Source: Rhizopus arrhizus
Taxonomy: Eukaryota > Mucoromycota > Mucoromycetes > Mucorales > Rhizopodaceae
Length of the DNA: 64,000 nucleotides
Direction of reading: 5' to 3'
NCBI GenBank assembly: GCA_024220505.1
Contig: JAKZZE010000008.1
Location: 124,001-188,000, forward strand
Made by a program: the position numbers and the translations under genes. The notes beneath the pieces were generated by a model. It saw nothing but the letters and a program-made list of their open reading frames with translations. It had not been told where the DNA came from and searched no databases. Shown here piece after piece: positions 1-64,000 of this stretch; position 1 is the first letter of the stretch; every line of letters starts with the position of its first letter.

Positions 1-63
1 TTTCGGATTTTTCAAGACATGTAGGAAATCTACTATGTAGAAACAGAAGCAGTTTGTACCATT

Positions 64-876
64 GTGACAGGATGTACGCTACAAAAACTGAGAAAAATGG
101 ATTCCTTGCAGCAATTTTTTGACCTACTGTATTTTAGAGTCTTGAAGCTTCTTGAAAGTATGAACTTCAGAGCTAAAATCAAAGCGAAGAAGCCTCTGCT
201 CAGTAAACAGCACAAGGAACGACATTTAGCATGGGCTATGGCCCACAAAGACTGGACAACCGATGACTGGAGGTGTATGGTGTTTAGTGACGAGACTAAA
301 GTTAATGCTTTCGGATCAGACGGTTGCAAGTACTACTGGAGTCGACCAGACGATGTATTGCAGCCTCATCACTTAGATCTTACAGTTAAAGGTAGCCAAG
401 AAAGTGTCATGGTATGGGGTTGTATTACTTATAATGGCCCTGGATATGCTTGTTGGATACATGACGGAACTATGAAAGCTGTGGATTATGTAAATATCTT
501 GGAAACTACACTTATGGACAGCCTAAAGTACTATGGATACAATCCTGAGGATATGTACTTTCAACAAGATAAGGATCCTGAGCACACTTCGAAGCTTGCT
601 AAGCAATAGTTTGTGCATAATAACTTCAAGAGTGATCATATCCTTAGCTGGCCAGCCCAAGGTATCGATTTAGACCCTATTGAACACGTATGGCATCACC
701 TTAAACTCAAGCTGAGTGTATATGACACTAAGACTAAAGGAGTACATGAGTTATGGAAAAAAATAGAAAAAGAATGGAATACTTTTACAGTGGATGACTG
801 TAGAAGATATATAGATAGCATGCCGGATCGTTGTAAAGCGCTTATTAATGCTAAAGGGGGACATACCCGTTATTAA
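64..876 (+). pseudogene. Tc1-like transposase, interrupted by a stop codon
   Basis: This is the cut-and-paste transposase of Tc1-like element 1. In one frame it shows the first catalytic Asp in VFSDETK, a GSDGCKYYW stretch, then VMVWGCI, the second Asp in FQQDKDPEH and the third acidic residue in LDPIEHVWHHLK. A TAG at 607-609 splits the frame between the second and third catalytic residues; the frame stays open on both sides. The helix-turn-helix N-terminus is not readable in one frame near 64-150, so more damage lies there. Counting the stop as a residue I get 37 residues between second Asp and Glu, more than the 34 typical of Tc1. It aligns along its length with the transposase of element 2 (4600-5621) but is clearly a different family member. 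Confidence 0.85.
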
Positions 877-900
877 ATAAAATTTATGTTCAAGCGGAAA

Positions 901-1103
901 AATTGTCCCAGTGCGGTGTTTTTTTTCTATTGCTGATTAACTCAGACTGTGTAATCTCCGAACTCTGGCTCTTTGATATTATGTAGCACGAAGTGCGACC
1001 TTTCTAATGAGCATAGAACTAGCCGCATAGCCGAAGAATTGGTGGAGTTACAGTGTCAAAAGTAAAAAAAGTTGAAACACTGGGACAATTAGTCCACCCA
1101 CTG
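901..1103 (+). repeat. 3' terminal region of Tc1-like element 1 with internal inverted motif
   Basis: The 13-mer AATTGTCCCAGTG at 901-913 recurs inverted as CACTGGGACAATT at 1078-1090, just inside the element end at 1103. The terminal region is therefore itself bounded by inverted copies of a putative transposase-binding motif, as in element 2. The left counterpart is outside the window, so repeat identity cannot be checked. Confidence 0.65.
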
Positions 1104-3372
1104 TACAACAGTATCGGGTGGAAATTCTTGCTCTTCGTTCCGGTATCAGATGGCGTGAATTGGGTGAATTGTCTCCAGGTTATTTGAAACGAATGATAGC
1201 CACTAGGGCCAGCCGTCAGGTGATCCCTCCATTACTTCATCCTGTCACCAATACCATTTCTTCTTCTCGGGATCAGATGCTCGATGCAGCATCGACATTT
1301 TATGCCGATCTGTATACTCCTGACCCAGTGGATAATGATGCGATTGACTCACTCTTGAACACCTTGCCTGATTCATTGCGTTTGTCTACAGCTGATCACG
1401 ACTTGCTCTCTGCAACGATTGACTTTGATGATATCATTGCAGGTGTCTCCCGATGTCCCCGTAGCAGTAGCCCTGGACCTGACGGATTGCCTTATTAACT
1501 GCTCAAACTCATTATTAGTCATCCCAAATGTCGTGAAATCACTCTTGCTGTCTACAATGATGCCTTGTCACGGGGTGTTTTTCCTGATTCTTGGTCCAAT
1601 ACTTGCGTATCTCTGCTACCGAAGAAAGGCTCACTCTCAGATTTGAGGAATTGGCGACCCATTTCTTTGATCAATACTGATGCCAAGGTCTTTACTCGTA
1701 TTCTCAGTTCCCGTGCGAGATTGTGTGTTGATTCTCTCATCACACCTTTTCAAACTGGTTTTGTGTCTGGCCGCTTTATAGCAGACAATGGACTTTTGAT
1801 GAAACTGGTCATGGATCATGCTCGCTCGTCAAATTCCGATGCCCTAGGTCTCTTACTAGATCAAGAAAAAGCGTACGATCGTGTTCACCCGGATTACCTT
1901 CGACAAGTCCTTTTGCGTTTTGGCTTTCCTCAAACCTTTGTCGATAGCATTCTCGGTCTGTTCTTTGGCACACAATTGCGTCTCAATGTCAATGGCTTTT
2001 TGTCCAACCCGGTTCATCAACGCTGAGGGTTGCGACAGGGTGATCCCATCTCTCCTCTCCTCTTTAACCTTGCGTTTGAACCTCTTCTTCGCCGGACTCT
2101 GAGTGATTCAACATATCAAGGTTACTCGCTGCCACGATCTCCTCGCTCTCCTTGCTCTGAACCTGTCATCTACCTGGGATACCCGCTTTCGACCAGCACT
2201 TCTCAACGCGACCGTTACCTGGAAACTATCTTGTGCAAAATCAAGTCGGCCAGTGTTCTCCATTCTCAACGTTCGCTGTCTATACATGGGAGGGTAACAA
2301 TTGTCAACTCGCTTATTTTATCAAAGCTATGGCATATACTTCGAGTCGTTTCTGTTCCTCTCTCCTTTTTGGACAAGGTGCGGTCTATTGTTTCGTCGTT
2401 CTTGACATGGCGTCTGTTTCCCAGAATCGGCCTGGCCACTATGTGCCTTCCTCGCTCGTCCGGTGGCTTAGGTGTTTTGGACCCTCAGGTTCAGCAAGGT
2501 GCTCTACAGTTGCGTTGGATTCTCCCATTGCTATCTGTCGCGCCTATGAATAGTGATTCAGCCAGTTGGTCGTCGTCCGATATAACTAATTCAATTGTTC
2601 TACCTCGCCTGTTGGACTATATGCTTTTTCATTTGCAAGCTTGGTCCCCATCTATCTATCATTTCTATCGACCTCGATACTTTTGATATTCGTTTGCCAT
2701 ACCTGTTCAAAGATCTTCGTCCGCCGGCTTTACGTCTCCCAAATGGCATTTTCTCTCTGTTCTTCCGTTGTTTGGACATGCTGCCAAAACCATTTGACCA
2801 TGTGGTAATCAACCCACAAACTGCTCTTCAGCTACCGATTTCTGCAGTCATACTTCCGGCTTCTTCTGTTCCACTGTCAAAATCTCAGTCTTGTCTGCCT
2901 TGCTCAACTGCTTACAAGTTTGATGTATCTTCTAGCCGTCTTCAACCACGACTACGTGCTGATATACATGTTCGGCCCAATCTCACCAAACGCTTTCTCA
3001 GGCTTGTTCGTCACGACAAAGTCCGCCTCGCGTCCTTCTTTGTTCGTGCTTGCATTCCACCAATGTATGCTTCTCAAGGATCTCATCCATTCGAACCAAT
3101 TTCTCACGATTCAGTGGATGCTTCTCCCTTCTTGATTGACCTTGAATTGCTAACAGATGTCACTGGTATTGCGCTTACTTCCAAACTTTTCCGACGTCTT
3201 TGCCGCTCTGTTCCCGCATCAGAATTGTCTCTACCCTCTCACAAATGGACTCAATTTTGGAACTTTCCATTGTCTCATCATTGTCGAAACATCTGGTACA
3301 GGTTACTACATGGCAAAATCCCCTGCAGGACACTCCTGCACCGCATCATGCCGGTTGCGTTTACATCAGCTT

Positions 3373-4109
3373 TGTAATAAACGAAGATAAAAAGAAATAA
3401 AAAAGCACCAAAACGATAATTACTTTGAGATACTTTTTATTCTTGATTATATCCAAGTTAAAGTTATCCTTTTTTCAATGAGGATTTAGATGGGATATTT
3501 ATATTCTTTTGAAGAATAATTCATGGGGATGATTGAGTTAAATCAATTGGTTCTTTCTTGATGTTTCATTCTGGATTGGGGCATTGCCATCATATCTTGT
3601 TCCATGGAATCTTATCTTGTATAATTATATTATAAATCGTTGTTCTAAGCTACTAGTGTTGCATTTATAAATAGGCATCCATGGAATTGTTGTTTAAGAC
3701 GGCACTTGTATTTTGTTCCTGAATGATTATTGGGTTTGAGTAAACTTGGTTACTAAATTAGTACAGAAAGACTGAAACCTAATAATGGAGACAACAGGAG
3801 TCATTAAGGCACCAATCGGATTATTGATAAGAATATTTCTCAATCATTCGTTTAGATCGATAAAGTTACTATGCAAGAAAAACAATATTCTATTCTGACA
3901 CACATAGTCTCAATGCAACTAAATACATTGGATCATAAAAGAGATTATGCAAAGACTTAATACTATAACAGGTTGGTATTATACATGCAAGACATTTATT
4001 ACTCTTTATGATATAATTCATCGTCAGATCTTTATGGTTTAACTATGCTAGTGTTGGAGATGTTTGGTTTATAGCATAATTTATTATTTTATTATGTCTA
4101 CCTATAACA
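3373..4109. mobile_element. Solo LTR inserted in LINE A
   Basis: A 737-bp AT-rich segment starting TGTAATAA and ending ATAACA, i.e. TG...CA ends. It is flanked by a perfect 5-bp duplication AGCTT at 3368-3372 and 4110-4114. Removing it together with one TSD copy restores the LINE A zinc-finger reading frame, which proves the boundaries. It has no coding capacity. It differs from all other LTRs in the window. Orientation cannot be decided. Confidence 0.85.
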
Positions 4110-4198
4110 AGCTTGCTGTCCTGTGTGTCTTACGGAGGAAGATACGTTGGAGCACTTTCTCCTTTTGTGTCCCTCTAAGCAGGCAGTGTGGCGACATA

Positions 4199-4410
4199 CA
4201 GTGGGTCAAAAAACTGCACCAACCTAACCTAATTTTTCGGAAATAAGAGCACAGGTCTGTCAGTTTTACAGCAAACATTCTGAAACTTGAACCAAACAAA
4301 GTTAATACTATTATGATTAATTGACAAAAATTTCAAAGTCAGACGCTGAGTATACACTTAAAGAGCGTCCAGAAAAAAGCGGAGGTCGGTTGGTGCAGTT
4401 TTTTGACTTT
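4199..4410 (+). repeat. Left 212-bp TIR of Tc1-like element 2
   Basis: Pairs with 5623-5834 in inverted orientation. Within it, the 20-mer GTCAAAAAACTGCACCAACC at 4205-4224 recurs in reverse complement at 4388-4407, so each TIR is bounded by its own inverted pair. Confidence 0.9.
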
Positions 4411-4599
4411 TAAAATAAAAGTGGGTTTGATATGATATGCCCGGACTGAGGCCTTTCCGGCAGATTTAAATTAGTCTGTGGAGTATCTAGTCACACTGGG
4501 GACCTTAAAATAAGCTTTTTTACAATTATTTCCCTTTTTTTTTCTTTCCTACTTTACCCAAACGCATCATACATCGCCAGTGTCCATCCATCATTAGAA

Positions 4600-5621
4600 A
4601 TGCCCAAAACGCTTCCATCCGATGTTCAAAACAGTATCAAAGCACTATTAGAAGGTAACGTTGACCCTACAGTCATTGGGAAACGAGTTTTAGTGCATAG
4701 AAATACCGTTAATAGGTATGCAAATAAGTGGATGCATAATAGAATACGTAAAAGTGGAGGTAGACCGAGCATTGTGACAGAATCAACGCGTCGATACATC
4801 AAGAGACAAGTACTCACGGGTTATTTGAAGACTGCCAAGGATGTGCAAATGAAGTTGGAGGAGCTTGGACACCCTATGTCGTATCAATCGGCCATCAATG
4901 TTTTACATTCAGTTGAAATTTATGCTGAGATCAAAAAGAAGAAGCCATTATTGACTGAAAAGCACAAAAAGACTCGATTGGCATGGGCCAAAAAGCATCA
5001 ATATTTGACAGTACATGATTGGCGACGTGTGATCTTTTCTGATGAGACCAAAATTAACATTTGGGGCTCTGATGGTTGCAAATATTATTGGAAAAAAAAT
5101 GCGATCGTTTACAGCCCCATCATATCGACGTTACTGTGAAGCATGGAGGCGGTGGTCTCATGTTATGGGGTTGTATAACCAGCGCAGGATCTGGATACGC
5201 ATGTCAGGTCTATGATGGTACCATGAATTCAGAGTTATACCAAGAAATTCTTGCTACAAGTCTGAAGGACACCATGGAGTACTATGGTCTGAATTGGAAA
5301 ACATCGGTATTTCAGCACGACAATGATCCTAAACATCGATCAAAGTCCACAACGCAATGGATGAAAGATAGTGGCATGGTTTACATTGACGATTGGCCAT
5401 CACAAAGTCCAGATCTTAATCCTATTGAACATGTATGGCATCATTTGAAGTTAAAGCTGAGCATGTATGATAATAGGGCGACCAGCATCCATGAGCTGTG
5501 GGAAAGAGTCGAAAATGAATGGAATTCGTTTACTAAGGAACAATGCATCAAATATATAGACAGTATGCCCGACAGAATACAAGCAGTATTAGCAGAAAAG
5601 GGTGGTTCCACTCGATTTTAA
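4600..5621 (+). pseudogene. Tc1-like transposase with a -1 frame break in an A8 run
   Basis: The transposase of element 2, about 340 residues if read across the break, the usual Tc1 length. The N-terminal half (4600 onward) has helix-turn-helix-like DNA-binding sequence with GGRPSIVT, followed by the first catalytic Asp in VIFSDETK. Frame 1 leads into KYYWKK and is lost at the A8 run 5092-5099; the continuing frame (open from 5076) carries LMLWGCI, the second Asp in FQHDNDPKH and Glu in SPDLNPIEHVWHH. I count 35 residues between second Asp and Glu. The residues on either side of the break align without gap to element 1. The break is either a one-base deletion or, less likely, a programmed slip, since A_AAA_AAT lies in the correct register. 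Confidence 0.85.
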
Positions 5622-5622
5622 G

Positions 5623-5834
5623 AAAGTCAAAAAACTGCACCAACCGACCTCCGCTTTTTTCTGGACGCTCTTTAAGTGTATACTCAGCGTCTGACTTTGA
5701 AATTTTTGTCAATAAATCATAATAGTATTAACTTTGTTTGGTTCAAGTTTCAGAATGTTTGCTGTAAAACTGACAGACCTGTGCTCTTATTTCCGAAAAA
5801 TTAGGTTAGGTTGGTGCAGTTTTTTGACCCACTG
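5623..5834 (-). repeat. Right 212-bp TIR of Tc1-like element 2
   Basis: Inverted partner of 4199-4410. It begins 2 bp after the transposase stop codon (TAA 5619-5621), so the gene runs right up to the repeat. It holds the other two copies of the 20-bp motif. Confidence 0.9.
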
Positions 5835-6132
5835 TACATGGTCTCAGCATCTCGGCGTACTTCACTTCGATCCGGCTTTTGTTCGACAAGCTCTGTTCTC
5901 TCTTGTGTTTCCCTCCGAAGATTCCTGCAAATCTCCTGTAGCCGCTTCAATTGTTATCGGGCATACTTTACTTGCAATTTGGCGTGCTCATTGGGCTTTG
6001 GTTTTCGACAACAAGCCTTTCGTCCCCGAAACTATTATTCCTCAAGTGTCGAAGTTGCTTCTCACGTCGCATAAAGAAAGTCTTTACCTTTCGCGCTGCT
6101 CCCCTCTACCGGTGCCTCATTTTTCTCTTTGA

Positions 6133-6334
6133 AATCTTAATTAGTATGAGTCATATCCTCATCACTTCGAACATTTCAAACATCTCAACCAAAAAAAAAA
6201 AACCACCACTTATACCCTTTCCCTAAAATTTAAAAATCCCAAAAACAATTTCTGTGACTCGATCCTTCGTCACTCATAATAAACTTGAGCGCAAGCTCCT
6301 TATATAAAAAAAAAAAACTTTACCAGAACATAAC
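6133..6334 (+). other. LINE A 3' UTR, poly(A) and short spacer
   Basis: After the LINE A stop codon there is about 180 bp of AT-rich 3' UTR, including an A11 tract around 6190. It ends with the hairpin and A12 run. The 18 bp after the A run (CTTTACCAGAACATAACA) lead into the truncated family B LTR. No gene is seen. Confidence 0.6.
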
Positions 6335-6568
6335 AATATACGAGTATTCTATGGATAAATGCTTGCGATGACAAAGATAACAATAGAGGAACACGTAACC
6401 ATTATCTATTTGTCATCAGTTATATCATACTCATTAATTATTAATCCATGACATGAAATATTATCCGTGTATGAAAAGTATAAATAGAGTATCATTTTCT
6501 TATTAAATAAAGCAATCTCTTTATCGAGTCTCGTCCTCTCTTGTTCCTTTCTATTCTTGGATAAATCA
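6335..6568 (+). repeat. 5'-truncated LTR of chromovirus family B
   Basis: Matches the last about 235 bp of the element B LTR (compare 10510-10741), ending in the same GGATAAATCA. The first about 170 bp of the LTR are missing, so this is a truncated remnant. A few substitutions (for example TGCGATG against TATGATG) show that it is older than the element B LTR pair. Confidence 0.85.
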
Positions 6569-6893
6569 GTGTTGTTTCTCTCGATTAATAAAATTAACAA
6601 ATAAATCAAATAATCGATGAGTCTCTTGAACCTCTTTATTGAGTAAGGACGAGAGAGAGCCCATTCAATACAAACTACGTCTTAGAATATAACCATATGA
6701 TTTAGGGTCCGAGGTAGTACTGTGCTATAAATCAATATCTGAATTTAAATAATTAATAAATCATCTCTTATTCTACTATTCATAACTATTAGTCCCAATC
6801 CCATAATACATGGTGAGGCTCCCTTTCAACTTTTACTATTAAGAGGTCAAATTCGTTATCAGTTACATCCACTCCTAAACGTGTACGCTCGTA
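6569..6893. other. AT-rich spacer without recognisable gene
   Basis: About 325 bp between the truncated family B LTR and the family C transposon. It contains short stops in all frames and no TIR or LTR ends that I can match to other parts of the window. Nothing is annotated here. Confidence 0.5.
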
Positions 6894-6974
6894 TACAGTA
6901 GCGGACAAAACTGGTGCACAAAAATTAAAATCAACATTGTATCTCCGCCATATGTCTGCGACTTTTGTGGCATA

Positions 6975-7137
6975 TTGTATTTTTCAGTAAAATTGAGAAA
7001 GGCTCTGGAATAAAATGATAAATTTAAAGCCAGATTTGATAAAATATTTTCACTAAAATTGAGAAAAGGTTAGAGCTAAATTGATAATAGCCAAGAAAAA
7101 AATTGATAAAAGCTTAAAAAAAAATTGAGAGAAAGAT
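6975..7137 (+). repeat. Left TIR of element D with iterated AAATTGA motifs
   Basis: Inverted partner of about 8587-8749. The TIR contains several copies of an AAATTGAGAAA or AAATTGATAAA word, roughly every 25-50 bp, which are candidate transposase-binding sites. Confidence 0.8.
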
Positions 7138-7161
7138 TGAGAAAATAAATTTATTTGAAAA

Positions 7162-8550
7162 CTAAAGGTTCTTTTCCATTGCTAAACATCTTTCAAAAAA
7201 TCTGATAGAATGATGAATCCATCCCTGGCAGTCTTTCAAAGTTACTTTTGAACAGGACTCCATTATTCTTGGTGTCAATGTGTCGCCAGTATCAAATGGG
7301 CTTCTTTTGATACCATACTTTACCTTCGACCAGAATAGCTCAATGGGGTTGAGGAAAGGTGAATAGGGAGGAAGATAAACGCATTTGTATCCTCTCTTCT
7401 CAATAAAATTTCTTACTGTGGCAGGCTTATGAATAGGAGCGTTGTCCATCACTAAGTAAAACCCTTTCATGTCGTTCTTATCCAAGACGTCCATTACGTT
7501 ACTTAAATATGCTAAATAATGTTCAGTTCTCGTTCCAACTCTAGCTGTAGTTTGAATAACTTTTCCGTCTGATTTTCTTTTTTTAGATCCGGCAACTGTG
7601 ATGGGCTTTCTCAAAGATATGTCGATGACACCTTGAGATGAAATAGCTCCGAGGATTGTAATGGACATACCTCTGGAAGCTGGAACTACTGCCTTTGCAG
7701 GTTTTCCCTTTTTCGACCAACCTCGAGTTCGCGTCATATGAAGATTAAAACCTGCTTCGTCTAAAAATATGCAGTTCTTCTCAAAATCAAACTCGCTGTC
7801 AGCCATCCATTGCATTATAGTATTTTTTCTTTTTAGAATCGTCTCTTCCGAGTTTCTAGATTCGACTATTTTCTCTAGTTTTTTCATAGACAAAGCACAG
7901 TTGTTTCTGGCATGTCTATAAACAGAAGACTTACTAACAGACAATCCAGGGAATTCCTCGTGCAGCATCTCCCACATTTGCGTAATAGTAATAGTTGCAA
8001 AATCGTCCACAATTTTTGTTAAAAATACTGTGTGCTCTTCTTTTAAATCAGAAACAGTTCCAGCAATACGTCCTCTTTTTTTTGTTTCACGTATCTTCCC
8101 CTCTTCCGTCCATTGTTTTCGGAAACGGTAAGCTGAACTTAAAACGATACCAGTTCGTAAAGCTGCGTCTTTTACAGGAACCATTTCTGTTATCAAGCAG
8201 ATAAACTCTTCGATTTGTTCCTGGTTGTACTTTCTGTACTTCAAAGTTTTCTCATTTTCTTTATTGTTACTGGCAAGTTTCTTAGCAAATTCTTCGACAG
8301 TGGGCTTTGCTAGTTTATCGTTACTTTCATTCTCATTTTCACTATTATCTTCGTTATAGTTATTCTCTTCTGAGTCAAGAGCTCCCAGTTCTTCATTAAC
8401 TTCTTCATCGAGATCCATAGCGTCTGAGGAAGGCATAGCGGTTACCCATTTAGATCTCATCATAGACATCATGCTAACATAAATCTCGGTAGTTTGTCCC
8501 TCTTCCTCTTGTTGGAGGCTTAATTCATTCATTTCAAAATCAGTGTTCAT
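7162..8550 (-). CDS. Element D transposase, intact DD34E
   Basis: An uninterrupted 462-residue transposase that should cut and paste element D at TA. The first about 95 residues are acidic and Asn/Glu-rich, an extension that makes the protein longer than the common 340 residues. Next comes a helix-turn-helix region (about 108-150: EQIEEFICLITEM, AALRTGIVLSSAYRFRKQW) and a second DNA-binding segment with SSVYRHARN. The catalytic core has Asp in CIFLDEAGFN, Asp in YLVMDNAPIH and Glu in SPFLNPIELFWSKVK; I count 34 residues between the last two. The DEAGFN context resembles the DDE_3-type endonuclease group rather than the SDETK group of the other Tc1 elements here. The start ATG gives an acidic N-terminus close to the right TIR. 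It is the only complete DNA-transposase ORF in the window and may be active. Confidence 0.9.
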   Translation of the reverse strand: MNTDFEMNELSLQQEEEGQTTEIYVSMMSMMRSKWVTAMPSSDAMDLDEEVNEELGALDSEENNYNEDNSENENESNDKLAKPTVEEFAKKLASNNKENEKTLKYRKYNQEQIEEFICLITEMVPVKDAALRTGIVLSSAYRFRKQWTEEGKIRETKKRGRIAGTVSDLKEEHTVFLTKIVDDFATITITQMWEMLHEEFPGLSVSKSSVYRHARNNCALSMKKLEKIVESRNSEETILKRKNTIMQWMADSEFDFEKNCIFLDEAGFNLHMTRTRGWSKKGKPAKAVVPASRGMSITILGAISSQGVIDISLRKPITVAGSKKRKSDGKVIQTTARVGTRTEHYLAYLSNVMDVLDKNDMKGFYLVMDNAPIHKPATVRNFIEKRGYKCVYLPPYSPFLNPIELFWSKVKYGIKRSPFDTGDTLTPRIMESCSKVTLKDCQGWIHHSIRFFERCLAMEKNL

Positions 8551-8586
8551 TGATATAATATTTTTTTTTTTAGTATTTTAAAAGGA

Positions 8587-8749
8587 AGACTTTCTCAATT
8601 TTTTTCTGAGCTTTTATCAAATTTTTTTCTTGGCTATTATCAATTTAGCTCTAACCTTTTCTCAATTTTAGTGAAAATATTTTATCAAATCTGGCTTTAA
8701 ATTTATCATTTTATTCCAGAGCCTTTCTCAATTTTACTGAAAAATACAA
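8587..8749 (-). repeat. Right TIR of element D
   Basis: Inverted partner of 6975-7137, with the same iterated motif read as TTTCTCAATTT or TTTATCAATTT. It lies about 36 bp upstream of the transposase start and so probably includes its promoter. Confidence 0.8.
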
Positions 8750-9099
8750 TATACCATCTGAAAGACAGTCCAAAATATACATTATGTTATGTAAACCGGA
8801 ACTGTACCGGACATCCCCCAGGCATAAGGTCATTTTTAGTGATTTTTTGCATATTTCAATTTTCGCCAAAAATGTGGTGCTTGTCTAGCCTTCTTTCAAT
8901 TTTCCCCATATCTCTCCCGTTTGCTTTCAGATTTCACAGCATATTAGTGAATTTTAATAGCTCTTAAAAAATATATAAAGCCGTAGTTATTTTGTATTTC
9001 CCATTGAATCCCCCCTTTTGTTTTTACCCTATTCACTATAACAAAGTACTAGCCTTATATGTTTAAGAAAATAAGCAACTGTAAAAACGAAACTCTGAG

Positions 9100-10100
9100 A
9101 TCTCGAATACACTTAGTTCGAACGACAACAGATATTTCTAGAATAACAAGAATCTCTAAATGGACAATCAACAGGAGAAAGAGGGAAGAAAGAAACTTAA
9201 TGTCTTGTGATCATGAAGGTCTCCCGCTCTTAGTCTGAATAGTTACTAGCTCAATCACCAACCTAAAGCTTGGACAAGGTCCGTTACACACAGTTTCCGA
9301 TGCTCAGCACATTTTGAGGACCTTAAGATACAGTATTAGCAAATTGTCAGTCTGAAGACACTGTAGGAAGCTAGATTTTGAGTCTGGAAGTAAGGAATCG
9401 AAGAATTTCATCAGCTGTATTAGCCGGGAAAAGCGATGAATGTGGTATCACGACAAGCCATTGTATACAATAGAGGGCTGGAAGTCTGCTATCTTTAGCA
9501 ATGAAACAAATATGAACATTATGGATGCAGATAGTATACACTAATATTGAAAGCAAGTCGAGCAACCTGAGCGATTTTTTCACGGTGATCAAACAATGAA
9601 GCATGCTGGCTGCTCTGTTATGTTTTAAGGCTGTATTAGATATTGAGGACCAGAATATGTGTGTCAGGTATACGATGGTATAATGAACTCATAAATATGC
9701 ACATATATTTCGCTTACTTCATACCACAAAAGCCTAGCGTATAGTGGTCTAAAACGTCGTAATCTCTCGTTTCAGTATGACAATGACACAAGGCACAAGT
9801 CAACGCATACCACAAACTCAATATTTGATAACAGCGCCTCTGTGCTACAAGTTTAGCCGCCACTAATCCCGGCCTAAGTCCGCTTAAGCATGCCAGGTGG
9901 CAATTGATGGCAAAGGTATGATGATACGACACTAGATCAAAAAGGGTCGATGATCTTTGGAAAAGAATAGTTAAAGAGCCGGGTTCTTTTATTGAAAATG
10001 ATATAAACGCATATTATTAGCATATGCAAAGAAGAACATCCGATGATATCAAGAGATGAGATGATTATATAAAGTCTAAGGTCTTAGCCACTTTTGCGGT
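9100..10100 (+). pseudogene. Decayed family C transposase, copy 1
   Basis: There is no long open frame, but the plus strand retains the order of Tc1 transposase blocks: a helix-turn-helix-like ISRITRISKWTINRRK (about 9130-9180), IFSNETNMNI matching the first catalytic block (about 9490-9520), a block corresponding to VMLWGCI with a stop inside (about 9610), CVRYTMV in another frame matching the CQVYDGT block (about 9665), and FQYDNDTRHK matching the second catalytic block (about 9770). Substitutions and frameshifts are spread throughout. The same lesions appear in copy 2, so the gene was dead before the copies separated. Confidence 0.7.
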
Positions 10101-10336
10101 TTTTAGAAAATATAAAATTTTATAAATTTAAAGCACGCTTATCGCTCAGTTTTAACAATGTCATGCTTAGAACATACATAAATTACAATGACTAGTATAT
10201 CCTCCTTCTAGTACAGTTTCATGACTATTGCAGCTACCATGAGCAGGTAATGGTAGTTAAAAGCTGAAAAAAAGTTTTGTGCACCAGTTTTGTCCGCTAC
10301 TGTATATGAATATTTTTTTTTTTTTTGTTTTCTTTT

Positions 10337-10741
10337 TGATGTATCCATCATTCATAACTCGATATGAAAACAGTATTAATAAGCTACATGTAAAATATAT
10401 CCAATAGATAGGCTACAGGTTAATTCGGATAATCTTCATTAAGGATAAGATGCTGCGTAATTGCACGGTTAAATTATATTAAATCCAGGAACTAAATCAC
10501 AGTCAATCATATACGAGTATTCTATGGATAAATGCTTATGATGACAAAGATAACAATGGAAGAACACGTAACCATTATCTATTTGTCATCAGTTATATCA
10601 TACTCATTAATTATTAATCCATGACATGAAATATTATCCGTGTATGAAAAGTATAAATAGAGTATCATTTTCTTATTAAATAAAATAATCTCTTTATCGA
10701 GTCTCGTCCTCTCTTGTTCCTTTCTATTCTTGGATAAATCA
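10337..10741 (+). repeat. 5' LTR of element B
   Basis: TGATGTATCC...GATAAATCA, 405 bp, with TG/CA ends. TATAAATA near 10652 is a plausible promoter TATA box and ATTAAATAAAATAA near 10675 an A-rich processing region. A run of 8 T follows; no TGG-type primer-binding site for a tRNA is obvious next to it. Confidence 0.92.
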
Positions 10742-10792
10742 TTTTTTTTGACGAATTCTCTTTACTCTATTATTACTACGCTATTCTCAAAC

Positions 10793-13135
10793 ATGTCTAT
10801 CAACTCTAATCTTTTGGCTTACAACGAAGAAACCCTTCTTTCTGAAAGTGACCCTGCTTTCATTGGTCCTAGACTTGAAAAGCCCTCCATGGTTAATGGG
10901 ATCGAACTTCCTCTTACTGGATCCCCAAACTCTATTATAGAAGACATAGAGATGGAAGAAGTTGAACCCAGGGCCATGGCCTCTCCGCTTGCTGGTGTCA
11001 AGAACAGTGGCGCAGCACCACCTTCTCAGGTCTCTGGTAGTCGTAATTTGACGGCTACCATCCAGACTTTGACGAAACAGGTAGAACAAATTGCTGCGGC
11101 TATCACAGGTCAAGAGCTTTCAGGAAAGCAACTGGCTAACCTTTCCCGTGAATACACGACCAAGTCTACCATCTTGGCCTCCTTGTTGGACTTGCAAGCA
11201 AAATTGGCTAATAACTTGACTATACAGACCAATGGCTCTGCCATTAACGGTTCTAACAGTCAACCTACGGTGGTTCCTCAAAACTTACCTTTGTTTCAGT
11301 ACACTGGTAATGTAGAGAACTCAGCATTGCCCGTCTTTAAAGACATTGCTGACTGTATCCGACGTTTTGAGGATATACTCTTTGCGTACCGCTTGGATGT
11401 ACAGGTGCATTGGCAGCGCCTCATTCCTTTCTCCCTTACCCATACTCAGCGTTCTTGGTATGATGAATTACGGGTAAAGAAGAATTTATCTTGGACCATA
11501 TTCAAGGAACAATTAACCTTGAAATATGGCATCGAATCCACTGAGGCTCAAGCCCACGCCTCAAGAGAGCTGTTAACCATCAGTATGCAGCCTGATGAAT
11601 CTGTGGAAAAATACACTGACCGCTTCTTGAAGCTCAAGCGTGAAGCCACTCCTGTAGCTGATGATTTTTTGGCTATTTTGTTCGTGAACTCCCTCACTAG
11701 TAGCCTCCAAAATCATGTCAACATGGCCATCGTCAGTCTTGATCAGGAGGCAAAGAATGACATAAACCTCCTTTCTAGTATCGCAAGAAAGTTTCATACG
11801 AAACAACAGACCTTGCCCCATATGTCAACTAAAAAATTCAATAACCAACCCTCTCAAGTCAACGGGTTGAACCCTCCCAGTGGTATTCATAAAAGAAACC
11901 ACCGTACGGATGGAAGGACTTGTATTATCCATGGAATGTGCAACCACACAACAGATCGTTGTAAAAAGGCTCAGGAACTTGGAATTGCTAGCAGTATGAA
12001 CAAAGAGACATCTAGTAAGCGTTGCTTTAAATGCAACGCTCCTTTTACTAGGGAGCATTTAAATGTTTGCCCTAAAAGGAATCAACCTCTTTCTGCTGGT
12101 TCTGCCTCCTCCTCCTCTACTGCACCTACCATAACCAGGGCATTCCGCTCACTTCAGTTGACTGGCAGTGAAGATAAACCAATGGGTACAAAGGCTTCTA
12201 AATACAACCCTGCCAACCAACAAAGCCACGATGAAGAACAGGATCTTGACGATGAAACCGTCAAGGACATCCACTACTACTCATCATTATGTAAGTTGCA
12301 ACCGTTTAATACAAAACTTCACAGTTTTAATAACAAACGTACTGATTCCTTTTTTGTGCCCATCACTATAGAAAATGTCCGTACTTGGGCTTTGGTTGAT
12401 ACTGGGTGTAATACTTCTACGATCTCTCCTGACCTAGCAAAAATTATAAACGTTAGAACTTTTCCTGTTTCAGGAAAATTACAATTAGCTAGTTTGAATA
12501 CCTTGGTACCTAGAACTGCTATTACAGATCAAATAAAAGTATTTTATAACGGAATCAATGTCTTGCATCAATTTGAAATTTTTAAGTTTGATAAGGATAT
12601 ACCTATTTGTATTGGTACAGATCTTATGCCTAAGTTAAACATTAACTTGACAGGTTTAGCTGTTACGTGGGATAGTCCTAACATCTCTACAATACCTGAT
12701 CCAATAGACCCTTCACCCATCAAACCTAATAAGTCACCCGCTGGTACTCACCAACAGCGTGAACAACTTATGGACGCATTACAGCCATATTTGAGCGCCA
12801 ATGCTAAGATCCCTAGCACGTCTGCATGTCCTCTACCTGAAGCGATAGTTCGCTTGGAAACTGAACCAGGTAAAACCACTTATAGACGGCAGTATCCTAT
12901 TGCACTGTCAATTCAGCCTAAAGTACAAGAACAGGTTGACAAATGGTTAGCAGATGGTGTAATTGAAATAGCCCCTCCTAATACTGCATTTAACTCTCCT
13001 TTGTTGACTGTACGTAAGAAGGATGCTAATGGTAATTATAGTGACGATGTACGGGTGTGTATAGACCCCAGACATATCAATGCAATACTCATTAAAGATC
13101 GTACCGACCCGCTTTCAATTACCATTGATAGCTGA
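10793..13135 (+). pseudogene. Element B gag, protease and start of RT (5' part of the polyprotein)
   Basis: I take the ATG at 10793 as start; the frame is open upstream into the LTR but without an ATG. A gag domain spans about 11335-11720 (DCIRRFEDILF, FKEQLTLKYG, RFLKLKREA). It is followed by a cysteine-rich CX2CX7HX3C motif (CFKC...HLNVC, about 12025-12070). The protease active site is ALVDTGCNTSTIS (about 12393-12430). The RT begins with YRRQYPIAL and VRVCIDPRHIN (about 12880-13080). The frame ends at 13135 because of one extra C in the CCC at 13108-13110; the downstream frame continues the RT without loss. Gag and pol are fused in one frame, as in many chromoviruses. Confidence 0.88.
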
Positions 13136-15239
13136 GTTGCATCAAAAAATGAGTGCTGCGACACTATTTACAGTACTTGACCTCAAACAAGCTTTTCATC
13201 GGTTATCTCTAGCTGATGAGCATAGAGCCCTTACAGCTTTTACATTTAACGGTCAACAATATCAATTTTGTAGAGCACCATTCGGTTTGACCCCTATACC
13301 AAATCACTTTCAACGTGTGCTAACTACCCTCTTACATGACTTGCCATACGTTACATGTTTCATTGATGATTTAACTATCGGTACTGGACCCGATATTGAG
13401 GAACATATCAAATGCGTAACTACCGTCATCGAACGACTTACATCAGCTAAATTTATTCTTAACGTTGATAAATGTCACTTTATGCAAACTTCGGTAAACA
13501 TCCTAGGCTTCACTATTAGTCACAATAGTCTCTCATTGGATAGCAGAAAGGTTGCAAATGCTTTAGCATGGCCAATACCAAAAACTGGAAAAGATATACA
13601 ACGCTTTCTAGGCCTCGCTAATTATTTTCGAAGTCATCTCCCAAATTTCTCTACCATGACCGCACCGTTAGATAAACTACGTAACGAAGGTTCATTGGAA
13701 CACATTTGGACTGATAAATATCTGCAGGCTTTTCGAAATATACAAACAGCCTTATCTAATGCTCCTGTTCTGTCTATACCTGACATGCGTCATGAATTAC
13801 AGCTAGCTACAGATGCTAGCAACACAGGAATTGGCGGTGTACTTTATCAAATTATTGACGATAAAACTCGCTATATTGGATTCGCAGCAAGAGCACTGTC
13901 GAAGTCAGAAATGAACTACTCGACAACTAAACGAGAGCTGTTAGCCATCTGTTATCTTTTTGAAAGATTTCACAAGTGGTTGTATGGATCTCAATTCACG
14001 CTGTATACTGATCATAAAAGTTTGGTCTATCTTGGCACACAAAACATTCCTAATCCCATGATGCTGAATTGGTTCGAAACTATTTTCAACTATACATTCA
14101 AAGTAATTCATCGTCCAGGAATTGAAAATGTGTTGCCGGATTCACTTTCTCGTCTTTTTTCAGACGATACGGAAAAAAGACTGGGGGGAGATAATAATCC
14201 TCAGCAACTTTCCATAAAAAATAAAAATACAAAGTCACAGAGTAAACGTACTACAGACAACAGTACAAACATAAAACAAAGAGCTGTACAACTAGTAGAC
14301 TACATGACACCACCAGAAGAGGAACGTCATAACCTATTATTAAAGGCACATCTACTTGGACACTTTGGGGCTGATGCTATTGTAAAGACAATCCACAATG
14401 ATAATTTGCACTGGATTAATATTAAAAAAGATGCATTGCAGCTAGTATCCAATTGTCCTGAATGTCAACAATTTAATATTGGCAAACACGGGTATCATCC
14501 TCCCCGTAGTATTCTACCAGATGGTCCTTTTGATCACGTCTGTATTGACCTCGGTACCCTGAACATTACATCAACAGAAGGACATAATTTCATTTTAGTC
14601 CTAGTTGATCTCTTCACAAGATTTACAATTCTAAGACCATTAATGGATAAAACTGCAGTATCCATAGCTAATGAACTTAGAGATATCTTTTGCACTTTTG
14701 GTTGGCCCAAAAAGCTTAGTTCAGATAACGGTACAGAATTCACTAATGAAATATTTAATTCATTAATGGAAACCTGTGGTATTGACCATAGACTTTCACT
14801 GCCTTATAACCCATTGGGTAATTCGACTAACGAATCGTTTGTTGGAATAGCCAAGCGAGCTCTTGTTAAAAGATTACAAGGCAAGAAAGACGAGTGGAAT
14901 CTTTTCCTTCCTAGTATTCAATATGCTATGAATTGCAAATATTCTAGATTACATCATTCCAGACCATTTGTGCTTATGTATAATAGACAACCAAATGAAT
15001 TTCAGGATTATTCCAATGCACAATCCTCAATACCTAACTCTAGTCAGCAGTATGCTAAAGCACTAGAAAATAAATTAGACAATATGAACAACATAGTAAT
15101 CCCTGCTATACGTAACCGTATTATGACTACTCAAAGAACTGACAACGAGTATTTTACAAAGAAACACCGCATTGTACATCAACAATTTCCTAATAATAGC
15201 GAAGTTATGATAAAAAATGAGAATAGAAATAGTAAACTG
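13108..15239 (+). pseudogene. Element B RT, RNase H and integrase (3' part of the polyprotein)
   Basis: Continues the polyprotein in the next frame. RT motifs are FTVLDLKQAFHRL (A), APFGLTPIPNHFQR (B) and CFIDDLTIG (C, catalytic Asp pair). RNase H begins with LATDASNTGIGGVL (about 13803) and YTDHKSLVY. The integrase has an HHCC finger (HLLGHFGADA...NCPECQQF, about 14352-14470), catalytic Asp in VCIDLGTL, Asp in SSDNGTEFTNE and Glu in LGNSTNESFVG. Coding is lost at 15239 where a solo LTR is inserted, and resumes at about 15893 with PRYEGPF. All catalytic residues expected of a Ty3-type pol are visible. Confidence 0.88.
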
Positions 15240-15888
15240 TGTTTAGGATAGGGGAGTTTTAGGTAAATATAATATAGCAATCAAAGATAAAGAAATACTG
15301 TTAGAACTTGGTATCTCTTTATTAAGTTAAGATAACTATTGTATAATCCAAAATCAATTCTACATGTAAAAAGTGAGAGTATTTATAGACATGATACGGA
15401 TAAAGAATTAGGACAGATTTATAATCAATTTAACAGAATAGATGATTACTATTTCTAATTATTAGTTTAGCCTGTTCCTAGCTTGTATTGTCAATTATTC
15501 TATTGGGATGGTTTCAGATATAACTATTTAAGGAGACGGTACGGATGGATATAAAGATCCTTAGTTCCGTGATTGGATATCATTGTTAACAATAATATCT
15601 CAGTCAGGATAAATGTTTTCATGACTAATAATGATCCGGTAAGTAATCGTCATTCCTTATTCAACATGCTCATATTATTAATAAACTACATTACAACCAT
15701 GTCATCTTATTGACTATGTGAAGTAAATATGAATAAAGCTTAATATAAAAATCTAATCAAAGTATTCTATTGATCTGTGTTGGGAATAATGTTATAAATG
15801 ATTCCAAGTTATGTCAGCATCCTATTTAGGATCATATCCGATTCCTTTTACTAAAATAAAGTGACTATAATCTTATGTATCCTTAACA
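15240..15888. mobile_element. Solo LTR inside element B integrase
   Basis: A 649-bp segment, TGTTTAGG...CCTTAACA, flanked by a perfect 5-bp duplication AACTG at 15235-15239 and 15889-15893. Removing it and one TSD brings the integrase core next to its GPY/F-type tail (PRYEGPF), with a one-base discrepancy consistent with loss of one G. No coding capacity. It is not obviously the same family as the solo LTR in LINE A. Confidence 0.85.
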
Positions 15889-15892
15889 AACT

Positions 15893-16309
15893 GACCCAAG
15901 GTACGAGGGCCCCTTTGTCGTACATGGAGTCACAAAAAATGGTAGCTACATTTTGACGGATAAAACAGGTACACTATTATCGCGCGACGTACCTACCTCG
16001 AACATCAAACTCATCTCTACAGACAACGTTGTTAATAATCGCGCTGACCAACAACAGTACGATATGCAGGCAATTATCCAACATAAAGGAAATAACACTA
16101 GTAATTATAAATACCTAGTAAGATGGAAAGGTTATCCTCCAGAATATGATACCTGGGAACCTGCCTCAAGTTTTGATGACATGAGTATGATAGAACAGTA
16201 CTGGGCAAGACGTAACGTCAATAATAACATTGGCAAACGTAAACGCTCATCTCATACCAATGTTCCAACCAAGACTAATAATTTTAACAAACGAAACAAG
16301 ACAAAGTAA
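15893..16309 (+). pseudogene. Element B integrase tail and chromodomain
   Basis: This frame holds the integrase C-terminal PRYEGPFVVHGV segment, then a chromodomain at about 16060-16215 with YLVRWKGYPPEYDTWEP and an acidic helix ending in IEQYWARR, then a basic tail. The aromatic residues expected in a methyl-lysine reader (Tyr, Trp, Trp) are present. In known chromoviruses this domain directs integration to chromatin carrying H3K9 methylation. It is separated from the rest of the polyprotein by the solo LTR and a frame shift, so it is annotated as the end of a broken gene. Confidence 0.85.
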
Positions 16310-16502
16310 CGAGCTGAATATGATCTTTTCCCATTACTTTTTTCCTCAAGAGGTTTTTTGGGTTTTTATCGATTATAAACCAGAAGAGCATACTCTCTCT
16401 TTCCTCTACGCTTACGTCTTTAATATAAACAGCATACGCAATCATATTGGATATGATCCCTGTACTCTTCGTTATTCATGATGCTCATCGGTTGTTCCAA
16501 CC
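16310..16502 (+). other. Element B 3' untranslated region
   Basis: About 190 bp between the chromodomain stop and the polypurine tract. The overlapping short frame at 16230-16481 looks like chance. No gene is called. Confidence 0.5.
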
Positions 16503-16515
16503 TGGAAGGGGGCAA
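16503..16515 (+). promoter_or_regulatory. Polypurine tract of element B
   Basis: TGGAAGGGGGCAA directly before the 3' LTR; the standard primer site for plus-strand DNA synthesis. Confidence 0.8.
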
Positions 16516-16930
16516 TGATGTATCCATCATTCATAACTCGATATGAAAACAGTATTAATAAGCTACATGTAAAATATATCCAATAGATAGGCTACAGGTT
16601 AATTCGGATAATCTTCATTAAGGATAAGATGCTGCGTAATTGCACGGTTAAATTATATTAAATCCAGGAACTAAATCACAGTCAATCGCAGTCAATCATA
16701 TACGAGTATTCTATGGATAAATGCTTATGATGACAAAGATAACAATGGAAGAACACGTAACCATTATCTATTTGTCATCAGTTATATCATACTCATTAAT
16801 TATTAATCCATGACATGAAATATTATCCGTGTATGAAAAGTATAAATAGAGTATCATTTTCTTATTAAATAAAATAATCTCTTTATCGAGTCTCGTCCTC
16901 TCTTGTTCCTTTCTATTCTTGGATAAATCA
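16516..16930 (+). repeat. 3' LTR of element B
   Basis: 415 bp, identical by eye to the 5' LTR except for one extra copy of CGCAGTCAAT near 16687-16696. Preceded by the polypurine tract at 16503-16515. Confidence 0.92.
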
Positions 16931-16935
16931 CTTTT

Positions 16936-17005
16936 TAGCTTTTCTTATTTTTTTTGACCTTTTTTATATTTTCAACTTTTTTTATCTTTTTAACATTTTT
17001 TATAT
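16936..17005. other. T-rich spacer between elements B and F1
   Basis: Runs of T separated by GACC, AGC and CAAC. Together with the T run at about 10311-10336 it is the pre-insertion site of element B. No gene. Confidence 0.5.
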
Positions 17006-17637
17006 TGTAATTTTTTGTTGCTTCAATGGCTTGTAAGAGTTAACGGTTTCGAAATAGAGTAAAGTTGATGAAAATGGATAAAAAAAATAAGAGTTGGGTA
17101 GAGTATTGATATTAGGTTCGCTTGTAAGTGACCACCAGATCTTGTTAAGTAGATCAAACTTGTTTGTAATAAAGTAACTTGATAAGAGTTTTAAGAATGT
17201 TTACAATGAAGATAATTGACTTCAAGGGACTTGTCTTGCTTGTGTTTTAAGAGTGTTATACCAAAAGATTCAGGGATAAAGATATTTGATTTATTGGATA
17301 AAATATATTTAAGATAAGTAAAGTTAAAATATATAAGTCAAGAGAAGTAAGTCAAGATAAGTGAAGTAAAATAAAAATAAAAGCTTGTCTATTTTATAGA
17401 CAAAAGAAATAAAGTTTGATTTTTGAAATAAGCTTTTCTTTTTGAAATAAGCTTTACTTTTTGAAATAAGGTTTGATTTTTTGAAAGTAAAGGTTTGATT
17501 TTTGAAATAAGGTTTGATTTTGAAATAAGGTTTGATTTTTGAAATAAGCTTCAATTTTTGAAATAAAGTTCAAAAATTGAACAAGGTTCAATATGGGGTA
17601 CTCACTAGGCGCAATCGTCATAACTTGCTTCGTCACA
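17006..17637 (-). repeat. 3' LTR of F1
   Basis: TG...CA ends on the plus strand (TGTAATTTTTTG to CTTCGTCACA). Contains the 17-mer AGTGACCACCAGATCTT at 17127-17143 and a tandem array of an approximately 20-bp unit (GAAATAAGGTTTGATTTTT) at about 17415-17580. Confidence 0.92.
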
Positions 17638-18396
17638 GATGCCCGCCCCAACAGTTTGGTCGTCCTCGAGCATTGAGATCTTGCCCCATGTATCCAATCT
17701 TTTGATCTTTTTGTGTAGAGAACTGTGGACAGTATAGCCATTTAGCAAGAACCTTAGGGCCTCGTTTCTGGATGATGTATAAATTTGAATGCTTCTTTCA
17801 TTTTTTCTGGGTTTTTCGAACTTGATGTGGCTCCAATCCACAATTGTCGTTGCTAACCTGTTTAGTACACGTTCTTTGATATGTTCAATTTTTTCTTGAT
17901 CCTTCTGGTGGAGTTGTAACAGGTCAAATTCTTCCTTGATATTTTCTTCATAGAGGACAACAATGGGCTTCATGTCCGGTGTTTCCCAAGACCAGTTTTC
18001 AAGTTCAGTAAGTATTTCTTCATTGTAATTTACTCCATATTCAATAGGTACTTCATTATACGCTGGGTTTGCTATCATGTTTTCAAACTCTTCTTTGTCC
18101 ACTTCTTGTTGGATCTTTAATACCAGCTTATCAATGTAGTCCTTCTTAGTTGCAGTTTCTTCTTCAATGAGAAATTCAAAATCTTTTAGACCTTCTTCAT
18201 TCTCCATGTAGTTAATGTATAGCTCCAGACCTTCCCTTAGGCCGTTTGTTCCCTTTGCCACATATAGTGGTTTGAAATAATCTTGCAACAACCATTTGAT
18301 ATGCCCAGAAGCATTCCCATTACCTTCTTGGATGTCTTTGGCCATTTTTTCAACAGTAATTTTTGCCTGTTCTTTGAGATATTGAGTTTGATCCAT
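17605..18396 (-). CDS. F1 ORF3, accessory protein of unknown function
   Basis: A 263-residue acidic, mostly helical-looking protein that I do not recognise. No signal peptide, transmembrane segment, zinc finger or nuclease motif is visible, so it does not look like an envelope protein. Its C-terminal third (from about residue 185) aligns with ORF3 of F2 and F3: a WSH...F..P block, SI..Y, SL...I, D.WG and a final G-I-C. The last 11 codons lie inside the 3' LTR, and the polypurine tract is part of the gene. It starts about 115 bp after the integrase stop, past a poly(A)-rich leader, so its translation mode is unclear (internal initiation, reinitiation or a separate mRNA). Confidence 0.8.
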   Translation of the reverse strand: MDQTQYLKEQAKITVEKMAKDIQEGNGNASGHIKWLLQDYFKPLYVAKGTNGLREGLELYINYMENEEGLKDFEFLIEEETATKKDYIDKLVLKIQQEVDKEEFENMIANPAYNEVPIEYGVNYNEEILTELENWSWETPDMKPIVVLYEENIKEEFDLLQLHQKDQEKIEHIKERVLNRLATTIVDWSHIKFEKPRKNERSIQIYTSSRNEALRFLLNGYTVHSSLHKKIKRLDTWGKISMLEDDQTVGAGICDEASYDDCA

Positions 18397-18510
18397 GTCT
18401 TGTTATTTATTTGCTTGATGATATTTTTTTTTTTTTGATAATAAAGTCGATATATATATTATTGAAAAACTGTTGTGTAACTTTTTGTTTCATTTTTTTT
18501 TTTTTTCACT

Positions 18511-19860
18511 TTACTGAAACAATTCATTCGTTTCCTTGTCCAAAACCAAACTTGAAACATTTCTCTCGTTTTCAGCGTTCCACATTGTATTTGGTATAAC
18601 ATACGGTTTCAGTCTATTCCCATGAACTCTTCTTATCCGAGTATCATTTGGATTCGTATTTTTAATGTGATACGTTCCTTTTCCCAAGTTATTTTGAATG
18701 ATGTAAGGGCCTTCCCATTTGTCTTGTAGCTTTCCCGACCAAGATGTAGACATATAATCTTTGTACAGGAGAACCATATCACCGAGTCTGAAAGGGGGCT
18801 TCAGTTCTTTTCGTTCATCTAAGACCTTGTTTTCTATAGCTTTCTTTTGAGCAGCCTGAGTTTGCTTAATGGCCTGTGCTGATTGCTCACGCACCCAATT
18901 AAGATTATGAATTTGGTGAGTGGTCCTGTGCCATAACACTGTTTCAAATTTGTGAGAGCTTTTCTCAAATACTCGATTGTCTATATCAAACGGCGTTTTT
19001 GGTTCATAGCCATACATTAAGAAAAATGGCGACTGTTTTGTCGTAGCTTGTTTAATTGAACGATATGCAAATAAGGTAGCTGGTAGATAGAGATCCCAGT
19101 CTTCTTTTTCAGTGTCTGATCGTTTTTGTAGAATCTGACCAAGTGTTCGATTGAATCTTTCAATCAGGCCATTACTTTGTGGGTTGTACGGTGTTGTAGT
19201 CTTGTGAATAATAGAATAAGCTTGGCAAACTTTTCGTATTAAACCACTTAAGAAAGGTTTTCCGTTATCAGTAACCATGATGGTTGGGCATCCATGTCTG
19301 CAAATAATATCTTCGTATAGAAATAGGGCAATCTCTGAAGAAGTCTGAAATCGTAACGGTCTTGCTTCAACATATTTTGTGAGGTAATCAATTGCTGCGA
19401 CAATATACCGGTGTCCTGATCTTGATGTTTGTACGTGTTTCACGTCCAATGCTACTCTATCAAAAGGTTTTATTGAAACGGGAACTGGATAAAGTTCTTC
19501 TTTCAATGATTTTTTCCCAAAGACTTGACATCTAGAACACGTTTGGACGTATTCAAAAATATCCTTCGCCATGTTGTCCCAATAGTACCGAGTTGCAATT
19601 TTATGTAAGGTATTATTGTATGCTAAGTGTCCACCTAGAGGATGTTGATGATACGCATTCATCATTTCTTGGGCTTCTTGCTTGTTGAGAACCTTTCGTA
19701 TGGTTCCATTTTCTGTATTGTATCTATATAATGTGTCTTTGTACAAAGTGAAATTAGGGGATTCCCTAATGAGGAATTTTTGTAAGCTTCTTGTTTCATC
19801 TTCTGGAATTTGCATAGTCTGCAAATATGTTGCCATCTGATCGATTTTTCGTTGTTCCAT
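18511..19860 (-). CDS. F1 integrase as a separate ORF
   Basis: A 449-residue integrase that inserts the retrotransposon cDNA. I chose the ATG at 19860 (MEQRKIDQMA) because F2 and F3 begin with the same MEQ/MEEQ context; the frame is open 15 codons further upstream. The HHCC zinc-binding domain reads YHQHPLGGHLAYN...CSRCQVFG (about residues 71-116). The catalytic core has Asp in VALDVKHVQ, Asp in VTDNGKPF and Glu in NPQSNGLIERFN. A GPY/F-like module follows (WEGPYIIQ, about residue 390). There is no chromodomain. It is separated by a stop codon and about 240 bp from the RT ORF, unlike the usual fused Ty3-type pol. Confidence 0.9.
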   Translation of the reverse strand: MEQRKIDQMATYLQTMQIPEDETRSLQKFLIRESPNFTLYKDTLYRYNTENGTIRKVLNKQEAQEMMNAYHQHPLGGHLAYNNTLHKIATRYYWDNMAKDIFEYVQTCSRCQVFGKKSLKEELYPVPVSIKPFDRVALDVKHVQTSRSGHRYIVAAIDYLTKYVEARPLRFQTSSEIALFLYEDIICRHGCPTIMVTDNGKPFLSGLIRKVCQAYSIIHKTTTPYNPQSNGLIERFNRTLGQILQKRSDTEKEDWDLYLPATLFAYRSIKQATTKQSPFFLMYGYEPKTPFDIDNRVFEKSSHKFETVLWHRTTHQIHNLNWVREQSAQAIKQTQAAQKKAIENKVLDERKELKPPFRLGDMVLLYKDYMSTSWSGKLQDKWEGPYIIQNNLGKGTYHIKNTNPNDTRIRRVHGNRLKPYVIPNTMWNAENERNVSSLVLDKETNELFQ

Positions 19861-20008
19861 TTTTGATATATTATTATTTTGTGTTACTGTTTTGAATTTT
19901 TGCAATCTTATTGTTTCAGGATTCTTTTTGTTGATGTGGAAATTTTTTTCTTTCTGCTTAATTTGGTTTTGTACTGTTTTTAATGAATTTTTCTGGATTA
20001 TTTATTTC

Positions 20009-20036
20009 AACTACCCCTCCCTGCCTCCATGTAGTT
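20009..20036 (-). promoter_or_regulatory. G-rich hairpin before F1 integrase
   Basis: On the sense strand AACTAC and GTAGTT form a 6-bp stem around ATGGAGGCAGGGAGGG. The loop has four G runs and starts a 7-codon mini-ORF (MEAGRGS, then TGA). The next ATG downstream is the integrase start. Near-identical elements stand at the same position in F2 and F3. Confidence 0.65.
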
Positions 20037-22901
20037 TGATAAAAATATAAAGTTGATAATATATACAAGTTGTTAATTAATTGTGAGTGTTGAGTTTTCT
20101 AGTATCCAAGTCGAGATAGGAAGTCGGCGCTTTCGTTGACTCTTCCAGGTCGATACTTCACCTCGAATTCATATTCTGATAAGATAGTAATCCATCTGGC
20201 TATTATTCCAGTGGGGTTTGGCGTTTTTAGTAACCCATTTAGAGCCGAGTGATCAGTAATCACGGTAAACTTTTTTCCAAGTAAATAGGGACGGAATAAT
20301 TTTACTGCCCATATGACTGCCAAACATTCTAATTTAGTGGGAGCGTAATTCGTTTCAGTTGACTTGAGGCCTCGACTTGCATAGACAATTGGGTGTTCAT
20401 TACCATTTTCATCCAATTGAGTTAATATAGCACCAAGTCCTAATTTGGATGCGTCGGTTACTAGTATAAATGGTTTGTTGAAGTCAGGTCTTGACAAGAT
20501 AGGTGCAGTAGTAAGTAATTTCTTTAATGTTTCAAATGATTCAGTAGTCAAGCTTGTCCAAGGGATTTTCTTTGTGGTTTTCGTTTGATCATGCAAAGGT
20601 CTTGCAATAGCAGAAAAGTTTTTAATAAAACGTCTGTAATACGATGCTATTCCAAGGAATCCTCGAACTTGTTTAATTGTTCTTGGTTGTGGATATTCGA
20701 CTATTTTTTGAATTTTACTGGGGTCTGTTTGCAATCCTTCTTTCGTAACGATATATCCAAGAAATTTAAGATGGTCCTTGAAGAAGAAACATTTTTCTGG
20801 ATTTAATTTGAGGTTCGCTACTTGGATGCATTGAAACACTTGTTCTAAATGTTGCAAATGATCTTGATGATTGAGAGAATATACATTTAGGTCGTCAATG
20901 TAAGCGACTAAACACTTGTTGATAAGAGGCCGAAAACATAAATCTATTAATCGTTGAAAAGTTGCTGGGGAATTTACAAGACCCATTGGCAGTGTGTTAT
21001 AATGATACGTGCCAAACTTTGTTGTGAAAGCTGTTAGTTCTTTACTATCTTCTTCCAGGGGAACTTGATGAAATCCAGCTCGCATATCCAAAGCTGAGAA
21101 AACTTTTGCCTTGCCTAATGTATCCAGCAAATCATCAATGCGAGGTAAGGGATAGGCGTCTTTCTTTGTAACTGAATTTAGCTTTCTATAATCTATCACC
21201 ATTCTGTATTCGCCATTCTTCTTTTTTACTAATATCACAGGGGCTGCCCAGGGGCTATTTGATGGAGCAATTACACCCAACTTGCAATATTTATCTAATT
21301 CTTTTTGCAGATATTCAGTCTCAATAGGACTCATGCGGTAAGGTCAATGACTTATAGGCATAGTATCTTCTTTTATCGTTATCTTATGCTTTATCAAGTT
21401 TGTGTATCCGATTGTGTTATTGTCCCAATCAAATATATTCTCGTACTTCTTTAGTAACTTCTGTAAGCATTGTTTGATATCTTGATTTATTTCTCCGATT
21501 TCAAGTTTCGTATATTTGTCTGGTTCTAGCAGCGTGCCTTCTTCATTTTTTTCTTTATTATTTGATTCAGACATTTCCATCACACACAAGTGAGGATTCG
21601 TGTCAACATTATATGCTTGTACTATGGAATCTTCCTGTGGATTGATCTTTTCAATGATGCCGATTTCTTCATCAGGGTCCAATAATATATCTTTTGATGA
21701 TCGATTGTATATTCGAATCTCTATACTTCTACGATTTACGACCAGGTTTAAACAAGAGTCAAAATATCCCATGGCGTCCATTATTTTAGGGTTTGTTATT
21801 TCCAAATTATATATTATATCCTTCCTTTCGTTCTTCAACTTTCTGACCCATATTGTTTTTGAAGTATTTGATGCTATAGTCAATCCATGTGAAGGAGCTT
21901 TCAGTAGCATGTCATTTCCTTGACTTAATACTTTTATGTCGTCTTCTTTATCATTTTCCAATAATAGAAGCGATTCGTCTTCTTCATCTTCTAATTCTTC
22001 TTCTGCCGATTCTTCTGAGCTGTCTTCAGATTCTTCGTCTTGATCTGTGCTATCGTCATCATGTTGTGGCTCTGCTTCAAAGCGTACATGTTTGGTTTCC
22101 TTTGAGTTTGTTAGGCTGATAGGATGTTCATACTTCTGAGTATAGCTTGAGACTTTTGGCAATGTCGTATTTTTTCTTAAAAAGGATATCTCTAATTCAG
22201 CTTTCTTGTTTTTATATGCCACCTTTAATGTTGAACTATTGAAGTCAATTTTGGCTTTTGCTCTATTCAACCAATTGTTTCCAATAATAAGTGGATTTGG
22301 ACAAGAAGGTAAGACTTCTACAGTGCATGGAATGATCATATTGTCCTTGACACATATAGGTACGTCGTATATGATTCCTAGAGCAGGCTGTTTGGTTCCA
22401 TTTCCTAAGGTGAATATACTTTCAGAGGCAGCATCAATATATAAACCAAGTGTGTCAGCGAGAGCTTTAGACATGCATGTTTTTGCTGCACCACAATCAA
22501 TCAAGGTCTTGATAGATTTATCTCCAATATTAACTTTAGAGTATACTGCTGTGGTGTTTATGTCCTCATCTTCTATAACTGCCATAGTTTCTTCCGGGTT
22601 GGTGACTTCAACAGGGATTCGTATGGGACGGCAAGCTGCGGCCATATTTCTTCGTAACTTAGGTGCTGCGACCATAAGGTCTCCAACAGTTATATCTGCT
22701 TTCTTATTTAAGACGTCCGACACAATGTCATAATTTAGTGGAGGTGCCTTTGTTTTTCTTTTTGGTTTCTTGACCGTTCTATTAGTTTGCATTGTTTGTT
22801 CTGTTTCCATAGCTTCGGGTTGACGTGTGACAACAGGCTGATGTGAAATCAATGGTTGTTGTGTGATTATGGGTTGATGCGTAATGATAGGTTGTGTAGT
22901 A

Positions 22902-24503
22902 CAGTAAGGGACAAAATCAGTCCGTTTTTTGGTTTTTTCGCAATACCTCGCCGGGAATTAAACTTAGGGCTTCGCTTTGCTGACGAAACATTTGCACGCA
23001 AGCTAGACAAAATTATTGGTGTAACCTAATTGCTTCTACCACCATTTTCTCTGTAGTTATGGGGGAAAAAGTGATTTTCCGTGATTGTTGCTAACGCCCG
23101 ATTTTGCATTAGACACCATATCTCCAGAAACAGTCACTGGACTGACTTGAGATTTAGTTTGGTACGTCTTATGACGTCAGTGAACGCTAACGTGTTCTCA
23201 TATTTTAGCTTCTTTTATTTTTTTACATTTTTTCTTTTTCCTCATTTACCTCATCTCAGATTAGCCAAACACGCCATGACAGCAAAGAATGCCGACAAAC
23301 ATGCCCAAATTGAAAACATGTTGAACCACTCCATTCCATGGGATGTAATTAAAAAAAAAGTAGGCTGTGGAAAGTCCATGATTCGAAGAATTTCAAGGAA
23401 AACCAAGTTGCAGTCAAAAAATAGCGCGGGTAGACATCGTTTACTCACACCTAGGGAGGAAACCAAAGCAGCTAGAGACATAAGACTTGGCTTATCTAAA
23501 AGCGCAGCCGATGCTTCCTTTGGCGTTAAAAAACCAGATCAAATGGTCAATCCAAAAACAATTGCTCGTACTTTGAAACGCAAAGGTCTAAAATCGACTA
23601 AGAAAAAGACGGTACTTCCACTTAATAATGACAAGCAAAAGACACGATATGATTGGGCAAAGGCTCATAAAGTCTGGTCCGAGACTGATTGGGAACGCGT
23701 TGTCTTTTCTGATGAGACAAAGATCCAAAAAAGAGGGTCTAATGGCCTAGAATACGCTTGGAAAGAGGATAATGCACCTTATCGAGACCATCACTACAAA
23801 AAGAAACATGCTTATGGAGGAGGCGGGATCATGCTTTGGAGTTGCATAACTATACATGGAGGGGGCTACATGTCCTGGCTACAAAGTAATGTAAATGGTG
23901 AGCTATACACGTCAGTACTTGAGGAGGAATACAAGGAGACATTGAAGTATTATGGCCTGCAAAGTAAGGACATGATCTTTCAACAAGATAATGCAAGCAT
24001 CCATTGTGCTTCAGCTCCTTCAAAATGGTTCCAAAAGAACAAGATTAAGCTCCTGAGTTGGCCAGCATACTCCCCTGACCTTAACCCAATTGAAAATGCA
24101 TGGGCCATGCTTAAAAAGAAGGAACAGATGACAAGACCACCTTCTTCTGTGGTTGAGACTGACCAAGCATTTTTGACCGGGTTTCGAAGCTTTGGTATGA
24201 CCTAGCAACTCCAGAGTACTGTAGAAACCTTATTCACTCTATGCCCCGTCGAGTTCGGGACGTAATCCAGCGTAAGGGCCGCGATACCAAGTACTAATCG
24301 AAATTCAAAAAAATAAAAATACATTATTTTCAATATATCTTCTTATAACATGGCGGAAAATAAAAAATACCATTTCCGACAAATATTGTCAACTTTGTTG
24401 AAGGAAGAGACAAATTTTTCGTCAGCAAAGCAGAGCTCTAAGCTTAATTCCCGGCGAGGCATTGCGAAAAAACCAAAAAACGGACTGATTTTGTCCCTTA
24501 CTG
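22902..24503 (+). mobile_element. Element E: Tc1-like transposon inserted in F1 pol
   Basis: 1602 bp, flanked by TA at 22900-22901 and 24504-24505. TIRs of about 90 bp start CAGTAAGGGACAAAATCAG; the two ends differ at a few positions. It is inserted in the region upstream of the F1 protease. It carries one transposase gene with a late frameshift. Confidence 0.92.
23276..24297 (+). pseudogene. Element E transposase with a late one-base frameshift
   Basis: I take the ATG at 23276 (MTAKNADKHA) as start; the frame is open further upstream, but that part lies close to the TIR and reads like hydrophobic noise. Helix-turn-helix blocks are IPWDVIKKKVGCGKSMIRRI and PKTIARTLKRKG. The catalytic Asp is in VVFSDETKI, the second Asp in FQQDNASIH and Glu in SPDLNPIENAW; I count 34 residues between the last two (DD34E). 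The frame ends early at 24205, but the neighbouring frame continues with KLWYDLATPEYCRNLI and a typical Tc1 C-terminus ending in TAA at 24295-24297. One T lost in the T5 run near 24167-24171 explains it. Otherwise complete. Confidence 0.87.
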
Positions 24504-24779
24504 TAGTAACATCATTTACTTTACCCTTGGCTTTCGTGGTTGATCTCCTAACTCTTTCTCGTGTGCCTTTGCTTGGTTTTTCGTATGGAATGCTTATAGT
24601 GACTTCAGGTGGGTATTCTGGTCTTACAGCTGCATATAAATCGTGTGTAAAGGCTGGTAAATAAGTTTCGCTTTGTGTGAGGAGTGCATTGAGATTGTGG
24701 GGTTGATTATTAATGGATTTGTTATATTTTTGGTTATTCGATTGACCATTACTTTCATTTTTGAAAGCAACCGAACCAA

Positions 24780-26015
24780 CTAGTTTTTTGACTGGTTAGG
24801 TTGTTGTGTTTGAGGCTGTTGCGGGAGCGGTCTGTTATATTGCGGACGGTAAGTTTGATTATTAAAGTTATTTCTGTTTCGTCCTTGATTGCTATAGTCT
24901 TGTCTTCCGTAATTATTATCATTACGTTGGTAACCATTGTTATTATAAATATTATTATTGTAGTCGTTATTGTTATAACCGTTATTGTTGTAATCGTTAT
25001 TATTATTTTGGTGTTGATTCTGATAATTATCATTGTAGCGAGTACGACGATTGTAATTTCTAACAGGGCTTTGATATTGCTGTTGATTACCCAATTCATT
25101 TCGGATGGTTTGTTGAATAAGATTGACCAGATCCTGTTGATGATTATGTTGACTAGGATATGTTCCATTGTTCCTTTGAACTTGATGAGGATAATTTTGG
25201 GCATGATAATTATTACGAGTGATTTCCAATGTTGATAGTTGGTTAGGACCAGTTACAATTTGAGGGTTAGGCATTACAGTGTTAATCATTCCGTAAGGAT
25301 GTAAGTTAGAAATTGGGATTACTTGAGCAGGCCTTTCGTTTGCATCAATCAACTCTATATTATGATCATTTGATGGGTATCTCTGATGATAAACACCATC
25401 ATCATGATATATGAGAGCGTTGTTTACATTTCTTGGTATAAATGGGTTGTCGACCATTGCGATCTTGCGTGGACGATTTGCGTTCCACCATCCTTCTGCG
25501 TGGTTTAACCAATCTTGAAATGTTCTAGCACTGCTTTGTATACAAAATTGTTTGATATCCCTTAATAAGCCTGCGCGAAAGCGGCTTTCAATTACGGCTT
25601 CACTAGTGATGTTGGCCAAATCAGCGGCTTCACGTAATCTTGAAAGGAATATTTGAGGATGTTCTTGCTCTCCTTGGATCATATCATTGAATTCCAATTC
25701 GTAATTCTGAATTAATTCAGGAGTAATATAGTGACTTTTCAAAAATTCCATAGCTTCATCGTAAGTCACTTGAGGATGATCCTTGAGTATAGTTTTTTCA
25801 AAGTAGATTTTAGCAGCTCTACGTAACTGAGATTTGAGAATAGCGAGTTTGCGATTGTCACTATGAGTATTGCTGAGCATAAGGTAGGAATCCAGTAGCT
25901 CTTGAAAATGACGGAAGTCTTCGCCTTCATAGCCATAGAATTCGATTAATTTAGGACGATATCCTTGAATTTGGTTGCTGTTTTGCACCAACGCGATAGG
26001 TTCTGTAGTTGCCAT
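24780..26015 (-). CDS. F1 gag
   Basis: A 411-residue structural protein of the retrotransposon particle. The start MATTEPIALV is aligned with the F3 start. The N-terminal half holds the capsid-like block shared by F1-F3: YGYEGEDFRHF (about 29-39), ILKSQLRRAAKIY, YITPELIQNYELEFN, GEQEHPQIFLSRLREAADL and AEGWWNANRPRKIAMVDNPF. The C-terminal third is Asn/Tyr/Gln-rich with long AAY-type codon runs and no CCHC zinc knuckle, so nucleic-acid binding must rest on another feature. The gene ends with TCA AAA AAC TAG, the -1 shift site into pol. Confidence 0.88.
   Translation of the reverse strand: MATTEPIALVQNSNQIQGYRPKLIEFYGYEGEDFRHFQELLDSYLMLSNTHSDNRKLAILKSQLRRAAKIYFEKTILKDHPQVTYDEAMEFLKSHYITPELIQNYELEFNDMIQGEQEHPQIFLSRLREAADLANITSEAVIESRFRAGLLRDIKQFCIQSSARTFQDWLNHAEGWWNANRPRKIAMVDNPFIPRNVNNALIYHDDGVYHQRYPSNDHNIELIDANERPAQVIPISNLHPYGMINTVMPNPQIVTGPNQLSTLEITRNNYHAQNYPHQVQRNNGTYPSQHNHQQDLVNLIQQTIRNELGNQQQYQSPVRNYNRRTRYNDNYQNQHQNNNNDYNNNGYNNNDYNNNIYNNNGYQRNDNNYGRQDYSNQGRNRNNFNNQTYRPQYNRPLPQQPQTQQPNQSKN
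24783..24789 (-). promoter_or_regulatory. -1 ribosomal frameshift site of F1
   Basis: Sense A_AAA_AAC, in the gag reading frame, directly before the gag stop TAG. The pol frame is -1 relative to gag and continues as KKLVGSVAF. The same heptamer in the same register is in F2 and F3. Confidence 0.85.
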
Positions 26016-26134
26016 TGTTGATAATAAATGTTTTGATATTGTTGATTCGATTTTGAATAAGTTCTTTTGATTAGTTTGATTAATTTCTTGATTTGATTTA
26101 ACTTCTTGATTAAATTCGATTTATTGATTTAATT

Positions 26135-26154
26135 CCCTCGTAGTGACCACCAAA
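26135..26154 (-). promoter_or_regulatory. Primer-binding site of F1
   Basis: Sense sequence TGGTGGTCACTACGAGGG starts 2 bp after the 5' LTR. It begins with TGG, as expected for pairing with a tRNA CCA end. I cannot name the tRNA. The tRNA-Pro in this window does not match. Confidence 0.8.
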
Positions 26155-26774
26155 TGTAATTTTTTGTTGCTTCAATGGCTTGTAAGAGTTAATGGTTTTG
26201 AAATAAAGTAAAGTTGATGAAAATGGATAGAAAAATAAGAGTTGGGTAGAGTATTGATATTAGGTTCGCTTGTAAGTGACCACCAGATCTTGTTAAGTAG
26301 ATCAAACTTGTTTGTAATAAAGTAACTTGATAAGAGTTTTAAGAATGTTTACAATGAAGATAATTGACTTCAAGGGACTTGTCTTGCTTGTGTTTTAAGA
26401 GTGTTATACCAAAAGATTCAGGGATAAAGATACTTGATTTATTGGTTAAAATATATTTAAGATAAGTAAAGAGAAGTTAAAATATATAAGTCAAGAGAAG
26501 TGAAGTAAAATAAAAATAAAAGCTTGTCTATTTTATAGACAAAAGAAAATAAAGTTTGATTTTTGAAATAAGCTTTTCTTTTTGAAATAAGCTTTACTTT
26601 TTGAAATAAGGTTTGATTTTTGAAATAAGGTTTGATTTTTGAAATAAGGTTTGATTTTTGAAATAAGGTTTGATTTTTGAAATAAGCTTCAATTTTTGAA
26701 ATAAAGTTCAAAATTGAACAAGGTTCAATATGGGGTACTCACTAGGCGCAATCGTCATAACTTGCTTCGTCACA
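26155..26774 (-). repeat. 5' LTR of F1
   Basis: Partner of 17006-17637, with the conserved 17-mer at 26275-26291 and a shorter or differently arranged tandem array at about 26555-26710. Confidence 0.92.
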
Positions 26775-26874
26775 GTACAAAAAAAATATTTACTGTTTGT
26801 CTTCTTTCAATATTTTACAATTGAAAGGTCAAAGGAATAATCGTGTTACATACCAAAAGTGGAACAAAAGGTAT
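26775..26874. other. Short native spacer between F1 and solo LTR F4
   Basis: 96 bp plus one TSD copy (GTAT). After collapsing insertions this is flanking DNA about 90-185 bp from the 3' end of tRNA-Pro. No gene. Confidence 0.6.
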
Positions 26875-27389
26875 TGTAACTTGTTAGTACTTGGGATTTG
26901 GATTGTGTTAAAGTGTTGTAGATTTGTTTAATTTGAAGTTTGAAGCCTTGAATGACTTGAGTTTGATTAACTTGATTGAACGTTTAACAGTTCTTTTGAT
27001 ATAGTAATTTGGTTTTAAGTAGTGACCACCAGATCTTTATAGATCAATAAGGTTAGGAGTAAGATTGTTTAATAAAAGATAAAAATAAAAGGGATCTTTC
27101 TTGATTCGTGATAATTCAGGTATCAGATCAGAAAGAATAAGTAAAAATAAAAAGAAAAGAAAAGGTGTTTGTGACCCAATAAGAAACAATTGCTTTTAAG
27201 CGCAAGAAGATTTTGTTTATTGAATGTCTGTTATTTGGTTAAAAATATTCATCTTATTTATATAAAAAAAGGCGTGGCTTATTGTTGGTTACAATCTATG
27301 TCGAACGACATCAATGTCGCTGGACATCAAAATTTGTTCTTGTGATCATCATTGTTCTCCGGATCCAAAACTTCATCATTTGTGCTACA
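26875..27389 (-). mobile_element. Solo LTR F4, a fourth F-type family
   Basis: 515 bp, TGTAACTTG...GTGCTACA, flanked by a 4-bp duplication GTAT at 26871-26874 and 27390-27393. It contains the 17-mer AGTGACCACCAGATCTT (27021-27037) that marks all F LTRs but otherwise differs from the LTRs of F1-F3. Internal sequences were probably lost by LTR-LTR recombination. Confidence 0.87.
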
Positions 27390-27416
27390 GTATGACAGTT
27401 TTCCCATCGTGCGTGT

Positions 27417-27887
27417 TGTTATTTTATAGGTTGGCTTGTTGTAAGTGAGTTAATTTGAGTAAAGTTTGCTTGTAAAGCTTGATTGTAAGGTTAAGATTGC
27501 CTTGTAAGTTGTTGTTTTATATAGAATTTTAGCGAATGCTTGTTAAGTAGTGACCACCAGATCTTATATGTAAGATCAATACGATGTTTCTTGATAAAAT
27601 AATATAAAAAGTAAAGTAAAATAAGAGATCAGGAACTTTTATGAGTAAGTTAGCCTGCTTTATTGAGTTAAGTATATAAAAATATAAAAGAACTTGACTA
27701 ATTTTCTTCCTTGACTGAATGGTTGGGGATATATATATAATAATAATTTTTTTTTTTTTTTTTTTTTGACTTTTTTCATTTTTTGACTTTTTTCACTTTT
27801 CGACTTTTTTCACTTTTCGACTTTTTTCACTTTTGACTTCTTTCACATTTGCTTCGTGTAACCTCTTTACTGGCTACTATGGTCACA
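27417..27887 (-). repeat. 3' LTR of F2
   Basis: 471 bp, TGTTATTTTATAGG to ATGGTCACA. It holds the conserved 17-mer at 27549-27565 and a T-rich minisatellite (unit CGACTTTTTTCACTTTT) at about 27770-27845. Confidence 0.92.
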
Positions 27888-28514
27888 GATCCCCGCAATA
27901 CCAGAAGAATCGCCCACGATTCTGGCCCAATTATCCTTCTGTTTGATCTTGAGAGTTAAAGCACGATATAATCTGTAATCTGGTATGATGGCTTTCAACA
28001 TAATTTGCTTTGCTGCTAAGTATGCTGTTACTGATTCTGGTGTATTGTTGGGTCTTCTGAACCGAAAATGTGCCCAATGATTAATGTTCGAAGCAAGTAG
28101 ATCACACAGTTGTTCTTTCAATTCCTGTATTCTTTCAAATTCATGTAGAGTATCTACAAACTGCTTATGTTGGCTATTGATAAGTCCTTCTAGATTTTTC
28201 AGCAATTCCAAATCATCTTCATCTTCCCAGTTTGCTTCATAGATGTCACCTTTTCCATTTTCTTCTGCGCTCACCATTGCGCTTATGTTTTTAATTGTAT
28301 GCACAGCGTATTCTTCTCTTGTACAGGTTATACCGTCTATTTCATACAGTACTTCAGTAGGGCCGACATTACAGTCTTCCCACATCATTAAGAAATCCAT
28401 TACAGCAGTCATGGTAACTTCGTAACCTTGTTCCTTGTAGATTGCTATCAGGTAAGCGTCCATATCCATAGAGAAATCTTTTGAAAGGCACTTGTTGTTG
28501 TTTGTAGAGTTCAT
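27867..28514 (-). CDS. F2 ORF3, accessory protein of unknown function
   Basis: 215 residues, acidic in the first two thirds, function unknown. Its C-terminal 72 residues (from about 144) align with F1 and F3 ORF3: HWAHFRF..P, ESV..YL, LTLKIKQKDNWA and GIAGICD. The residues G-I-C-D are encoded by the end of the polypurine tract and the first bases of the 3' LTR; the gene ends 7 codons inside the LTR. No membrane segment is seen. It follows the integrase stop by about 115 bp. Confidence 0.8.
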   Translation of the reverse strand: MNSTNNNKCLSKDFSMDMDAYLIAIYKEQGYEVTMTAVMDFLMMWEDCNVGPTEVLYEIDGITCTREEYAVHTIKNISAMVSAEENGKGDIYEANWEDEDDLELLKNLEGLINSQHKQFVDTLHEFERIQELKEQLCDLLASNINHWAHFRFRRPNNTPESVTAYLAAKQIMLKAIIPDYRLYRALTLKIKQKDNWARIVGDSSGIAGICDHSSQ

Positions 28515-28627
28515 GTTTTTGTATTATTATTATCTCTTTTTTTTTTTTGAATTTTCCTTGTCTTTATATATTGTTTTTGATTCTCTTCTTTTGTTTATGT
28601 TATTGAGTTGAAGGTCATCAGTACTCT

Positions 28628-29974
28628 TCATTGAAGCAGATCATTTGTTTGTTCATCCAAGTTGGTCATGATGCTTCTTTTGTTTTCTTGGCACCATTGG
28701 ACTTTAGGTAATAGATAAGGTTTCATCCTATTTCCATGTATTCTTCTAAGCTTTGTGTCATGAGGATCCATGCTTTTGATATGATATGTTCCTTTTCCAA
28801 GTATATGCTGTATGACATACGGTCCTTCCCACTTATCTTGTAATTTTGCTGACCATGATGTTGACAAATAATCTCGGTAAATGAGAACTATATCTCCTAA
28901 TTTGAACGGTGGTTTCAGTTCCTTGCGTTCATCTAGTATCTTCTTTTCAATCTGCTTTTTCTGCGTTTCTTGAGCTCGTTGTATGTTTTGCACGGCCATT
29001 TCTCTTATTCTGTTAAGATTGTATATTTGATGAATTGTCCGATGTCGTAGGATAGCGTCAAATTTGGGTGAATTCCGTTCGTACACATGATGATCTATGT
29101 CGAATGGTGTCTTCGGTTCATACCCATATAGCAAGAAAAATGGTGTATTCTTTGTTGATCCTTGTTTAATGGTTCGATAGGCAAATAGAGCGGCTGGTAG
29201 ATATGAGTCCCAATCGTCCTTTTCTTCTTTTGTACGCTTTTGTAAGATTTGTCCTAAGGTTCTGTTGAAACGTTCAATCAATCCATTGCTTTGAGGATTG
29301 TATGGTGTAGTGGTCTTGTGAATAATCGAAAAATTCCTGCATACTTGTTGTATCATCTTGCTAACAAATGGTTTGCCATTATCCGAAACTATAATTGTAG
29401 GACAACCATGTCTACATATGATTTCTTCGTATAAGAATAAAGCAATTTCTGATGCTGTTTGGAAACGAATGGGTCTTGCTTCCACATATTTAGTAAGGTA
29501 GTCGATTCCTGCTATGATATATCTGTTTCCGGATCGTGAAGCTTGTACATGTTTAACGTCTAAAGCGATGCGATCGAAAGGTTTTACTGATACTGGCACA
29601 GGGTATAATTCTTCTTTTAGTGACTTTTTCCCATGTCTCTGACATCTGTGACATTTCTTTACATATTCCATTATGTCCTTGGTCATATTTTCCCAATAAT
29701 AACGTGATGCGATTTTGTGTAGTGTATTGTTATATGCCAAATGTCCACCAAGAGGGTGTTGATGATATGAATACATGATTTCTTCAGCTTCTTGCTTGTT
29801 CAGCACTTTTCGTATTATTCCGTTTTCGGTGTTGTATCTATACAGATTATCCTTGTATATGGTAAACTTATGTGCTTGCTTCTGTAAGTATATTTTCTGT
29901 TTGTGCGTGATATCTTCTGGTAGTTTCAACTCTTGCAGATATTGTTTCACGAGATCAATTTGCTGTTGTTCCAT
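28628..29974 (-). CDS. F2 integrase as a separate ORF
   Basis: 448 residues, intact, starting MEQQQIDLVKQYL. The HHCC domain reads YHQHPLGGHLAYN...CHRCQRHG; catalytic residues are Asp in IALDVKHVQ, Asp in VSDNGKPF and Glu in NPQSNGLIERFN; the C-terminal module has WEGPYVIQ and RRIHGNRMKPY. It is separated from the RT ORF by a stop and about 360 bp carrying two copies of the G-rich hairpin. After the second mini-ORF the integrase ATG is the first ATG I find. No chromodomain. Confidence 0.92.
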   Translation of the reverse strand: MEQQQIDLVKQYLQELKLPEDITHKQKIYLQKQAHKFTIYKDNLYRYNTENGIIRKVLNKQEAEEIMYSYHQHPLGGHLAYNNTLHKIASRYYWENMTKDIMEYVKKCHRCQRHGKKSLKEELYPVPVSVKPFDRIALDVKHVQASRSGNRYIIAGIDYLTKYVEARPIRFQTASEIALFLYEEIICRHGCPTIIVSDNGKPFVSKMIQQVCRNFSIIHKTTTPYNPQSNGLIERFNRTLGQILQKRTKEEKDDWDSYLPAALFAYRTIKQGSTKNTPFFLLYGYEPKTPFDIDHHVYERNSPKFDAILRHRTIHQIYNLNRIREMAVQNIQRAQETQKKQIEKKILDERKELKPPFKLGDIVLIYRDYLSTSWSAKLQDKWEGPYVIQHILGKGTYHIKSMDPHDTKLRRIHGNRMKPYLLPKVQWCQENKRSIMTNLDEQTNDLLQ

Positions 29975-30150
29975 TTTTGGTAATATAAAGTTCTTGATAT
30001 GTTATTGTTTCAGGGTCTTGATTTTATGTGTGATATTTCCAATTTTAGTGTTGTTAAGGTTTTTCTTCTCACGATTGTTTGTTTTCTAGGCCTTTCTCTT
30101 ATGATTTTTGTATTTTTCTATTGTTTTTGATGATTTTGTATATTTTGTTT

Positions 30151-30180
30151 CAACTTCCCCTCCCTTCCTCCATGTAGTTG
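30151..30180 (-). promoter_or_regulatory. G-rich hairpin, F2, copy near integrase
   Basis: Sense CAACT...AGTTG stem around ATGGAGGAAGGGAGGGG, with a mini-ORF MEEGRGS then TGA. Confidence 0.6.
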
Positions 30181-30249
30181 ATAATATGATTTTTCTTTTT
30201 ATGCGTATTTTGTGTTGTTTTTGGATTATTTTTCAAGTTTATGTATCAT

Positions 30250-30272
30250 CTACCCTCCCATCCTCCATGTAG
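30250..30272 (-). promoter_or_regulatory. G-rich hairpin, F2, second copy
   Basis: Sense CTAC...GTAG stem around ATGGAGGATGGGAGG. F2 alone has two copies, about 70 bp apart. Confidence 0.55.
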
Positions 30273-30333
30273 TTGATAATTATATAGATGTATATATTAA
30301 TGTTGTGAATTCCAGTATTGAGTTATATGTTGT

Positions 30334-33300
30334 TTAATATCCAAGTCTTGATAAGAAATCTGCACTTTCGTTGACACGTCCAGGTCGATATTTGATGTCA
30401 AAATCATATTCTGATAATGTGACAATCCATCGGGCTATGATTCCGGTTGGGTTTGGTGTCTTGAGAAGTCCAGTTAAAGCTGAGTGATCTGTAATGATCA
30501 TGAATTTCTTTCCAAGTAAATATGGTCTAAAGAGTTTCACTGCCCAAATAACTGCTAAGCATTCTAATTTTGTGGGGGCATAGTTGGCTTCGTTTGGTTT
30601 GAGTCCACGACTTGCAAATATAATAGGATGTTCTTTTCCATCATCGTCGAGTTGAGTTAAGACACATCCTAGTCCTAACTTTGAGGCGTCTGTAACTAGG
30701 ATAAAACTTCGGTTAAAATCTGGTCTTGCTAATACAGGTGCAGTTGTTAACAGTTTCTTGAGTGTTTCAAATGAAGCGGTTGTCTCTAGTGTCCACGGAA
30801 TTTTCTTTTTTGTTTTAGTTTGGTCATGTAGCGGCCTTGCAATAGCTGCAAAATTCTTTATAAATCTTCGATAATATGATGCTATTCCTAGGAAAGATCT
30901 GACTTGCGTAATTGTGGTTGGTATTGGATATTCGACAATCTTCTTTATTTTGTCCGGATCGGTTTGTATGCCTTGGTTGGTAACGATGTATCCAAGAAAT
31001 TTCAAATGATCTTTAAAAAAGAAACATTTCTCTGGATTTAACTTGAGATTGGCAGTTTCTATGCACTGAAATACTTGTTCTAGATGTATTAAATGTTCTT
31101 GATCATCATGGGAGTATACATTAAGATCGTCTATATAGGCTACTAAGCATTTGTTCATTAGCGGGCGGAAACATAAATCTATTAAACGCTGAAAGGTTGC
31201 TGGAGAATTTACAAGTCCCATAGGCAAGGTATTATAGTGATATGTTCCGTATTTGGTAGTAAAAGCAGTAAATTCCTTGCTATCCTCGTGTAATGGTACT
31301 TGGTGAAAACCAGAGCGCATGTCGAGTGCTGAAAATACTTTGGCTTTTCCTAGGGTGTCCAATAAGTCGTCTATTCTTGGTAATGGATATGCATCTTTCT
31401 TCGTCTTTGCATTTAGTTTTCTATAATCAATGACCATTCTGTAATCACCATTCTTCTTCTTTACTAGTATTACTGGCGCTGCCCACGGACTATTCGATGG
31501 TGATATAACTCCTAGTTTACAATATTTGTTCAATTCTTTTTGAAGGTGTTCTGCTTCCAAAGGACTGATTCTGTACGGGCGGTGACTAATAGGTAATGTA
31601 TTTTCTTCTATAATAATCTTGTGGTTGATTAAACTTGTACGTCCGATAGTATCATTATCCCAGTCAAATATATGTTGGTATCTCTTCAGTAACTTAAGCA
31701 GTTCTTCTTTCATTGATTTATTTATATCTCCTATTTCTAATTTTTCCAATAGCTGTGGCTTTAGCGTATCTTGTTCTTCCTTGTTTAGATTTTGTTCAAT
31801 AATATCGTGTTCTAAAGTGCATAGTGTCGAGCTTCTGTCTACTTCGTATGCATTGATTATTGTATCGTCATTTAGATCATGAGCTTCCAATATTCCAATT
31901 TCTTCACCAGGTTCTAAATAAATATCATTTTCTGTGCGATTGTATATGCGTATGTCGAGTGACTTTTTGTTGATTATGAATGAAGATGACTGATCAAAAT
32001 ACCCTGAAGACTGCATTAACTTTGGATGTGTAATGTAAAAGTCATATAGTATGTTCTGACTGTCTTCTTTGGATTTGTCTAAGCTGATATGTTTCGATGA
32101 ATACGCTTGTACCAAAAGTCCTGTGTCTGTTGACTTTATCGAGTACATTTCTTGTGAATTTGTAATAACTACTTCCTCGTATTTGTCATTTTCCAAAACT
32201 TGCAATGATTCTTGTTCATAATTTCTTTCTAAGGCTGTTATTTCCATTTCAATATCATCGTCACTGGTTTCTTCGCTTTCTGATTCTGATTCCTCTTCGG
32301 TTGATGAGTAACTTCCTTCTGAATCGCTATCTTCAAAGTGTACATGCTTGTCGGAATGTGAGTTTGTGAGACTTATAGGATGTTGATAGTCTTGATGAAA
32401 TGTCTTCATTTTGGGTAACGGTGTACTTTTTCGTATGAAGTGTATTGGTAGTTCTGCCTTTTGATTTTTATATTTGACTTTTAGTGAAGAGCTGTTGAAA
32501 TCAATCTTGGCTTTAGCACGGTTTAACCAATTACTTCCTAGTATAAGATGTGAAGGGCATGATGGCAATACTTCAATTGTACAGGGTATGACCATATCTT
32601 CCTTGACTTCAATTGGGACGTCGTATATCAAACCGAGAGCAGGTTGCTTGGTTCCATTTCCTAATGTGAATACATTTTCGGATGCTGAATCTATTTCTAA
32701 TTCAAGTGCGTCTGCTAGTGCCTTTGACATACATGTCTTTGATGCTCCACTGTCTACTAGGGCTTTAATGTTTTTGTCTCCAATACTCACAGTTGAGTAG
32801 GCTGCAGTGGTATTGATTTCCTCGTCTTCTATCAAAGCCATTGTTTGCTGGATAGCTTGTTTATTTCTTTCTTGTCTCAGTTTTCGTTTTGGTCTACATT
32901 CTTCCACAAGCTTTTTGCGTAAAGATGGGGCTACTATGATCAAATCTCCAATTTCGATATCGGCTTTTTGTTTTAACACATCTGAGACTATATCATATTT
33001 GATATCTGGCTCTATTCTTCTGGTTCTTGCTTTATTTAGTCTACTATTAATCTTGTCTTGTATAGGAAGATCCGTATCCATAGCCTCAGTTCGAGTGGGT
33101 TGCGTTTGTTGTACTGGTGTGGAATTCTTCACTTCTTCGATATGACTTCGTGTAGTGACTTTTCTGGTTATGGTAGGTTTTGCTACTTGTTTTCCTTTTT
33201 CTTTGTTTGTGGGTCTAGAGTTTGGATAGGGTGTAGTTGTGGCAACGTCAGGAGGTCTTTCTGGTCTGATTGCTGCATAGAGATCCTTTTGTTTGTTATT

Positions 33301-33429
33301 GTATTTATCTGTTAATCTTGCGTTGAGCTGTTGTTGTTTAGGGGTTTTAATGGGTTTTGTATCTTTTTGGGTGTTCAGTTGACCATTCTTCTGTGAGTTA
33401 TCAAAAGCAACTGACCCTAATAGTTTTTT
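30334..33429 (-). CDS. F2 protease, RT and RNase H, reached by -1 frameshift
   Basis: Open from the slip site in gag (33423-33429) to the stop at 30334-30336; no stop seen. Protease: ALVDSGASKTCMS (D-S-G-A). Then an acidic Ser/Glu-rich linker (about 32240-32340 in DNA) and a beta-rich block with DIYLEPGEEIGILE. RT: FSALDMRSGFHQV, LPMGLVNSPATFQR, CLVAYIDDLNVYS. RNase H: LVTDASKLGLGCVL, THE..CLAVIW-type region LECLAVIWAVKLF and ITDHSALTGLL. It ends SADFLSRLGY. As protease, RT and RNase H are fused but integrase is not, this is an unusual pol arrangement for a Ty3-type element. All catalytic residues that I can identify are intact. Confidence 0.92.
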   Translation of the reverse strand, partial: KKLLGSVAFDNSQKNGQLNTQKDTKPIKTPKQQQLNARLTDKYNNKQKDLYAAIRPERPPDVATTTPYPNSRPTNKEKGKQVAKPTITRKVTTRSHIEEVKNSTPVQQTQPTRTEAMDTDLPIQDKINSRLNKARTRRIEPDIKYDIVSDVLKQKADIEIGDLIIVAPSLRKKLVEECRPKRKLRQERNKQAIQQTMALIEDEEINTTAAYSTVSIGDKNIKALVDSGASKTCMSKALADALELEIDSASENVFTLGNGTKQPALGLIYDVPIEVKEDMVIPCTIEVLPSCPSHLILGSNWLNRAKAKIDFNSSSLKVKYKNQKAELPIHFIRKSTPLPKMKTFHQDYQHPISLTNSHSDKHVHFEDSDSEGSYSSTEEESESESEETSDDDIEMEITALERNYEQESLQVLENDKYEEVVITNSQEMYSIKSTDTGLLVQAYSSKHISLDKSKEDSQNILYDFYITHPKLMQSSGYFDQSSSFIINKKSLDIRIYNRTENDIYLEPGEEIGILEAHDLNDDTIINAYEVDRSSTLCTLEHDIIEQNLNKEEQDTLKPQLLEKLEIGDINKSMKEELLKLLKRYQHIFDWDNDTIGRTSLINHKIIIEENTLPISHRPYRISPLEAEHLQKELNKYCKLGVISPSNSPWAAPVILVKKKNGDYRMVIDYRKLNAKTKKDAYPLPRIDDLLDTLGKAKVFSALDMRSGFHQVPLHEDSKEFTAFTTKYGTYHYNTLPMGLVNSPATFQRLIDLCFRPLMNKCLVAYIDDLNVYSHDDQEHLIHLEQVFQCIETANLKLNPEKCFFFKDHLKFLGYIVTNQGIQTDPDKIKKIVEYPIPTTITQVRSFLGIASYYRRFIKNFAAIARPLHDQTKTKKKIPWTLETTASFETLKKLLTTAPVLARPDFNRSFILVTDASKLGLGCVLTQLDDDGKEHPIIFASRGLKPNEANYAPTKLECLAVIWAVKLFRPYLLGKKFMIITDHSALTGLLKTPNPTGIIARWIVTLSEYDFDIKYRPGRVNESADFLSRLGY

Positions 33430-34574
33430 GACTGATTATTCTGTTGATTTTTATGTTGATTACTGGGTTGGTTATTTGGTTGCCGTTGATCCTGACTTGC
33501 TGGTTGGTCATATGATCTCCTTTGATTTGGCGTATAATTTCTATTACTGTTATCGTATCGTCCATTGCTGTCGTTATTTCCATATCTTCCAGACCTATTA
33601 TAATTATTGTTATAACTATTATACCTGTTGTTTCTAGTAGGTTGCTGTTGATATTGTTGACTACTAAGCTCTTGACGAATTGTTTGTTGTATGAGACCAA
33701 TAAGATCTTGTTGTTGGTTAGGACGTATGTGTTGATGTCCATTGTATTGAGCATGATGCAACTGATTACGGTTTCTTGATGTATCCATTGTTGTCAATTG
33801 ATTTGTACCATGTGTATTGTCATAATAGTAATTATTACTAGGTTGAGCGTTGTTATAATGTATTTGATTATATGCTAGTGTTGGCATGGCATGTTCATTC
33901 GTATCAATTAAGTCAATATTATGATTGCTTGGTAGATGATGATGTTGATTGTGACTTTCATTATGATATATCAAAGCTTGATTGGCGTTCCTTGGTATGA
34001 AAGGATTATCAACCATTGCAATCTTTCGAGGTCTATTGGCATTCCACCATCCTTCGGCGTGGTCAATCCAGTCTTGCATATTTTTTGAACTACTTTGTAT
34101 ACAAAATTGTTTTATCTCTCTTAGGAGGCCTGCGCGGAAACGACTTTCAATGACTGATTCTTGAGTAATGTTGGCAAGATCTGCGGCTTCTCTTAATCTG
34201 GCCAGGAATATCTGTGGGTGTTCTTGTTCACCTTGATAGATTTCATTAAATTCTAATTCGTAATTCATTATCAATTCGGGAGTAATATAATGATTCTTTA
34301 GAAGTTCTGTTGCATTGTCATATTTGATATCAGGGATTCGTCTGAGTATCTCTTTTTCGTAATAGACTTTAGCTGCTCCTCGCAATTGTACTTTGAGAAT
34401 CGTGAGTTTACGTGCGTCCAGGGCGATGTTATTGAGTGCAAAGTAAGATTCCAAAATTTCCAAAAAGTGGCGAAAGTCTTCTCCTTCATAGCCATGGAAA
34501 TCAATTAAAGTAGGTCGATAACTTGCGTTCATGTTAGCGTTAGCCAACGCGATGTGTCCGTTTAAATAAGCCAT
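33417..34574 (-). CDS. F2 gag
   Basis: 385 residues from the ATG at 34574 (MAYLNGHIAL), chosen by alignment with F1 and F3; the frame is open upstream into the primer-binding site with another Met. It has the shared capsid-like block: FHGYEGEDFRHFLEILES, LKVQLRGAAKVYYE, YITPELIMNYELEFN, GEQEHPQIFLARLREAADL and AEGWWNANRPRKIAMVDNPF. The C-terminal half is Asn/Gln/Tyr/Arg-rich without a zinc knuckle. It ends QSKNY at the frameshift site. Confidence 0.88.
   Translation of the reverse strand: MAYLNGHIALANANMNASYRPTLIDFHGYEGEDFRHFLEILESYFALNNIALDARKLTILKVQLRGAAKVYYEKEILRRIPDIKYDNATELLKNHYITPELIMNYELEFNEIYQGEQEHPQIFLARLREAADLANITQESVIESRFRAGLLREIKQFCIQSSSKNMQDWIDHAEGWWNANRPRKIAMVDNPFIPRNANQALIYHNESHNQHHHLPSNHNIDLIDTNEHAMPTLAYNQIHYNNAQPSNNYYYDNTHGTNQLTTMDTSRNRNQLHHAQYNGHQHIRPNQQQDLIGLIQQTIRQELSSQQYQQQPTRNNRYNSYNNNYNRSGRYGNNDSNGRYDNSNRNYTPNQRRSYDQPASQDQRQPNNQPSNQHKNQQNNQSKNY
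33423..33429 (-). promoter_or_regulatory. -1 ribosomal frameshift site of F2
   Basis: A_AAA_AAC in the gag frame, followed by TAT TAG; pol continues as KKLLGSVAF in the -1 frame. Confidence 0.85.
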
Positions 34575-34702
34575 TTTAGTTTCAGGTAAATTTGAATTTT
34601 TTTTTTTGTTTAAAGTTGTTTCTGTAGTTGTTGAATTTCTTTGATAAGTGTAAACGTTTGTTATAGATTTTCTTGTTTTATTCTTGATTTGATGTTTTAT
34701 TT

Positions 34703-34722
34703 CCCTCGTAGTGACCACCAAA
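34703..34722 (-). promoter_or_regulatory. Primer-binding site of F2
   Basis: Same 18 bases as in F1 (sense TGGTGGTCACTACGAGGG), 2 bp from the 5' LTR. Confidence 0.8.
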
Positions 34723-35171
34723 TGTTATTTTATAGGTTGGCTTGTTGTAAGTGAGTTAATTTGAGTAAAGTTTGCTTGTAAAGCTTGATTGTAAGGTTAA
34801 GATTGCCTTGTAAGTTGTTGTTTTATATAGAATTTTAGCGAATGCTTGTTAAGTAGTGACCACCAGATCTTATATGTAAGATCAATACGATGTTTCTTGA
34901 TAAAATAATATAAAAAGTAAAGTAAAATAAGAGATCAGGAACTTTTATGAGTAAGTTAGCCTGCTTTATTGAGTTAAGTATATAAAAATATAAAAGAACT
35001 TGACTAATTTTCTTCCTTGACTGAATGGTTGGGGATATATATATAATAATAATTTTTTTTTTTTTTTTTTTTTTTTTGACTTTTTTCATTTTTTGACTTT
35101 TTTCACTTTTCGACTTTTTTCACTTTTTGACTTCTTTCACATTTGCTTCGTGTAACCTCTTTACTGGCTAC
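34723..35171 (-). repeat. 5' LTR of F2, interrupted by F3
   Basis: Matches 27417-27887 until GGCTAC at 35171, where F3 begins. The missing last bases (CTACTATGGTCACA, including the duplicated CTAC) stand at 45087-45100. The 17-mer is at 34855-34871. Confidence 0.92.
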
Positions 35172-35734
35172 TGTAATAAATTCTTACTAGTTTGCTTGAG
35201 TGTGTTGAGTTGAGGTTTAAATAAACAGATTTAAGTTGTAATTGGTATAATAATTGCTTTTATATGAGTTGGATTGGCTTGATTCGCTTGTTATAGTGAC
35301 CACCAGATCTTATAAAGTAGATCAAACTGTTTTAGTTAAGGTAGAATAAAAATAAAAAGATAAAGTAAAATAAAAAAAGGGGATTTACAATGAAGTATAA
35401 TAGCTTCAAGGGACTTCTTGTTCTTGATGTTAAAATAAAATAAGAGATAGTTTGCCTCTTTAAAAGAATATTTATTTGATAAAAAGAAAAAGTAAAAATA
35501 AAATAAGAGAGAAGTTAGGAAGTTAGAAGTGAAGTCATATTTTTTGAGATTATTATGTGAGGTTATTTATATGTTTTTGGGTTTTATGATTTTGTTCTGT
35601 TTTTGGTATTTTGAATGGTTGTTATAACATAAGAGGCGGTTGTTGTATAGTGTAAGGTGGTTGTTGTAAACTGCAAGGCGTTCGTTATAAACTGCAACGA
35701 TTTAAATTCCGACGTTTCATTCCTGTTTGTTACA
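35172..35734 (-). repeat. 3' LTR of F3
   Basis: TGTAATAAATTC to GTTTGTTACA; the 17-mer is at 35295-35311. Followed on the plus strand by GATGTCCCCACC, the complement of the polypurine tract. Confidence 0.92.
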
Positions 35735-36592
35735 GATGTCCCCACCGGATGAAAGTTCGGCCTCGAACGTTCTTGTGCGGTTTCTTTTATTTCCCCAAGA
35801 ATCTTGTCGTCTAATTTGATCCTTGAGAGATGGGTTTCGATGTATTGATGGCAGAATAGTTCTTAACTTGGCGTATTTTTGGGCAAAATAATTTCTAATA
35901 CTAATTTCATTTAGGTCAGGTTCTTCGAATGAAAGATGACTCCAGTAATTGACTTCAATAACCAATTCTTCAATTAATAGTCTTTTTTCGCGTACTATTT
36001 TTCTTTGTTGCTTGAGCAATTCTTCATACTTGCTGTATGTACTTGTCATGTGGTTTCTAGCAACTTCAATAGCATTCATATTATTGAATTCCTTGAGGAG
36101 GTAAGCATCTAATTCTTCGAAATCAATTATTTCCTGTGCCTCTTTTGGATTAGAATCTTGAATCTCTAGTTCACATGGTGGACTTGGTGAGTGGTTACTT
36201 GGTGTTGATGGAACATTCAGGATTTCGGGTTCCATAACAGGAGAGTCATTGGATGGCATTGGCAAATCCATAATGGGGAGAATTTCATCCAAATGGTTGC
36301 TAATATCATTAGCAATATCCAAAGCATACTCATAGCGACTAACAGCAATTCCATTTTCGTCTGTAAAAGTGAATATACCACCACTAGCATCATTTTCGTA
36401 TTCAATAAGCCAATTGAGGAGAGCATTCATGAGTGATTCATAACCTTCTTGTTGACAGAGGGTAACAAAGTATTCCGTGAACATGAATACGTAGTATTGA
36501 GAGAGATTAGCAAAGTCTTCCTTATTAGGAGCATAAGGACGCCACCATGCGCTTCAAATAGTAGCAGTTTCAGCGAGAATATTAGAGAGCAT
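35717..36592 (-). pseudogene. F3 ORF3 with a premature stop
   Basis: The long open part is 255 residues from the internal Met at 36484. The same frame is open further upstream to an ATG at 36592, apart from one TGA at 36554-36556, so the original protein was probably about 291 residues. Function unknown. The C-terminus (from about residue 178 of the open part) has the family blocks YWSHLSFEEP, ISIRNY, SLKDQIRRQDSWG and a final GDIC followed by Asn. The middle is Ser/Pro/Glu-rich. The last codons lie in the 3' LTR. Confidence 0.75.
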
Positions 36593-36700
36593 TTTGTATA
36601 TCAATTATTGTTATTTTTTGTATTCCTTTGTGGATTAATCTTTGGTGTATTTATATCTTTTTTTTTTGTCGATGTGTATGTCGTTTGTTTCAAGTTTTTT

Positions 36701-36735
<35 letters not shown>

Positions 36736-36743
36736 TATGTGTA

Positions 36744-38090
36744 TTATTGAAGTAAGTCTCTTGTTTCATCATCTATTGTGGTTGAGATAACCCTTTCGTG
36801 TTCCGATTTCCATTGTACGTCTGGGAAAGAATATGGTTTCAAACGATTACCGTGTACCCTTCTAATTTTGGTATCTTGTACGTTGATGTTTTTAACATGG
36901 TATGTGCCTTTTCCTAGGATTTGGTGTATAATGTACGGTCCCTCCCATTTGTCTTGAAGCTTTCCAGACCAAGATGTTGATAAGTAATCTTTGTATATCA
37001 ATACAATATCTCCTAGATTGAAAGCAGGTTTCAATTCTTTTCGTTGATCTAGAAGTTTGTTTTCAATAGCCTTTTTCTGTACTGCCTGTGTTGCTTTAAT
37101 GGCCTTAGCTGCTTGTTCCCTAATTCGATTAAGATTGTGCAACTGATGAGCGGTTCGATGAAACAAAGCTGCTTCAAACTTTGGAGATTTCTTTTCATAG
37201 ATCTGATGTTCCATATCGAAGGGTGTTCTAGGCTCATACCCGTACATTAAGCAGAATGGACTTTGTTTTGTTGTAGCCTGTTTCATTGATCTATATGCGA
37301 ATAATGTTGCTGGTAGATATTGATCCCAGTCTTTCTTTTCATCATCACTTCGTCTTTGGAGTATTTGGCCTAATGTTCGATTAAATCGTTCTATGAGTCC
37401 ATTACTTTGTGGATTATATGGAGTTGTTGTCTTGTGTATTATTGAATAACTGCGGCAAACTTGTCGTACCAAGTCGCTTAAAAAAGGTTTTCCATTGTCT
37501 GATACGATGATAGTTGGACATCCATGTCGGCAAATAATTTCTTCGTATAAAAACAGGGCAATTTCAGATGATGATTGAAAACGTATAGCTCGAGCTTCTA
37601 CATATTTCGTTAAATAATCGATACCAACGATTATATATCGATATCCAGTTCTTGATGACTGAACATGTTTAACATCTAGTGCTATTCTGTCAAATGGCTT
37701 TGTTGATACTGGTACTGGGTACAATTCTTCGTTAAGAGTTTTGCATCCATGTACTTGGCATCTTGGGCATTTTTTAACGTATTCTTGTATGTCACGAGCC
37801 ATTTTTTCCCAATAATATCGTGTGGCAATCTTGTGTAGAGTGTTGTTGTAAGCAAGATGTCCTCCCAAAGGATGTTGGTGATAAGTGTGTATTATACTTT
37901 GAGCTTCTTCTTTATTTAGTACTTTGCGAATGATACCGTTTGAGGTGTTGTATCGATATAGTGTGCCTTTGTATATAGTAAAGTTGCTTGATTCGTTTTT
38001 AAGATATCGCACCATTTTATCAGATATGTTGTTTGGAATCCTCATATCATGCAGGTATTGCTTTAATAAGTTCATTTTTTGTTCTTCCAT
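36744..38090 (-). CDS. F3 integrase as a separate ORF
   Basis: 448 residues from the ATG at 38090 (MEEQKMNLLKQYL), the position conserved in F1 and F2; an upstream in-frame ATG (about 38177) would add 29 residues. The HHCC domain is YHQHPLGGHLAYN...CPRCQVHG; catalytic residues are in IALDVKHVQ, VSDNGKPF and NPQSNGLIERFN; then WEGPYIIH and RRVHGNRLKPY. It is uninterrupted although the upstream pol of the same element is disrupted. A T28 tract and GT repeat on the plus strand (about 36692-36740) follow its stop. Confidence 0.9.
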   Translation of the reverse strand: MEEQKMNLLKQYLHDMRIPNNISDKMVRYLKNESSNFTIYKGTLYRYNTSNGIIRKVLNKEEAQSIIHTYHQHPLGGHLAYNNTLHKIATRYYWEKMARDIQEYVKKCPRCQVHGCKTLNEELYPVPVSTKPFDRIALDVKHVQSSRTGYRYIIVGIDYLTKYVEARAIRFQSSSEIALFLYEEIICRHGCPTIIVSDNGKPFLSDLVRQVCRSYSIIHKTTTPYNPQSNGLIERFNRTLGQILQRRSDDEKKDWDQYLPATLFAYRSMKQATTKQSPFCLMYGYEPRTPFDMEHQIYEKKSPKFEAALFHRTAHQLHNLNRIREQAAKAIKATQAVQKKAIENKLLDQRKELKPAFNLGDIVLIYKDYLSTSWSGKLQDKWEGPYIIHQILGKGTYHVKNINVQDTKIRRVHGNRLKPYSFPDVQWKSEHERVISTTIDDETRDLLQ

Positions 38091-38214
38091 TTTTGTAATT
38101 CTTGTGCTTGGTAAATTTGCTTGATTTGGTTGTATTGTGGTTTTATGAGTTTCAGATAAGATTTGTTTTTTTTTCATTGTAGTTTTTTTTTTTTTTTGTG
38201 TTTTGTGTTGTTTC

Positions 38215-38242
38215 AACTACCCCTCCCTGCCTCCATGTAGTT
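38215..38242 (-). promoter_or_regulatory. G-rich hairpin before F3 integrase
   Basis: Identical core to F1: AACTAC stem, ATGGAGGCAGGGAGGG, GTAGTT stem, mini-ORF MEAGRGS. Confidence 0.65.
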
Positions 38243-41032
38243 TTATAAAATAAATGTGTGTTTCAGGTGACAATCATATTGCTGCGGCTTTTAGTGTTCA
38301 GTATCCAAGTCTAGACATGAAATCGGCACTCTCATTGACTCTTCCAGGTCGATATTTGATTTCGTATTCATATTCTGCTAAGATTGTGATCCATCTTGCA
38401 ATGATTCCTGTTGGATTTGTAGAATTGAGTAAACCTTTTAATGCAGAATGATCGGTAATAATTGTGAATTTTTTTCCCAATAGATATGGTCTAAATAATT
38501 TGACTGCCCATATTACTGCTAAGCATTCAAGTTTAGATACACCATAGTTTCCTTCGCTTGATTTGAGGCTTCTGCTGGCATATATAATTGGATGTTCGTG
38601 GTTGTTCTCATCCAACTGAGTCAGTATACATCCAAGACCATTTCTTGATGCGTCTGTTACTAAGATAAAGTCTCGATTAAAGTCAGGTCTTGCCAAAACC
38701 GGTGCTTGTGTTAATAATTTCTTTAACAATTCGAATGATTCGGTTGTCTTGTTAGTCCAAGGTATTCTTTTTGATGTTTTGGTTTGATCGTGTAAAGGAC
38801 GTGCGATTGCTGCAAAATTTTTAATAAATCTTCGATAATATGAGGCCAATCCAAGGAACCCTCTTATTTGCGTGAGTGTTTTAGGAACTGGATAATTTTC
38901 AATCTTTTCAATTTTGCTTGGATCAGTTTGTATCCCTTCTTTAGTTACAATATATCCAAGAAACTTCAGATGATCTTTGAAAAAGAAGCATTTCTCTGGA
39001 TTGAGCTTTAAGTTGGCAATTTTAATGCAATTGAATACTTGTTCTAGGTGAAGAAGATGTTCATGGTTGTCATTAGAATATACATTCAAATCATCTATAT
39101 ATGCAACTAAACATTTGTTGAGAAGTGGTCGGAAGCAGAGATCAATTAATCTTTGAAAGGTTGCTGGTGAATTGACTAATCCCATTGGTAACGTATTGTA
39201 ATGATAAACTCCAAATTTGGTTGTGAATGCGGTTAGCTCTTTGCTTTCTTCTTCCATTGGAACTTGATGAAATCCAGCTCTCATGTCTAAGGCGGAAAAT
39301 ACTTTGGCCTTTCCTAGTGTGTCGAGTAGATCATCAATTCTCGGTAGTGGGTAAGAATCCTTTTTGGTTACAGTATTCAGCTTGCGGTAGTCAATTACCA
39401 TACGATATTCGCCATTCTTCTTTTTGACTAAAATAACAGGTGCAGACCAAGGACTATTTGAGGGTGCGATGACTCCTAATTTGCAATATTTTTCTAATTC
39501 TTTTTGCAAGTATTCCGATTCGATAGGGCTGAGTCGATAAGGTCTGTGACTGATAGGTTGTATATCTTCTTCAATTATAATTTTGTGTTTCATCAATTGT
39601 GTATATCCAATAGTGTCATTGTTCCAGTCAAATATCTCCTTGTACTTGTATATCAGTTTTCTTAATTTCTTTTCTGTCATTTCTTCAATTTTTCCAATTT
39701 CTAGCTTGGCGTAGGCTTCTTGATCTATTGTTTCATTTTCTGTGTCTTCATTTGAATCTACATCTTTTTCCATGGCAAACAAATCATAATTTCTATTGAG
39801 TTGGTATGCTTGTATCATCTCTTCGTTTTCTAGATCGTATTCTTCTAAAACACCTATTTCTTCATGCGGCTTCAAATATATGTTGTTTCCTGATCGATTG
39901 TATATATGTATTTCGACGTTTCTTTTGTTGATAATAATATTTGAATTTATATCGAAGTATCCCATGGCTTTACTGATGTCTTCGTTAGTAATATTAAAGC
40001 TGTAAGTAAGCTTTCGATAATTTCCAGGTGGCTTGTCAATTCGAAAAGTATTTGATGTGAATGCTTTCAAAACCATTCCATCTTTTGGTGCTCTAACAAT
40101 ATTTTCTTTTTCTTCTGGTACTAGTTCTATAGATTGTTCCATATCTTTATCTAATACTAACAATGAAGTTTCCATTTGTTCTTGAGGTAATTCTTCCTCT
40201 GAAGATTCATTTTCGGCTGTATAATCTTCATCGCTTACTTCGTCGCTTTCAGATATTTCTTCAGAATCACCACTTTCTGTACTATCATCTTCATATGACT
40301 CATCTTCAAAGTGAACTCGTTTGGGTGAAGAATTTGTCATGCTGACAGGATTTTGATATGTTTGTGTATGACTAATCATTTTTGGTACGCTTTCTTTTCT
40401 GCGGAGAAATGATATAGGCAATTCGGCTTTCTGTTTCTTGTATGATACCTTTAAGGACGAACTGTTGAAGTCTATCTTTGCTTTTGCACGGTTTAACCAG
40501 TTGTTTCCAATAATAAGATGCGATGGACAGGTTGGTAAAACTTCTATTGTACAAGGTATGATCATCTCTTCTTTTACTTCAATTGGTACATCATAGATAA
40601 TTCCTAATGCAGGTTGCTTTGTTCCATTTCCTAGGGTAAAGACGCTTTCTGATGCAGCATCTATACTTAATTCCAAAGTATCTGCTAAAGCCTTTGACAT
40701 GCATGTCTTTGCTGCCCCACAGTCTACTAGAGTTTTGACTCTGTGGTTTCCAATATTGACTTTTGAATATACAGCTGTTGTATTTATATCGTCATCTTCA
40801 ATTAATGCCATTGTCTGTTGAGGTACTTGCTTATTGACTATTTTTCTTTTTGGTCTACAGGCACTAATTAATTCTCTGCGGAATTTAGGTGCAGTAGTTA
40901 TCAGATCTCGTACTGATATCTTTGCAGGTTGTTCCAGCACATCGTTTACAATATTATAAGATATATCAGGTTGTTCTCTTTTTGCTCTTTGTCGAGGTGT
41001 TTTTCTTTCTACTTCTTTCACAGGGAGATCTA

Positions 41033-42662
41033 CAGTAGCGGACAAAACTGGTGCACAAAAATTAAAATCAACATTGTATCTCCGCCATATGTCTGCGACT
41101 TTTGTGGCATATACCATCTGAAAGCCAGTCCAAAATATACATTATGTTATGTAAACCGGAACTGTGCCGGACATCCTTCAGGCATAAGGTCATTTTTAGT
41201 GATTTTTTGCATATTTCAATTTTCGCCAAAAATGTAGTGCTTGTCTAGCCTTCTTTCAATTTTCCCCATATCTCTCCCGTTTGCTTTCAGATTTCACAGC
41301 ATATTAGTAAATCTTAGTAGCTCTTAAAAAATATATAAAACTGTACTTATTTTGTATTTCCCATTGAGTCCCCCCTTTTGTTTTTACCCTATTCACTATA
41401 ACAAAGTACTAGCCTTATATGTTTAAGAAAATAAGCAACTGTAAAAACGAAACTCTGAGATCTCGAACACGCCTAGTTCGTACGACAGCAGATATTTCTA
41501 GAGTAACAAGGATCTCTAAATGGACAATCAACAGGAGAAAGAGGGAAGAAAGAAACTTAATGTCTTGTGATCATGAAGGTATTCCGCTATTAGCCTGAAA
41601 AGTTATTAGTTCAGTCATCAACCTAGAGCTTGGACAAGGTCCGCTACACACAGTTCCTGATGCTCAGCACATTTTGAGGACCTTAAGATACAGTATTAGC
41701 AGACTGTCAGTCTAAAGGCACAGTAGGAAGCTAGATTTTGAGTCTGGAAGTAAGGAATCGAAGAATTTCATCAGCTGTATAAGTCGGAAAAAGCGATGAA
41801 TGTGGTATCACAACAAGCCATTGTATACTATAGAGGGCTGGAAGTCTGCTATCTTTAGCAATGAAACAAATATGAACATTATGGATGCAGATAGTATACA
41901 CTAATATTGAAAGCAAGTCGAGCAACCTGAGCGATTTTTTCACGGTGATCAAACAATGAAGCATGCTGGCTGCTCTGTTATGTTTTAAGGCTGTATTAGA
42001 TATTGAGGACCAGAATATGTGTGTCAGGTATACGATGGTATAATGAACTCATAAATATACACATATATTTCGCTTACTTCATACCACAAAAGCCTAGCGT
42101 ATAGTGGTCTAAAACGTCGTAATCTCTCGTTTCAGTATGACAATGACACAAGGCACAAGTCAACGCATACCACAAACTCAATATTTGATAACAGCGCCTC
42201 TGTGCTACAAGTTTAGCCGCCACTAATCCCGGCCTAAGTCCGCTTAAGCATGCCAGGTGGCAATTGATGGCAAAGGTATGATGATACGACACTAGATCAA
42301 AAAGGGTCGATGATCTTTGGAAAAGAATAGTTAAAGAGCCGGGTTCTTTTACTGAAAATGATATACACGCATATTATTAGCATATGCAAAGAAGAACATC
42401 CGATGATATCAAGAGATGAGATGATTATATAGAGTCTAAGGTCTTAGCCACTTTTGCGGTTTTTAGAAAATATAAAATTTTATAAATTTAAAACACGCTC
42501 ATCGCTCAGTTTTAACACTGTCATGCTTAGAACATACATAAATTACAATGACTAGTATATCCTCCTTCTAGTATAGTTTCATGACTATTGCAATTACCAT
42601 GAGCAGGTAATGGTAGTTAAAAGCTAAAAAAAAGTTTTGTGCACCAGTTTTGTCCGCTACTG
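41033..42662 (+). mobile_element. Family C Tc1-like transposon, copy 2, inserted in F3 pol
   Basis: 1630 bp, flanked by TA at 41031-41032 and 42663-42664, with the same ends as copy 1 (CAGTAGCGGACAAAACTGG). It lacks element D and so provides the empty site for it. It is inserted upstream of the F3 protease. Confidence 0.92.
41460..42450 (+). pseudogene. Decayed family C transposase, copy 2
   Basis: Same order of degenerate Tc1 blocks as copy 1: ISRVTRISKWTINRRK, IFSNETNMNI, the CQVYDGI block and FQYDNDTRHK, with the same stops and frame breaks. The two copies differ by scattered substitutions. No function is expected. Confidence 0.7.
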
Positions 42663-43045
42663 TATATCCATATCTTTACTTTTGTTTGTAACTATTTGAT
42701 TTGTAGCAGATGGGTTGATTTCTTCAAAGTGTTGACGTGTATTGACTTTTCTAGTAATAATCGGTGTTCTTGTTTGCTTTTCTTGTGGAGTTGGTCTGGT
42801 TTTCTTATATGGGACCCCTTTAGCTACTTCAGGTGGCTTTTCGGGTCTGACTGCAGCATATAATTCTCTTTTATAGTTGGAATCACTTTCATTTTGAGTT
42901 AGAATAGCGTTAAGATGTCGGGATTGTTGAGGTGATGTTTTATTGTTTTGATATTGATGCTGATTTAACTGAGATTGGTGAATGGGTTTATTATGGTGGG
43001 TATTCGATTGACCATTAATTTCATTATTGAAAACAACCGACCCAT

Positions 43046-44326
43046 CTAGTTTTTTGACGGCTGGTTTTGCTGTTGTATATATTGTTGTGGATTAGACTGA
43101 TTATTGTAGTTATTATTTGGCTGGTTGCTGTTGTATTCTGGTTTTCTACTGGTATAATCAACGTTGTTTCTATATTTGTTGTATCCATTATTGTTGTAGT
43201 TGTTACGGTTGCTGTATCCATTGTTGTTGTTGTTGTTATATCCTTTGTTGTTGTATCCATTTCCATTGTTGTTGTATCCATTTCCATTGTTGTTGTGATA
43301 GCCACTATGTTCATTATTGCGTCTGTAGTCACGATAATTGTTGTTATATTTATTGGGATTTTCGAGTGGGTTACGATTATATGATCTGTTAGGTTGATAA
43401 AAGCCGTTTAGTTCATTACGAATAACTTGTTGTACCATGTTGAGAATTTCTTGTTGGCTGTCTGAATGTGCTGATTCATTATGTTCATGTCTTGGACGAT
43501 GATGCACTTGATATTGAACACCATTTGTATGACCATTTATATCCATGGTTGTTAATCGAGTTGGGCCACTAATGATATTACGATGCATCATTCTGGTTGG
43601 TTTGCTCGTACCATTTATTGTGACTACTTGTGTTGGTATTTCATCTGTATCTATAATTTCAACATTGTGATTGTTTATAGCGTAATGGTTGCGATAATTG
43701 TCTTCGTCGTGGTAGATTAAGGCGTTGTTAATATTGCGTGGAATAAAGGGGTTATCGACCATTGCGATCTTGCGTGGTCTGTTTGCATTCCACCATCCTT
43801 CTGCATGATTTATCCACTCTTGAAATGTTTTGGAGCTGCTTTGGATACAGAATTGTTTAATTTCTCTTAAGAGACCGGCACGGAATCGACTTTGAATCAC
43901 CTCTTCACTAGTAATATTTGCTAGGTCAGCTGCCTCTCGTAGTCTAGCCAGAAAAATTTGCGGATGTTCTTGTTCTCCTTGGTACATTTCATTGAATTCC
44001 AGTTCATAACTTTGTATTAATTCAGGTGTGATATAGTGATCTTTCAGCTTTTCAATAGCTACATCGTAGGTAAGTTCAGGATTCTTTTTGAGTATAACAT
44101 TTTCGTAATATATTTTTGCTGCGCGCCGTAATTGTGACTTGAGGATGACGAGTTTTCGTGAATCACTGTATATGTTGCTAATTGCAAGAAATGATTCAAG
44201 TATTTCTAAAAAATGTCGGAAATCTTCTCCTTCATAGCCATAAAATTCAATTAACCTGGGACGATATCCTTGGGTTGCGCTTTGGTTGCTGACTGGAGCC
44301 AACACGTTAGGTCCTATTGTTGTCAT
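43046..44326 (-). CDS. F3 gag
   Basis: 426 residues starting MTTIGPNVLAPV. Capsid-like block: YGYEGEDFRHFLEILES, LKSQLRRAAKIYYE, YITPELIQSYELEFN, GEQEHPQIFLARLREAADL and AEGWWNANRPRKIAMVDNPF. The C-terminal region contains iterated NNNGNGYNNNGNGY-like repeats and no zinc knuckle. It ends PSKN, then TAG, at the slip site. Confidence 0.88.
   Translation of the reverse strand: MTTIGPNVLAPVSNQSATQGYRPRLIEFYGYEGEDFRHFLEILESFLAISNIYSDSRKLVILKSQLRRAAKIYYENVILKKNPELTYDVAIEKLKDHYITPELIQSYELEFNEMYQGEQEHPQIFLARLREAADLANITSEEVIQSRFRAGLLREIKQFCIQSSSKTFQEWINHAEGWWNANRPRKIAMVDNPFIPRNINNALIYHDEDNYRNHYAINNHNVEIIDTDEIPTQVVTINGTSKPTRMMHRNIISGPTRLTTMDINGHTNGVQYQVHHRPRHEHNESAHSDSQQEILNMVQQVIRNELNGFYQPNRSYNRNPLENPNKYNNNYRDYRRNNEHSGYHNNNGNGYNNNGNGYNNKGYNNNNNNGYSNRNNYNNNGYNKYRNNVDYTSRKPEYNSNQPNNNYNNQSNPQQYIQQQNQPSKN
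43049..43055 (-). promoter_or_regulatory. -1 ribosomal frameshift site of F3
   Basis: A_AAA_AAC in the gag frame, then TAG; pol continues as KKLDGSVVF. Confidence 0.85.
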
Positions 44327-44505
44327 TGTCGATAATAAGTGTTTTGAAATTGTTGATTCTATTTGAGTGTCTTCTGATTGTTTTTAATTTGTTCTGTTGG
44401 TTTCTTGATTTAATTTGATTTATTGATATGATTTCGTTGTAGTTTTTCAATTTTGTCCCTCGTATTAATTTCTTGATTTGATTTCTTGATTTGATGTTTT
44501 ATTTC

Positions 44506-44525
44506 CCCTCGTAGTGACCACCAAA
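44506..44525 (-). promoter_or_regulatory. Primer-binding site of F3
   Basis: The same 18-base site as in F1 and F2, 2 bp from the 5' LTR. Confidence 0.8.
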
Positions 44526-45086
44526 TGTAATAAATTCTTACTAGTTTGCTTGAGTGTGTTGAGTTGAGGTTTAAATAAACAGATTTAAGTTGTAATTGGT
44601 ATAATAATTGCTTTTATATGAGTTGGATTGGCTTGATTCGCTTGTTATAGTGACCACCAGATCTTATAAAGTAGATCAAACTGTTTTAGTTAAGGTAGAA
44701 TAAAAATAAAAAGATAAAGTAAAATAAAAAAAGGGGATTTACAATGAAGTATAATAGCTTCAAGGGACTTCTTGTTCTTGATGTTAAAATAAATAAGAGA
44801 TAGTTTGCCTCTTTAAAAGAATATTTATTTGATAAAAAGAAAAAGTAAAAATAAAATAAGAGAGAAGTTAGGAAGTTAGAAGTGAAGTCATATTTTTGAG
44901 ATTATTATGTGAGGTTATTTATATGTTTTTGGGTTTTATGATTTTGTTCTGTTTTTGGTATTTTGAATGGTTGTTATAACATAAGAGGCGGTTGTTGTAT
45001 AGTGTAAGGTGGTTGTTGTAAACTGCAAGGCGTTCGTTATAAACTGCAACGATTTAAATTCCGACGTTTCATTCCTGTTTGTTACA
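44526..45086 (-). repeat. 5' LTR of F3
   Basis: Partner of 35172-35734; the 17-mer is at 44649-44665. Its outer end is 80 bp from the tRNA-Pro 3' end. Confidence 0.92.
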
Positions 45087-45104
45087 CTACTATGGTCACA
45101 GTGT

Positions 45105-45166
45105 TACAACAATACCAAAAAAGCATTTCCGACATTCATCAGAACACCAGAAACGCGTAAATATCA
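45105..45166. other. Native 3' flank of tRNA-Pro
   Basis: 62 bp between the F2 target duplication and the tRNA 3' end, the only undisturbed flank of the gene. Confidence 0.7.
45117..45122 (-). terminator. Probable pol III terminator of tRNA-Pro
   Basis: T6 on the tRNA sense strand, 44 bp after the tRNA 3' end; the first T run of 4 or more that I see. Confidence 0.6.
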
Positions 45167-45238
45167 GGGCTTCTCCGGGAATCGAACCCGGGACCTCTCG
45201 CACCCTAAGCGAGAATTATACCACTAAACCAAGAAGCC
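45167..45238 (-). tRNA. tRNA-Pro (anticodon AGG)
   Basis: An intact cloverleaf on the minus strand: acceptor GGCTTCT/AGAAGCC, D arm with TGGTTTAGTGG (A box), anticodon stem CTCGC/GCGAG with loop TTAGGGT (anticodon AGG), T arm CCGGG-TTCGATT-CCCGG (B box GGTTCGATTCC), discriminator C at 45167. No intron. The first 15 bases of the gene form the junction repeat of the LINE/SINE array that starts at its 5' end. As the array inserts exactly before the first base, the gene body stays intact, but its natural upstream flank is replaced by SINE1a. Confidence 0.95.
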
Positions 45239-45779
45239 AGGTGTGGGTGTTTGTCGTAGTGGTTAAGGCGCTACCGTATGGGTTGAGTGTCCTTTGGACA
45301 TGCAGGTTCGAATCCTGCCTTCCTCGCACCGTCTCTTCCACGCACGGTCACATGACTTCCTTAACGTGCGTCGTCTCTGGCTTTCGGTGTGTCCCGCCTG
45401 TGTGTTGCGTTGCGTGCCAGCTGGGTATCTGGTCCACCTTCCCTCCCTTTCGGTGTCCCCGTTGGCATCCCTTTCTGTTCTCTCTTTCCTCCCTGGGTTT
45501 TGACGCCGCTGCTGTTCTGGTCGGTCTGCGTTGTGTGCTGTTTGGTGAGCAGCATTATCAGCGTTGCAAGGATGCCCACCTCGGGCTTAATGAAGCATGT
45601 CTCTCTCTCTCTGTTCTAAGTCTTCGTCTGTCGCTCCAGCTAAAATAATTGCCCTGCTTACCCTCCCTTCCCTTCCCCCTTAACAGTTTGTATGCTTTCC
45701 CAGTTCGTTCTGTGGTCTAGCAATTAATGACACATATGTCGCCTGCATATTTGACCAATAAAAAATAAAAAACTTTCGT
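45239..45779 (+). mobile_element. SINE1a, tRNA-derived
   Basis: 541 bp. The 5' part is tRNA-like with A box around 45253-45269 (GTCGTAGTGGTTAAGGC) and a perfect B box GGTTCGAATCC at 45305-45315, with a long variable arm as in tRNA-Leu or tRNA-Ser. The body is pyrimidine-rich. The 3' tail contains GTCGCCTGCATATTTGACC, AATAAAAAATAAAAA and TTCGT directly before the junction repeat. It is transcribed away from tRNA-Pro. The open frames across it are not credible proteins. Confidence 0.88.
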
Positions 45780-45794
45780 CTAAACCAAGAAGCC

Positions 45795-46301
45795 AAGGTA
45801 TGTGGAGATAGTGCAAATGGTTAGAGCGTCTGCCTATCATTCGGGAGGTTGCAAGTTCAACCCCTCGTATCCGCATATCTACCCTTTCCGCACTCTAACT
45901 GCATGTTCTCTTTCTGCGGTGCTTTAAGCACTGAATGATTTTGTCTTGTGTGTCGCGTTGAGCGACAGCTTTGTATCTGTTCGCCTTCCTTCCCTCCATT
46001 GTTGTTTGGTGTTGTGCCGCTTGATAACACCTGGTTTTAATGCCACAAGTTGCTTCGGTGGTATGAGGTGTTTGTTGATCGTTGTCTGTGCGTTGCCTGG
46101 ATTCCCAGCCCCGGGATTAAAGAAGCACCGTTCTGTCTCTGCCTCAAGTCTTCGTCTATGGTTTCTGCTTCAAGATTGTAATTCGCTCCTTCCCCCATTC
46201 CCCCCTAATAACTTGTATGCTTTCCAGGATGTTCCTGTGGATTGCAATAATGATTTGTTAATCGCCTGCATATAATCCAATAAAATATAAAAATCTTTAA
46301 C
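45795..46301 (+). mobile_element. SINE2, tRNA-derived with a different head
   Basis: 507 bp. A box TAGTGCAAATGGTTAGAGC at 45809-45827, B box AGTTCAACCCC at 45854-45864, with a short variable loop, so the head derives from a different tRNA than SINE1. The body shares blocks with SINE1 and SINE3 (for example GTATGCTTTCCAG and AAGTCTTCGTCT). The tail is AATAAAATATAAAAATCTTTAAC. Confidence 0.85.
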
Positions 46302-46511
46302 CTAAACCAAGAAGCCACTTTCTTTCGCTTTTGGTTAAAAAGGTAAACTTGACTCTTTTTTTGGAAAGCCGATATCTCTGTCAAATCTATCCATCCATCA
46401 ACAATTTTTACATCAATCGACTCCTTTTGATCTATATTTTTATTTGGTTCAACTCTTATTCTGCTACCTTCAATACTTGTTGCTTAATCGTTGCTCAAAG
46501 TTTGCATCCAA

Positions 46512-47498
46512 ATGTCAACAACAAGAAATACTAGAGGATCCAAAATCCTGAATGCCGCCGCCGGACCCAATTCGTCCGAGCTCGAAGTCACAGTGCAAAA
46601 TCTCAGTCACGCACTTCAAGAGGTAACGACTAGACTCTCAGCCTTAGAACAGCTTAAGCTGGAATTGGAGACTTTGAGAGGTGAGAATGCTCGCCTCGTA
46701 CAAACCAATGAATCTCAAGCCAATGAGATTGCTTCTCTGCGTGCTCAGTTAGCCGCACAAACCGCCGGGGTCCCTACAAGCACCCCAAGTTCAAATACCG
46801 CTCTTTCTTCTGCTGCTGCTCCTGCTGGTGCTAAACAGTCCGTTTCTTCGCCCTCCTTGGGTACTGCTGCCTCGTCTTGGGCTACTGTTGTTTCTCGTTC
46901 TGCAAAGAACAAACTCCGTCGCCGTGCCGCTGCTGCTCGTGGTTTCCAGCCTGTGTCTGGTGAGCAAGGTTTTGACTATGTCTACATACCTAGATCTCGC
47001 AAAATGACATATACCGAAGCTCGTCGTCGTCTTGGTCGTCTGGGTGTTGACACCTGGCGGGTGCTAGATGTTTCGTTCCCCGCGCACTCCGTTGTTGGCC
47101 TACTTGTACACCTCCAGTACAAGCCTGCTCTCGTCTCATTGCTTGAAAAAGCAAAGATCAAGATCCTCGATCAGTTCGACCCTTTGGATCCTGACAATGT
47201 TGCTGACCCTGCTTTCTCTTCCGCGTCTCTGGAGGTACGTCAAGAAAAGATGGCGCACATTTCTAATGAGCGTTGCCTTCGTACCCTTGAGCGCTTGCGC
47301 TATCCTGTTGCTGTTGCTGTCTCGCGCTTCTTTTTGGCTAATGCCATGGTGTCTGACGAGGCTGTCTCTGATGTCTTGTCTGCCAAGCAAGATCGTCCCT
47401 CCTTCCCTCGTCATCCTGATCAACCCGACGACGACATGGTTCTTGATGACTATGAGCATCACCGTCCTGCCTCTCGTTCCAGCTTTGGATCATTATAA
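46512..47498 (+). CDS. LINE G1 ORF1 protein
   Basis: 328 residues from the ATG at 46512 (MSTTRNTRGSKIL); the frame is open 7 codons upstream but without ATG. The protein should bind LINE RNA and form the transposition particle. A coiled coil spans about residues 27-80 (Leu/Ala heptads in ALQEVTTRLSALEQLKLELE and ENARLVQTNESQANEIASL), followed by an Ala/Ser/Pro linker, a basic segment KNKLRRRAAAARGF (about 133-146), and a folded C-terminal half with YTEARRRLGRLGVDTWRVLDV, which may be an RNA-binding domain. The C-terminus is acidic (DDDMVLDDYEHH). No CCHC knuckle is visible. The stop TAA overlaps the ORF2 start by one base (TAATG). The protein is identical by eye to that of G2. Confidence 0.88.
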   Translation: MSTTRNTRGSKILNAAAGPNSSELEVTVQNLSHALQEVTTRLSALEQLKLELETLRGENARLVQTNESQANEIASLRAQLAAQTAGVPTSTPSSNTALSSAAAPAGAKQSVSSPSLGTAASSWATVVSRSAKNKLRRRAAAARGFQPVSGEQGFDYVYIPRSRKMTYTEARRRLGRLGVDTWRVLDVSFPAHSVVGLLVHLQYKPALVSLLEKAKIKILDQFDPLDPDNVADPAFSSASLEVRQEKMAHISNERCLRTLERLRYPVAVAVSRFFLANAMVSDEAVSDVLSAKQDRPSFPRHPDQPDDDMVLDDYEHHRPASRSSFGSL

Positions 47499-47528
47499 TG
47501 ATGAGTAGTAATACTTGTCATTATAATG
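47488..47528 (+). promoter_or_regulatory. ORF1/ORF2 stop-start junction with duplicated palindrome, G1
   Basis: The 10-bp palindrome CATTATAATG contains the ORF1 stop and ORF2 start (TAATG, followed by ATGA) and is repeated about 30 bp downstream. G2 and G3 are identical here; in G4 the second copy is CGTTATAATG. TAATGA-type junctions support termination-reinitiation in the LINE SART1. Confidence 0.7.
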
Positions 47529-50500
47529 TATCCTCGGTCTCTACATCTGGTATGGTCCCAGATCCGTCAACTCCTTCCTCTCCTTTGGTTTCTCTTAGTT
47601 CTCATGGCTCCCATGGTCCATCCTCTCCTTTATCATCGTCATCATCATCTATACCGCTTACAATCGGCTTGTGGAATGCCAATGGGCTTCAAGAATCCAC
47701 AGCCGAAGATCTCCTCCGTCACTGCCAGTCGTTCTCTTTGGTCTTCATCACTGAAACCTGGTTGCTTCCGCCTCACAGGATCCGTACCTCTTGGACCCAG
47801 TTCAACCTGTATGGCTCTCCTGTGATCAACAGCTATCGTGGCTCTCAAGGTGTCTCTGCTCTGGTGTCTCCTCGGTGTCCGATGGCTGTGGTACAGTTCC
47901 CGGTTCATACCAAGTATGCTCTGGGTCTGCGGTTGGGTCGCTCCTTGCGTCTCATCTGCCTGTATTTGCCCCCTTCCTTGTCCAACGACGAGGTCTCTTC
48001 TGTGTTGGTTTCGTTGCCCTTGACAGACGACACGATCATCTGTGGTGATCTGAACGCGCGTCTTGGTGCACTAACGGGTGATTCCGTTGCCAATGCTCGA
48101 GGTTCGGTGCTGCTTCGCTGGTGTGAAGAACATGGTCTCTCTGTTCTGAACTCGACTCTTGCTCCTGGGGTGCCTACTTTCTTGTCCTTTCGTGGTGGTC
48201 AAGTCAAGCAAAGTATGATCGACTACTTCTTGACCAACATGACCTCTGTCCTTAGGTCCCCTCGGATGCAAGTCTACAGTGATCTCTCTCTTGGCTCTGA
48301 CCACAAACTGTTGTCCTTGTCCTTTGACTATGCAGTCCCTGATGGTTATCCATCGCAGCCCGTTCTCTCTTCTTCTTCTGCCCGTCGGCTATGGAACCTC
48401 TCTCGGTTGAAGGAACCCGATGTCTGTAGTCTGTACGTGGCCTCATTCCAGTCCTTGGTCTCTCCATTGGTTGATCAGCTCAAAGCTTTGAAGTCAAGTC
48501 CTCCTTCTGCTGCTCCGCCTATAGACGCTCTCAATGACGCTCTGAATGAGGCGATCTATAGTGCACTCGACAAGTCGGTTGGCTCTCGCTCTTCTCGACC
48601 TTCCCAATGGAAGCCATTCTGGAATGCGCACTTGCAAGAACTCGCCGATGTTCGTGAACACCACTACCGCAAGTGGCGTCGTGCTATTGGCATCGACAAG
48701 GCCTTGTGGTGGGATCGACATCAGGTCGCTCAAGCCCGGTTCCGCTCTGCTCTCAAGTCTGCCAAACGTCTCTCTTGGCGTGCTTTCTGTGACTCTCTGG
48801 CCCGTGGCGAACTTGCTCGTGCGATGTCGAAGGTGAAGGTGATTCGGAACCGACGACGTCAACAGGTTGGGTTTACTCATCCTGACGGCCCTGCTGCAGG
48901 TGCGAACGCGATGCGTCAACACCTTGCCTCGGTCTACTCTGGTGACGGTCTTCCGTCAAGGCGTCCTGACCCTCTGCCCTCTGTCTCTGGTATGGTGCCT
49001 TTTGACCTCGATAGTCAAGACCCTGGTATGCCCTCGTTCTCTGCTGACAGTGTGGGTTCACTGATGCGACGTCTCCCTCTGCGTAAGGCTCCTGGTCCTG
49101 ACCACTTGCGTACGGAGATGCTCCTCCCCATCAAGTCTGTTCTGGCCCCACTGCTCTCCTTGCTTTTCAGTATCTGCTACCAGTGGTCGTATACCCCTTC
49201 TCTCTGGCGTCAAGCACAGGTGGTCCCCATCCACAAAAAGGGTGATCCTACCTCGCCAGGGAACTATCGTCCAATCTCCTTGACCTCCATCGTCCGCAAG
49301 CTCTTTGAGATGTGTCTCTTTCCCTCTGTTGAAGATGTCTCTCCTCCGCTCGATGTAGTTCAAGGTGGTTTCCGTCACCAGCGTAGTGCATTGGATCAAG
49401 CTCTCTGTCTTCATGATCTGATGCACTCTTACCGACGCCGACACAATCATTATCCTGTGGTCGCTTTCTTGGACATCAAGTCAGCCTATGATACAGTCGA
49501 TCGTCGTATCATATGGCAATCGATGCTCGCCTCTTCTGCTCCTCTGTCCTTGGTGTCCTTGTTGGCCAACATGTTTGATGATGTCTCGGTGTCTGTGTTG
49601 TTGCAGAACAATGTCTCTGATCCGTTTGTGCCGAGTACAGGTGTCCTTCAGGGCTCTGTCTTGAGTCCTCACCTGTACTCTATCTATGTCAACACATTGC
49701 CAGCTCTGCTTCGTTCTGCTGCTTCTGCAACAACCACCTCGGTGCTATCGGTGTCTCCTTCTGGTCCTCCTGGTCCTGGTGCTCTGGTCGCTGATGGTCT
49801 TCCCTTTGGTCCTTTGGTTGGTACTGCTGCTTTGTCTTCCTCGTCTCCTACGCCCACACCCATCAACAGTCTGTTGTATGCGGATGATGTGGCGCTGGTT
49901 GGGTCTGCTAGCGAAGTTCGGCATATGCTGGACCTAGCGCAGATCCACTCCTTGACTCTTGGTTACAAGTGGAGTCCACCAAAGTGTGCTGTCTTAAATG
50001 CACCCACTACTACATCAAGTCGATATGTTCAAATGTCGCTATATGATCAAGACCTTCCCTCTGTTGAGGAGTTCACTTACCTTGGTGTACCTTTTGATGG
50101 TAAGGGTATTTCTGTCCCTGCTATGATCAAGCATCGCGCGTCTAGTACTCTTGCTGCCATGGCTCAGCTACACTCGATGGGGCTCAACCGTCAAGGATTT
50201 ACTCTGCTTCTCTCTTCTCGTCTGTTCGCTGCGTTCATACGTCCTAAGCTTGAGTATGGTCTTGCCATTGCTCAGCTTTTAAGAAAGGACTATGACGAAC
50301 TCAATCGTGCTCAAGACCGATGTCTAAGGATGCTTGTCGGTGGTCATAGGACCGCCTCAACTGTAGTACTTCGGCACATTGCCAATCTACCGTCAATGTC
50401 TTTTCGTGCTGACACCCTGGTGCTCAAGTTCTGTCGTCGCTCTGAGGGTCTACCTGACGATTGTCTCTTGTCTTTGCTCTCTCAGTCTGTGCCAGTGTCT

Positions 50501-51058
50501 CTTCTGTCTCGACTCCGTAAGCGGCGTATCGTCCTCGATTGCCCTTCGGATGTCTCTTCATCTTCTCGTCTTGCTTCTTGGTTGCGAAGGTATCGTCAAG
50601 ACCAGTTTCATAGCTTCTTACAGTCCACCCCCCAGGTTCTGATCCGCGCTTGTCGTCCTGTTCTTCGGGTGGATCCCATCCTCTACTTGCCTGCCTCCCG
50701 TGCTGACCGGTCTCGTCTCATCAGATGGCGCATGGGTTGGATCCCAGGCAAGCCTGCTCCCTGTTCCTGTGGTCTTGGCGATACTTCTCGTTCTCACCTC
50801 ATGGTCTGTAACTTGGTTCCTTCTGCTCTCTGGTGCTGCCTGCCTGTTCCACCGGCTGACTATGTGGGTCACCACATAGACTATGTCTTGAACTTGCTTC
50901 CTGTCTCTGCTTCTGCTCGGTGTCCGCCTTTCTGGTCCGCTCTTTGTCAGATCCTCTGTCACTTTGACAAGATCTGTCATCCTGACATCGAGTACAACTC
51001 GTCTTCTGCTCCAGGTCAAGTCTGGATTGACAAGTCCTCTGCTGCTGCTGTTCCATAA
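47498..51058 (+). CDS. LINE G1 ORF2: APE endonuclease and reverse transcriptase
   Basis: 1186 residues, intact. The apurinic-type endonuclease occupies about residues 50-275: LWNANGL, FITETWL, CGDLNARLG (about 182), SMIDYFLTN and SDHKLLSL (about 266). The RT occupies about 535-880: APGPDHLRTEML, HKKGDPTSPGNYRPISL, FLDIKSAYDTVDRR (motif A, about 657), STGVLQGSVLSPHLYS (motif B), LLYADDVALVG (catalytic pair, about 793), WSPPKCAVLN and FTYLGVPF. A Ser/Gly/Pro-rich insert of about 50 residues separates motifs B and C. A CX1CX8HX3C finger stands at about 1088-1103. No RNase H domain. It should nick the tRNA-Pro boundary and copy LINE RNA there by target-primed reverse transcription; SINE RNAs are likely additional templates. 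Confidence 0.92.
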   Translation: MMSSNTCHYNVSSVSTSGMVPDPSTPSSPLVSLSSHGSHGPSSPLSSSSSSIPLTIGLWNANGLQESTAEDLLRHCQSFSLVFITETWLLPPHRIRTSWTQFNLYGSPVINSYRGSQGVSALVSPRCPMAVVQFPVHTKYALGLRLGRSLRLICLYLPPSLSNDEVSSVLVSLPLTDDTIICGDLNARLGALTGDSVANARGSVLLRWCEEHGLSVLNSTLAPGVPTFLSFRGGQVKQSMIDYFLTNMTSVLRSPRMQVYSDLSLGSDHKLLSLSFDYAVPDGYPSQPVLSSSSARRLWNLSRLKEPDVCSLYVASFQSLVSPLVDQLKALKSSPPSAAPPIDALNDALNEAIYSALDKSVGSRSSRPSQWKPFWNAHLQELADVREHHYRKWRRAIGIDKALWWDRHQVAQARFRSALKSAKRLSWRAFCDSLARGELARAMSKVKVIRNRRRQQVGFTHPDGPAAGANAMRQHLASVYSGDGLPSRRPDPLPSVSGMVPFDLDSQDPGMPSFSADSVGSLMRRLPLRKAPGPDHLRTEMLLPIKSVLAPLLSLLFSICYQWSYTPSLWRQAQVVPIHKKGDPTSPGNYRPISLTSIVRKLFEMCLFPSVEDVSPPLDVVQGGFRHQRSALDQALCLHDLMHSYRRRHNHYPVVAFLDIKSAYDTVDRRIIWQSMLASSAPLSLVSLLANMFDDVSVSVLLQNNVSDPFVPSTGVLQGSVLSPHLYSIYVNTLPALLRSAASATTTSVLSVSPSGPPGPGALVADGLPFGPLVGTAALSSSSPTPTPINSLLYADDVALVGSASEVRHMLDLAQIHSLTLGYKWSPPKCAVLNAPTTTSSRYVQMSLYDQDLPSVEEFTYLGVPFDGKGISVPAMIKHRASSTLAAMAQLHSMGLNRQGFTLLLSSRLFAAFIRPKLEYGLAIAQLLRKDYDELNRAQDRCLRMLVGGHRTASTVVLRHIANLPSMSFRADTLVLKFCRRSEGLPDDCLLSLLSQSVPVSLLSRLRKRRIVLDCPSDVSSSSRLASWLRRYRQDQFHSFLQSTPQVLIRACRPVLRVDPILYLPASRADRSRLIRWRMGWIPGKPAPCSCGLGDTSRSHLMVCNLVPSALWCCLPVPPADYVGHHIDYVLNLLPVSASARCPPFWSALCQILCHFDKICHPDIEYNSSSAPGQVWIDKSSAAAVP

Positions 51059-51322
51059 TGACAAGCGCTCTGATCCACCCTCTGGCTTCTACCTCCCACT
51101 GCCAAACCATTTGAGTGCACGATGCGGAGGAGACCATGGTGTTGACGAGTTGCTTAGTAGTTAGCGCTTCCATTGGCCTTTTCTCTTTCCTTTTTTTCGC
51201 TCTTGTGTGCTCTGCGAGTGTTTTTTGTTTCTTGTCTCTTATTTTTGTTTCTTGAGTATGACTATCATGATATTTATCGCTTGTCAATATACTCCTAATA
51301 TATATTAATAAAAAATTTTCGT
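51059..51322 (+). other. LINE G1 3' UTR with terminal hairpin
   Basis: About 260 bp. GAGTAT at 51254-51259 can pair with ATACTC at 51289-51294, with GAC/GTC extending the stem; this precedes the A-rich tail. The hairpin is conserved in G2 and G3 and is a candidate RT recognition structure. Confidence 0.6.
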
Positions 51323-51529
51323 CTAAACCAAGAAGCCTTTTCTTTCGCTTTTGGTTAAAAAGGTAAACTTGACTCTTTTTTGGAAAGCCGATATCTCTGT
51401 CAAATCTATCCATCCATCAACAATTTTTACATCAATCGACTCCTTTTGATCTATATTTTATTTGGTTCAACTCTTATTCTGCTACCTTCAATACTTGTTG
51501 CTTAATCGTTGCTCAAAGTTTGCATCCAA

Positions 51530-52516
51530 ATGTCAACAACAAGAAATACTAGAGGATCCAAAATCCTGAATGCCGCCGCCGGACCCAATTCGTCCGAGCT
51601 CGAAGTCACTGTCCAGAATCTCAGTCACGCACTTCAAGAGGTAACGACTAGACTCTCAGCCTTAGAACAGCTTAAGTTGGAATTGGAGACTTTGAGAGGT
51701 GAGAATGCTCGCCTCGTACAAACCAATGAATCTCAAGCCAATGAGATTGCTTCTCTGCGTGCTCAGTTAGCCGCACAAACCGCCGGGGTCCCTACAAGCA
51801 CCCCAAGTTCAAATACCGCTCTTTCTTCTGCTGCTGCTCCTGCTGGTGCTAAACAGTCCGTTTCTTCGCCCTCCTTGGGTACTGCTGCCTCGTCTTGGGC
51901 TACTGTTGTTTCTCGTTCTGCAAAGAACAAACTCCGTCGCCGTGCCGCTGCTGCTCGTGGTTTCCAGCCTGTGTCTGGTGAGCAAGGTTTTGACTATGTC
52001 TACATACCTAGATCTCGCAAAATGACATATACCGAAGCTCGTCGTCGTCTTGGTCGTCTGGGTGTTGACACCTGGCGGGTGCTAGATGTTTCGTTCCCCG
52101 CGCACTCCGTTGTTGGCCTACTTGTACACCTCCAGTACAAGCCTGCTCTCGTCTCATTGCTTGAAAAAGCAAAGATCAAGATCCTCGATCAGTTCGACCC
52201 TTTGGATCCTGACAACGTTGCTGACCCTGCTTTCTCTTCCGCGTCTCTGGAGGTACGTCAAGAAAAGATGGCGCACATTTCTAATGAGCGTTGCCTTCGT
52301 ACCCTTGAGCGCTTGCGCTATCCTGTTGCTGTTGCTGTCTCGCGCTTCTTTTTGGCTAATGCCATGGTGTCTGACGAGGCTGTCTCTGATGTCTTGTCTG
52401 CCAAGCAAGATCGTCCCTCCTTCCCTCGTCATCCTGATCAACCCGACGACGACATGGTTCTTGATGACTATGAGCATCACCGTCCTGCCTCTCGTTCCAG
52501 CTTTGGATCATTATAA
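51530..52516 (+). CDS. LINE G2 ORF1 protein
   Basis: 328 residues, by eye identical in protein sequence to G1 ORF1, with a few silent changes (for example AACGTTGCT against AATGTTGCT near 52215). Coiled coil, basic segment and acidic tail as in G1. The stop overlaps the ORF2 start as TAATG. Confidence 0.88.
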   Translation: MSTTRNTRGSKILNAAAGPNSSELEVTVQNLSHALQEVTTRLSALEQLKLELETLRGENARLVQTNESQANEIASLRAQLAAQTAGVPTSTPSSNTALSSAAAPAGAKQSVSSPSLGTAASSWATVVSRSAKNKLRRRAAAARGFQPVSGEQGFDYVYIPRSRKMTYTEARRRLGRLGVDTWRVLDVSFPAHSVVGLLVHLQYKPALVSLLEKAKIKILDQFDPLDPDNVADPAFSSASLEVRQEKMAHISNERCLRTLERLRYPVAVAVSRFFLANAMVSDEAVSDVLSAKQDRPSFPRHPDQPDDDMVLDDYEHHRPASRSSFGSL

Positions 52517-55500
52517 TGATGAGTAGTAATACTTGTCATTATAATGTATCCTCGGTCTCTACATCTGGCATGGTCCCAGATCCGTCAACCCCTTCCTCTC
52601 CTTTGGTTTCTCTTAGTTCTCATGGCTCCCATGGTTCATTCACTCCTTCATCCTCATCAAGTTCATCTATACCGCTCACTATCGGCTTGTGGAATGCCAA
52701 TGGGCTTCAAGAATCCACAGCCGAGGATCTCCTCCGTCACTGCCAGTCGTTTTCCTTGGTCTTCATCACTGAAACCTGGTTGCTTCCGCCTCACAGGATC
52801 CGTACCTCTTGGACCCAGTTCAACTTGTATGGCTCTCCTGTGATCAACAGCTATCGTGGCTCTCAAGGTGTCTCTGCTCTGGTGTCTCCTCGGTGTCCGA
52901 TGGCTGTGGTACAGTTCCCGGTTCATACCAAGTATGCTCTGGGTCTGCGGTTGGGTCGCTCCTTGCGTCTCATCTGCCTGTATTTGCCCCCTTCCTTGTC
53001 CAACGACGAGGTCTCTTCTGTGTTGGTTTCGTTGCCCTTGACAGACGACACGATCATCTGTGGTGATCTGAACGCGCGTCTTGGTGCACTAACGGGTGAT
53101 TCCGTTGCCAATACTCGAGGTTCGGTGCTGCTTCGCTGGTGTGAAGAACATGGTCTTTCTGTTCTGAACTCGACTCTCGCTCCTGGGGTACCTACTTTCT
53201 TGTCCTATCGTGGTGGTCAAGTCAAGCAAAGTATGATCGACTACTTCTTGACCAACATGACCTCTGTCCTTCGGTCCCCTCGGATGCAAGTCTACAGTGA
53301 TCTCTCTCTTGGCTCTGACCACAAACTGTTGTCCTTGTCCTTTGACTATGCAGTCCCTGATGGTTATCCATCGCAGCCCGTTCTCTCTTCTTCTTCTGCC
53401 CGTCGGCTATGGAACCTCTCTCGGTTGAAGGAACCTGATGTCTGTAGTCTGTACGTGGCCACATTCCAGTCCTTGGTCTCTCCATTGGTTGATCAGCTCA
53501 AAGCTCTGAAGTCAAGTCCTCCTTCTGCTGCTCCGCCTATAGACGCTCTCAATGACACTCTGAATGAGGCGATCTATAGTGCACTCGACAAGTCGGTTGG
53601 CTCTCGCTCTTCTCGACCTTCCCAATGGAAGCCATTCTGGAATGCGCACTTGCAAGAACTCGCCGATGTTCGTGAACACCATTACCGCAAGTGGCGTCGA
53701 GCCATTGGCATCGACAAGGCCTTGTGGTGGGATCGACATCAGGTTGCTCAAGCCCGTTTCCGTAGTGCTCTCAAGTATGCTAAGCGTCTCTCTTGGCGTG
53801 CTTTCTGTGACTCTCTGGCCCGTGGCGAACTTGCTCGTGCGATGTCGAAGGTGAAGGTGATTCGGAACCGACGACGTCAACAGGTTGGGTTTACTCATCC
53901 TGACGGCCCTGCTGCAGGTGCGAACGCGATGCGTCAACACCTTGCCTCGGTCTACTCTGGTGACGGTCTTCCGTCAAGGCGTCCTGACCCTCTGCCCTCT
54001 GTCTCTGGTATGGTGCCTTTTGACCTCGATAGTCAAGACCCTGGTATGCCCTCGTTCTCTGCTGACAGTGTGGGTTCACTGATGCGACGTCTCCCTCTGC
54101 GTAAGGCTCCTGGTCCTGACCACTTGCGTACGGAGATGCTCCTCCCCATCAAGTCTGTTCTGGCCCCACTGCTCTCTTTGCTTTTCAGTATCTGCTACCA
54201 GTGGTCATATACCCCTTCTCTCTGGCGTCAAGCACAGGTGGTCCCCATCCACAAAAAGGGTGATCCTACCTCGCCAGGGAACTATCGTCCAATCTCCTTG
54301 ACCTCCATCGTCCGCAAGCTCTTTGAGATGTGTCTCTTTCCCTCTGTTGAAGATGTCTCTCCTCCGCTCGATGTAGTTCAAGGTGGTTTCCGTCACCAGC
54401 GTAGTGCATTGGATCAAGCTCTCTGTCTTCATGATCTGATGCACTCTTACCGACGCCGACACAATCATTATCCTGTGGTCGCTTTCCTGGACATCAAGTC
54501 AGCCTATGATACAGTCGATCGTCGTATCATATGGCAATCGATGCTCGCCTCTTCTGCTCCTCTGTCCTTGGTGTCCTTGTTGGCCAACATGTTTGATGAT
54601 GTCTCGGTGTCTGTGTTGTTGCAGAACAATGTCTCTGATCCGTTTGTGCCGAGTACAGGTGTCCTTCAGGGCTCTGTCTTGAGTCCTCACCTGTACTCGA
54701 TCTATGTCAACACATTACCAGCTTTGCTTCGTTCTGCTGCTTCTGCAACAACAACCTCGGTGCTATCGGTGTCTCCTTCTGGTCCTCCTGGTCCTGGTGC
54801 TCTGGTCTCCGATGGTCTTCCCTTTGGTCCTTTGGTTGGTGCTGCTGCTTTGTCTTCCTCGTCTCCTACGCCCACACCCATCAACAGTCTGTTGTATGCG
54901 GATGATGTGGCGCTGGTTGGGTCTGCTAGCGAAGTTCGGCATATGCTGGACCTAGCGCAGATCCACTCCTTGACTCTTGGTTACAAGTGGAGTCCACCAA
55001 AGTGTGCTGTCTTAAATGCACCCACTACTACATCAAGTCGATATGTTCAAATGTCATTATATGATCAAGACCTTCCCTCTGTTGAGGAGTTCACTTACCT
55101 TGGTGTACCTTTTGATGGTAAGGGTATTTCTGTCCCTGCTATGATCAAGCATCGCGCGTCTAGTACTCTTGCTGCCATGGCTCAGCTACACTCGATGGGG
55201 CTCAACCGTCAAGGATTTACTCTGCTTCTCTCTTCTCGTCTGTTCGCTGCGTTCATACGTCCTAAGCTTGAGTATGGTCTTGCCATTGCTCAGCTTTTAA
55301 GAAAGGACTATGACGAACTCAATCGTGCTCAAGACCGATGTCTAAGGATGCTTGTCGGTGGTCATAGGACCGCCTCAACTGTAGTACTTCGGCACATTGC
55401 CAATCTACCGTCAATGTCTTTTCGTGCTGACACCCTGGTGCTCAAGTTCTGTCGTCGCTCTGAGGGTCTACCTGACGATTGTCTCTTGTCTTTGCTCTCT

Positions 55501-56076
55501 CAGTCTGTGCCAGTGTCTCTTCTGTCTCGACTCCGTAAGCGGCGTATCGTCCTCGATTGCCCTTCGGATGTCTCTTCATCTTCTCGTCTTGCTTCTTGGT
55601 TGCGAAGGTATCGTCAAGACCAGTTTCATAGCTTCTTACAGTCCACCCCCCAGGTTCTGATCCGCGCTTGTCGTCCTGTTCTTCGGGTGGATCCCATCCT
55701 CTACTTGCCTGCCTCCCGTGCTGACCGGTCTCGTCTCATCAGATGGCGCATGGGTTGGATCCCAGGCAAGCCTGCTCCCTGTTCCTGTGGTCTTGGCGAT
55801 ACTTCTCGTTCCCATCTCATGGTCTGTACCTTGGTTCCTTCTGCTCTTTGGTGCTGCCTGCCTGTTCCACCGCCTAACTATGTGGGTCATCACATAGATT
55901 ATGTCTTGAACTTGCTTCCCGTCTCTGCTTCTGCTCGGTGTCCGCCTTTCTGGTCCGCTCTTTGTCAGATCCTCTGTCACTTTGACAAGATCTGTCATCC
56001 TGACATCGAGTACAACTCGTCTTCTCTGCCAGGTCAAGTCTGGATTGACAAGTCCTCTGCTGCTGCTGTTCCATAA
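52516..56076 (+). CDS. LINE G2 ORF2: APE endonuclease and reverse transcriptase
   Basis: 1186 residues, intact, with all endonuclease (WNANGL, ITETWL, GDLNAR, SDHKLL) and RT (DIKSAYD, LQGSVLSP, YADD) motifs. It differs from G1 at scattered residues, for example SFTPSSSSSS in the Ser-rich N-terminus, YRGGQ for FRGGQ and TLVPS for NLVPS. The finger CSCGLGDTSRSHLMVC is unchanged. Confidence 0.92.
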   Translation: MMSSNTCHYNVSSVSTSGMVPDPSTPSSPLVSLSSHGSHGSFTPSSSSSSSIPLTIGLWNANGLQESTAEDLLRHCQSFSLVFITETWLLPPHRIRTSWTQFNLYGSPVINSYRGSQGVSALVSPRCPMAVVQFPVHTKYALGLRLGRSLRLICLYLPPSLSNDEVSSVLVSLPLTDDTIICGDLNARLGALTGDSVANTRGSVLLRWCEEHGLSVLNSTLAPGVPTFLSYRGGQVKQSMIDYFLTNMTSVLRSPRMQVYSDLSLGSDHKLLSLSFDYAVPDGYPSQPVLSSSSARRLWNLSRLKEPDVCSLYVATFQSLVSPLVDQLKALKSSPPSAAPPIDALNDTLNEAIYSALDKSVGSRSSRPSQWKPFWNAHLQELADVREHHYRKWRRAIGIDKALWWDRHQVAQARFRSALKYAKRLSWRAFCDSLARGELARAMSKVKVIRNRRRQQVGFTHPDGPAAGANAMRQHLASVYSGDGLPSRRPDPLPSVSGMVPFDLDSQDPGMPSFSADSVGSLMRRLPLRKAPGPDHLRTEMLLPIKSVLAPLLSLLFSICYQWSYTPSLWRQAQVVPIHKKGDPTSPGNYRPISLTSIVRKLFEMCLFPSVEDVSPPLDVVQGGFRHQRSALDQALCLHDLMHSYRRRHNHYPVVAFLDIKSAYDTVDRRIIWQSMLASSAPLSLVSLLANMFDDVSVSVLLQNNVSDPFVPSTGVLQGSVLSPHLYSIYVNTLPALLRSAASATTTSVLSVSPSGPPGPGALVSDGLPFGPLVGAAALSSSSPTPTPINSLLYADDVALVGSASEVRHMLDLAQIHSLTLGYKWSPPKCAVLNAPTTTSSRYVQMSLYDQDLPSVEEFTYLGVPFDGKGISVPAMIKHRASSTLAAMAQLHSMGLNRQGFTLLLSSRLFAAFIRPKLEYGLAIAQLLRKDYDELNRAQDRCLRMLVGGHRTASTVVLRHIANLPSMSFRADTLVLKFCRRSEGLPDDCLLSLLSQSVPVSLLSRLRKRRIVLDCPSDVSSSSRLASWLRRYRQDQFHSFLQSTPQVLIRACRPVLRVDPILYLPASRADRSRLIRWRMGWIPGKPAPCSCGLGDTSRSHLMVCTLVPSALWCCLPVPPPNYVGHHIDYVLNLLPVSASARCPPFWSALCQILCHFDKICHPDIEYNSSSLPGQVWIDKSSAAAVP

Positions 56077-56371
56077 TGACAAGCGCTCTGATCCACCCTC
56101 TGGCTTCTACCTCCCACTGCCAAACCATTTTAGTGCACGATGCGGAGGAGACCATGGTGTTGACGAGTTGCTCAGTAGTTAGCGTATCCATTGGCCTTTT
56201 CTCTTTCCTTTTTTTCACCCTTGTGTGCTCTGCGAGTGTTTTTTGCTTCTTGTCTCTTATTTTTGTTTCTTGAGTATGACTATCATGATATTTATCGCTT
56301 GTCAATATACTCCTAATATATATTAATAAAAAAAAAAAAAAAAAAAAAATCTTCGTCTAAACCAAGAAGCC

Positions 56372-56909
56372 AGGTGTGGGTGTTTGTCGTAGTGGTTAAG
56401 GCGCTACCGTATGGGTTGAGTGTCCTTTGGACATGCAGGTTCGAATCCTGCCTTCCTCACACCGTCTCTTCCACGCACGGTCACATGACTTCCTTAACGT
56501 GCGTCGTCTCTGGCTTTCGGTGTGTCCCGCCTGTGTGTTGCGTTGCGTGCCAGCTGGGTATCTGGTCCACCTTCCCTCCCTTTCGGTGTCCCCGTTGGCA
56601 TTTCTTTCTGTTCTCTCTTTCCTCCCTGGGTTTTGACGCCGCTGCTGTTCTGGTCGGTCTGCGTTGTGTGCTGTTTGGTGAGCAGCATTATCAGCGTTGC
56701 AAGGATGCCCACCTCGGGCTTAATGAAGCATGTCTCTCTCTCTCTGTTCCAAGTCTTCGTCTGTCGCTTCAGCCAAATAATTGCCCTGCTTACCCTCCCT
56801 TCCCTTCCCCCTTAACAGTTTGTATGCTTTCCCAGTTCGTTCTGTGGTCTAGCAATTAATGACACATATGTCGCCTGCATATTTGACCAATAAAAATAAA
56901 AAGTTTCGT
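56372..56909 (+). mobile_element. SINE1b, tRNA-derived
   Basis: 538 bp, nearly identical to SINE1a along its whole length including head (A box about 56386-56402, B box GGTTCGAATCC 56438-56448) and TTCGT tail, but located on the far side of two LINE copies. It is bounded by junction repeats. Confidence 0.88.
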
Positions 56910-56924
56910 CTAAACCAAGAAGCC

Positions 56925-57451
56925 GGGGATGTGGATGTAGCTCAGTCGGTAGAGCGTCTGACTATTATTGGTGTGGTCGCAAGTTCGACCCCTGATAGGA
57001 TCTTCGGATCTATCCTTTCCCTGCCCCTCTACATGTTCTGTTTGCCGAGTGCATCAAGCACTTTTGTTTCTCCGCCTGTGTGTTGCGTTGCGTAGCAGCT
57101 GAGCATCTGCCTACTTTCCTTCCCTTTCGGGGGACTTTGGTGTGCGCTCTTGACGATAATACTGGTTTTAACGCCACTGCTGTTCTGGTCGGTTGGTCTG
57201 CGTTGGTTGTTTGTCGAGCGTTGTTGGTCCGCGGTGCCGGGATGCCCAGCCCGGGCTTAATGAAGCGCGTTCTGTTCTGCCTCAAGTCTTCGTCTCTGGT
57301 TCCAGCTCCCCCCAATAATAATTCGTTCCTTCTTTCTTCCTTTCCCTCCTCCCCCATAATAGTTTGTATGCTTTCCAGTTTATCACTGTGGATAGCAATA
57401 ATGACATATTTGTCGCCTGTATATTATCCAATAAAATATAAAATCTTTAAC
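56925..57451 (+). mobile_element. SINE3, tRNA-derived with a third head
   Basis: 527 bp. The head has a canonical A box TAGCTCAGTCGGTAGAGC (56938-56955) and B box AGTTCGACCCC (56982-56992), typical of a class I tRNA. The body aligns with SINE1 (TGTGTTGCGTTGCGT, GCTGTTCTGGTCGGT, CGGGCTTAATGAAGC) while the tail (AATAAAATATAAAATCTTTAAC) matches SINE2. Confidence 0.86.
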
Positions 57452-57661
57452 CTAAACCAAGAAGCCACTTTTCTTTCGCTTTTGGTTAAAAAGGTAAACT
57501 TGACTCGTTTTTGGAAAGCCGATATCTCTGTCAAATCTATCCATCCATCAACAATTTTTACATCAATCGACTCCTTTTGATCTATACTTTTATTTGGTAC
57601 AACTCATATCTCGATATCTTTCATACTTGTTGCTTAATCGTTGCTGAAAGTTTGCATCCAA

Positions 57662-58648
57662 ATGTCAACAACAAGAAATACTAGAGGATCAAAAATCCTG
57701 AATGCCGCCGCCGGACCCAATTCGTCCGACCACGAAGTCACAGTTCAGAACCTAAGTCACGCACTTCAAGAGGTAACGACTAGACTCTCAGCCTTAGAAC
57801 AGTTCAAGCTGGAATTGGAGACTTTGAGAGGTGAGAATGCTCGCCTCGTACAAGTTACTGAATCTCAAGCCAATGAGATTGCTTCTCTGCGTGCTCAGTT
57901 AGCCGCACACACTCCCGGGGTCCCTACAAGCACCCCAAGTTCAAATGCCGCCGTTTCTTCTCCTGTTGCTCCTGCTGCTGCTAACGCGCCCGTTTCTTCG
58001 CCCTCCTTGGGTACTGCTGCCTCGTCTTGGGCTACTGTTGTTTCTCGTTCTACAAAAAATAAACTCCGTCGCCGTGCCGCTGCTGCTCGTGGTTTTCAAC
58101 CTGTAACTGGTGAGCAAGGATTTGACTACGTCTACATACCTCGATCCCGTAAAATGACATATACCGAAGCTCGTCGTCGTCTTGGTCGCTTGGGTGTTGA
58201 TACCTGGCGGGTGTTAGACGTTTCGTTCCCCGCCCACTCCGTTGTTGGTCTACTTGTACACCTTCAGTACAAGCCTGCTCTCGTCTCCTTGCTTGAAAAA
58301 GCAAAGATTAAGGTTCTTGATCAGTTCGATCCTTTGGATCCTGACAATGTTGCTGACCCTGCTTTCTCTTCCGCGTCTCTTGAGGTACGTCAAGAAAAGA
58401 TGGCCTATATCTCCAACGAGCGCTGTCTTCGTACCCTTGAGCGCTTGCGCTATCCTGTTGCTGTTGCTGTCTCTCGTTTCTTTTTGGCCAATGCCATGGT
58501 ATCTGATGAGGCCGTCTCTGATGTCTTGGCTGCCAAGCAAGATCGTCCTGCCTTCCCTCGTCACCGCGATCAACCCGACGACGACATGGTTCTTGATGAC
58601 TATGAACATCACCGTCCTGCCTCTCGTTCCAGCTTTGGATCATTATAA
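57662..58648 (+). CDS. LINE G3 ORF1 protein
   Basis: 328 residues from the ATG at 57662. Same domain order as G1 (coiled coil, Ala/Ser/Pro linker, KNKLRRRAAAARGF, YTEARRRLGRLGVDTWRVLDV, acidic tail) with substitutions mainly in the linker (for example AHTPGVPTSTPSSNAAVSS). The stop overlaps the ORF2 start as TAATG. Confidence 0.88.
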   Translation: MSTTRNTRGSKILNAAAGPNSSDHEVTVQNLSHALQEVTTRLSALEQFKLELETLRGENARLVQVTESQANEIASLRAQLAAHTPGVPTSTPSSNAAVSSPVAPAAANAPVSSPSLGTAASSWATVVSRSTKNKLRRRAAAARGFQPVTGEQGFDYVYIPRSRKMTYTEARRRLGRLGVDTWRVLDVSFPAHSVVGLLVHLQYKPALVSLLEKAKIKVLDQFDPLDPDNVADPAFSSASLEVRQEKMAYISNERCLRTLERLRYPVAVAVSRFFLANAMVSDEAVSDVLAAKQDRPAFPRHRDQPDDDMVLDDYEHHRPASRSSFGSL

Positions 58649-61600
58649 TGATGAGTAGTAATACTTGTCATTATAATGTATCCTCGGTCTCTGCTACTGG
58701 TATGGTCCCAGCTCCTTCCTCTCCTTTGGTTCCCTCTGGTTCTCATGGCTCCCATGGTTCATTCACTCCTTCATCCTCATTAAGTTCATCTATACCGCTT
58801 ACAATCGGCTTGTGGAATGCCAATGGGCTTCAAGAATCCACAGCCGAGGATCTCCTTCGTCACTGCCAGTCGTTTTCCTTGGTCTTCATCACCGAAACCT
58901 GGTTGCTTCCGCCTCACAGGATCCGTACCTCTTGGACCCAGTTCAACTTGTATGGCTCTCCTGTGATCAACAGCTATCGTGGCTCTCAAGGTGTCTCTGC
59001 TCTGGTGTCTCCTCGGTGTCCGATGGCTGTGGTACAGTTCCCGGTTCATACCAAGTATGCTCTGGGTCTGCGGTTGGGTCGCTCCTTGCGTCTCATCTGC
59101 CTGTATTTGCCCCCTTCCTTGTCCAACGACGAGGTCTCTTCTGTGTTGGTTTCGTTGCCCTTGACAGACGACACGATCATCTGTGGTGATCTGAACGCGC
59201 GTCTTGGTGCATTAACGGGTGATTCCGTTGCCAATGCTCGAGGTTCGGTGCTGCTTCGCTGGTGTGAAGAACATGGTCTCTCTGTTCTGAACTCGACTCT
59301 CGCTCCTGGGGTGCCTACTTTCTTGTCCTTTCGTGGTGGTCAAGTCAAGCAAAGTATGATCGACTACTTCTTGACCAACATGACCTCTGTCCTTCGGTCC
59401 CCTCGGATGCAAGTCTACAGTGATCTCTCTCTTGGCTCTGACCACAAACTGTTGTCCTTGTCCTTTGACTATGCAGTCCCTGATGGTTATCCATCGCAGC
59501 CCGTTCTCTCTTCTGCTTCTTCTTCTGCCCGTCGGCTATGGAACCTCTCTCGGTTGAAGGAACCTGATGTCTGTAGTCTGTACGTGGCCACATTCCAGTC
59601 CTTGGTCTCTCCATTGGTTGATCAGCTCAAAGCTCTGAAGTCAAGTCCTCCTTCTGCTGCTCCGCCTATAGACGCTCTCAATGACACTCTGAATGAGGCG
59701 ATCTATAGTGCACTCAACAAGTCGGTTGGCTCTCGCTCTTCTCGACCTTCCCAATGGAAGCCATTCTGGAATGCGCACTTGCAAGAACTCGCCGATGTTC
59801 GTGAACACCACTACCGCAAGTGGCGTCGTGCTATTGGCATCGACAAGGCCTTGTGGTGGGATCGACATCAGGCTGCTCAAGCCCGGTTCCGCTCTGCTCT
59901 CAAGTCTGCTAAGCGTCTCTCTTGGCGTGCTTTCTGTGACTCTCTGGCCCGTGGCGAACTTGCTCGTGCGATGTCGAAGGTGAAGGTGATTCGGAACCGA
60001 CGACGTCAACAGGTTGGGTTTACTCATCCTGACGGCCCTGCTGCAGGTGCGAACGCGATGCGTCAACACCTTGCCTCGGTCTACTCTGGTGACGGTCTTC
60101 CGTCAAGGCGTCCTGACCCTCTGCCCTCTGTCTCTGGTATGGTGCCTTTTAACCTCGATAGTCAAGACCCTGGTATGCCTTCGTTCTCTGCTGACAGTGT
60201 GGGTTCACTGATGCGACGTCTCCCTCTGCGTAAGGCTCCTGGTCCTGACCACTTGCGTACGGAGATGCTCCTCCCCATCAAGTCTGTTCTGGCCCCACTG
60301 CTCTCTTTGCTCTTTAGTATCTGCTACCAGTGGTCGTATACCCCTTCTCTCTGGCGTCAAGCACAGGTGGTCCCCATCCACAAAAAGGGTGATCCTACCT
60401 CGCCAGGGAACTATCGTCCAATCTCCTTGACCTCCATCGTCCGCAAGCTCTTTGAGATGTGTCTCTTTCCCTCTGTTGAAGATGTCTCTCCTCCACTCGA
60501 TGTAGTCCAAGGTGGTTTCCGTCACCAGCGTAGTGCATTGGATCAAGCTTTGTGTCTTCATGATCTGATGCACGCTTACCGACGCCGACACAATCATTAT
60601 CCTGTGGTCGCTTTCTTAGACATCAAGTCATCCTATGATACAGTCGATCGTCGTATCATATGGCAATCGATGCTCGCCTCTTCTGCTCCTCTGTCCTTGG
60701 TGTCCTTGTTGGCCAACATGTTTGATGATGTCTCGGTGTCTGTGTTGTTGCAGAACAATGTCTCTGGTCCTTTTGTGCCGAGTACAGGTGTCCTTCAGGG
60801 CTCTGTCTTGAGTCCTCATCTGTACTCGATCTATGTCAACACATTGCCAGCTCTGCTTCGTTCTGCTGCTTCTGCAACAACGACCTCGGTGCTATCCGTG
60901 TCTCCTTCTGGTCCTCCTGGTCCTGGTGCTCTGGTCGCTGATGGTCTTCCCTTTGGTCCTTTGGTTGGTTCTGCTGCTTTGTCTTCCTCGTCTCCGTCGC
61001 CCACACCCATCAACAGTCTGTTGTATGCGGATGATGTGGCGCTGGTTGGGTCTGCTAGCGAAGTTCGGCATATGCTGGACCTAGCGCAGATCCACTCCTT
61101 GACTCTTGGTTACAAGTGGAGTCCACCAAAGTGTGCCGTCCTTAATGCACCTACTGCCACCTCAAGTCGCTTTGTCCAGATGTCATTGTATGATGAAGAT
61201 CTTCCCTCTGTTGAGGAGTTTACTTATCTCGGTGTGCCCTTTGATGGTAAGGGTATTTCTGTCCCTGCTATGATCAAGCATCGCGCGTCTGGTACTCTTG
61301 CTGCCATGGCTCAGCTCCATTCGATGGGACTCAACCGTCAAGGATTTACTCTGCTGCTCTCTTCTCGTCTGTTCGCTGCGTTCATACGTCCTAAGCTTGA
61401 GTATGGCCTAGCCATTGCTCAACTTACAAGAAAGGACTATGACGAACTCAATCGCGCGCAAGACCGATGTTTAAGGATGCTTGTCGGTGGCCATCGAACG
61501 GCCTCCACTGTTGTACTTCGTCATATCTGCAACCTGCCTTCGATGACCTTCCGTGCTGACACTCTGGTACTCAAGTTCTGCCGTCGCTCTGAGGGTCTGC

Positions 61601-62205
61601 CTGATGATTGCCTCTTGTCCCTGCTCTCTCAATCTGTGCCAGTGTCTCTTCTGTCTCGACTCCGTAAGCGGCGTATCGTCCTTGATTGCCCTTCGGATGT
61701 CTCTTCATCTTCTCGTGTTGCTTCTTGGTTGCGAAGGTATCGTCAAGACCAGTTCCATAGCTTCTTACAGTCCACCCCTCAGGTTCTGATTCGCGCTTGT
61801 CGTCCTGTTCTTCGGGTGGATCCCATCCTGTACTTGCCTGCCTCCCGTGCTGACCGGTCTCGTCTCACCAGATGGCGCATGGGTTGGATCCCAGGCAAGC
61901 CTGCTCCCTGTTCCTGTGGTCTTGGCGATACTTCTCGCTCGCACCTTATGGTCTGTACCTTGGTTCCTTCTGCTCTTTGGTGCTGTTTACCTGTTCCGCC
62001 GACTGGCTATGTGGGTCACCACATAGACTATGTCTTGAACTTGCTTCCTGTCTCTGCTTCTGCTCGGTGTCCGCCTTTCTGGTCCGCTCTATGTCAGATC
62101 CTCTGTCACTTTGACAAGATCTGTCATCCTGACATCGAGTACCACTCATCATCTGCTCCAGGTCAAGCCTGGATTGACAAGTCCTCTGCTGCTGCTGATC
62201 CATAA
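58648..62205 (+). CDS. LINE G3 ORF2: APE endonuclease and reverse transcriptase
   Basis: 1185 residues, intact. All endonuclease and RT catalytic motifs are kept. RT motif A reads DIKSSYD where G1 and G2 have DIKSAYD; the catalytic Asp residues are unaffected. The N-terminal Ser-rich segment is shorter, and one Ala-Ser pair is added near residue 290 (VLSSASSSARR). The finger and the insert between RT motifs B and C are as in G1. Confidence 0.91.
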   Translation: MMSSNTCHYNVSSVSATGMVPAPSSPLVPSGSHGSHGSFTPSSSLSSSIPLTIGLWNANGLQESTAEDLLRHCQSFSLVFITETWLLPPHRIRTSWTQFNLYGSPVINSYRGSQGVSALVSPRCPMAVVQFPVHTKYALGLRLGRSLRLICLYLPPSLSNDEVSSVLVSLPLTDDTIICGDLNARLGALTGDSVANARGSVLLRWCEEHGLSVLNSTLAPGVPTFLSFRGGQVKQSMIDYFLTNMTSVLRSPRMQVYSDLSLGSDHKLLSLSFDYAVPDGYPSQPVLSSASSSARRLWNLSRLKEPDVCSLYVATFQSLVSPLVDQLKALKSSPPSAAPPIDALNDTLNEAIYSALNKSVGSRSSRPSQWKPFWNAHLQELADVREHHYRKWRRAIGIDKALWWDRHQAAQARFRSALKSAKRLSWRAFCDSLARGELARAMSKVKVIRNRRRQQVGFTHPDGPAAGANAMRQHLASVYSGDGLPSRRPDPLPSVSGMVPFNLDSQDPGMPSFSADSVGSLMRRLPLRKAPGPDHLRTEMLLPIKSVLAPLLSLLFSICYQWSYTPSLWRQAQVVPIHKKGDPTSPGNYRPISLTSIVRKLFEMCLFPSVEDVSPPLDVVQGGFRHQRSALDQALCLHDLMHAYRRRHNHYPVVAFLDIKSSYDTVDRRIIWQSMLASSAPLSLVSLLANMFDDVSVSVLLQNNVSGPFVPSTGVLQGSVLSPHLYSIYVNTLPALLRSAASATTTSVLSVSPSGPPGPGALVADGLPFGPLVGSAALSSSSPSPTPINSLLYADDVALVGSASEVRHMLDLAQIHSLTLGYKWSPPKCAVLNAPTATSSRFVQMSLYDEDLPSVEEFTYLGVPFDGKGISVPAMIKHRASGTLAAMAQLHSMGLNRQGFTLLLSSRLFAAFIRPKLEYGLAIAQLTRKDYDELNRAQDRCLRMLVGGHRTASTVVLRHICNLPSMTFRADTLVLKFCRRSEGLPDDCLLSLLSQSVPVSLLSRLRKRRIVLDCPSDVSSSSRVASWLRRYRQDQFHSFLQSTPQVLIRACRPVLRVDPILYLPASRADRSRLTRWRMGWIPGKPAPCSCGLGDTSRSHLMVCTLVPSALWCCLPVPPTGYVGHHIDYVLNLLPVSASARCPPFWSALCQILCHFDKICHPDIEYHSSSAPGQAWIDKSSAAADP

Positions 62206-62678
62206 TGACAAGCGCTCTGATCCACCCTCTGGCTTCTACCTCCCACTGCCAAACCATTTTAGTGCACGATGCGGAGGAGACCATGGTGTTGACGAGTTGC
62301 TCAGTAGTTAGCGTCTCCATTGGCCTTTTCTCTTTCCTCTTTTTCGCTCTTGTGTGCTCTGCGAGTGTTTTTTGATTCTTGTCTCTTCTTTTTTGTTTCT
62401 TGAGTATGACTATCATGATATTTATCGCTTGTCAATATACTCCTAATATATATTAATAAAAATTTTCGTCTAAACCAAGAAGCCTTTTTCTTTCGCTTTT
62501 TGTTCAAAAGGTAAATTTGTCTCTTTTTTGGAAAGCCGATATCTCTGTCAAATCTATCCATCCATCAACAATTTTTACATCAATCGACTCCTTTTGATCT
62601 ATACTTTTATTTGGTTCAACTCTTATTCTGATATCTTTGCTACTTGTTGTTTAATCGTCGTTGAAAGTTTGCATCCAA

Positions 62679-63665
62679 ATGTCTTCAACAAGAAATACTA
62701 GAGGATCCAAAATCCTGAATGCCGCCGCCGGACCCAATTCGTCCGACCCCGAAGTCACAGTTCAAAGCCTCAGTCACGCACTTCAAGCTGTCACTGCTCG
62801 TCTCTCTGCTCTTGAACAGCTCAAGCTGGAGCTTGAAACTTTGCGAGGTGAGAATGCTCGCCTTGCCGAAACCACCCAATCTCAAGCCAATGAGATTGCT
62901 TCTTTGCGGGCCCAACTGGCCGCACAATCTGCCGGGGTCCCTACAAGCACCCCAAGTTCAACTGCCGCCGTCTCTTCTCCTGCTGCTCCTACTGGTGCTA
63001 AAGCGTCCGTTCCTTCGCCCTCCTTGGGTACTGCTGCCTCTTCTTGGGCCACTGTTGTTTCTCGTTCTGCAAAGAACAAAATCCGTCGTCGTGCTGCCGC
63101 TGCTCGTGGTTTCCAGCCTGTGTCTGGTGAACAAGGCTTTGAGTATGTCTATATACCTCGCTCTCGTAGGATGACCTACACTGAAGCTCGTCGTCGTCTC
63201 TCTCGCCTTGGTGTGGATAGCTGGCGCATCTTAGATGTGTGCTATCCTGCTCACTCTGTTGTCGGTCTTCTTGTACATCTGCAGTACAAGCCTGCTCTTT
63301 TGTCCTTGCTTGAAAAAGCCGAGATCCCCACCTTGGATACCTTTGATCCGCTTGACCCTGCCAACCTGGCCGATCCCAAGTTTGACTCTGTTTCTGCTGA
63401 GGAGCGTAGCCATGCCATCTCGCTCATCAATGACGACCGCTCTCGCAAGGCTTTAGAGCGCTTGCGCTATCCTGTTGCTGTCTCTGTCTCCCGTTACTTG
63501 TTGGCGCAAGCCCTTGTCTCTGATGAGACAGTATCTGAAGTTCTGTCTGCTAAGGAAGATAGACCCAAGACTACCCGCCATTACGATGATATGGCCGAAG
63601 ACATGGCTCTTGATGACTATGAGCATCACCGTCCTGCCTCTCGCTCTAGCTTTGGATCATTATAA
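62679..63665 (+). CDS. LINE G4 ORF1 protein
   Basis: 328 residues from the ATG at 62679 (MSSTRNTRGSKIL). The coiled coil and basic segment are conserved; the C-terminal half has many replacements (for example RLSRLGVDSWRILDVCYPAHS and ERSHAISLINDDRS). The length is unchanged, suggesting selection on the protein. TAATG overlap with ORF2. Confidence 0.88.
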   Translation: MSSTRNTRGSKILNAAAGPNSSDPEVTVQSLSHALQAVTARLSALEQLKLELETLRGENARLAETTQSQANEIASLRAQLAAQSAGVPTSTPSSTAAVSSPAAPTGAKASVPSPSLGTAASSWATVVSRSAKNKIRRRAAAARGFQPVSGEQGFEYVYIPRSRRMTYTEARRRLSRLGVDSWRILDVCYPAHSVVGLLVHLQYKPALLSLLEKAEIPTLDTFDPLDPANLADPKFDSVSAEERSHAISLINDDRSRKALERLRYPVAVSVSRYLLAQALVSDETVSEVLSAKEDRPKTTRHYDDMAEDMALDDYEHHRPASRSSFGSL

Positions 63666-64000
63666 TGATGAGTAGTAATACTTGTCGTTATAATGCATCC
63701 TCGGTCTCTACATCTGGTATGGTTCCAGATCTGTCAACTCCTTCCTCTCCTTTGGTGTCCTCTGGTTCTCATGGCTCCCATGGTCCTTCATCGTCCTCTT
63801 CATCATCTTCTATTCCGCTCACCATCGGCTTGTGGAATGCCAATGGGCTTCAAGAATCCACAGCCGAGGATCTCCTCCGTCACTGCCAGTCGTTCTCATT
63901 GGTCTTCATCACCGAAACCTGGTTGCTTCCGCCTCACAGGATCCGTACCTCTTGGACCCAGTTCAACTTGTATGGCTCTCCTGTGATCAACAGCTATCGT
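63665..64000 (+). CDS. LINE G4 ORF2, 5' part only
   Basis: The first 112 codons of an endonuclease-RT ORF, open to the window end, with LWNANGL and FITETWL visible. The remainder is outside the window. Confidence 0.85.
   Translation, partial: MMSSNTCRYNASSVSTSGMVPDLSTPSSPLVSSGSHGSHGPSSSSSSSSIPLTIGLWNANGLQESTAEDLLRHCQSFSLVFITETWLLPPHRIRTSWTQFNLYGSPVINSYR

Follow-up and report, generated by a model that had tools for sequence, protein, structure and literature searches.

A stack of LINEs and SINEs at the 5' end of a tRNA-Pro gene in Rhizopus arrhizus, with a predicted nick in the A box

Why should consecutive LINEs and SINEs in Rhizopus arrhizus all be joined by one short sequence that is also the start of a tRNA gene? 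The window analyzed here is a stretch of 64,000 nucleotides, and its stack lies on contig C40 (C-numbers denote contigs and L-numbers loci of this analysis). An intact tRNA-Pro(AGG) gene, the landing site, was found at 45167..45238 on the minus strand (ARAGORN; Rfam tRNA, 58.2 bits). A preliminary description had reported eight boundaries carrying one 15-mer equal to the 5' end of this gene. All eight were exact, and the first was identical to nucleotides 1-15 of the tRNA in the ARAGORN gene call. In 100 shuffled controls the mean was 0.14 matches with up to two mismatches allowed, and none reached eight. The description's further account of units in one orientation, of a base-exact junction common to LINE and SINE, and of stacking beside a tRNA gene that stays whole was also borne out, with all eight 15-mers on the plus strand. 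We consider it about 85% probable that the array is a stack of LINEs and SINEs at the tRNA-Pro 5' end, built by separate insertions through target-primed reverse transcription, with a predicted nick in the A box and duplication of tRNA nucleotides 1-14.

All units and junctions are on the plus strand. The target 15-mer at 45224..45238 lies within the gene and covers nucleotides 15-1, of which 14-1 are the duplicated part. It is followed by SINE S1 (45239..45779, 541 nt, tail ...TTTCGT), a junction of one element-coded C and a 14-bp target copy (45780..45794), and SINE S2 (45795..46301, 507 nt), whose tail ...TTTAAC is like that of the sister LINE, a second family related to the window's LINE, which is here named LINE-1. 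After the junction at 46302..46316 comes LINE-1 copy 1 (46317..51322, 5006 nt), which holds ORF1 (46488..47498, 336 aa) and ORF2 (47456..51058, 1200 aa), both measured stop to stop. The junction at 51323..51337 leads to LINE-1 copy 2 (51338..56356, 5019 nt), with a long A run preceding TCTTCGT, and that at 56357..56371 to a second copy of SINE S1 (56372..56909, 538 nt). Beyond the junction at 56910..56924 lies SINE S3 (56925..57451, 527 nt, tail ...TTTAAC), and beyond that at 57452..57466 LINE-1 copy 3 (57467..62469, 5003 nt), in which ORF1 and ORF2 are both open. The last junction (62470..62484) is followed by LINE-1 copy 4 (62485..64000), which ends at the window edge; most of this copy's ORF2 lies outside the window, and the matched part contains two TAG codons. 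From 15-mer to 15-mer the units measured 556, 522, 5021, 5034, 553, 542 and 5018 nt, one further unit runs past the window end, and a ninth 15-mer was found beyond it at C40:192734.

The window shows the order SINE-SINE-LINE-LINE two times, at a period of some 11.13 kb, as would be seen if the array had arisen from one unit, or a few, by tandem duplication or unequal exchange. A portion of the window stack also recurs on contig C26 (C26:607.7-611.8k against window 54.8-59.0k, 98.7-99.8% identity). However, the repeated order contains differing SINEs (S2 and S3, 72.1% identity) and diverged LINEs, copies 1 and 2 being 98.5% identical to each other and copy 3 only 95.2-95.3% identical to both. 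LINE-1 or sister LINE elements with other 14-mers also occur at nine further kinds of tRNA gene, and off-target copies have duplications of their own. Tandem duplication of one unit, which the preliminary description had named as an explanation that would speak against it, is thereby largely refuted and very unlikely. Since recombination or assembly duplication adds copies of near-identical stack segments, not all counts given here are independent. C26 and C28 were rejected as extra independent tRNA-Pro loci: both carry 15-mers, but the seven tRNA-Pro(AGG) genes all lie elsewhere. Misassembly of a repeat-rich locus is extremely improbable, for the window units differ by 1.5-5% and in kind and the same rule was found at many separate places, even though several stacks run to contig ends (C26, C18, C14, C12) and C26 resembles a duplicate contig end.

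LINE-1 is a non-LTR retrotransposon with an AP-type endonuclease: it has this endonuclease, a LINE-type reverse transcriptase, target site duplications and 5' truncation. Pfam searches of ORF2 revealed the endonuclease at the N-terminus (PF14529, 4.3e-11; PF03372, 1.5e-5) and the reverse transcriptase (PF00078, 2.4e-24), which resembles L1 ORF2p and R2 in sequence and fold. The predicted ORF2 model (pLDDT 82.6) matched human L1 ORF2p; the endonuclease portion of the model matched the L1 and TRAS1 endonucleases with TM scores of 0.75-0.77 of target. In ORF1 of copy 1, a coiled-coil-like stretch was judged by eye, and no Pfam family scored over its cut-off. The nearest ORF2 relative, which is from Rhizopus, was 89% identical over 88% of the query. 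Among 36 aligned relatives, identities were 40-95%, and the named ones were all from Mucoromycotina (Rhizopus, Mucor, Umbelopsis). The ORF2 proteins of LINE-1 and the sister LINE were 52% identical.

LINE-1 3' ends in the 50.3-Mb genome were located by tail sequence alone, with the 15-mer unused. On this basis 44 of 45 lay on a tRNA 5' end, 43 of them exactly and one shortened. An exact tRNA 14-mer was read as sequence after 38 of the 45, five were placed at tRNA 14-mers by coordinates (three on C29, two on C32), and after one (L056) came the final 11 nt of the Asp 14-mer; only a single off-target end (L052) lay away from tRNA sequence. This outcome favors the preliminary description, which would have been contradicted had most copies lain elsewhere. 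The preliminary description had proposed targeting of tRNA-Pro, and such specificity is ruled out by insertions at further tRNA kinds: eight kinds of gene serve LINE-1 (Pro, Gly x2, Asp, His, Ala, Val x2), and two more serve the sister LINE. Sister LINE tails lay at tRNA-Ile(AAT) or tRNA-Ala(AGC) in 60 of 61 cases (49 Ile 14-mers, nine Ala(AGC), two with one mismatch to the Ile 14-mer), and one was off target.

ARAGORN identified ten kinds of tRNA gene that have an element on base 1 or no more than 2 bp from it; the distance was mostly 0-2 bp, and tags or repeats, where they occurred, added as many as about 10 bases. The orientation was the same at all junctions examined, and the tRNA genes beside the first unit were intact. 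Up to ten 15-mer intervals lay behind one tRNA-Pro gene, one tRNA-Ile gene had 64 kb of places in one orientation, and at one tRNA-Gly gene the presumed old upstream flank lies 23.7 kb away. Some genes were free of such elements. Of 12 tRNA-Asp genes located by a pattern search, four had no LINE or SINE at base 1 (L109, L115, L116, L118), and one of these (L115) had the end of a CACTA transposon at 59 bp. The five tRNA-His genes included one that was empty (L120), one with a 5'-truncated LINE (L124) and an ambiguous one (L117). One of two tRNA-Val(TAC) genes (L112) lacked a LINE-1 or S1 start, the gene counts for Val, as for Gly and Ala, being biased because most of these genes were reached through their elements. 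These unoccupied genes speak against our reading, as does an Asp 14-mer without tRNA and without element (L110).

The preliminary description held that each insertion duplicates a 15-bp target; duplication stood, but its size did not. The duplicated target is 14 bp (tRNA nucleotides 1-14), and the first base of the 15-mer is coded by the element, so that a 15-bp duplication was rejected. For Gly(TCC), T precedes the 14-mer in 3/3 genes and C in 7/7 junctions; for Ala(AGC), T precedes it in the one gene seen and C in 11/11 junctions. The off-target sister LINE likewise has T upstream and C downstream of its 14-bp duplication. This copy (L160/L157) and that of LINE-1 (L108/L052), both outside tRNA genes and 5'-truncated, were flanked by 14/15-bp duplications. 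The LINE-1 off-target site was only a moderate fit to the A-box matrix, with a score that 0.8% of random sites reach, and it lacked G10 and the GG after the nick position. Some LINE 5' ends are separated from the scar by additional bases that match the end of another target; these donor tags were AAGAACGC (Gly) at a Pro site (C8:1174215), GAAGCC (Pro) at an Ala site (C20:742147) and at the Asp locus L056, and CGACC (Ile) at the Ala locus L158.

Because the duplication equals tRNA nucleotides 1-14 and the preceding base is element-coded, the priming nick is likely to fall inside the A box, after nucleotide 14. The earlier proposal that the endonuclease cuts at the gene start would accordingly hold for the second-strand cut, and the priming nick would be moved into the A box; both placements are inferred from the element-coded C. 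The LINE endonuclease would nick the tRNA-sense strand after nucleotide 14, at TRGYNTA^RTGG in most targets, and the nicked 3' end would prime copying of the element RNA, starting from the RNA tail. The cut in the opposite strand would fall at tRNA base 1, 14 bp off, and fill-in would rebuild the entire tRNA gene and leave a 14-bp scar on the far side. As the restored gene would again be a target, later copies would insert next to the tRNA, between it and older copies, displacing the old upstream flank. The sister LINE would act by the same process at tRNA-Ile and tRNA-Ala(AGC) with another A-box preference, CTCA and not YNTA. Since the first 14 nucleotides of the tRNA have a fixed length, an A-box nick with a 14-bp stagger and a cut at base 1 with a 14-bp stagger are indistinguishable by sequence alone.

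SINEs whose tails end like that of a LINE would be carried along by the LINE machinery. The S1 tail TTTCGT equals that of LINE-1, and the S2/S3 tail TTTAAC equals that of the sister LINE. Tails of S2/S3 type were found on LINE-1 targets at five of 80 junctions, the labels LINE-tail and SINE-tail being a rough pattern that counted as LINE a few S1 tails for which little context was available. Strings like Pol III boxes were seen by eye in the SINE heads, e.g. GGTTCGAATCC in S1; an Rfam search of window positions 45000-58000 gave no tRNA match there at E<=1.

A further element, at about -57, is a CACTA/EnSpm transposon, as indicated by terminal repeats (CACTGC...GCAGTG), 3-bp duplications (TTT at L033, TCG/CGA at L049) and a tnp2-type transposase (PF02992, 8.8e-18, in the element at L037). 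Among 63 CACTA ends in the DNA fetched, many windows of which were short and centred on junctions, 34 lay within 200 bp of a 14-mer, 23 had none in a flank of at least 100 nt, and six had a short flank; the 23 are presumed to be mostly far ends of the same elements. All 34 ends lay 55-60 bp from a tRNA start or scar. Steering by LINE or SINE sequence was ruled out, since the distance was kept in flanks that were neither LINE nor S1 (L063, L115, L045, L100, L153), in a LINE shortened by about 11 bp at the 5' terminus (L064) and in a SINE without its first 60 bp (L129). None of the literature matches listed describes CACTA elements that keep a constant spacing to tRNA genes.

As 26 of the 34 CACTA ends lay at buried scars, the stacks are likely to grow at the tRNA end; the units at these scars probably once adjoined the tRNA, and insertion probably takes place at the regenerated tRNA gene. 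Growth could instead proceed through insertion into duplicated 15-mers anywhere in the stack, and the preliminary description had assumed that the duplicate serves the next insertion. A scar does retain part of the recognition site, namely 14 target bases and the correct next base, but it lacks TGG and the remaining A box, and the CACTA ends at buried scars fit units that were formerly tRNA-adjacent. Stacks thus do not require insertion into scars, which is probably not the principal route and which, as an account of their growth, we judge improbable.

The fixed CACTA distance to base 1 or scar in differing sequence contexts also speaks for the possibility that the Pol III machinery (TFIIIC on the A and B boxes, or TFIIIB) recruits the LINE, as is proposed for TRE5-A of Dictyostelium, with an endonuclease of little sequence preference. 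Nearly all targets are tRNA genes, and the TRE5-A ORF1 protein is reported to bind TFIIIB (PMC5911963). The insertion position is base-exact, however, and the two sister LINEs differ in the A-box letters of the tRNA genes that they take, YNTA for LINE-1 and CTCA for the sister LINE. Each LINE has, moreover, one off-target copy that keeps some nick-flanking letters, with no tRNA gene seen adjoining. These observations leave recruitment somewhat unlikely and favor a predicted nick in the A box.

LINEs targeted to tRNA genes are already known as such. In Dictyostelium, TRE5 lies about 50 bp upstream and TRE3 about 100 bp downstream of tRNA genes, TRE5-A has an AP-type endonuclease, and the D. purpureum element NLTR-A, which has an RNase H domain, sits 2-6 bp before the start of the mature tRNA (PMC5006619, PMC5911963). 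Like these non-LTR elements LINE-1 lands at tRNA genes, but unlike TRE5 and TRE3 it lies at tRNA base 1, duplicates nucleotides 1-14, has SINE partners and forms stacks. It differs from NLTR-A in lying mostly 0-2 bp from base 1, and the Pfam scan found no RNase H in LINE-1. NeSL-1_TV (tRNA-Pro), LIN15_SM (tRNA-Arg) and LIN25_SM (tRNA-Glu) are described as tRNA-specific LINEs of the restriction-like-endonuclease group (PMC4640811), each with one tRNA kind, whereas LINE-1 has an AP-type endonuclease and eight kinds. Many Dada elements are reported to target tRNA nucleotides 8-13, within the A box; they differ in being DNA transposons that disrupt the gene, in families each specific for its own RNA gene (PMC3706591, PMC8869645). 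Landing just upstream of Pol III genes is shared with three LTR retrotransposons that have an integrase: yeast Ty3, which is guided by TFIIIB, and Dictyostelium DGLT-A, whose mechanism is given as unknown (PMC5911963, PMC5006619), and Tj1 of S. japonicus (PMC4600332). For Rhizopus oryzae 99-880, the genome report gives 3.78% LINEs, 0.68% En/Spm and Ty3/gypsy elements that often adjoin tRNA genes, and its section 7 makes no mention of LINEs or SINEs at tRNA 5' ends (PMC2699053). The literature matches listed included no LINE at fungal tRNA 5' ends and no AP-type LINE with SINE partners that nicks the A box in tRNA genes of many kinds.

Taken jointly, the data moderately favor a reading in which sister LINEs split the tRNA genes by A box and restore them for limitless re-use, with SINEs of matching tail, ordered stacks stamped by CACTA and donor tags that name the source locus. 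In this joint reading CACTA would stamp the stack about 57 bp upstream while a new unit is tRNA-adjacent. Unrelated elements (LINE, SINE and CACTA) are linked to the same tRNA genes at fixed offsets. If true, the landing would be harmless by design: the target, an essential multi-copy promoter, would be fully rebuilt at every insertion, and therefore one gene could take many copies. The two LINEs would also be a natural pair of endonucleases with differing A-box preferences for studies of specificity, and would represent a site-specific insertion system that spares the gene and leaves stacks with a datable order.

The tRNA-Pro(AGG) gene was located by ARAGORN on the minus strand at 45167-45238 of the window. 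From its 5' end, the stacked units were SINE S1, SINE S2, LINE copies 1 and 2, SINE S1, SINE S3, and LINE copies 3 and 4, the fourth LINE being cut by the window end. All units pointed in a single direction, away from the gene, and CTAAACCAAGAAGCC was present at each unit boundary. Comparison of the window units revealed that S2 and S3 were 28% divergent and that LINE copies differed by 1.5-5%. Tandem duplication of one unit, which the preliminary description had named as a rival account, thus does not appear to explain the stack, with one reservation. A segment near a contig end (C26:607728-611837; loci L026-L028) matched window 54.8-59.0k at 98.7-99.8%, with mostly small gaps as differences, and most likely represents a doubled contig end or a recent exchange event. 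Exchange or assembly duplication therefore also contributes, and the counts are not fully independent.

On the 3' side of the tRNA-Pro gene, three elements judged Ty3/gypsy-like by eye from their ORFs occupied window 17006-45086. The nearest (LTRs at 35172-35734 and 44526-45086, 99.6% identical; 4-bp CTAC duplication) stopped 80 bp short of the gene's 3' end and was abutted by the next. Ty3/gypsy elements at tRNA genes are described in the Rhizopus genome paper (PMC2699053). Long ORFs, DDE-type transposase-like by eye, were also observed at window 7162-8577 (minus strand) and 23075-24205 (plus strand).

The genome contained 50 exact copies of the 15-mer junction sequence. Its seven tRNA-Pro(AGG) genes were identical, and in all seven base 1 was joined by a LINE or SINE, in one case with an 8-nt tag in between. 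To avoid circularity, LINE 3' tails were searched alone, without the junction sequence, which yielded 45 places. The exact tRNA 14-mer (nt 1-14) followed the tail at 43 of them (38 read as sequence; five, located on C29 and C32, placed by comparing coordinates with the 15-mer positions), and only its last 11 nt followed at locus L056. Thus, 44 of 45 tails adjoined tRNA sequence, as had been proposed, and the sole off-target tail was at L052. Pro targeting proved too narrow a description, since eight tRNA kinds serve this first LINE: Pro(AGG), Gly(TCC), Gly(GCC), Asp(GTC), His(GTG), Ala(TGC), Val(AAC) and Val(TAC). For every one of these kinds, at least one ARAGORN gene had an element at base 1 or within 2 bp of it. 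Among 131 distinct 14-mer places in the fetched loci, 35 were in tRNA genes, 95 lay behind an element tail (of these, L038 had a variant end), and the remaining place, L110, was unexplained.

A sister LINE, whose TTTAAC ending is common to S2 and S3, was 52-53% identical to the first LINE in ORF2 and 37% in ORF1. Its 61 tails in the genome lay on 14-mers of tRNA-Ile(AAT) (49), Ala(AGC) (9) and one-mismatch forms of the Ile 14-mer (2), with one off-target. Sister-LINE stacks were longer than those of the first LINE, with 95 Ile-type places at a common spacing of ~4.85 kb and spans of up to 64 kb in one orientation on C3. Long stacks with this unit were found at tRNA-Ile(AAT) on C3:1635623-1699954, C18:842260-884083, C24 and C31, some reaching contig ends. 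A tRNA-Ile gene was present in 8 of 14 fragments fetched at Ile-type places, and the LINE was at base 1 in four of those eight.

At tRNA-Gly(TCC), the base before the 14-mer was T in genes (3/3) and C at junctions (7/7); at Ala(AGC), it was T in the one gene seen and C at junctions (11/11). The leading C is therefore element-coded, and the claimed 15-bp duplication shortens to tRNA nt 1-14, while the presence of the 15-mer at each boundary stands. There were two off-target copies, one per LINE, both 5'-truncated and flanked by duplications; neither was seen to adjoin a tRNA gene. The sister-LINE copy (C41:892.1k) had TGAGTGGATTCTTC on either side, preceded by T upstream and C downstream; the first-LINE copy (C18:416k) had a 15-bp repeat, in which the origin of the C is ambiguous. 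The junctions, together with the established mode of LINE insertion, used here to place both cuts, suggest that the sense strand would be nicked after tRNA nt 14 and the opposite strand cut at nt 1. A-box positions 11-13 were T/C, any, T/A in the first LINE's eight targets and CTC in the sister LINE's two; judged from these sequences, the A boxes chosen differ between the two LINEs. On a matrix from the first LINE's eight tRNA targets, 0.8% of random sites scored as high as its off-target site, which is no more than suggestive.

The first LINE has two ORFs, with AP-type endonuclease and reverse transcriptase both in ORF2. The predicted ORF2 model (mean pLDDT 82.6) matched full-length human L1 ORF2p, with the first domain of the model matching the L1 and TRAS1 endonucleases. 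The closest ORF2 relative was a Rhizopus delemar protein (89% identity over 88% of the query), which makes a Rhizopus host likely. Among the 40 genomic matches listed, 19 had a stop-free ORF2 over all or nearly all of 1200 residues.

We also found a CACTA-type transposon with CACTGC ends, 3-bp repeats and, in L037, a tnp2 transposase. Such CACTA/EnSpm-type elements (L037:173-10000, L033:577-3235, L049:3665-6285 and others) kept a fixed distance of 55-60 bp to tRNA base 1 or to a scar, the target copy left at insertion. In the fetched DNA, 34 CACTA ends had a 14-mer no more than 200 bp away; all of them, including some cut by the locus end and identified from 5-10 bases only, fell at 55 (1), 56 (10), 57 (14), 58 (7), 59 (1) or 60 bp (1). 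Eight were tRNA-adjacent and 26 were at buried scars, which no longer adjoin a tRNA gene; the distance was kept in LINE, SINE, other flank, and elements without their 5' end. The transposon may follow the Pol III complex; if so, CACTA-bearing units once adjoined the tRNA, and stacks would grow at the tRNA end. Flanks with a CACTA copy now lie 23.7 kb from a tRNA-Gly gene on C34 and 9.9 kb from tRNA-His on C12, and each interval would represent one stack.

Other sequences were observed at tRNA genes or scars. A TTGACAAAGTCGGATTTTGG-like flank common to L109, L067 and L043 (3937), beside a tRNA gene or far scars, is perhaps another tRNA-associated repeat. An S1-like start (AGGTGTGG...) that then diverged was found exactly at a tRNA or scar in L117 (C12:920581), L043 (3937) and L040 (1464), perhaps reflecting short aborted or chimeric insertions. 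A 1555-aa ORF, Ty3/gypsy-like by eye (L039:4396-9455), lay directly behind an Asp scar and was followed by an S1 head.

Known tRNA-targeted LINEs include TRE5, TRE3 and NLTR-A of dictyostelids (PMC5006619, PMC5911963) and the RLE-type NeSL-1_TV and LIN elements (PMC4640811), and Dada transposons use the A box as target (PMC3706591, PMC8869645). In contrast to the RLE-type elements, the first LINE has an AP-type endonuclease. Among the papers listed by our literature searches, none described an AP-type LINE that nicks the A box in many kinds of tRNA gene and forms base-exact LINE/SINE stacks, and none a CACTA element that keeps a constant distance to tRNA genes.

Extra bases matching the end of a different target were sometimes present between the scar and the LINE 5' end. 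As such donor tags, a Pro gene had AAGAACGC (Gly), an Ala scar and an Asp scar had GAAGCC (Pro), and the extra bases beside an Ala scar included CGACC (Ile). Two Ala scars carried CATTTCCCC-like repeats of Ala, whereas the GCAAGCC seen next to a Gly gene was less clear as a tag. The tags suggest that LINE RNA may start 5-10 nt within the scar upstream of the donor copy, in which case copies would bear a short label of their origin and would move between tRNA kinds.
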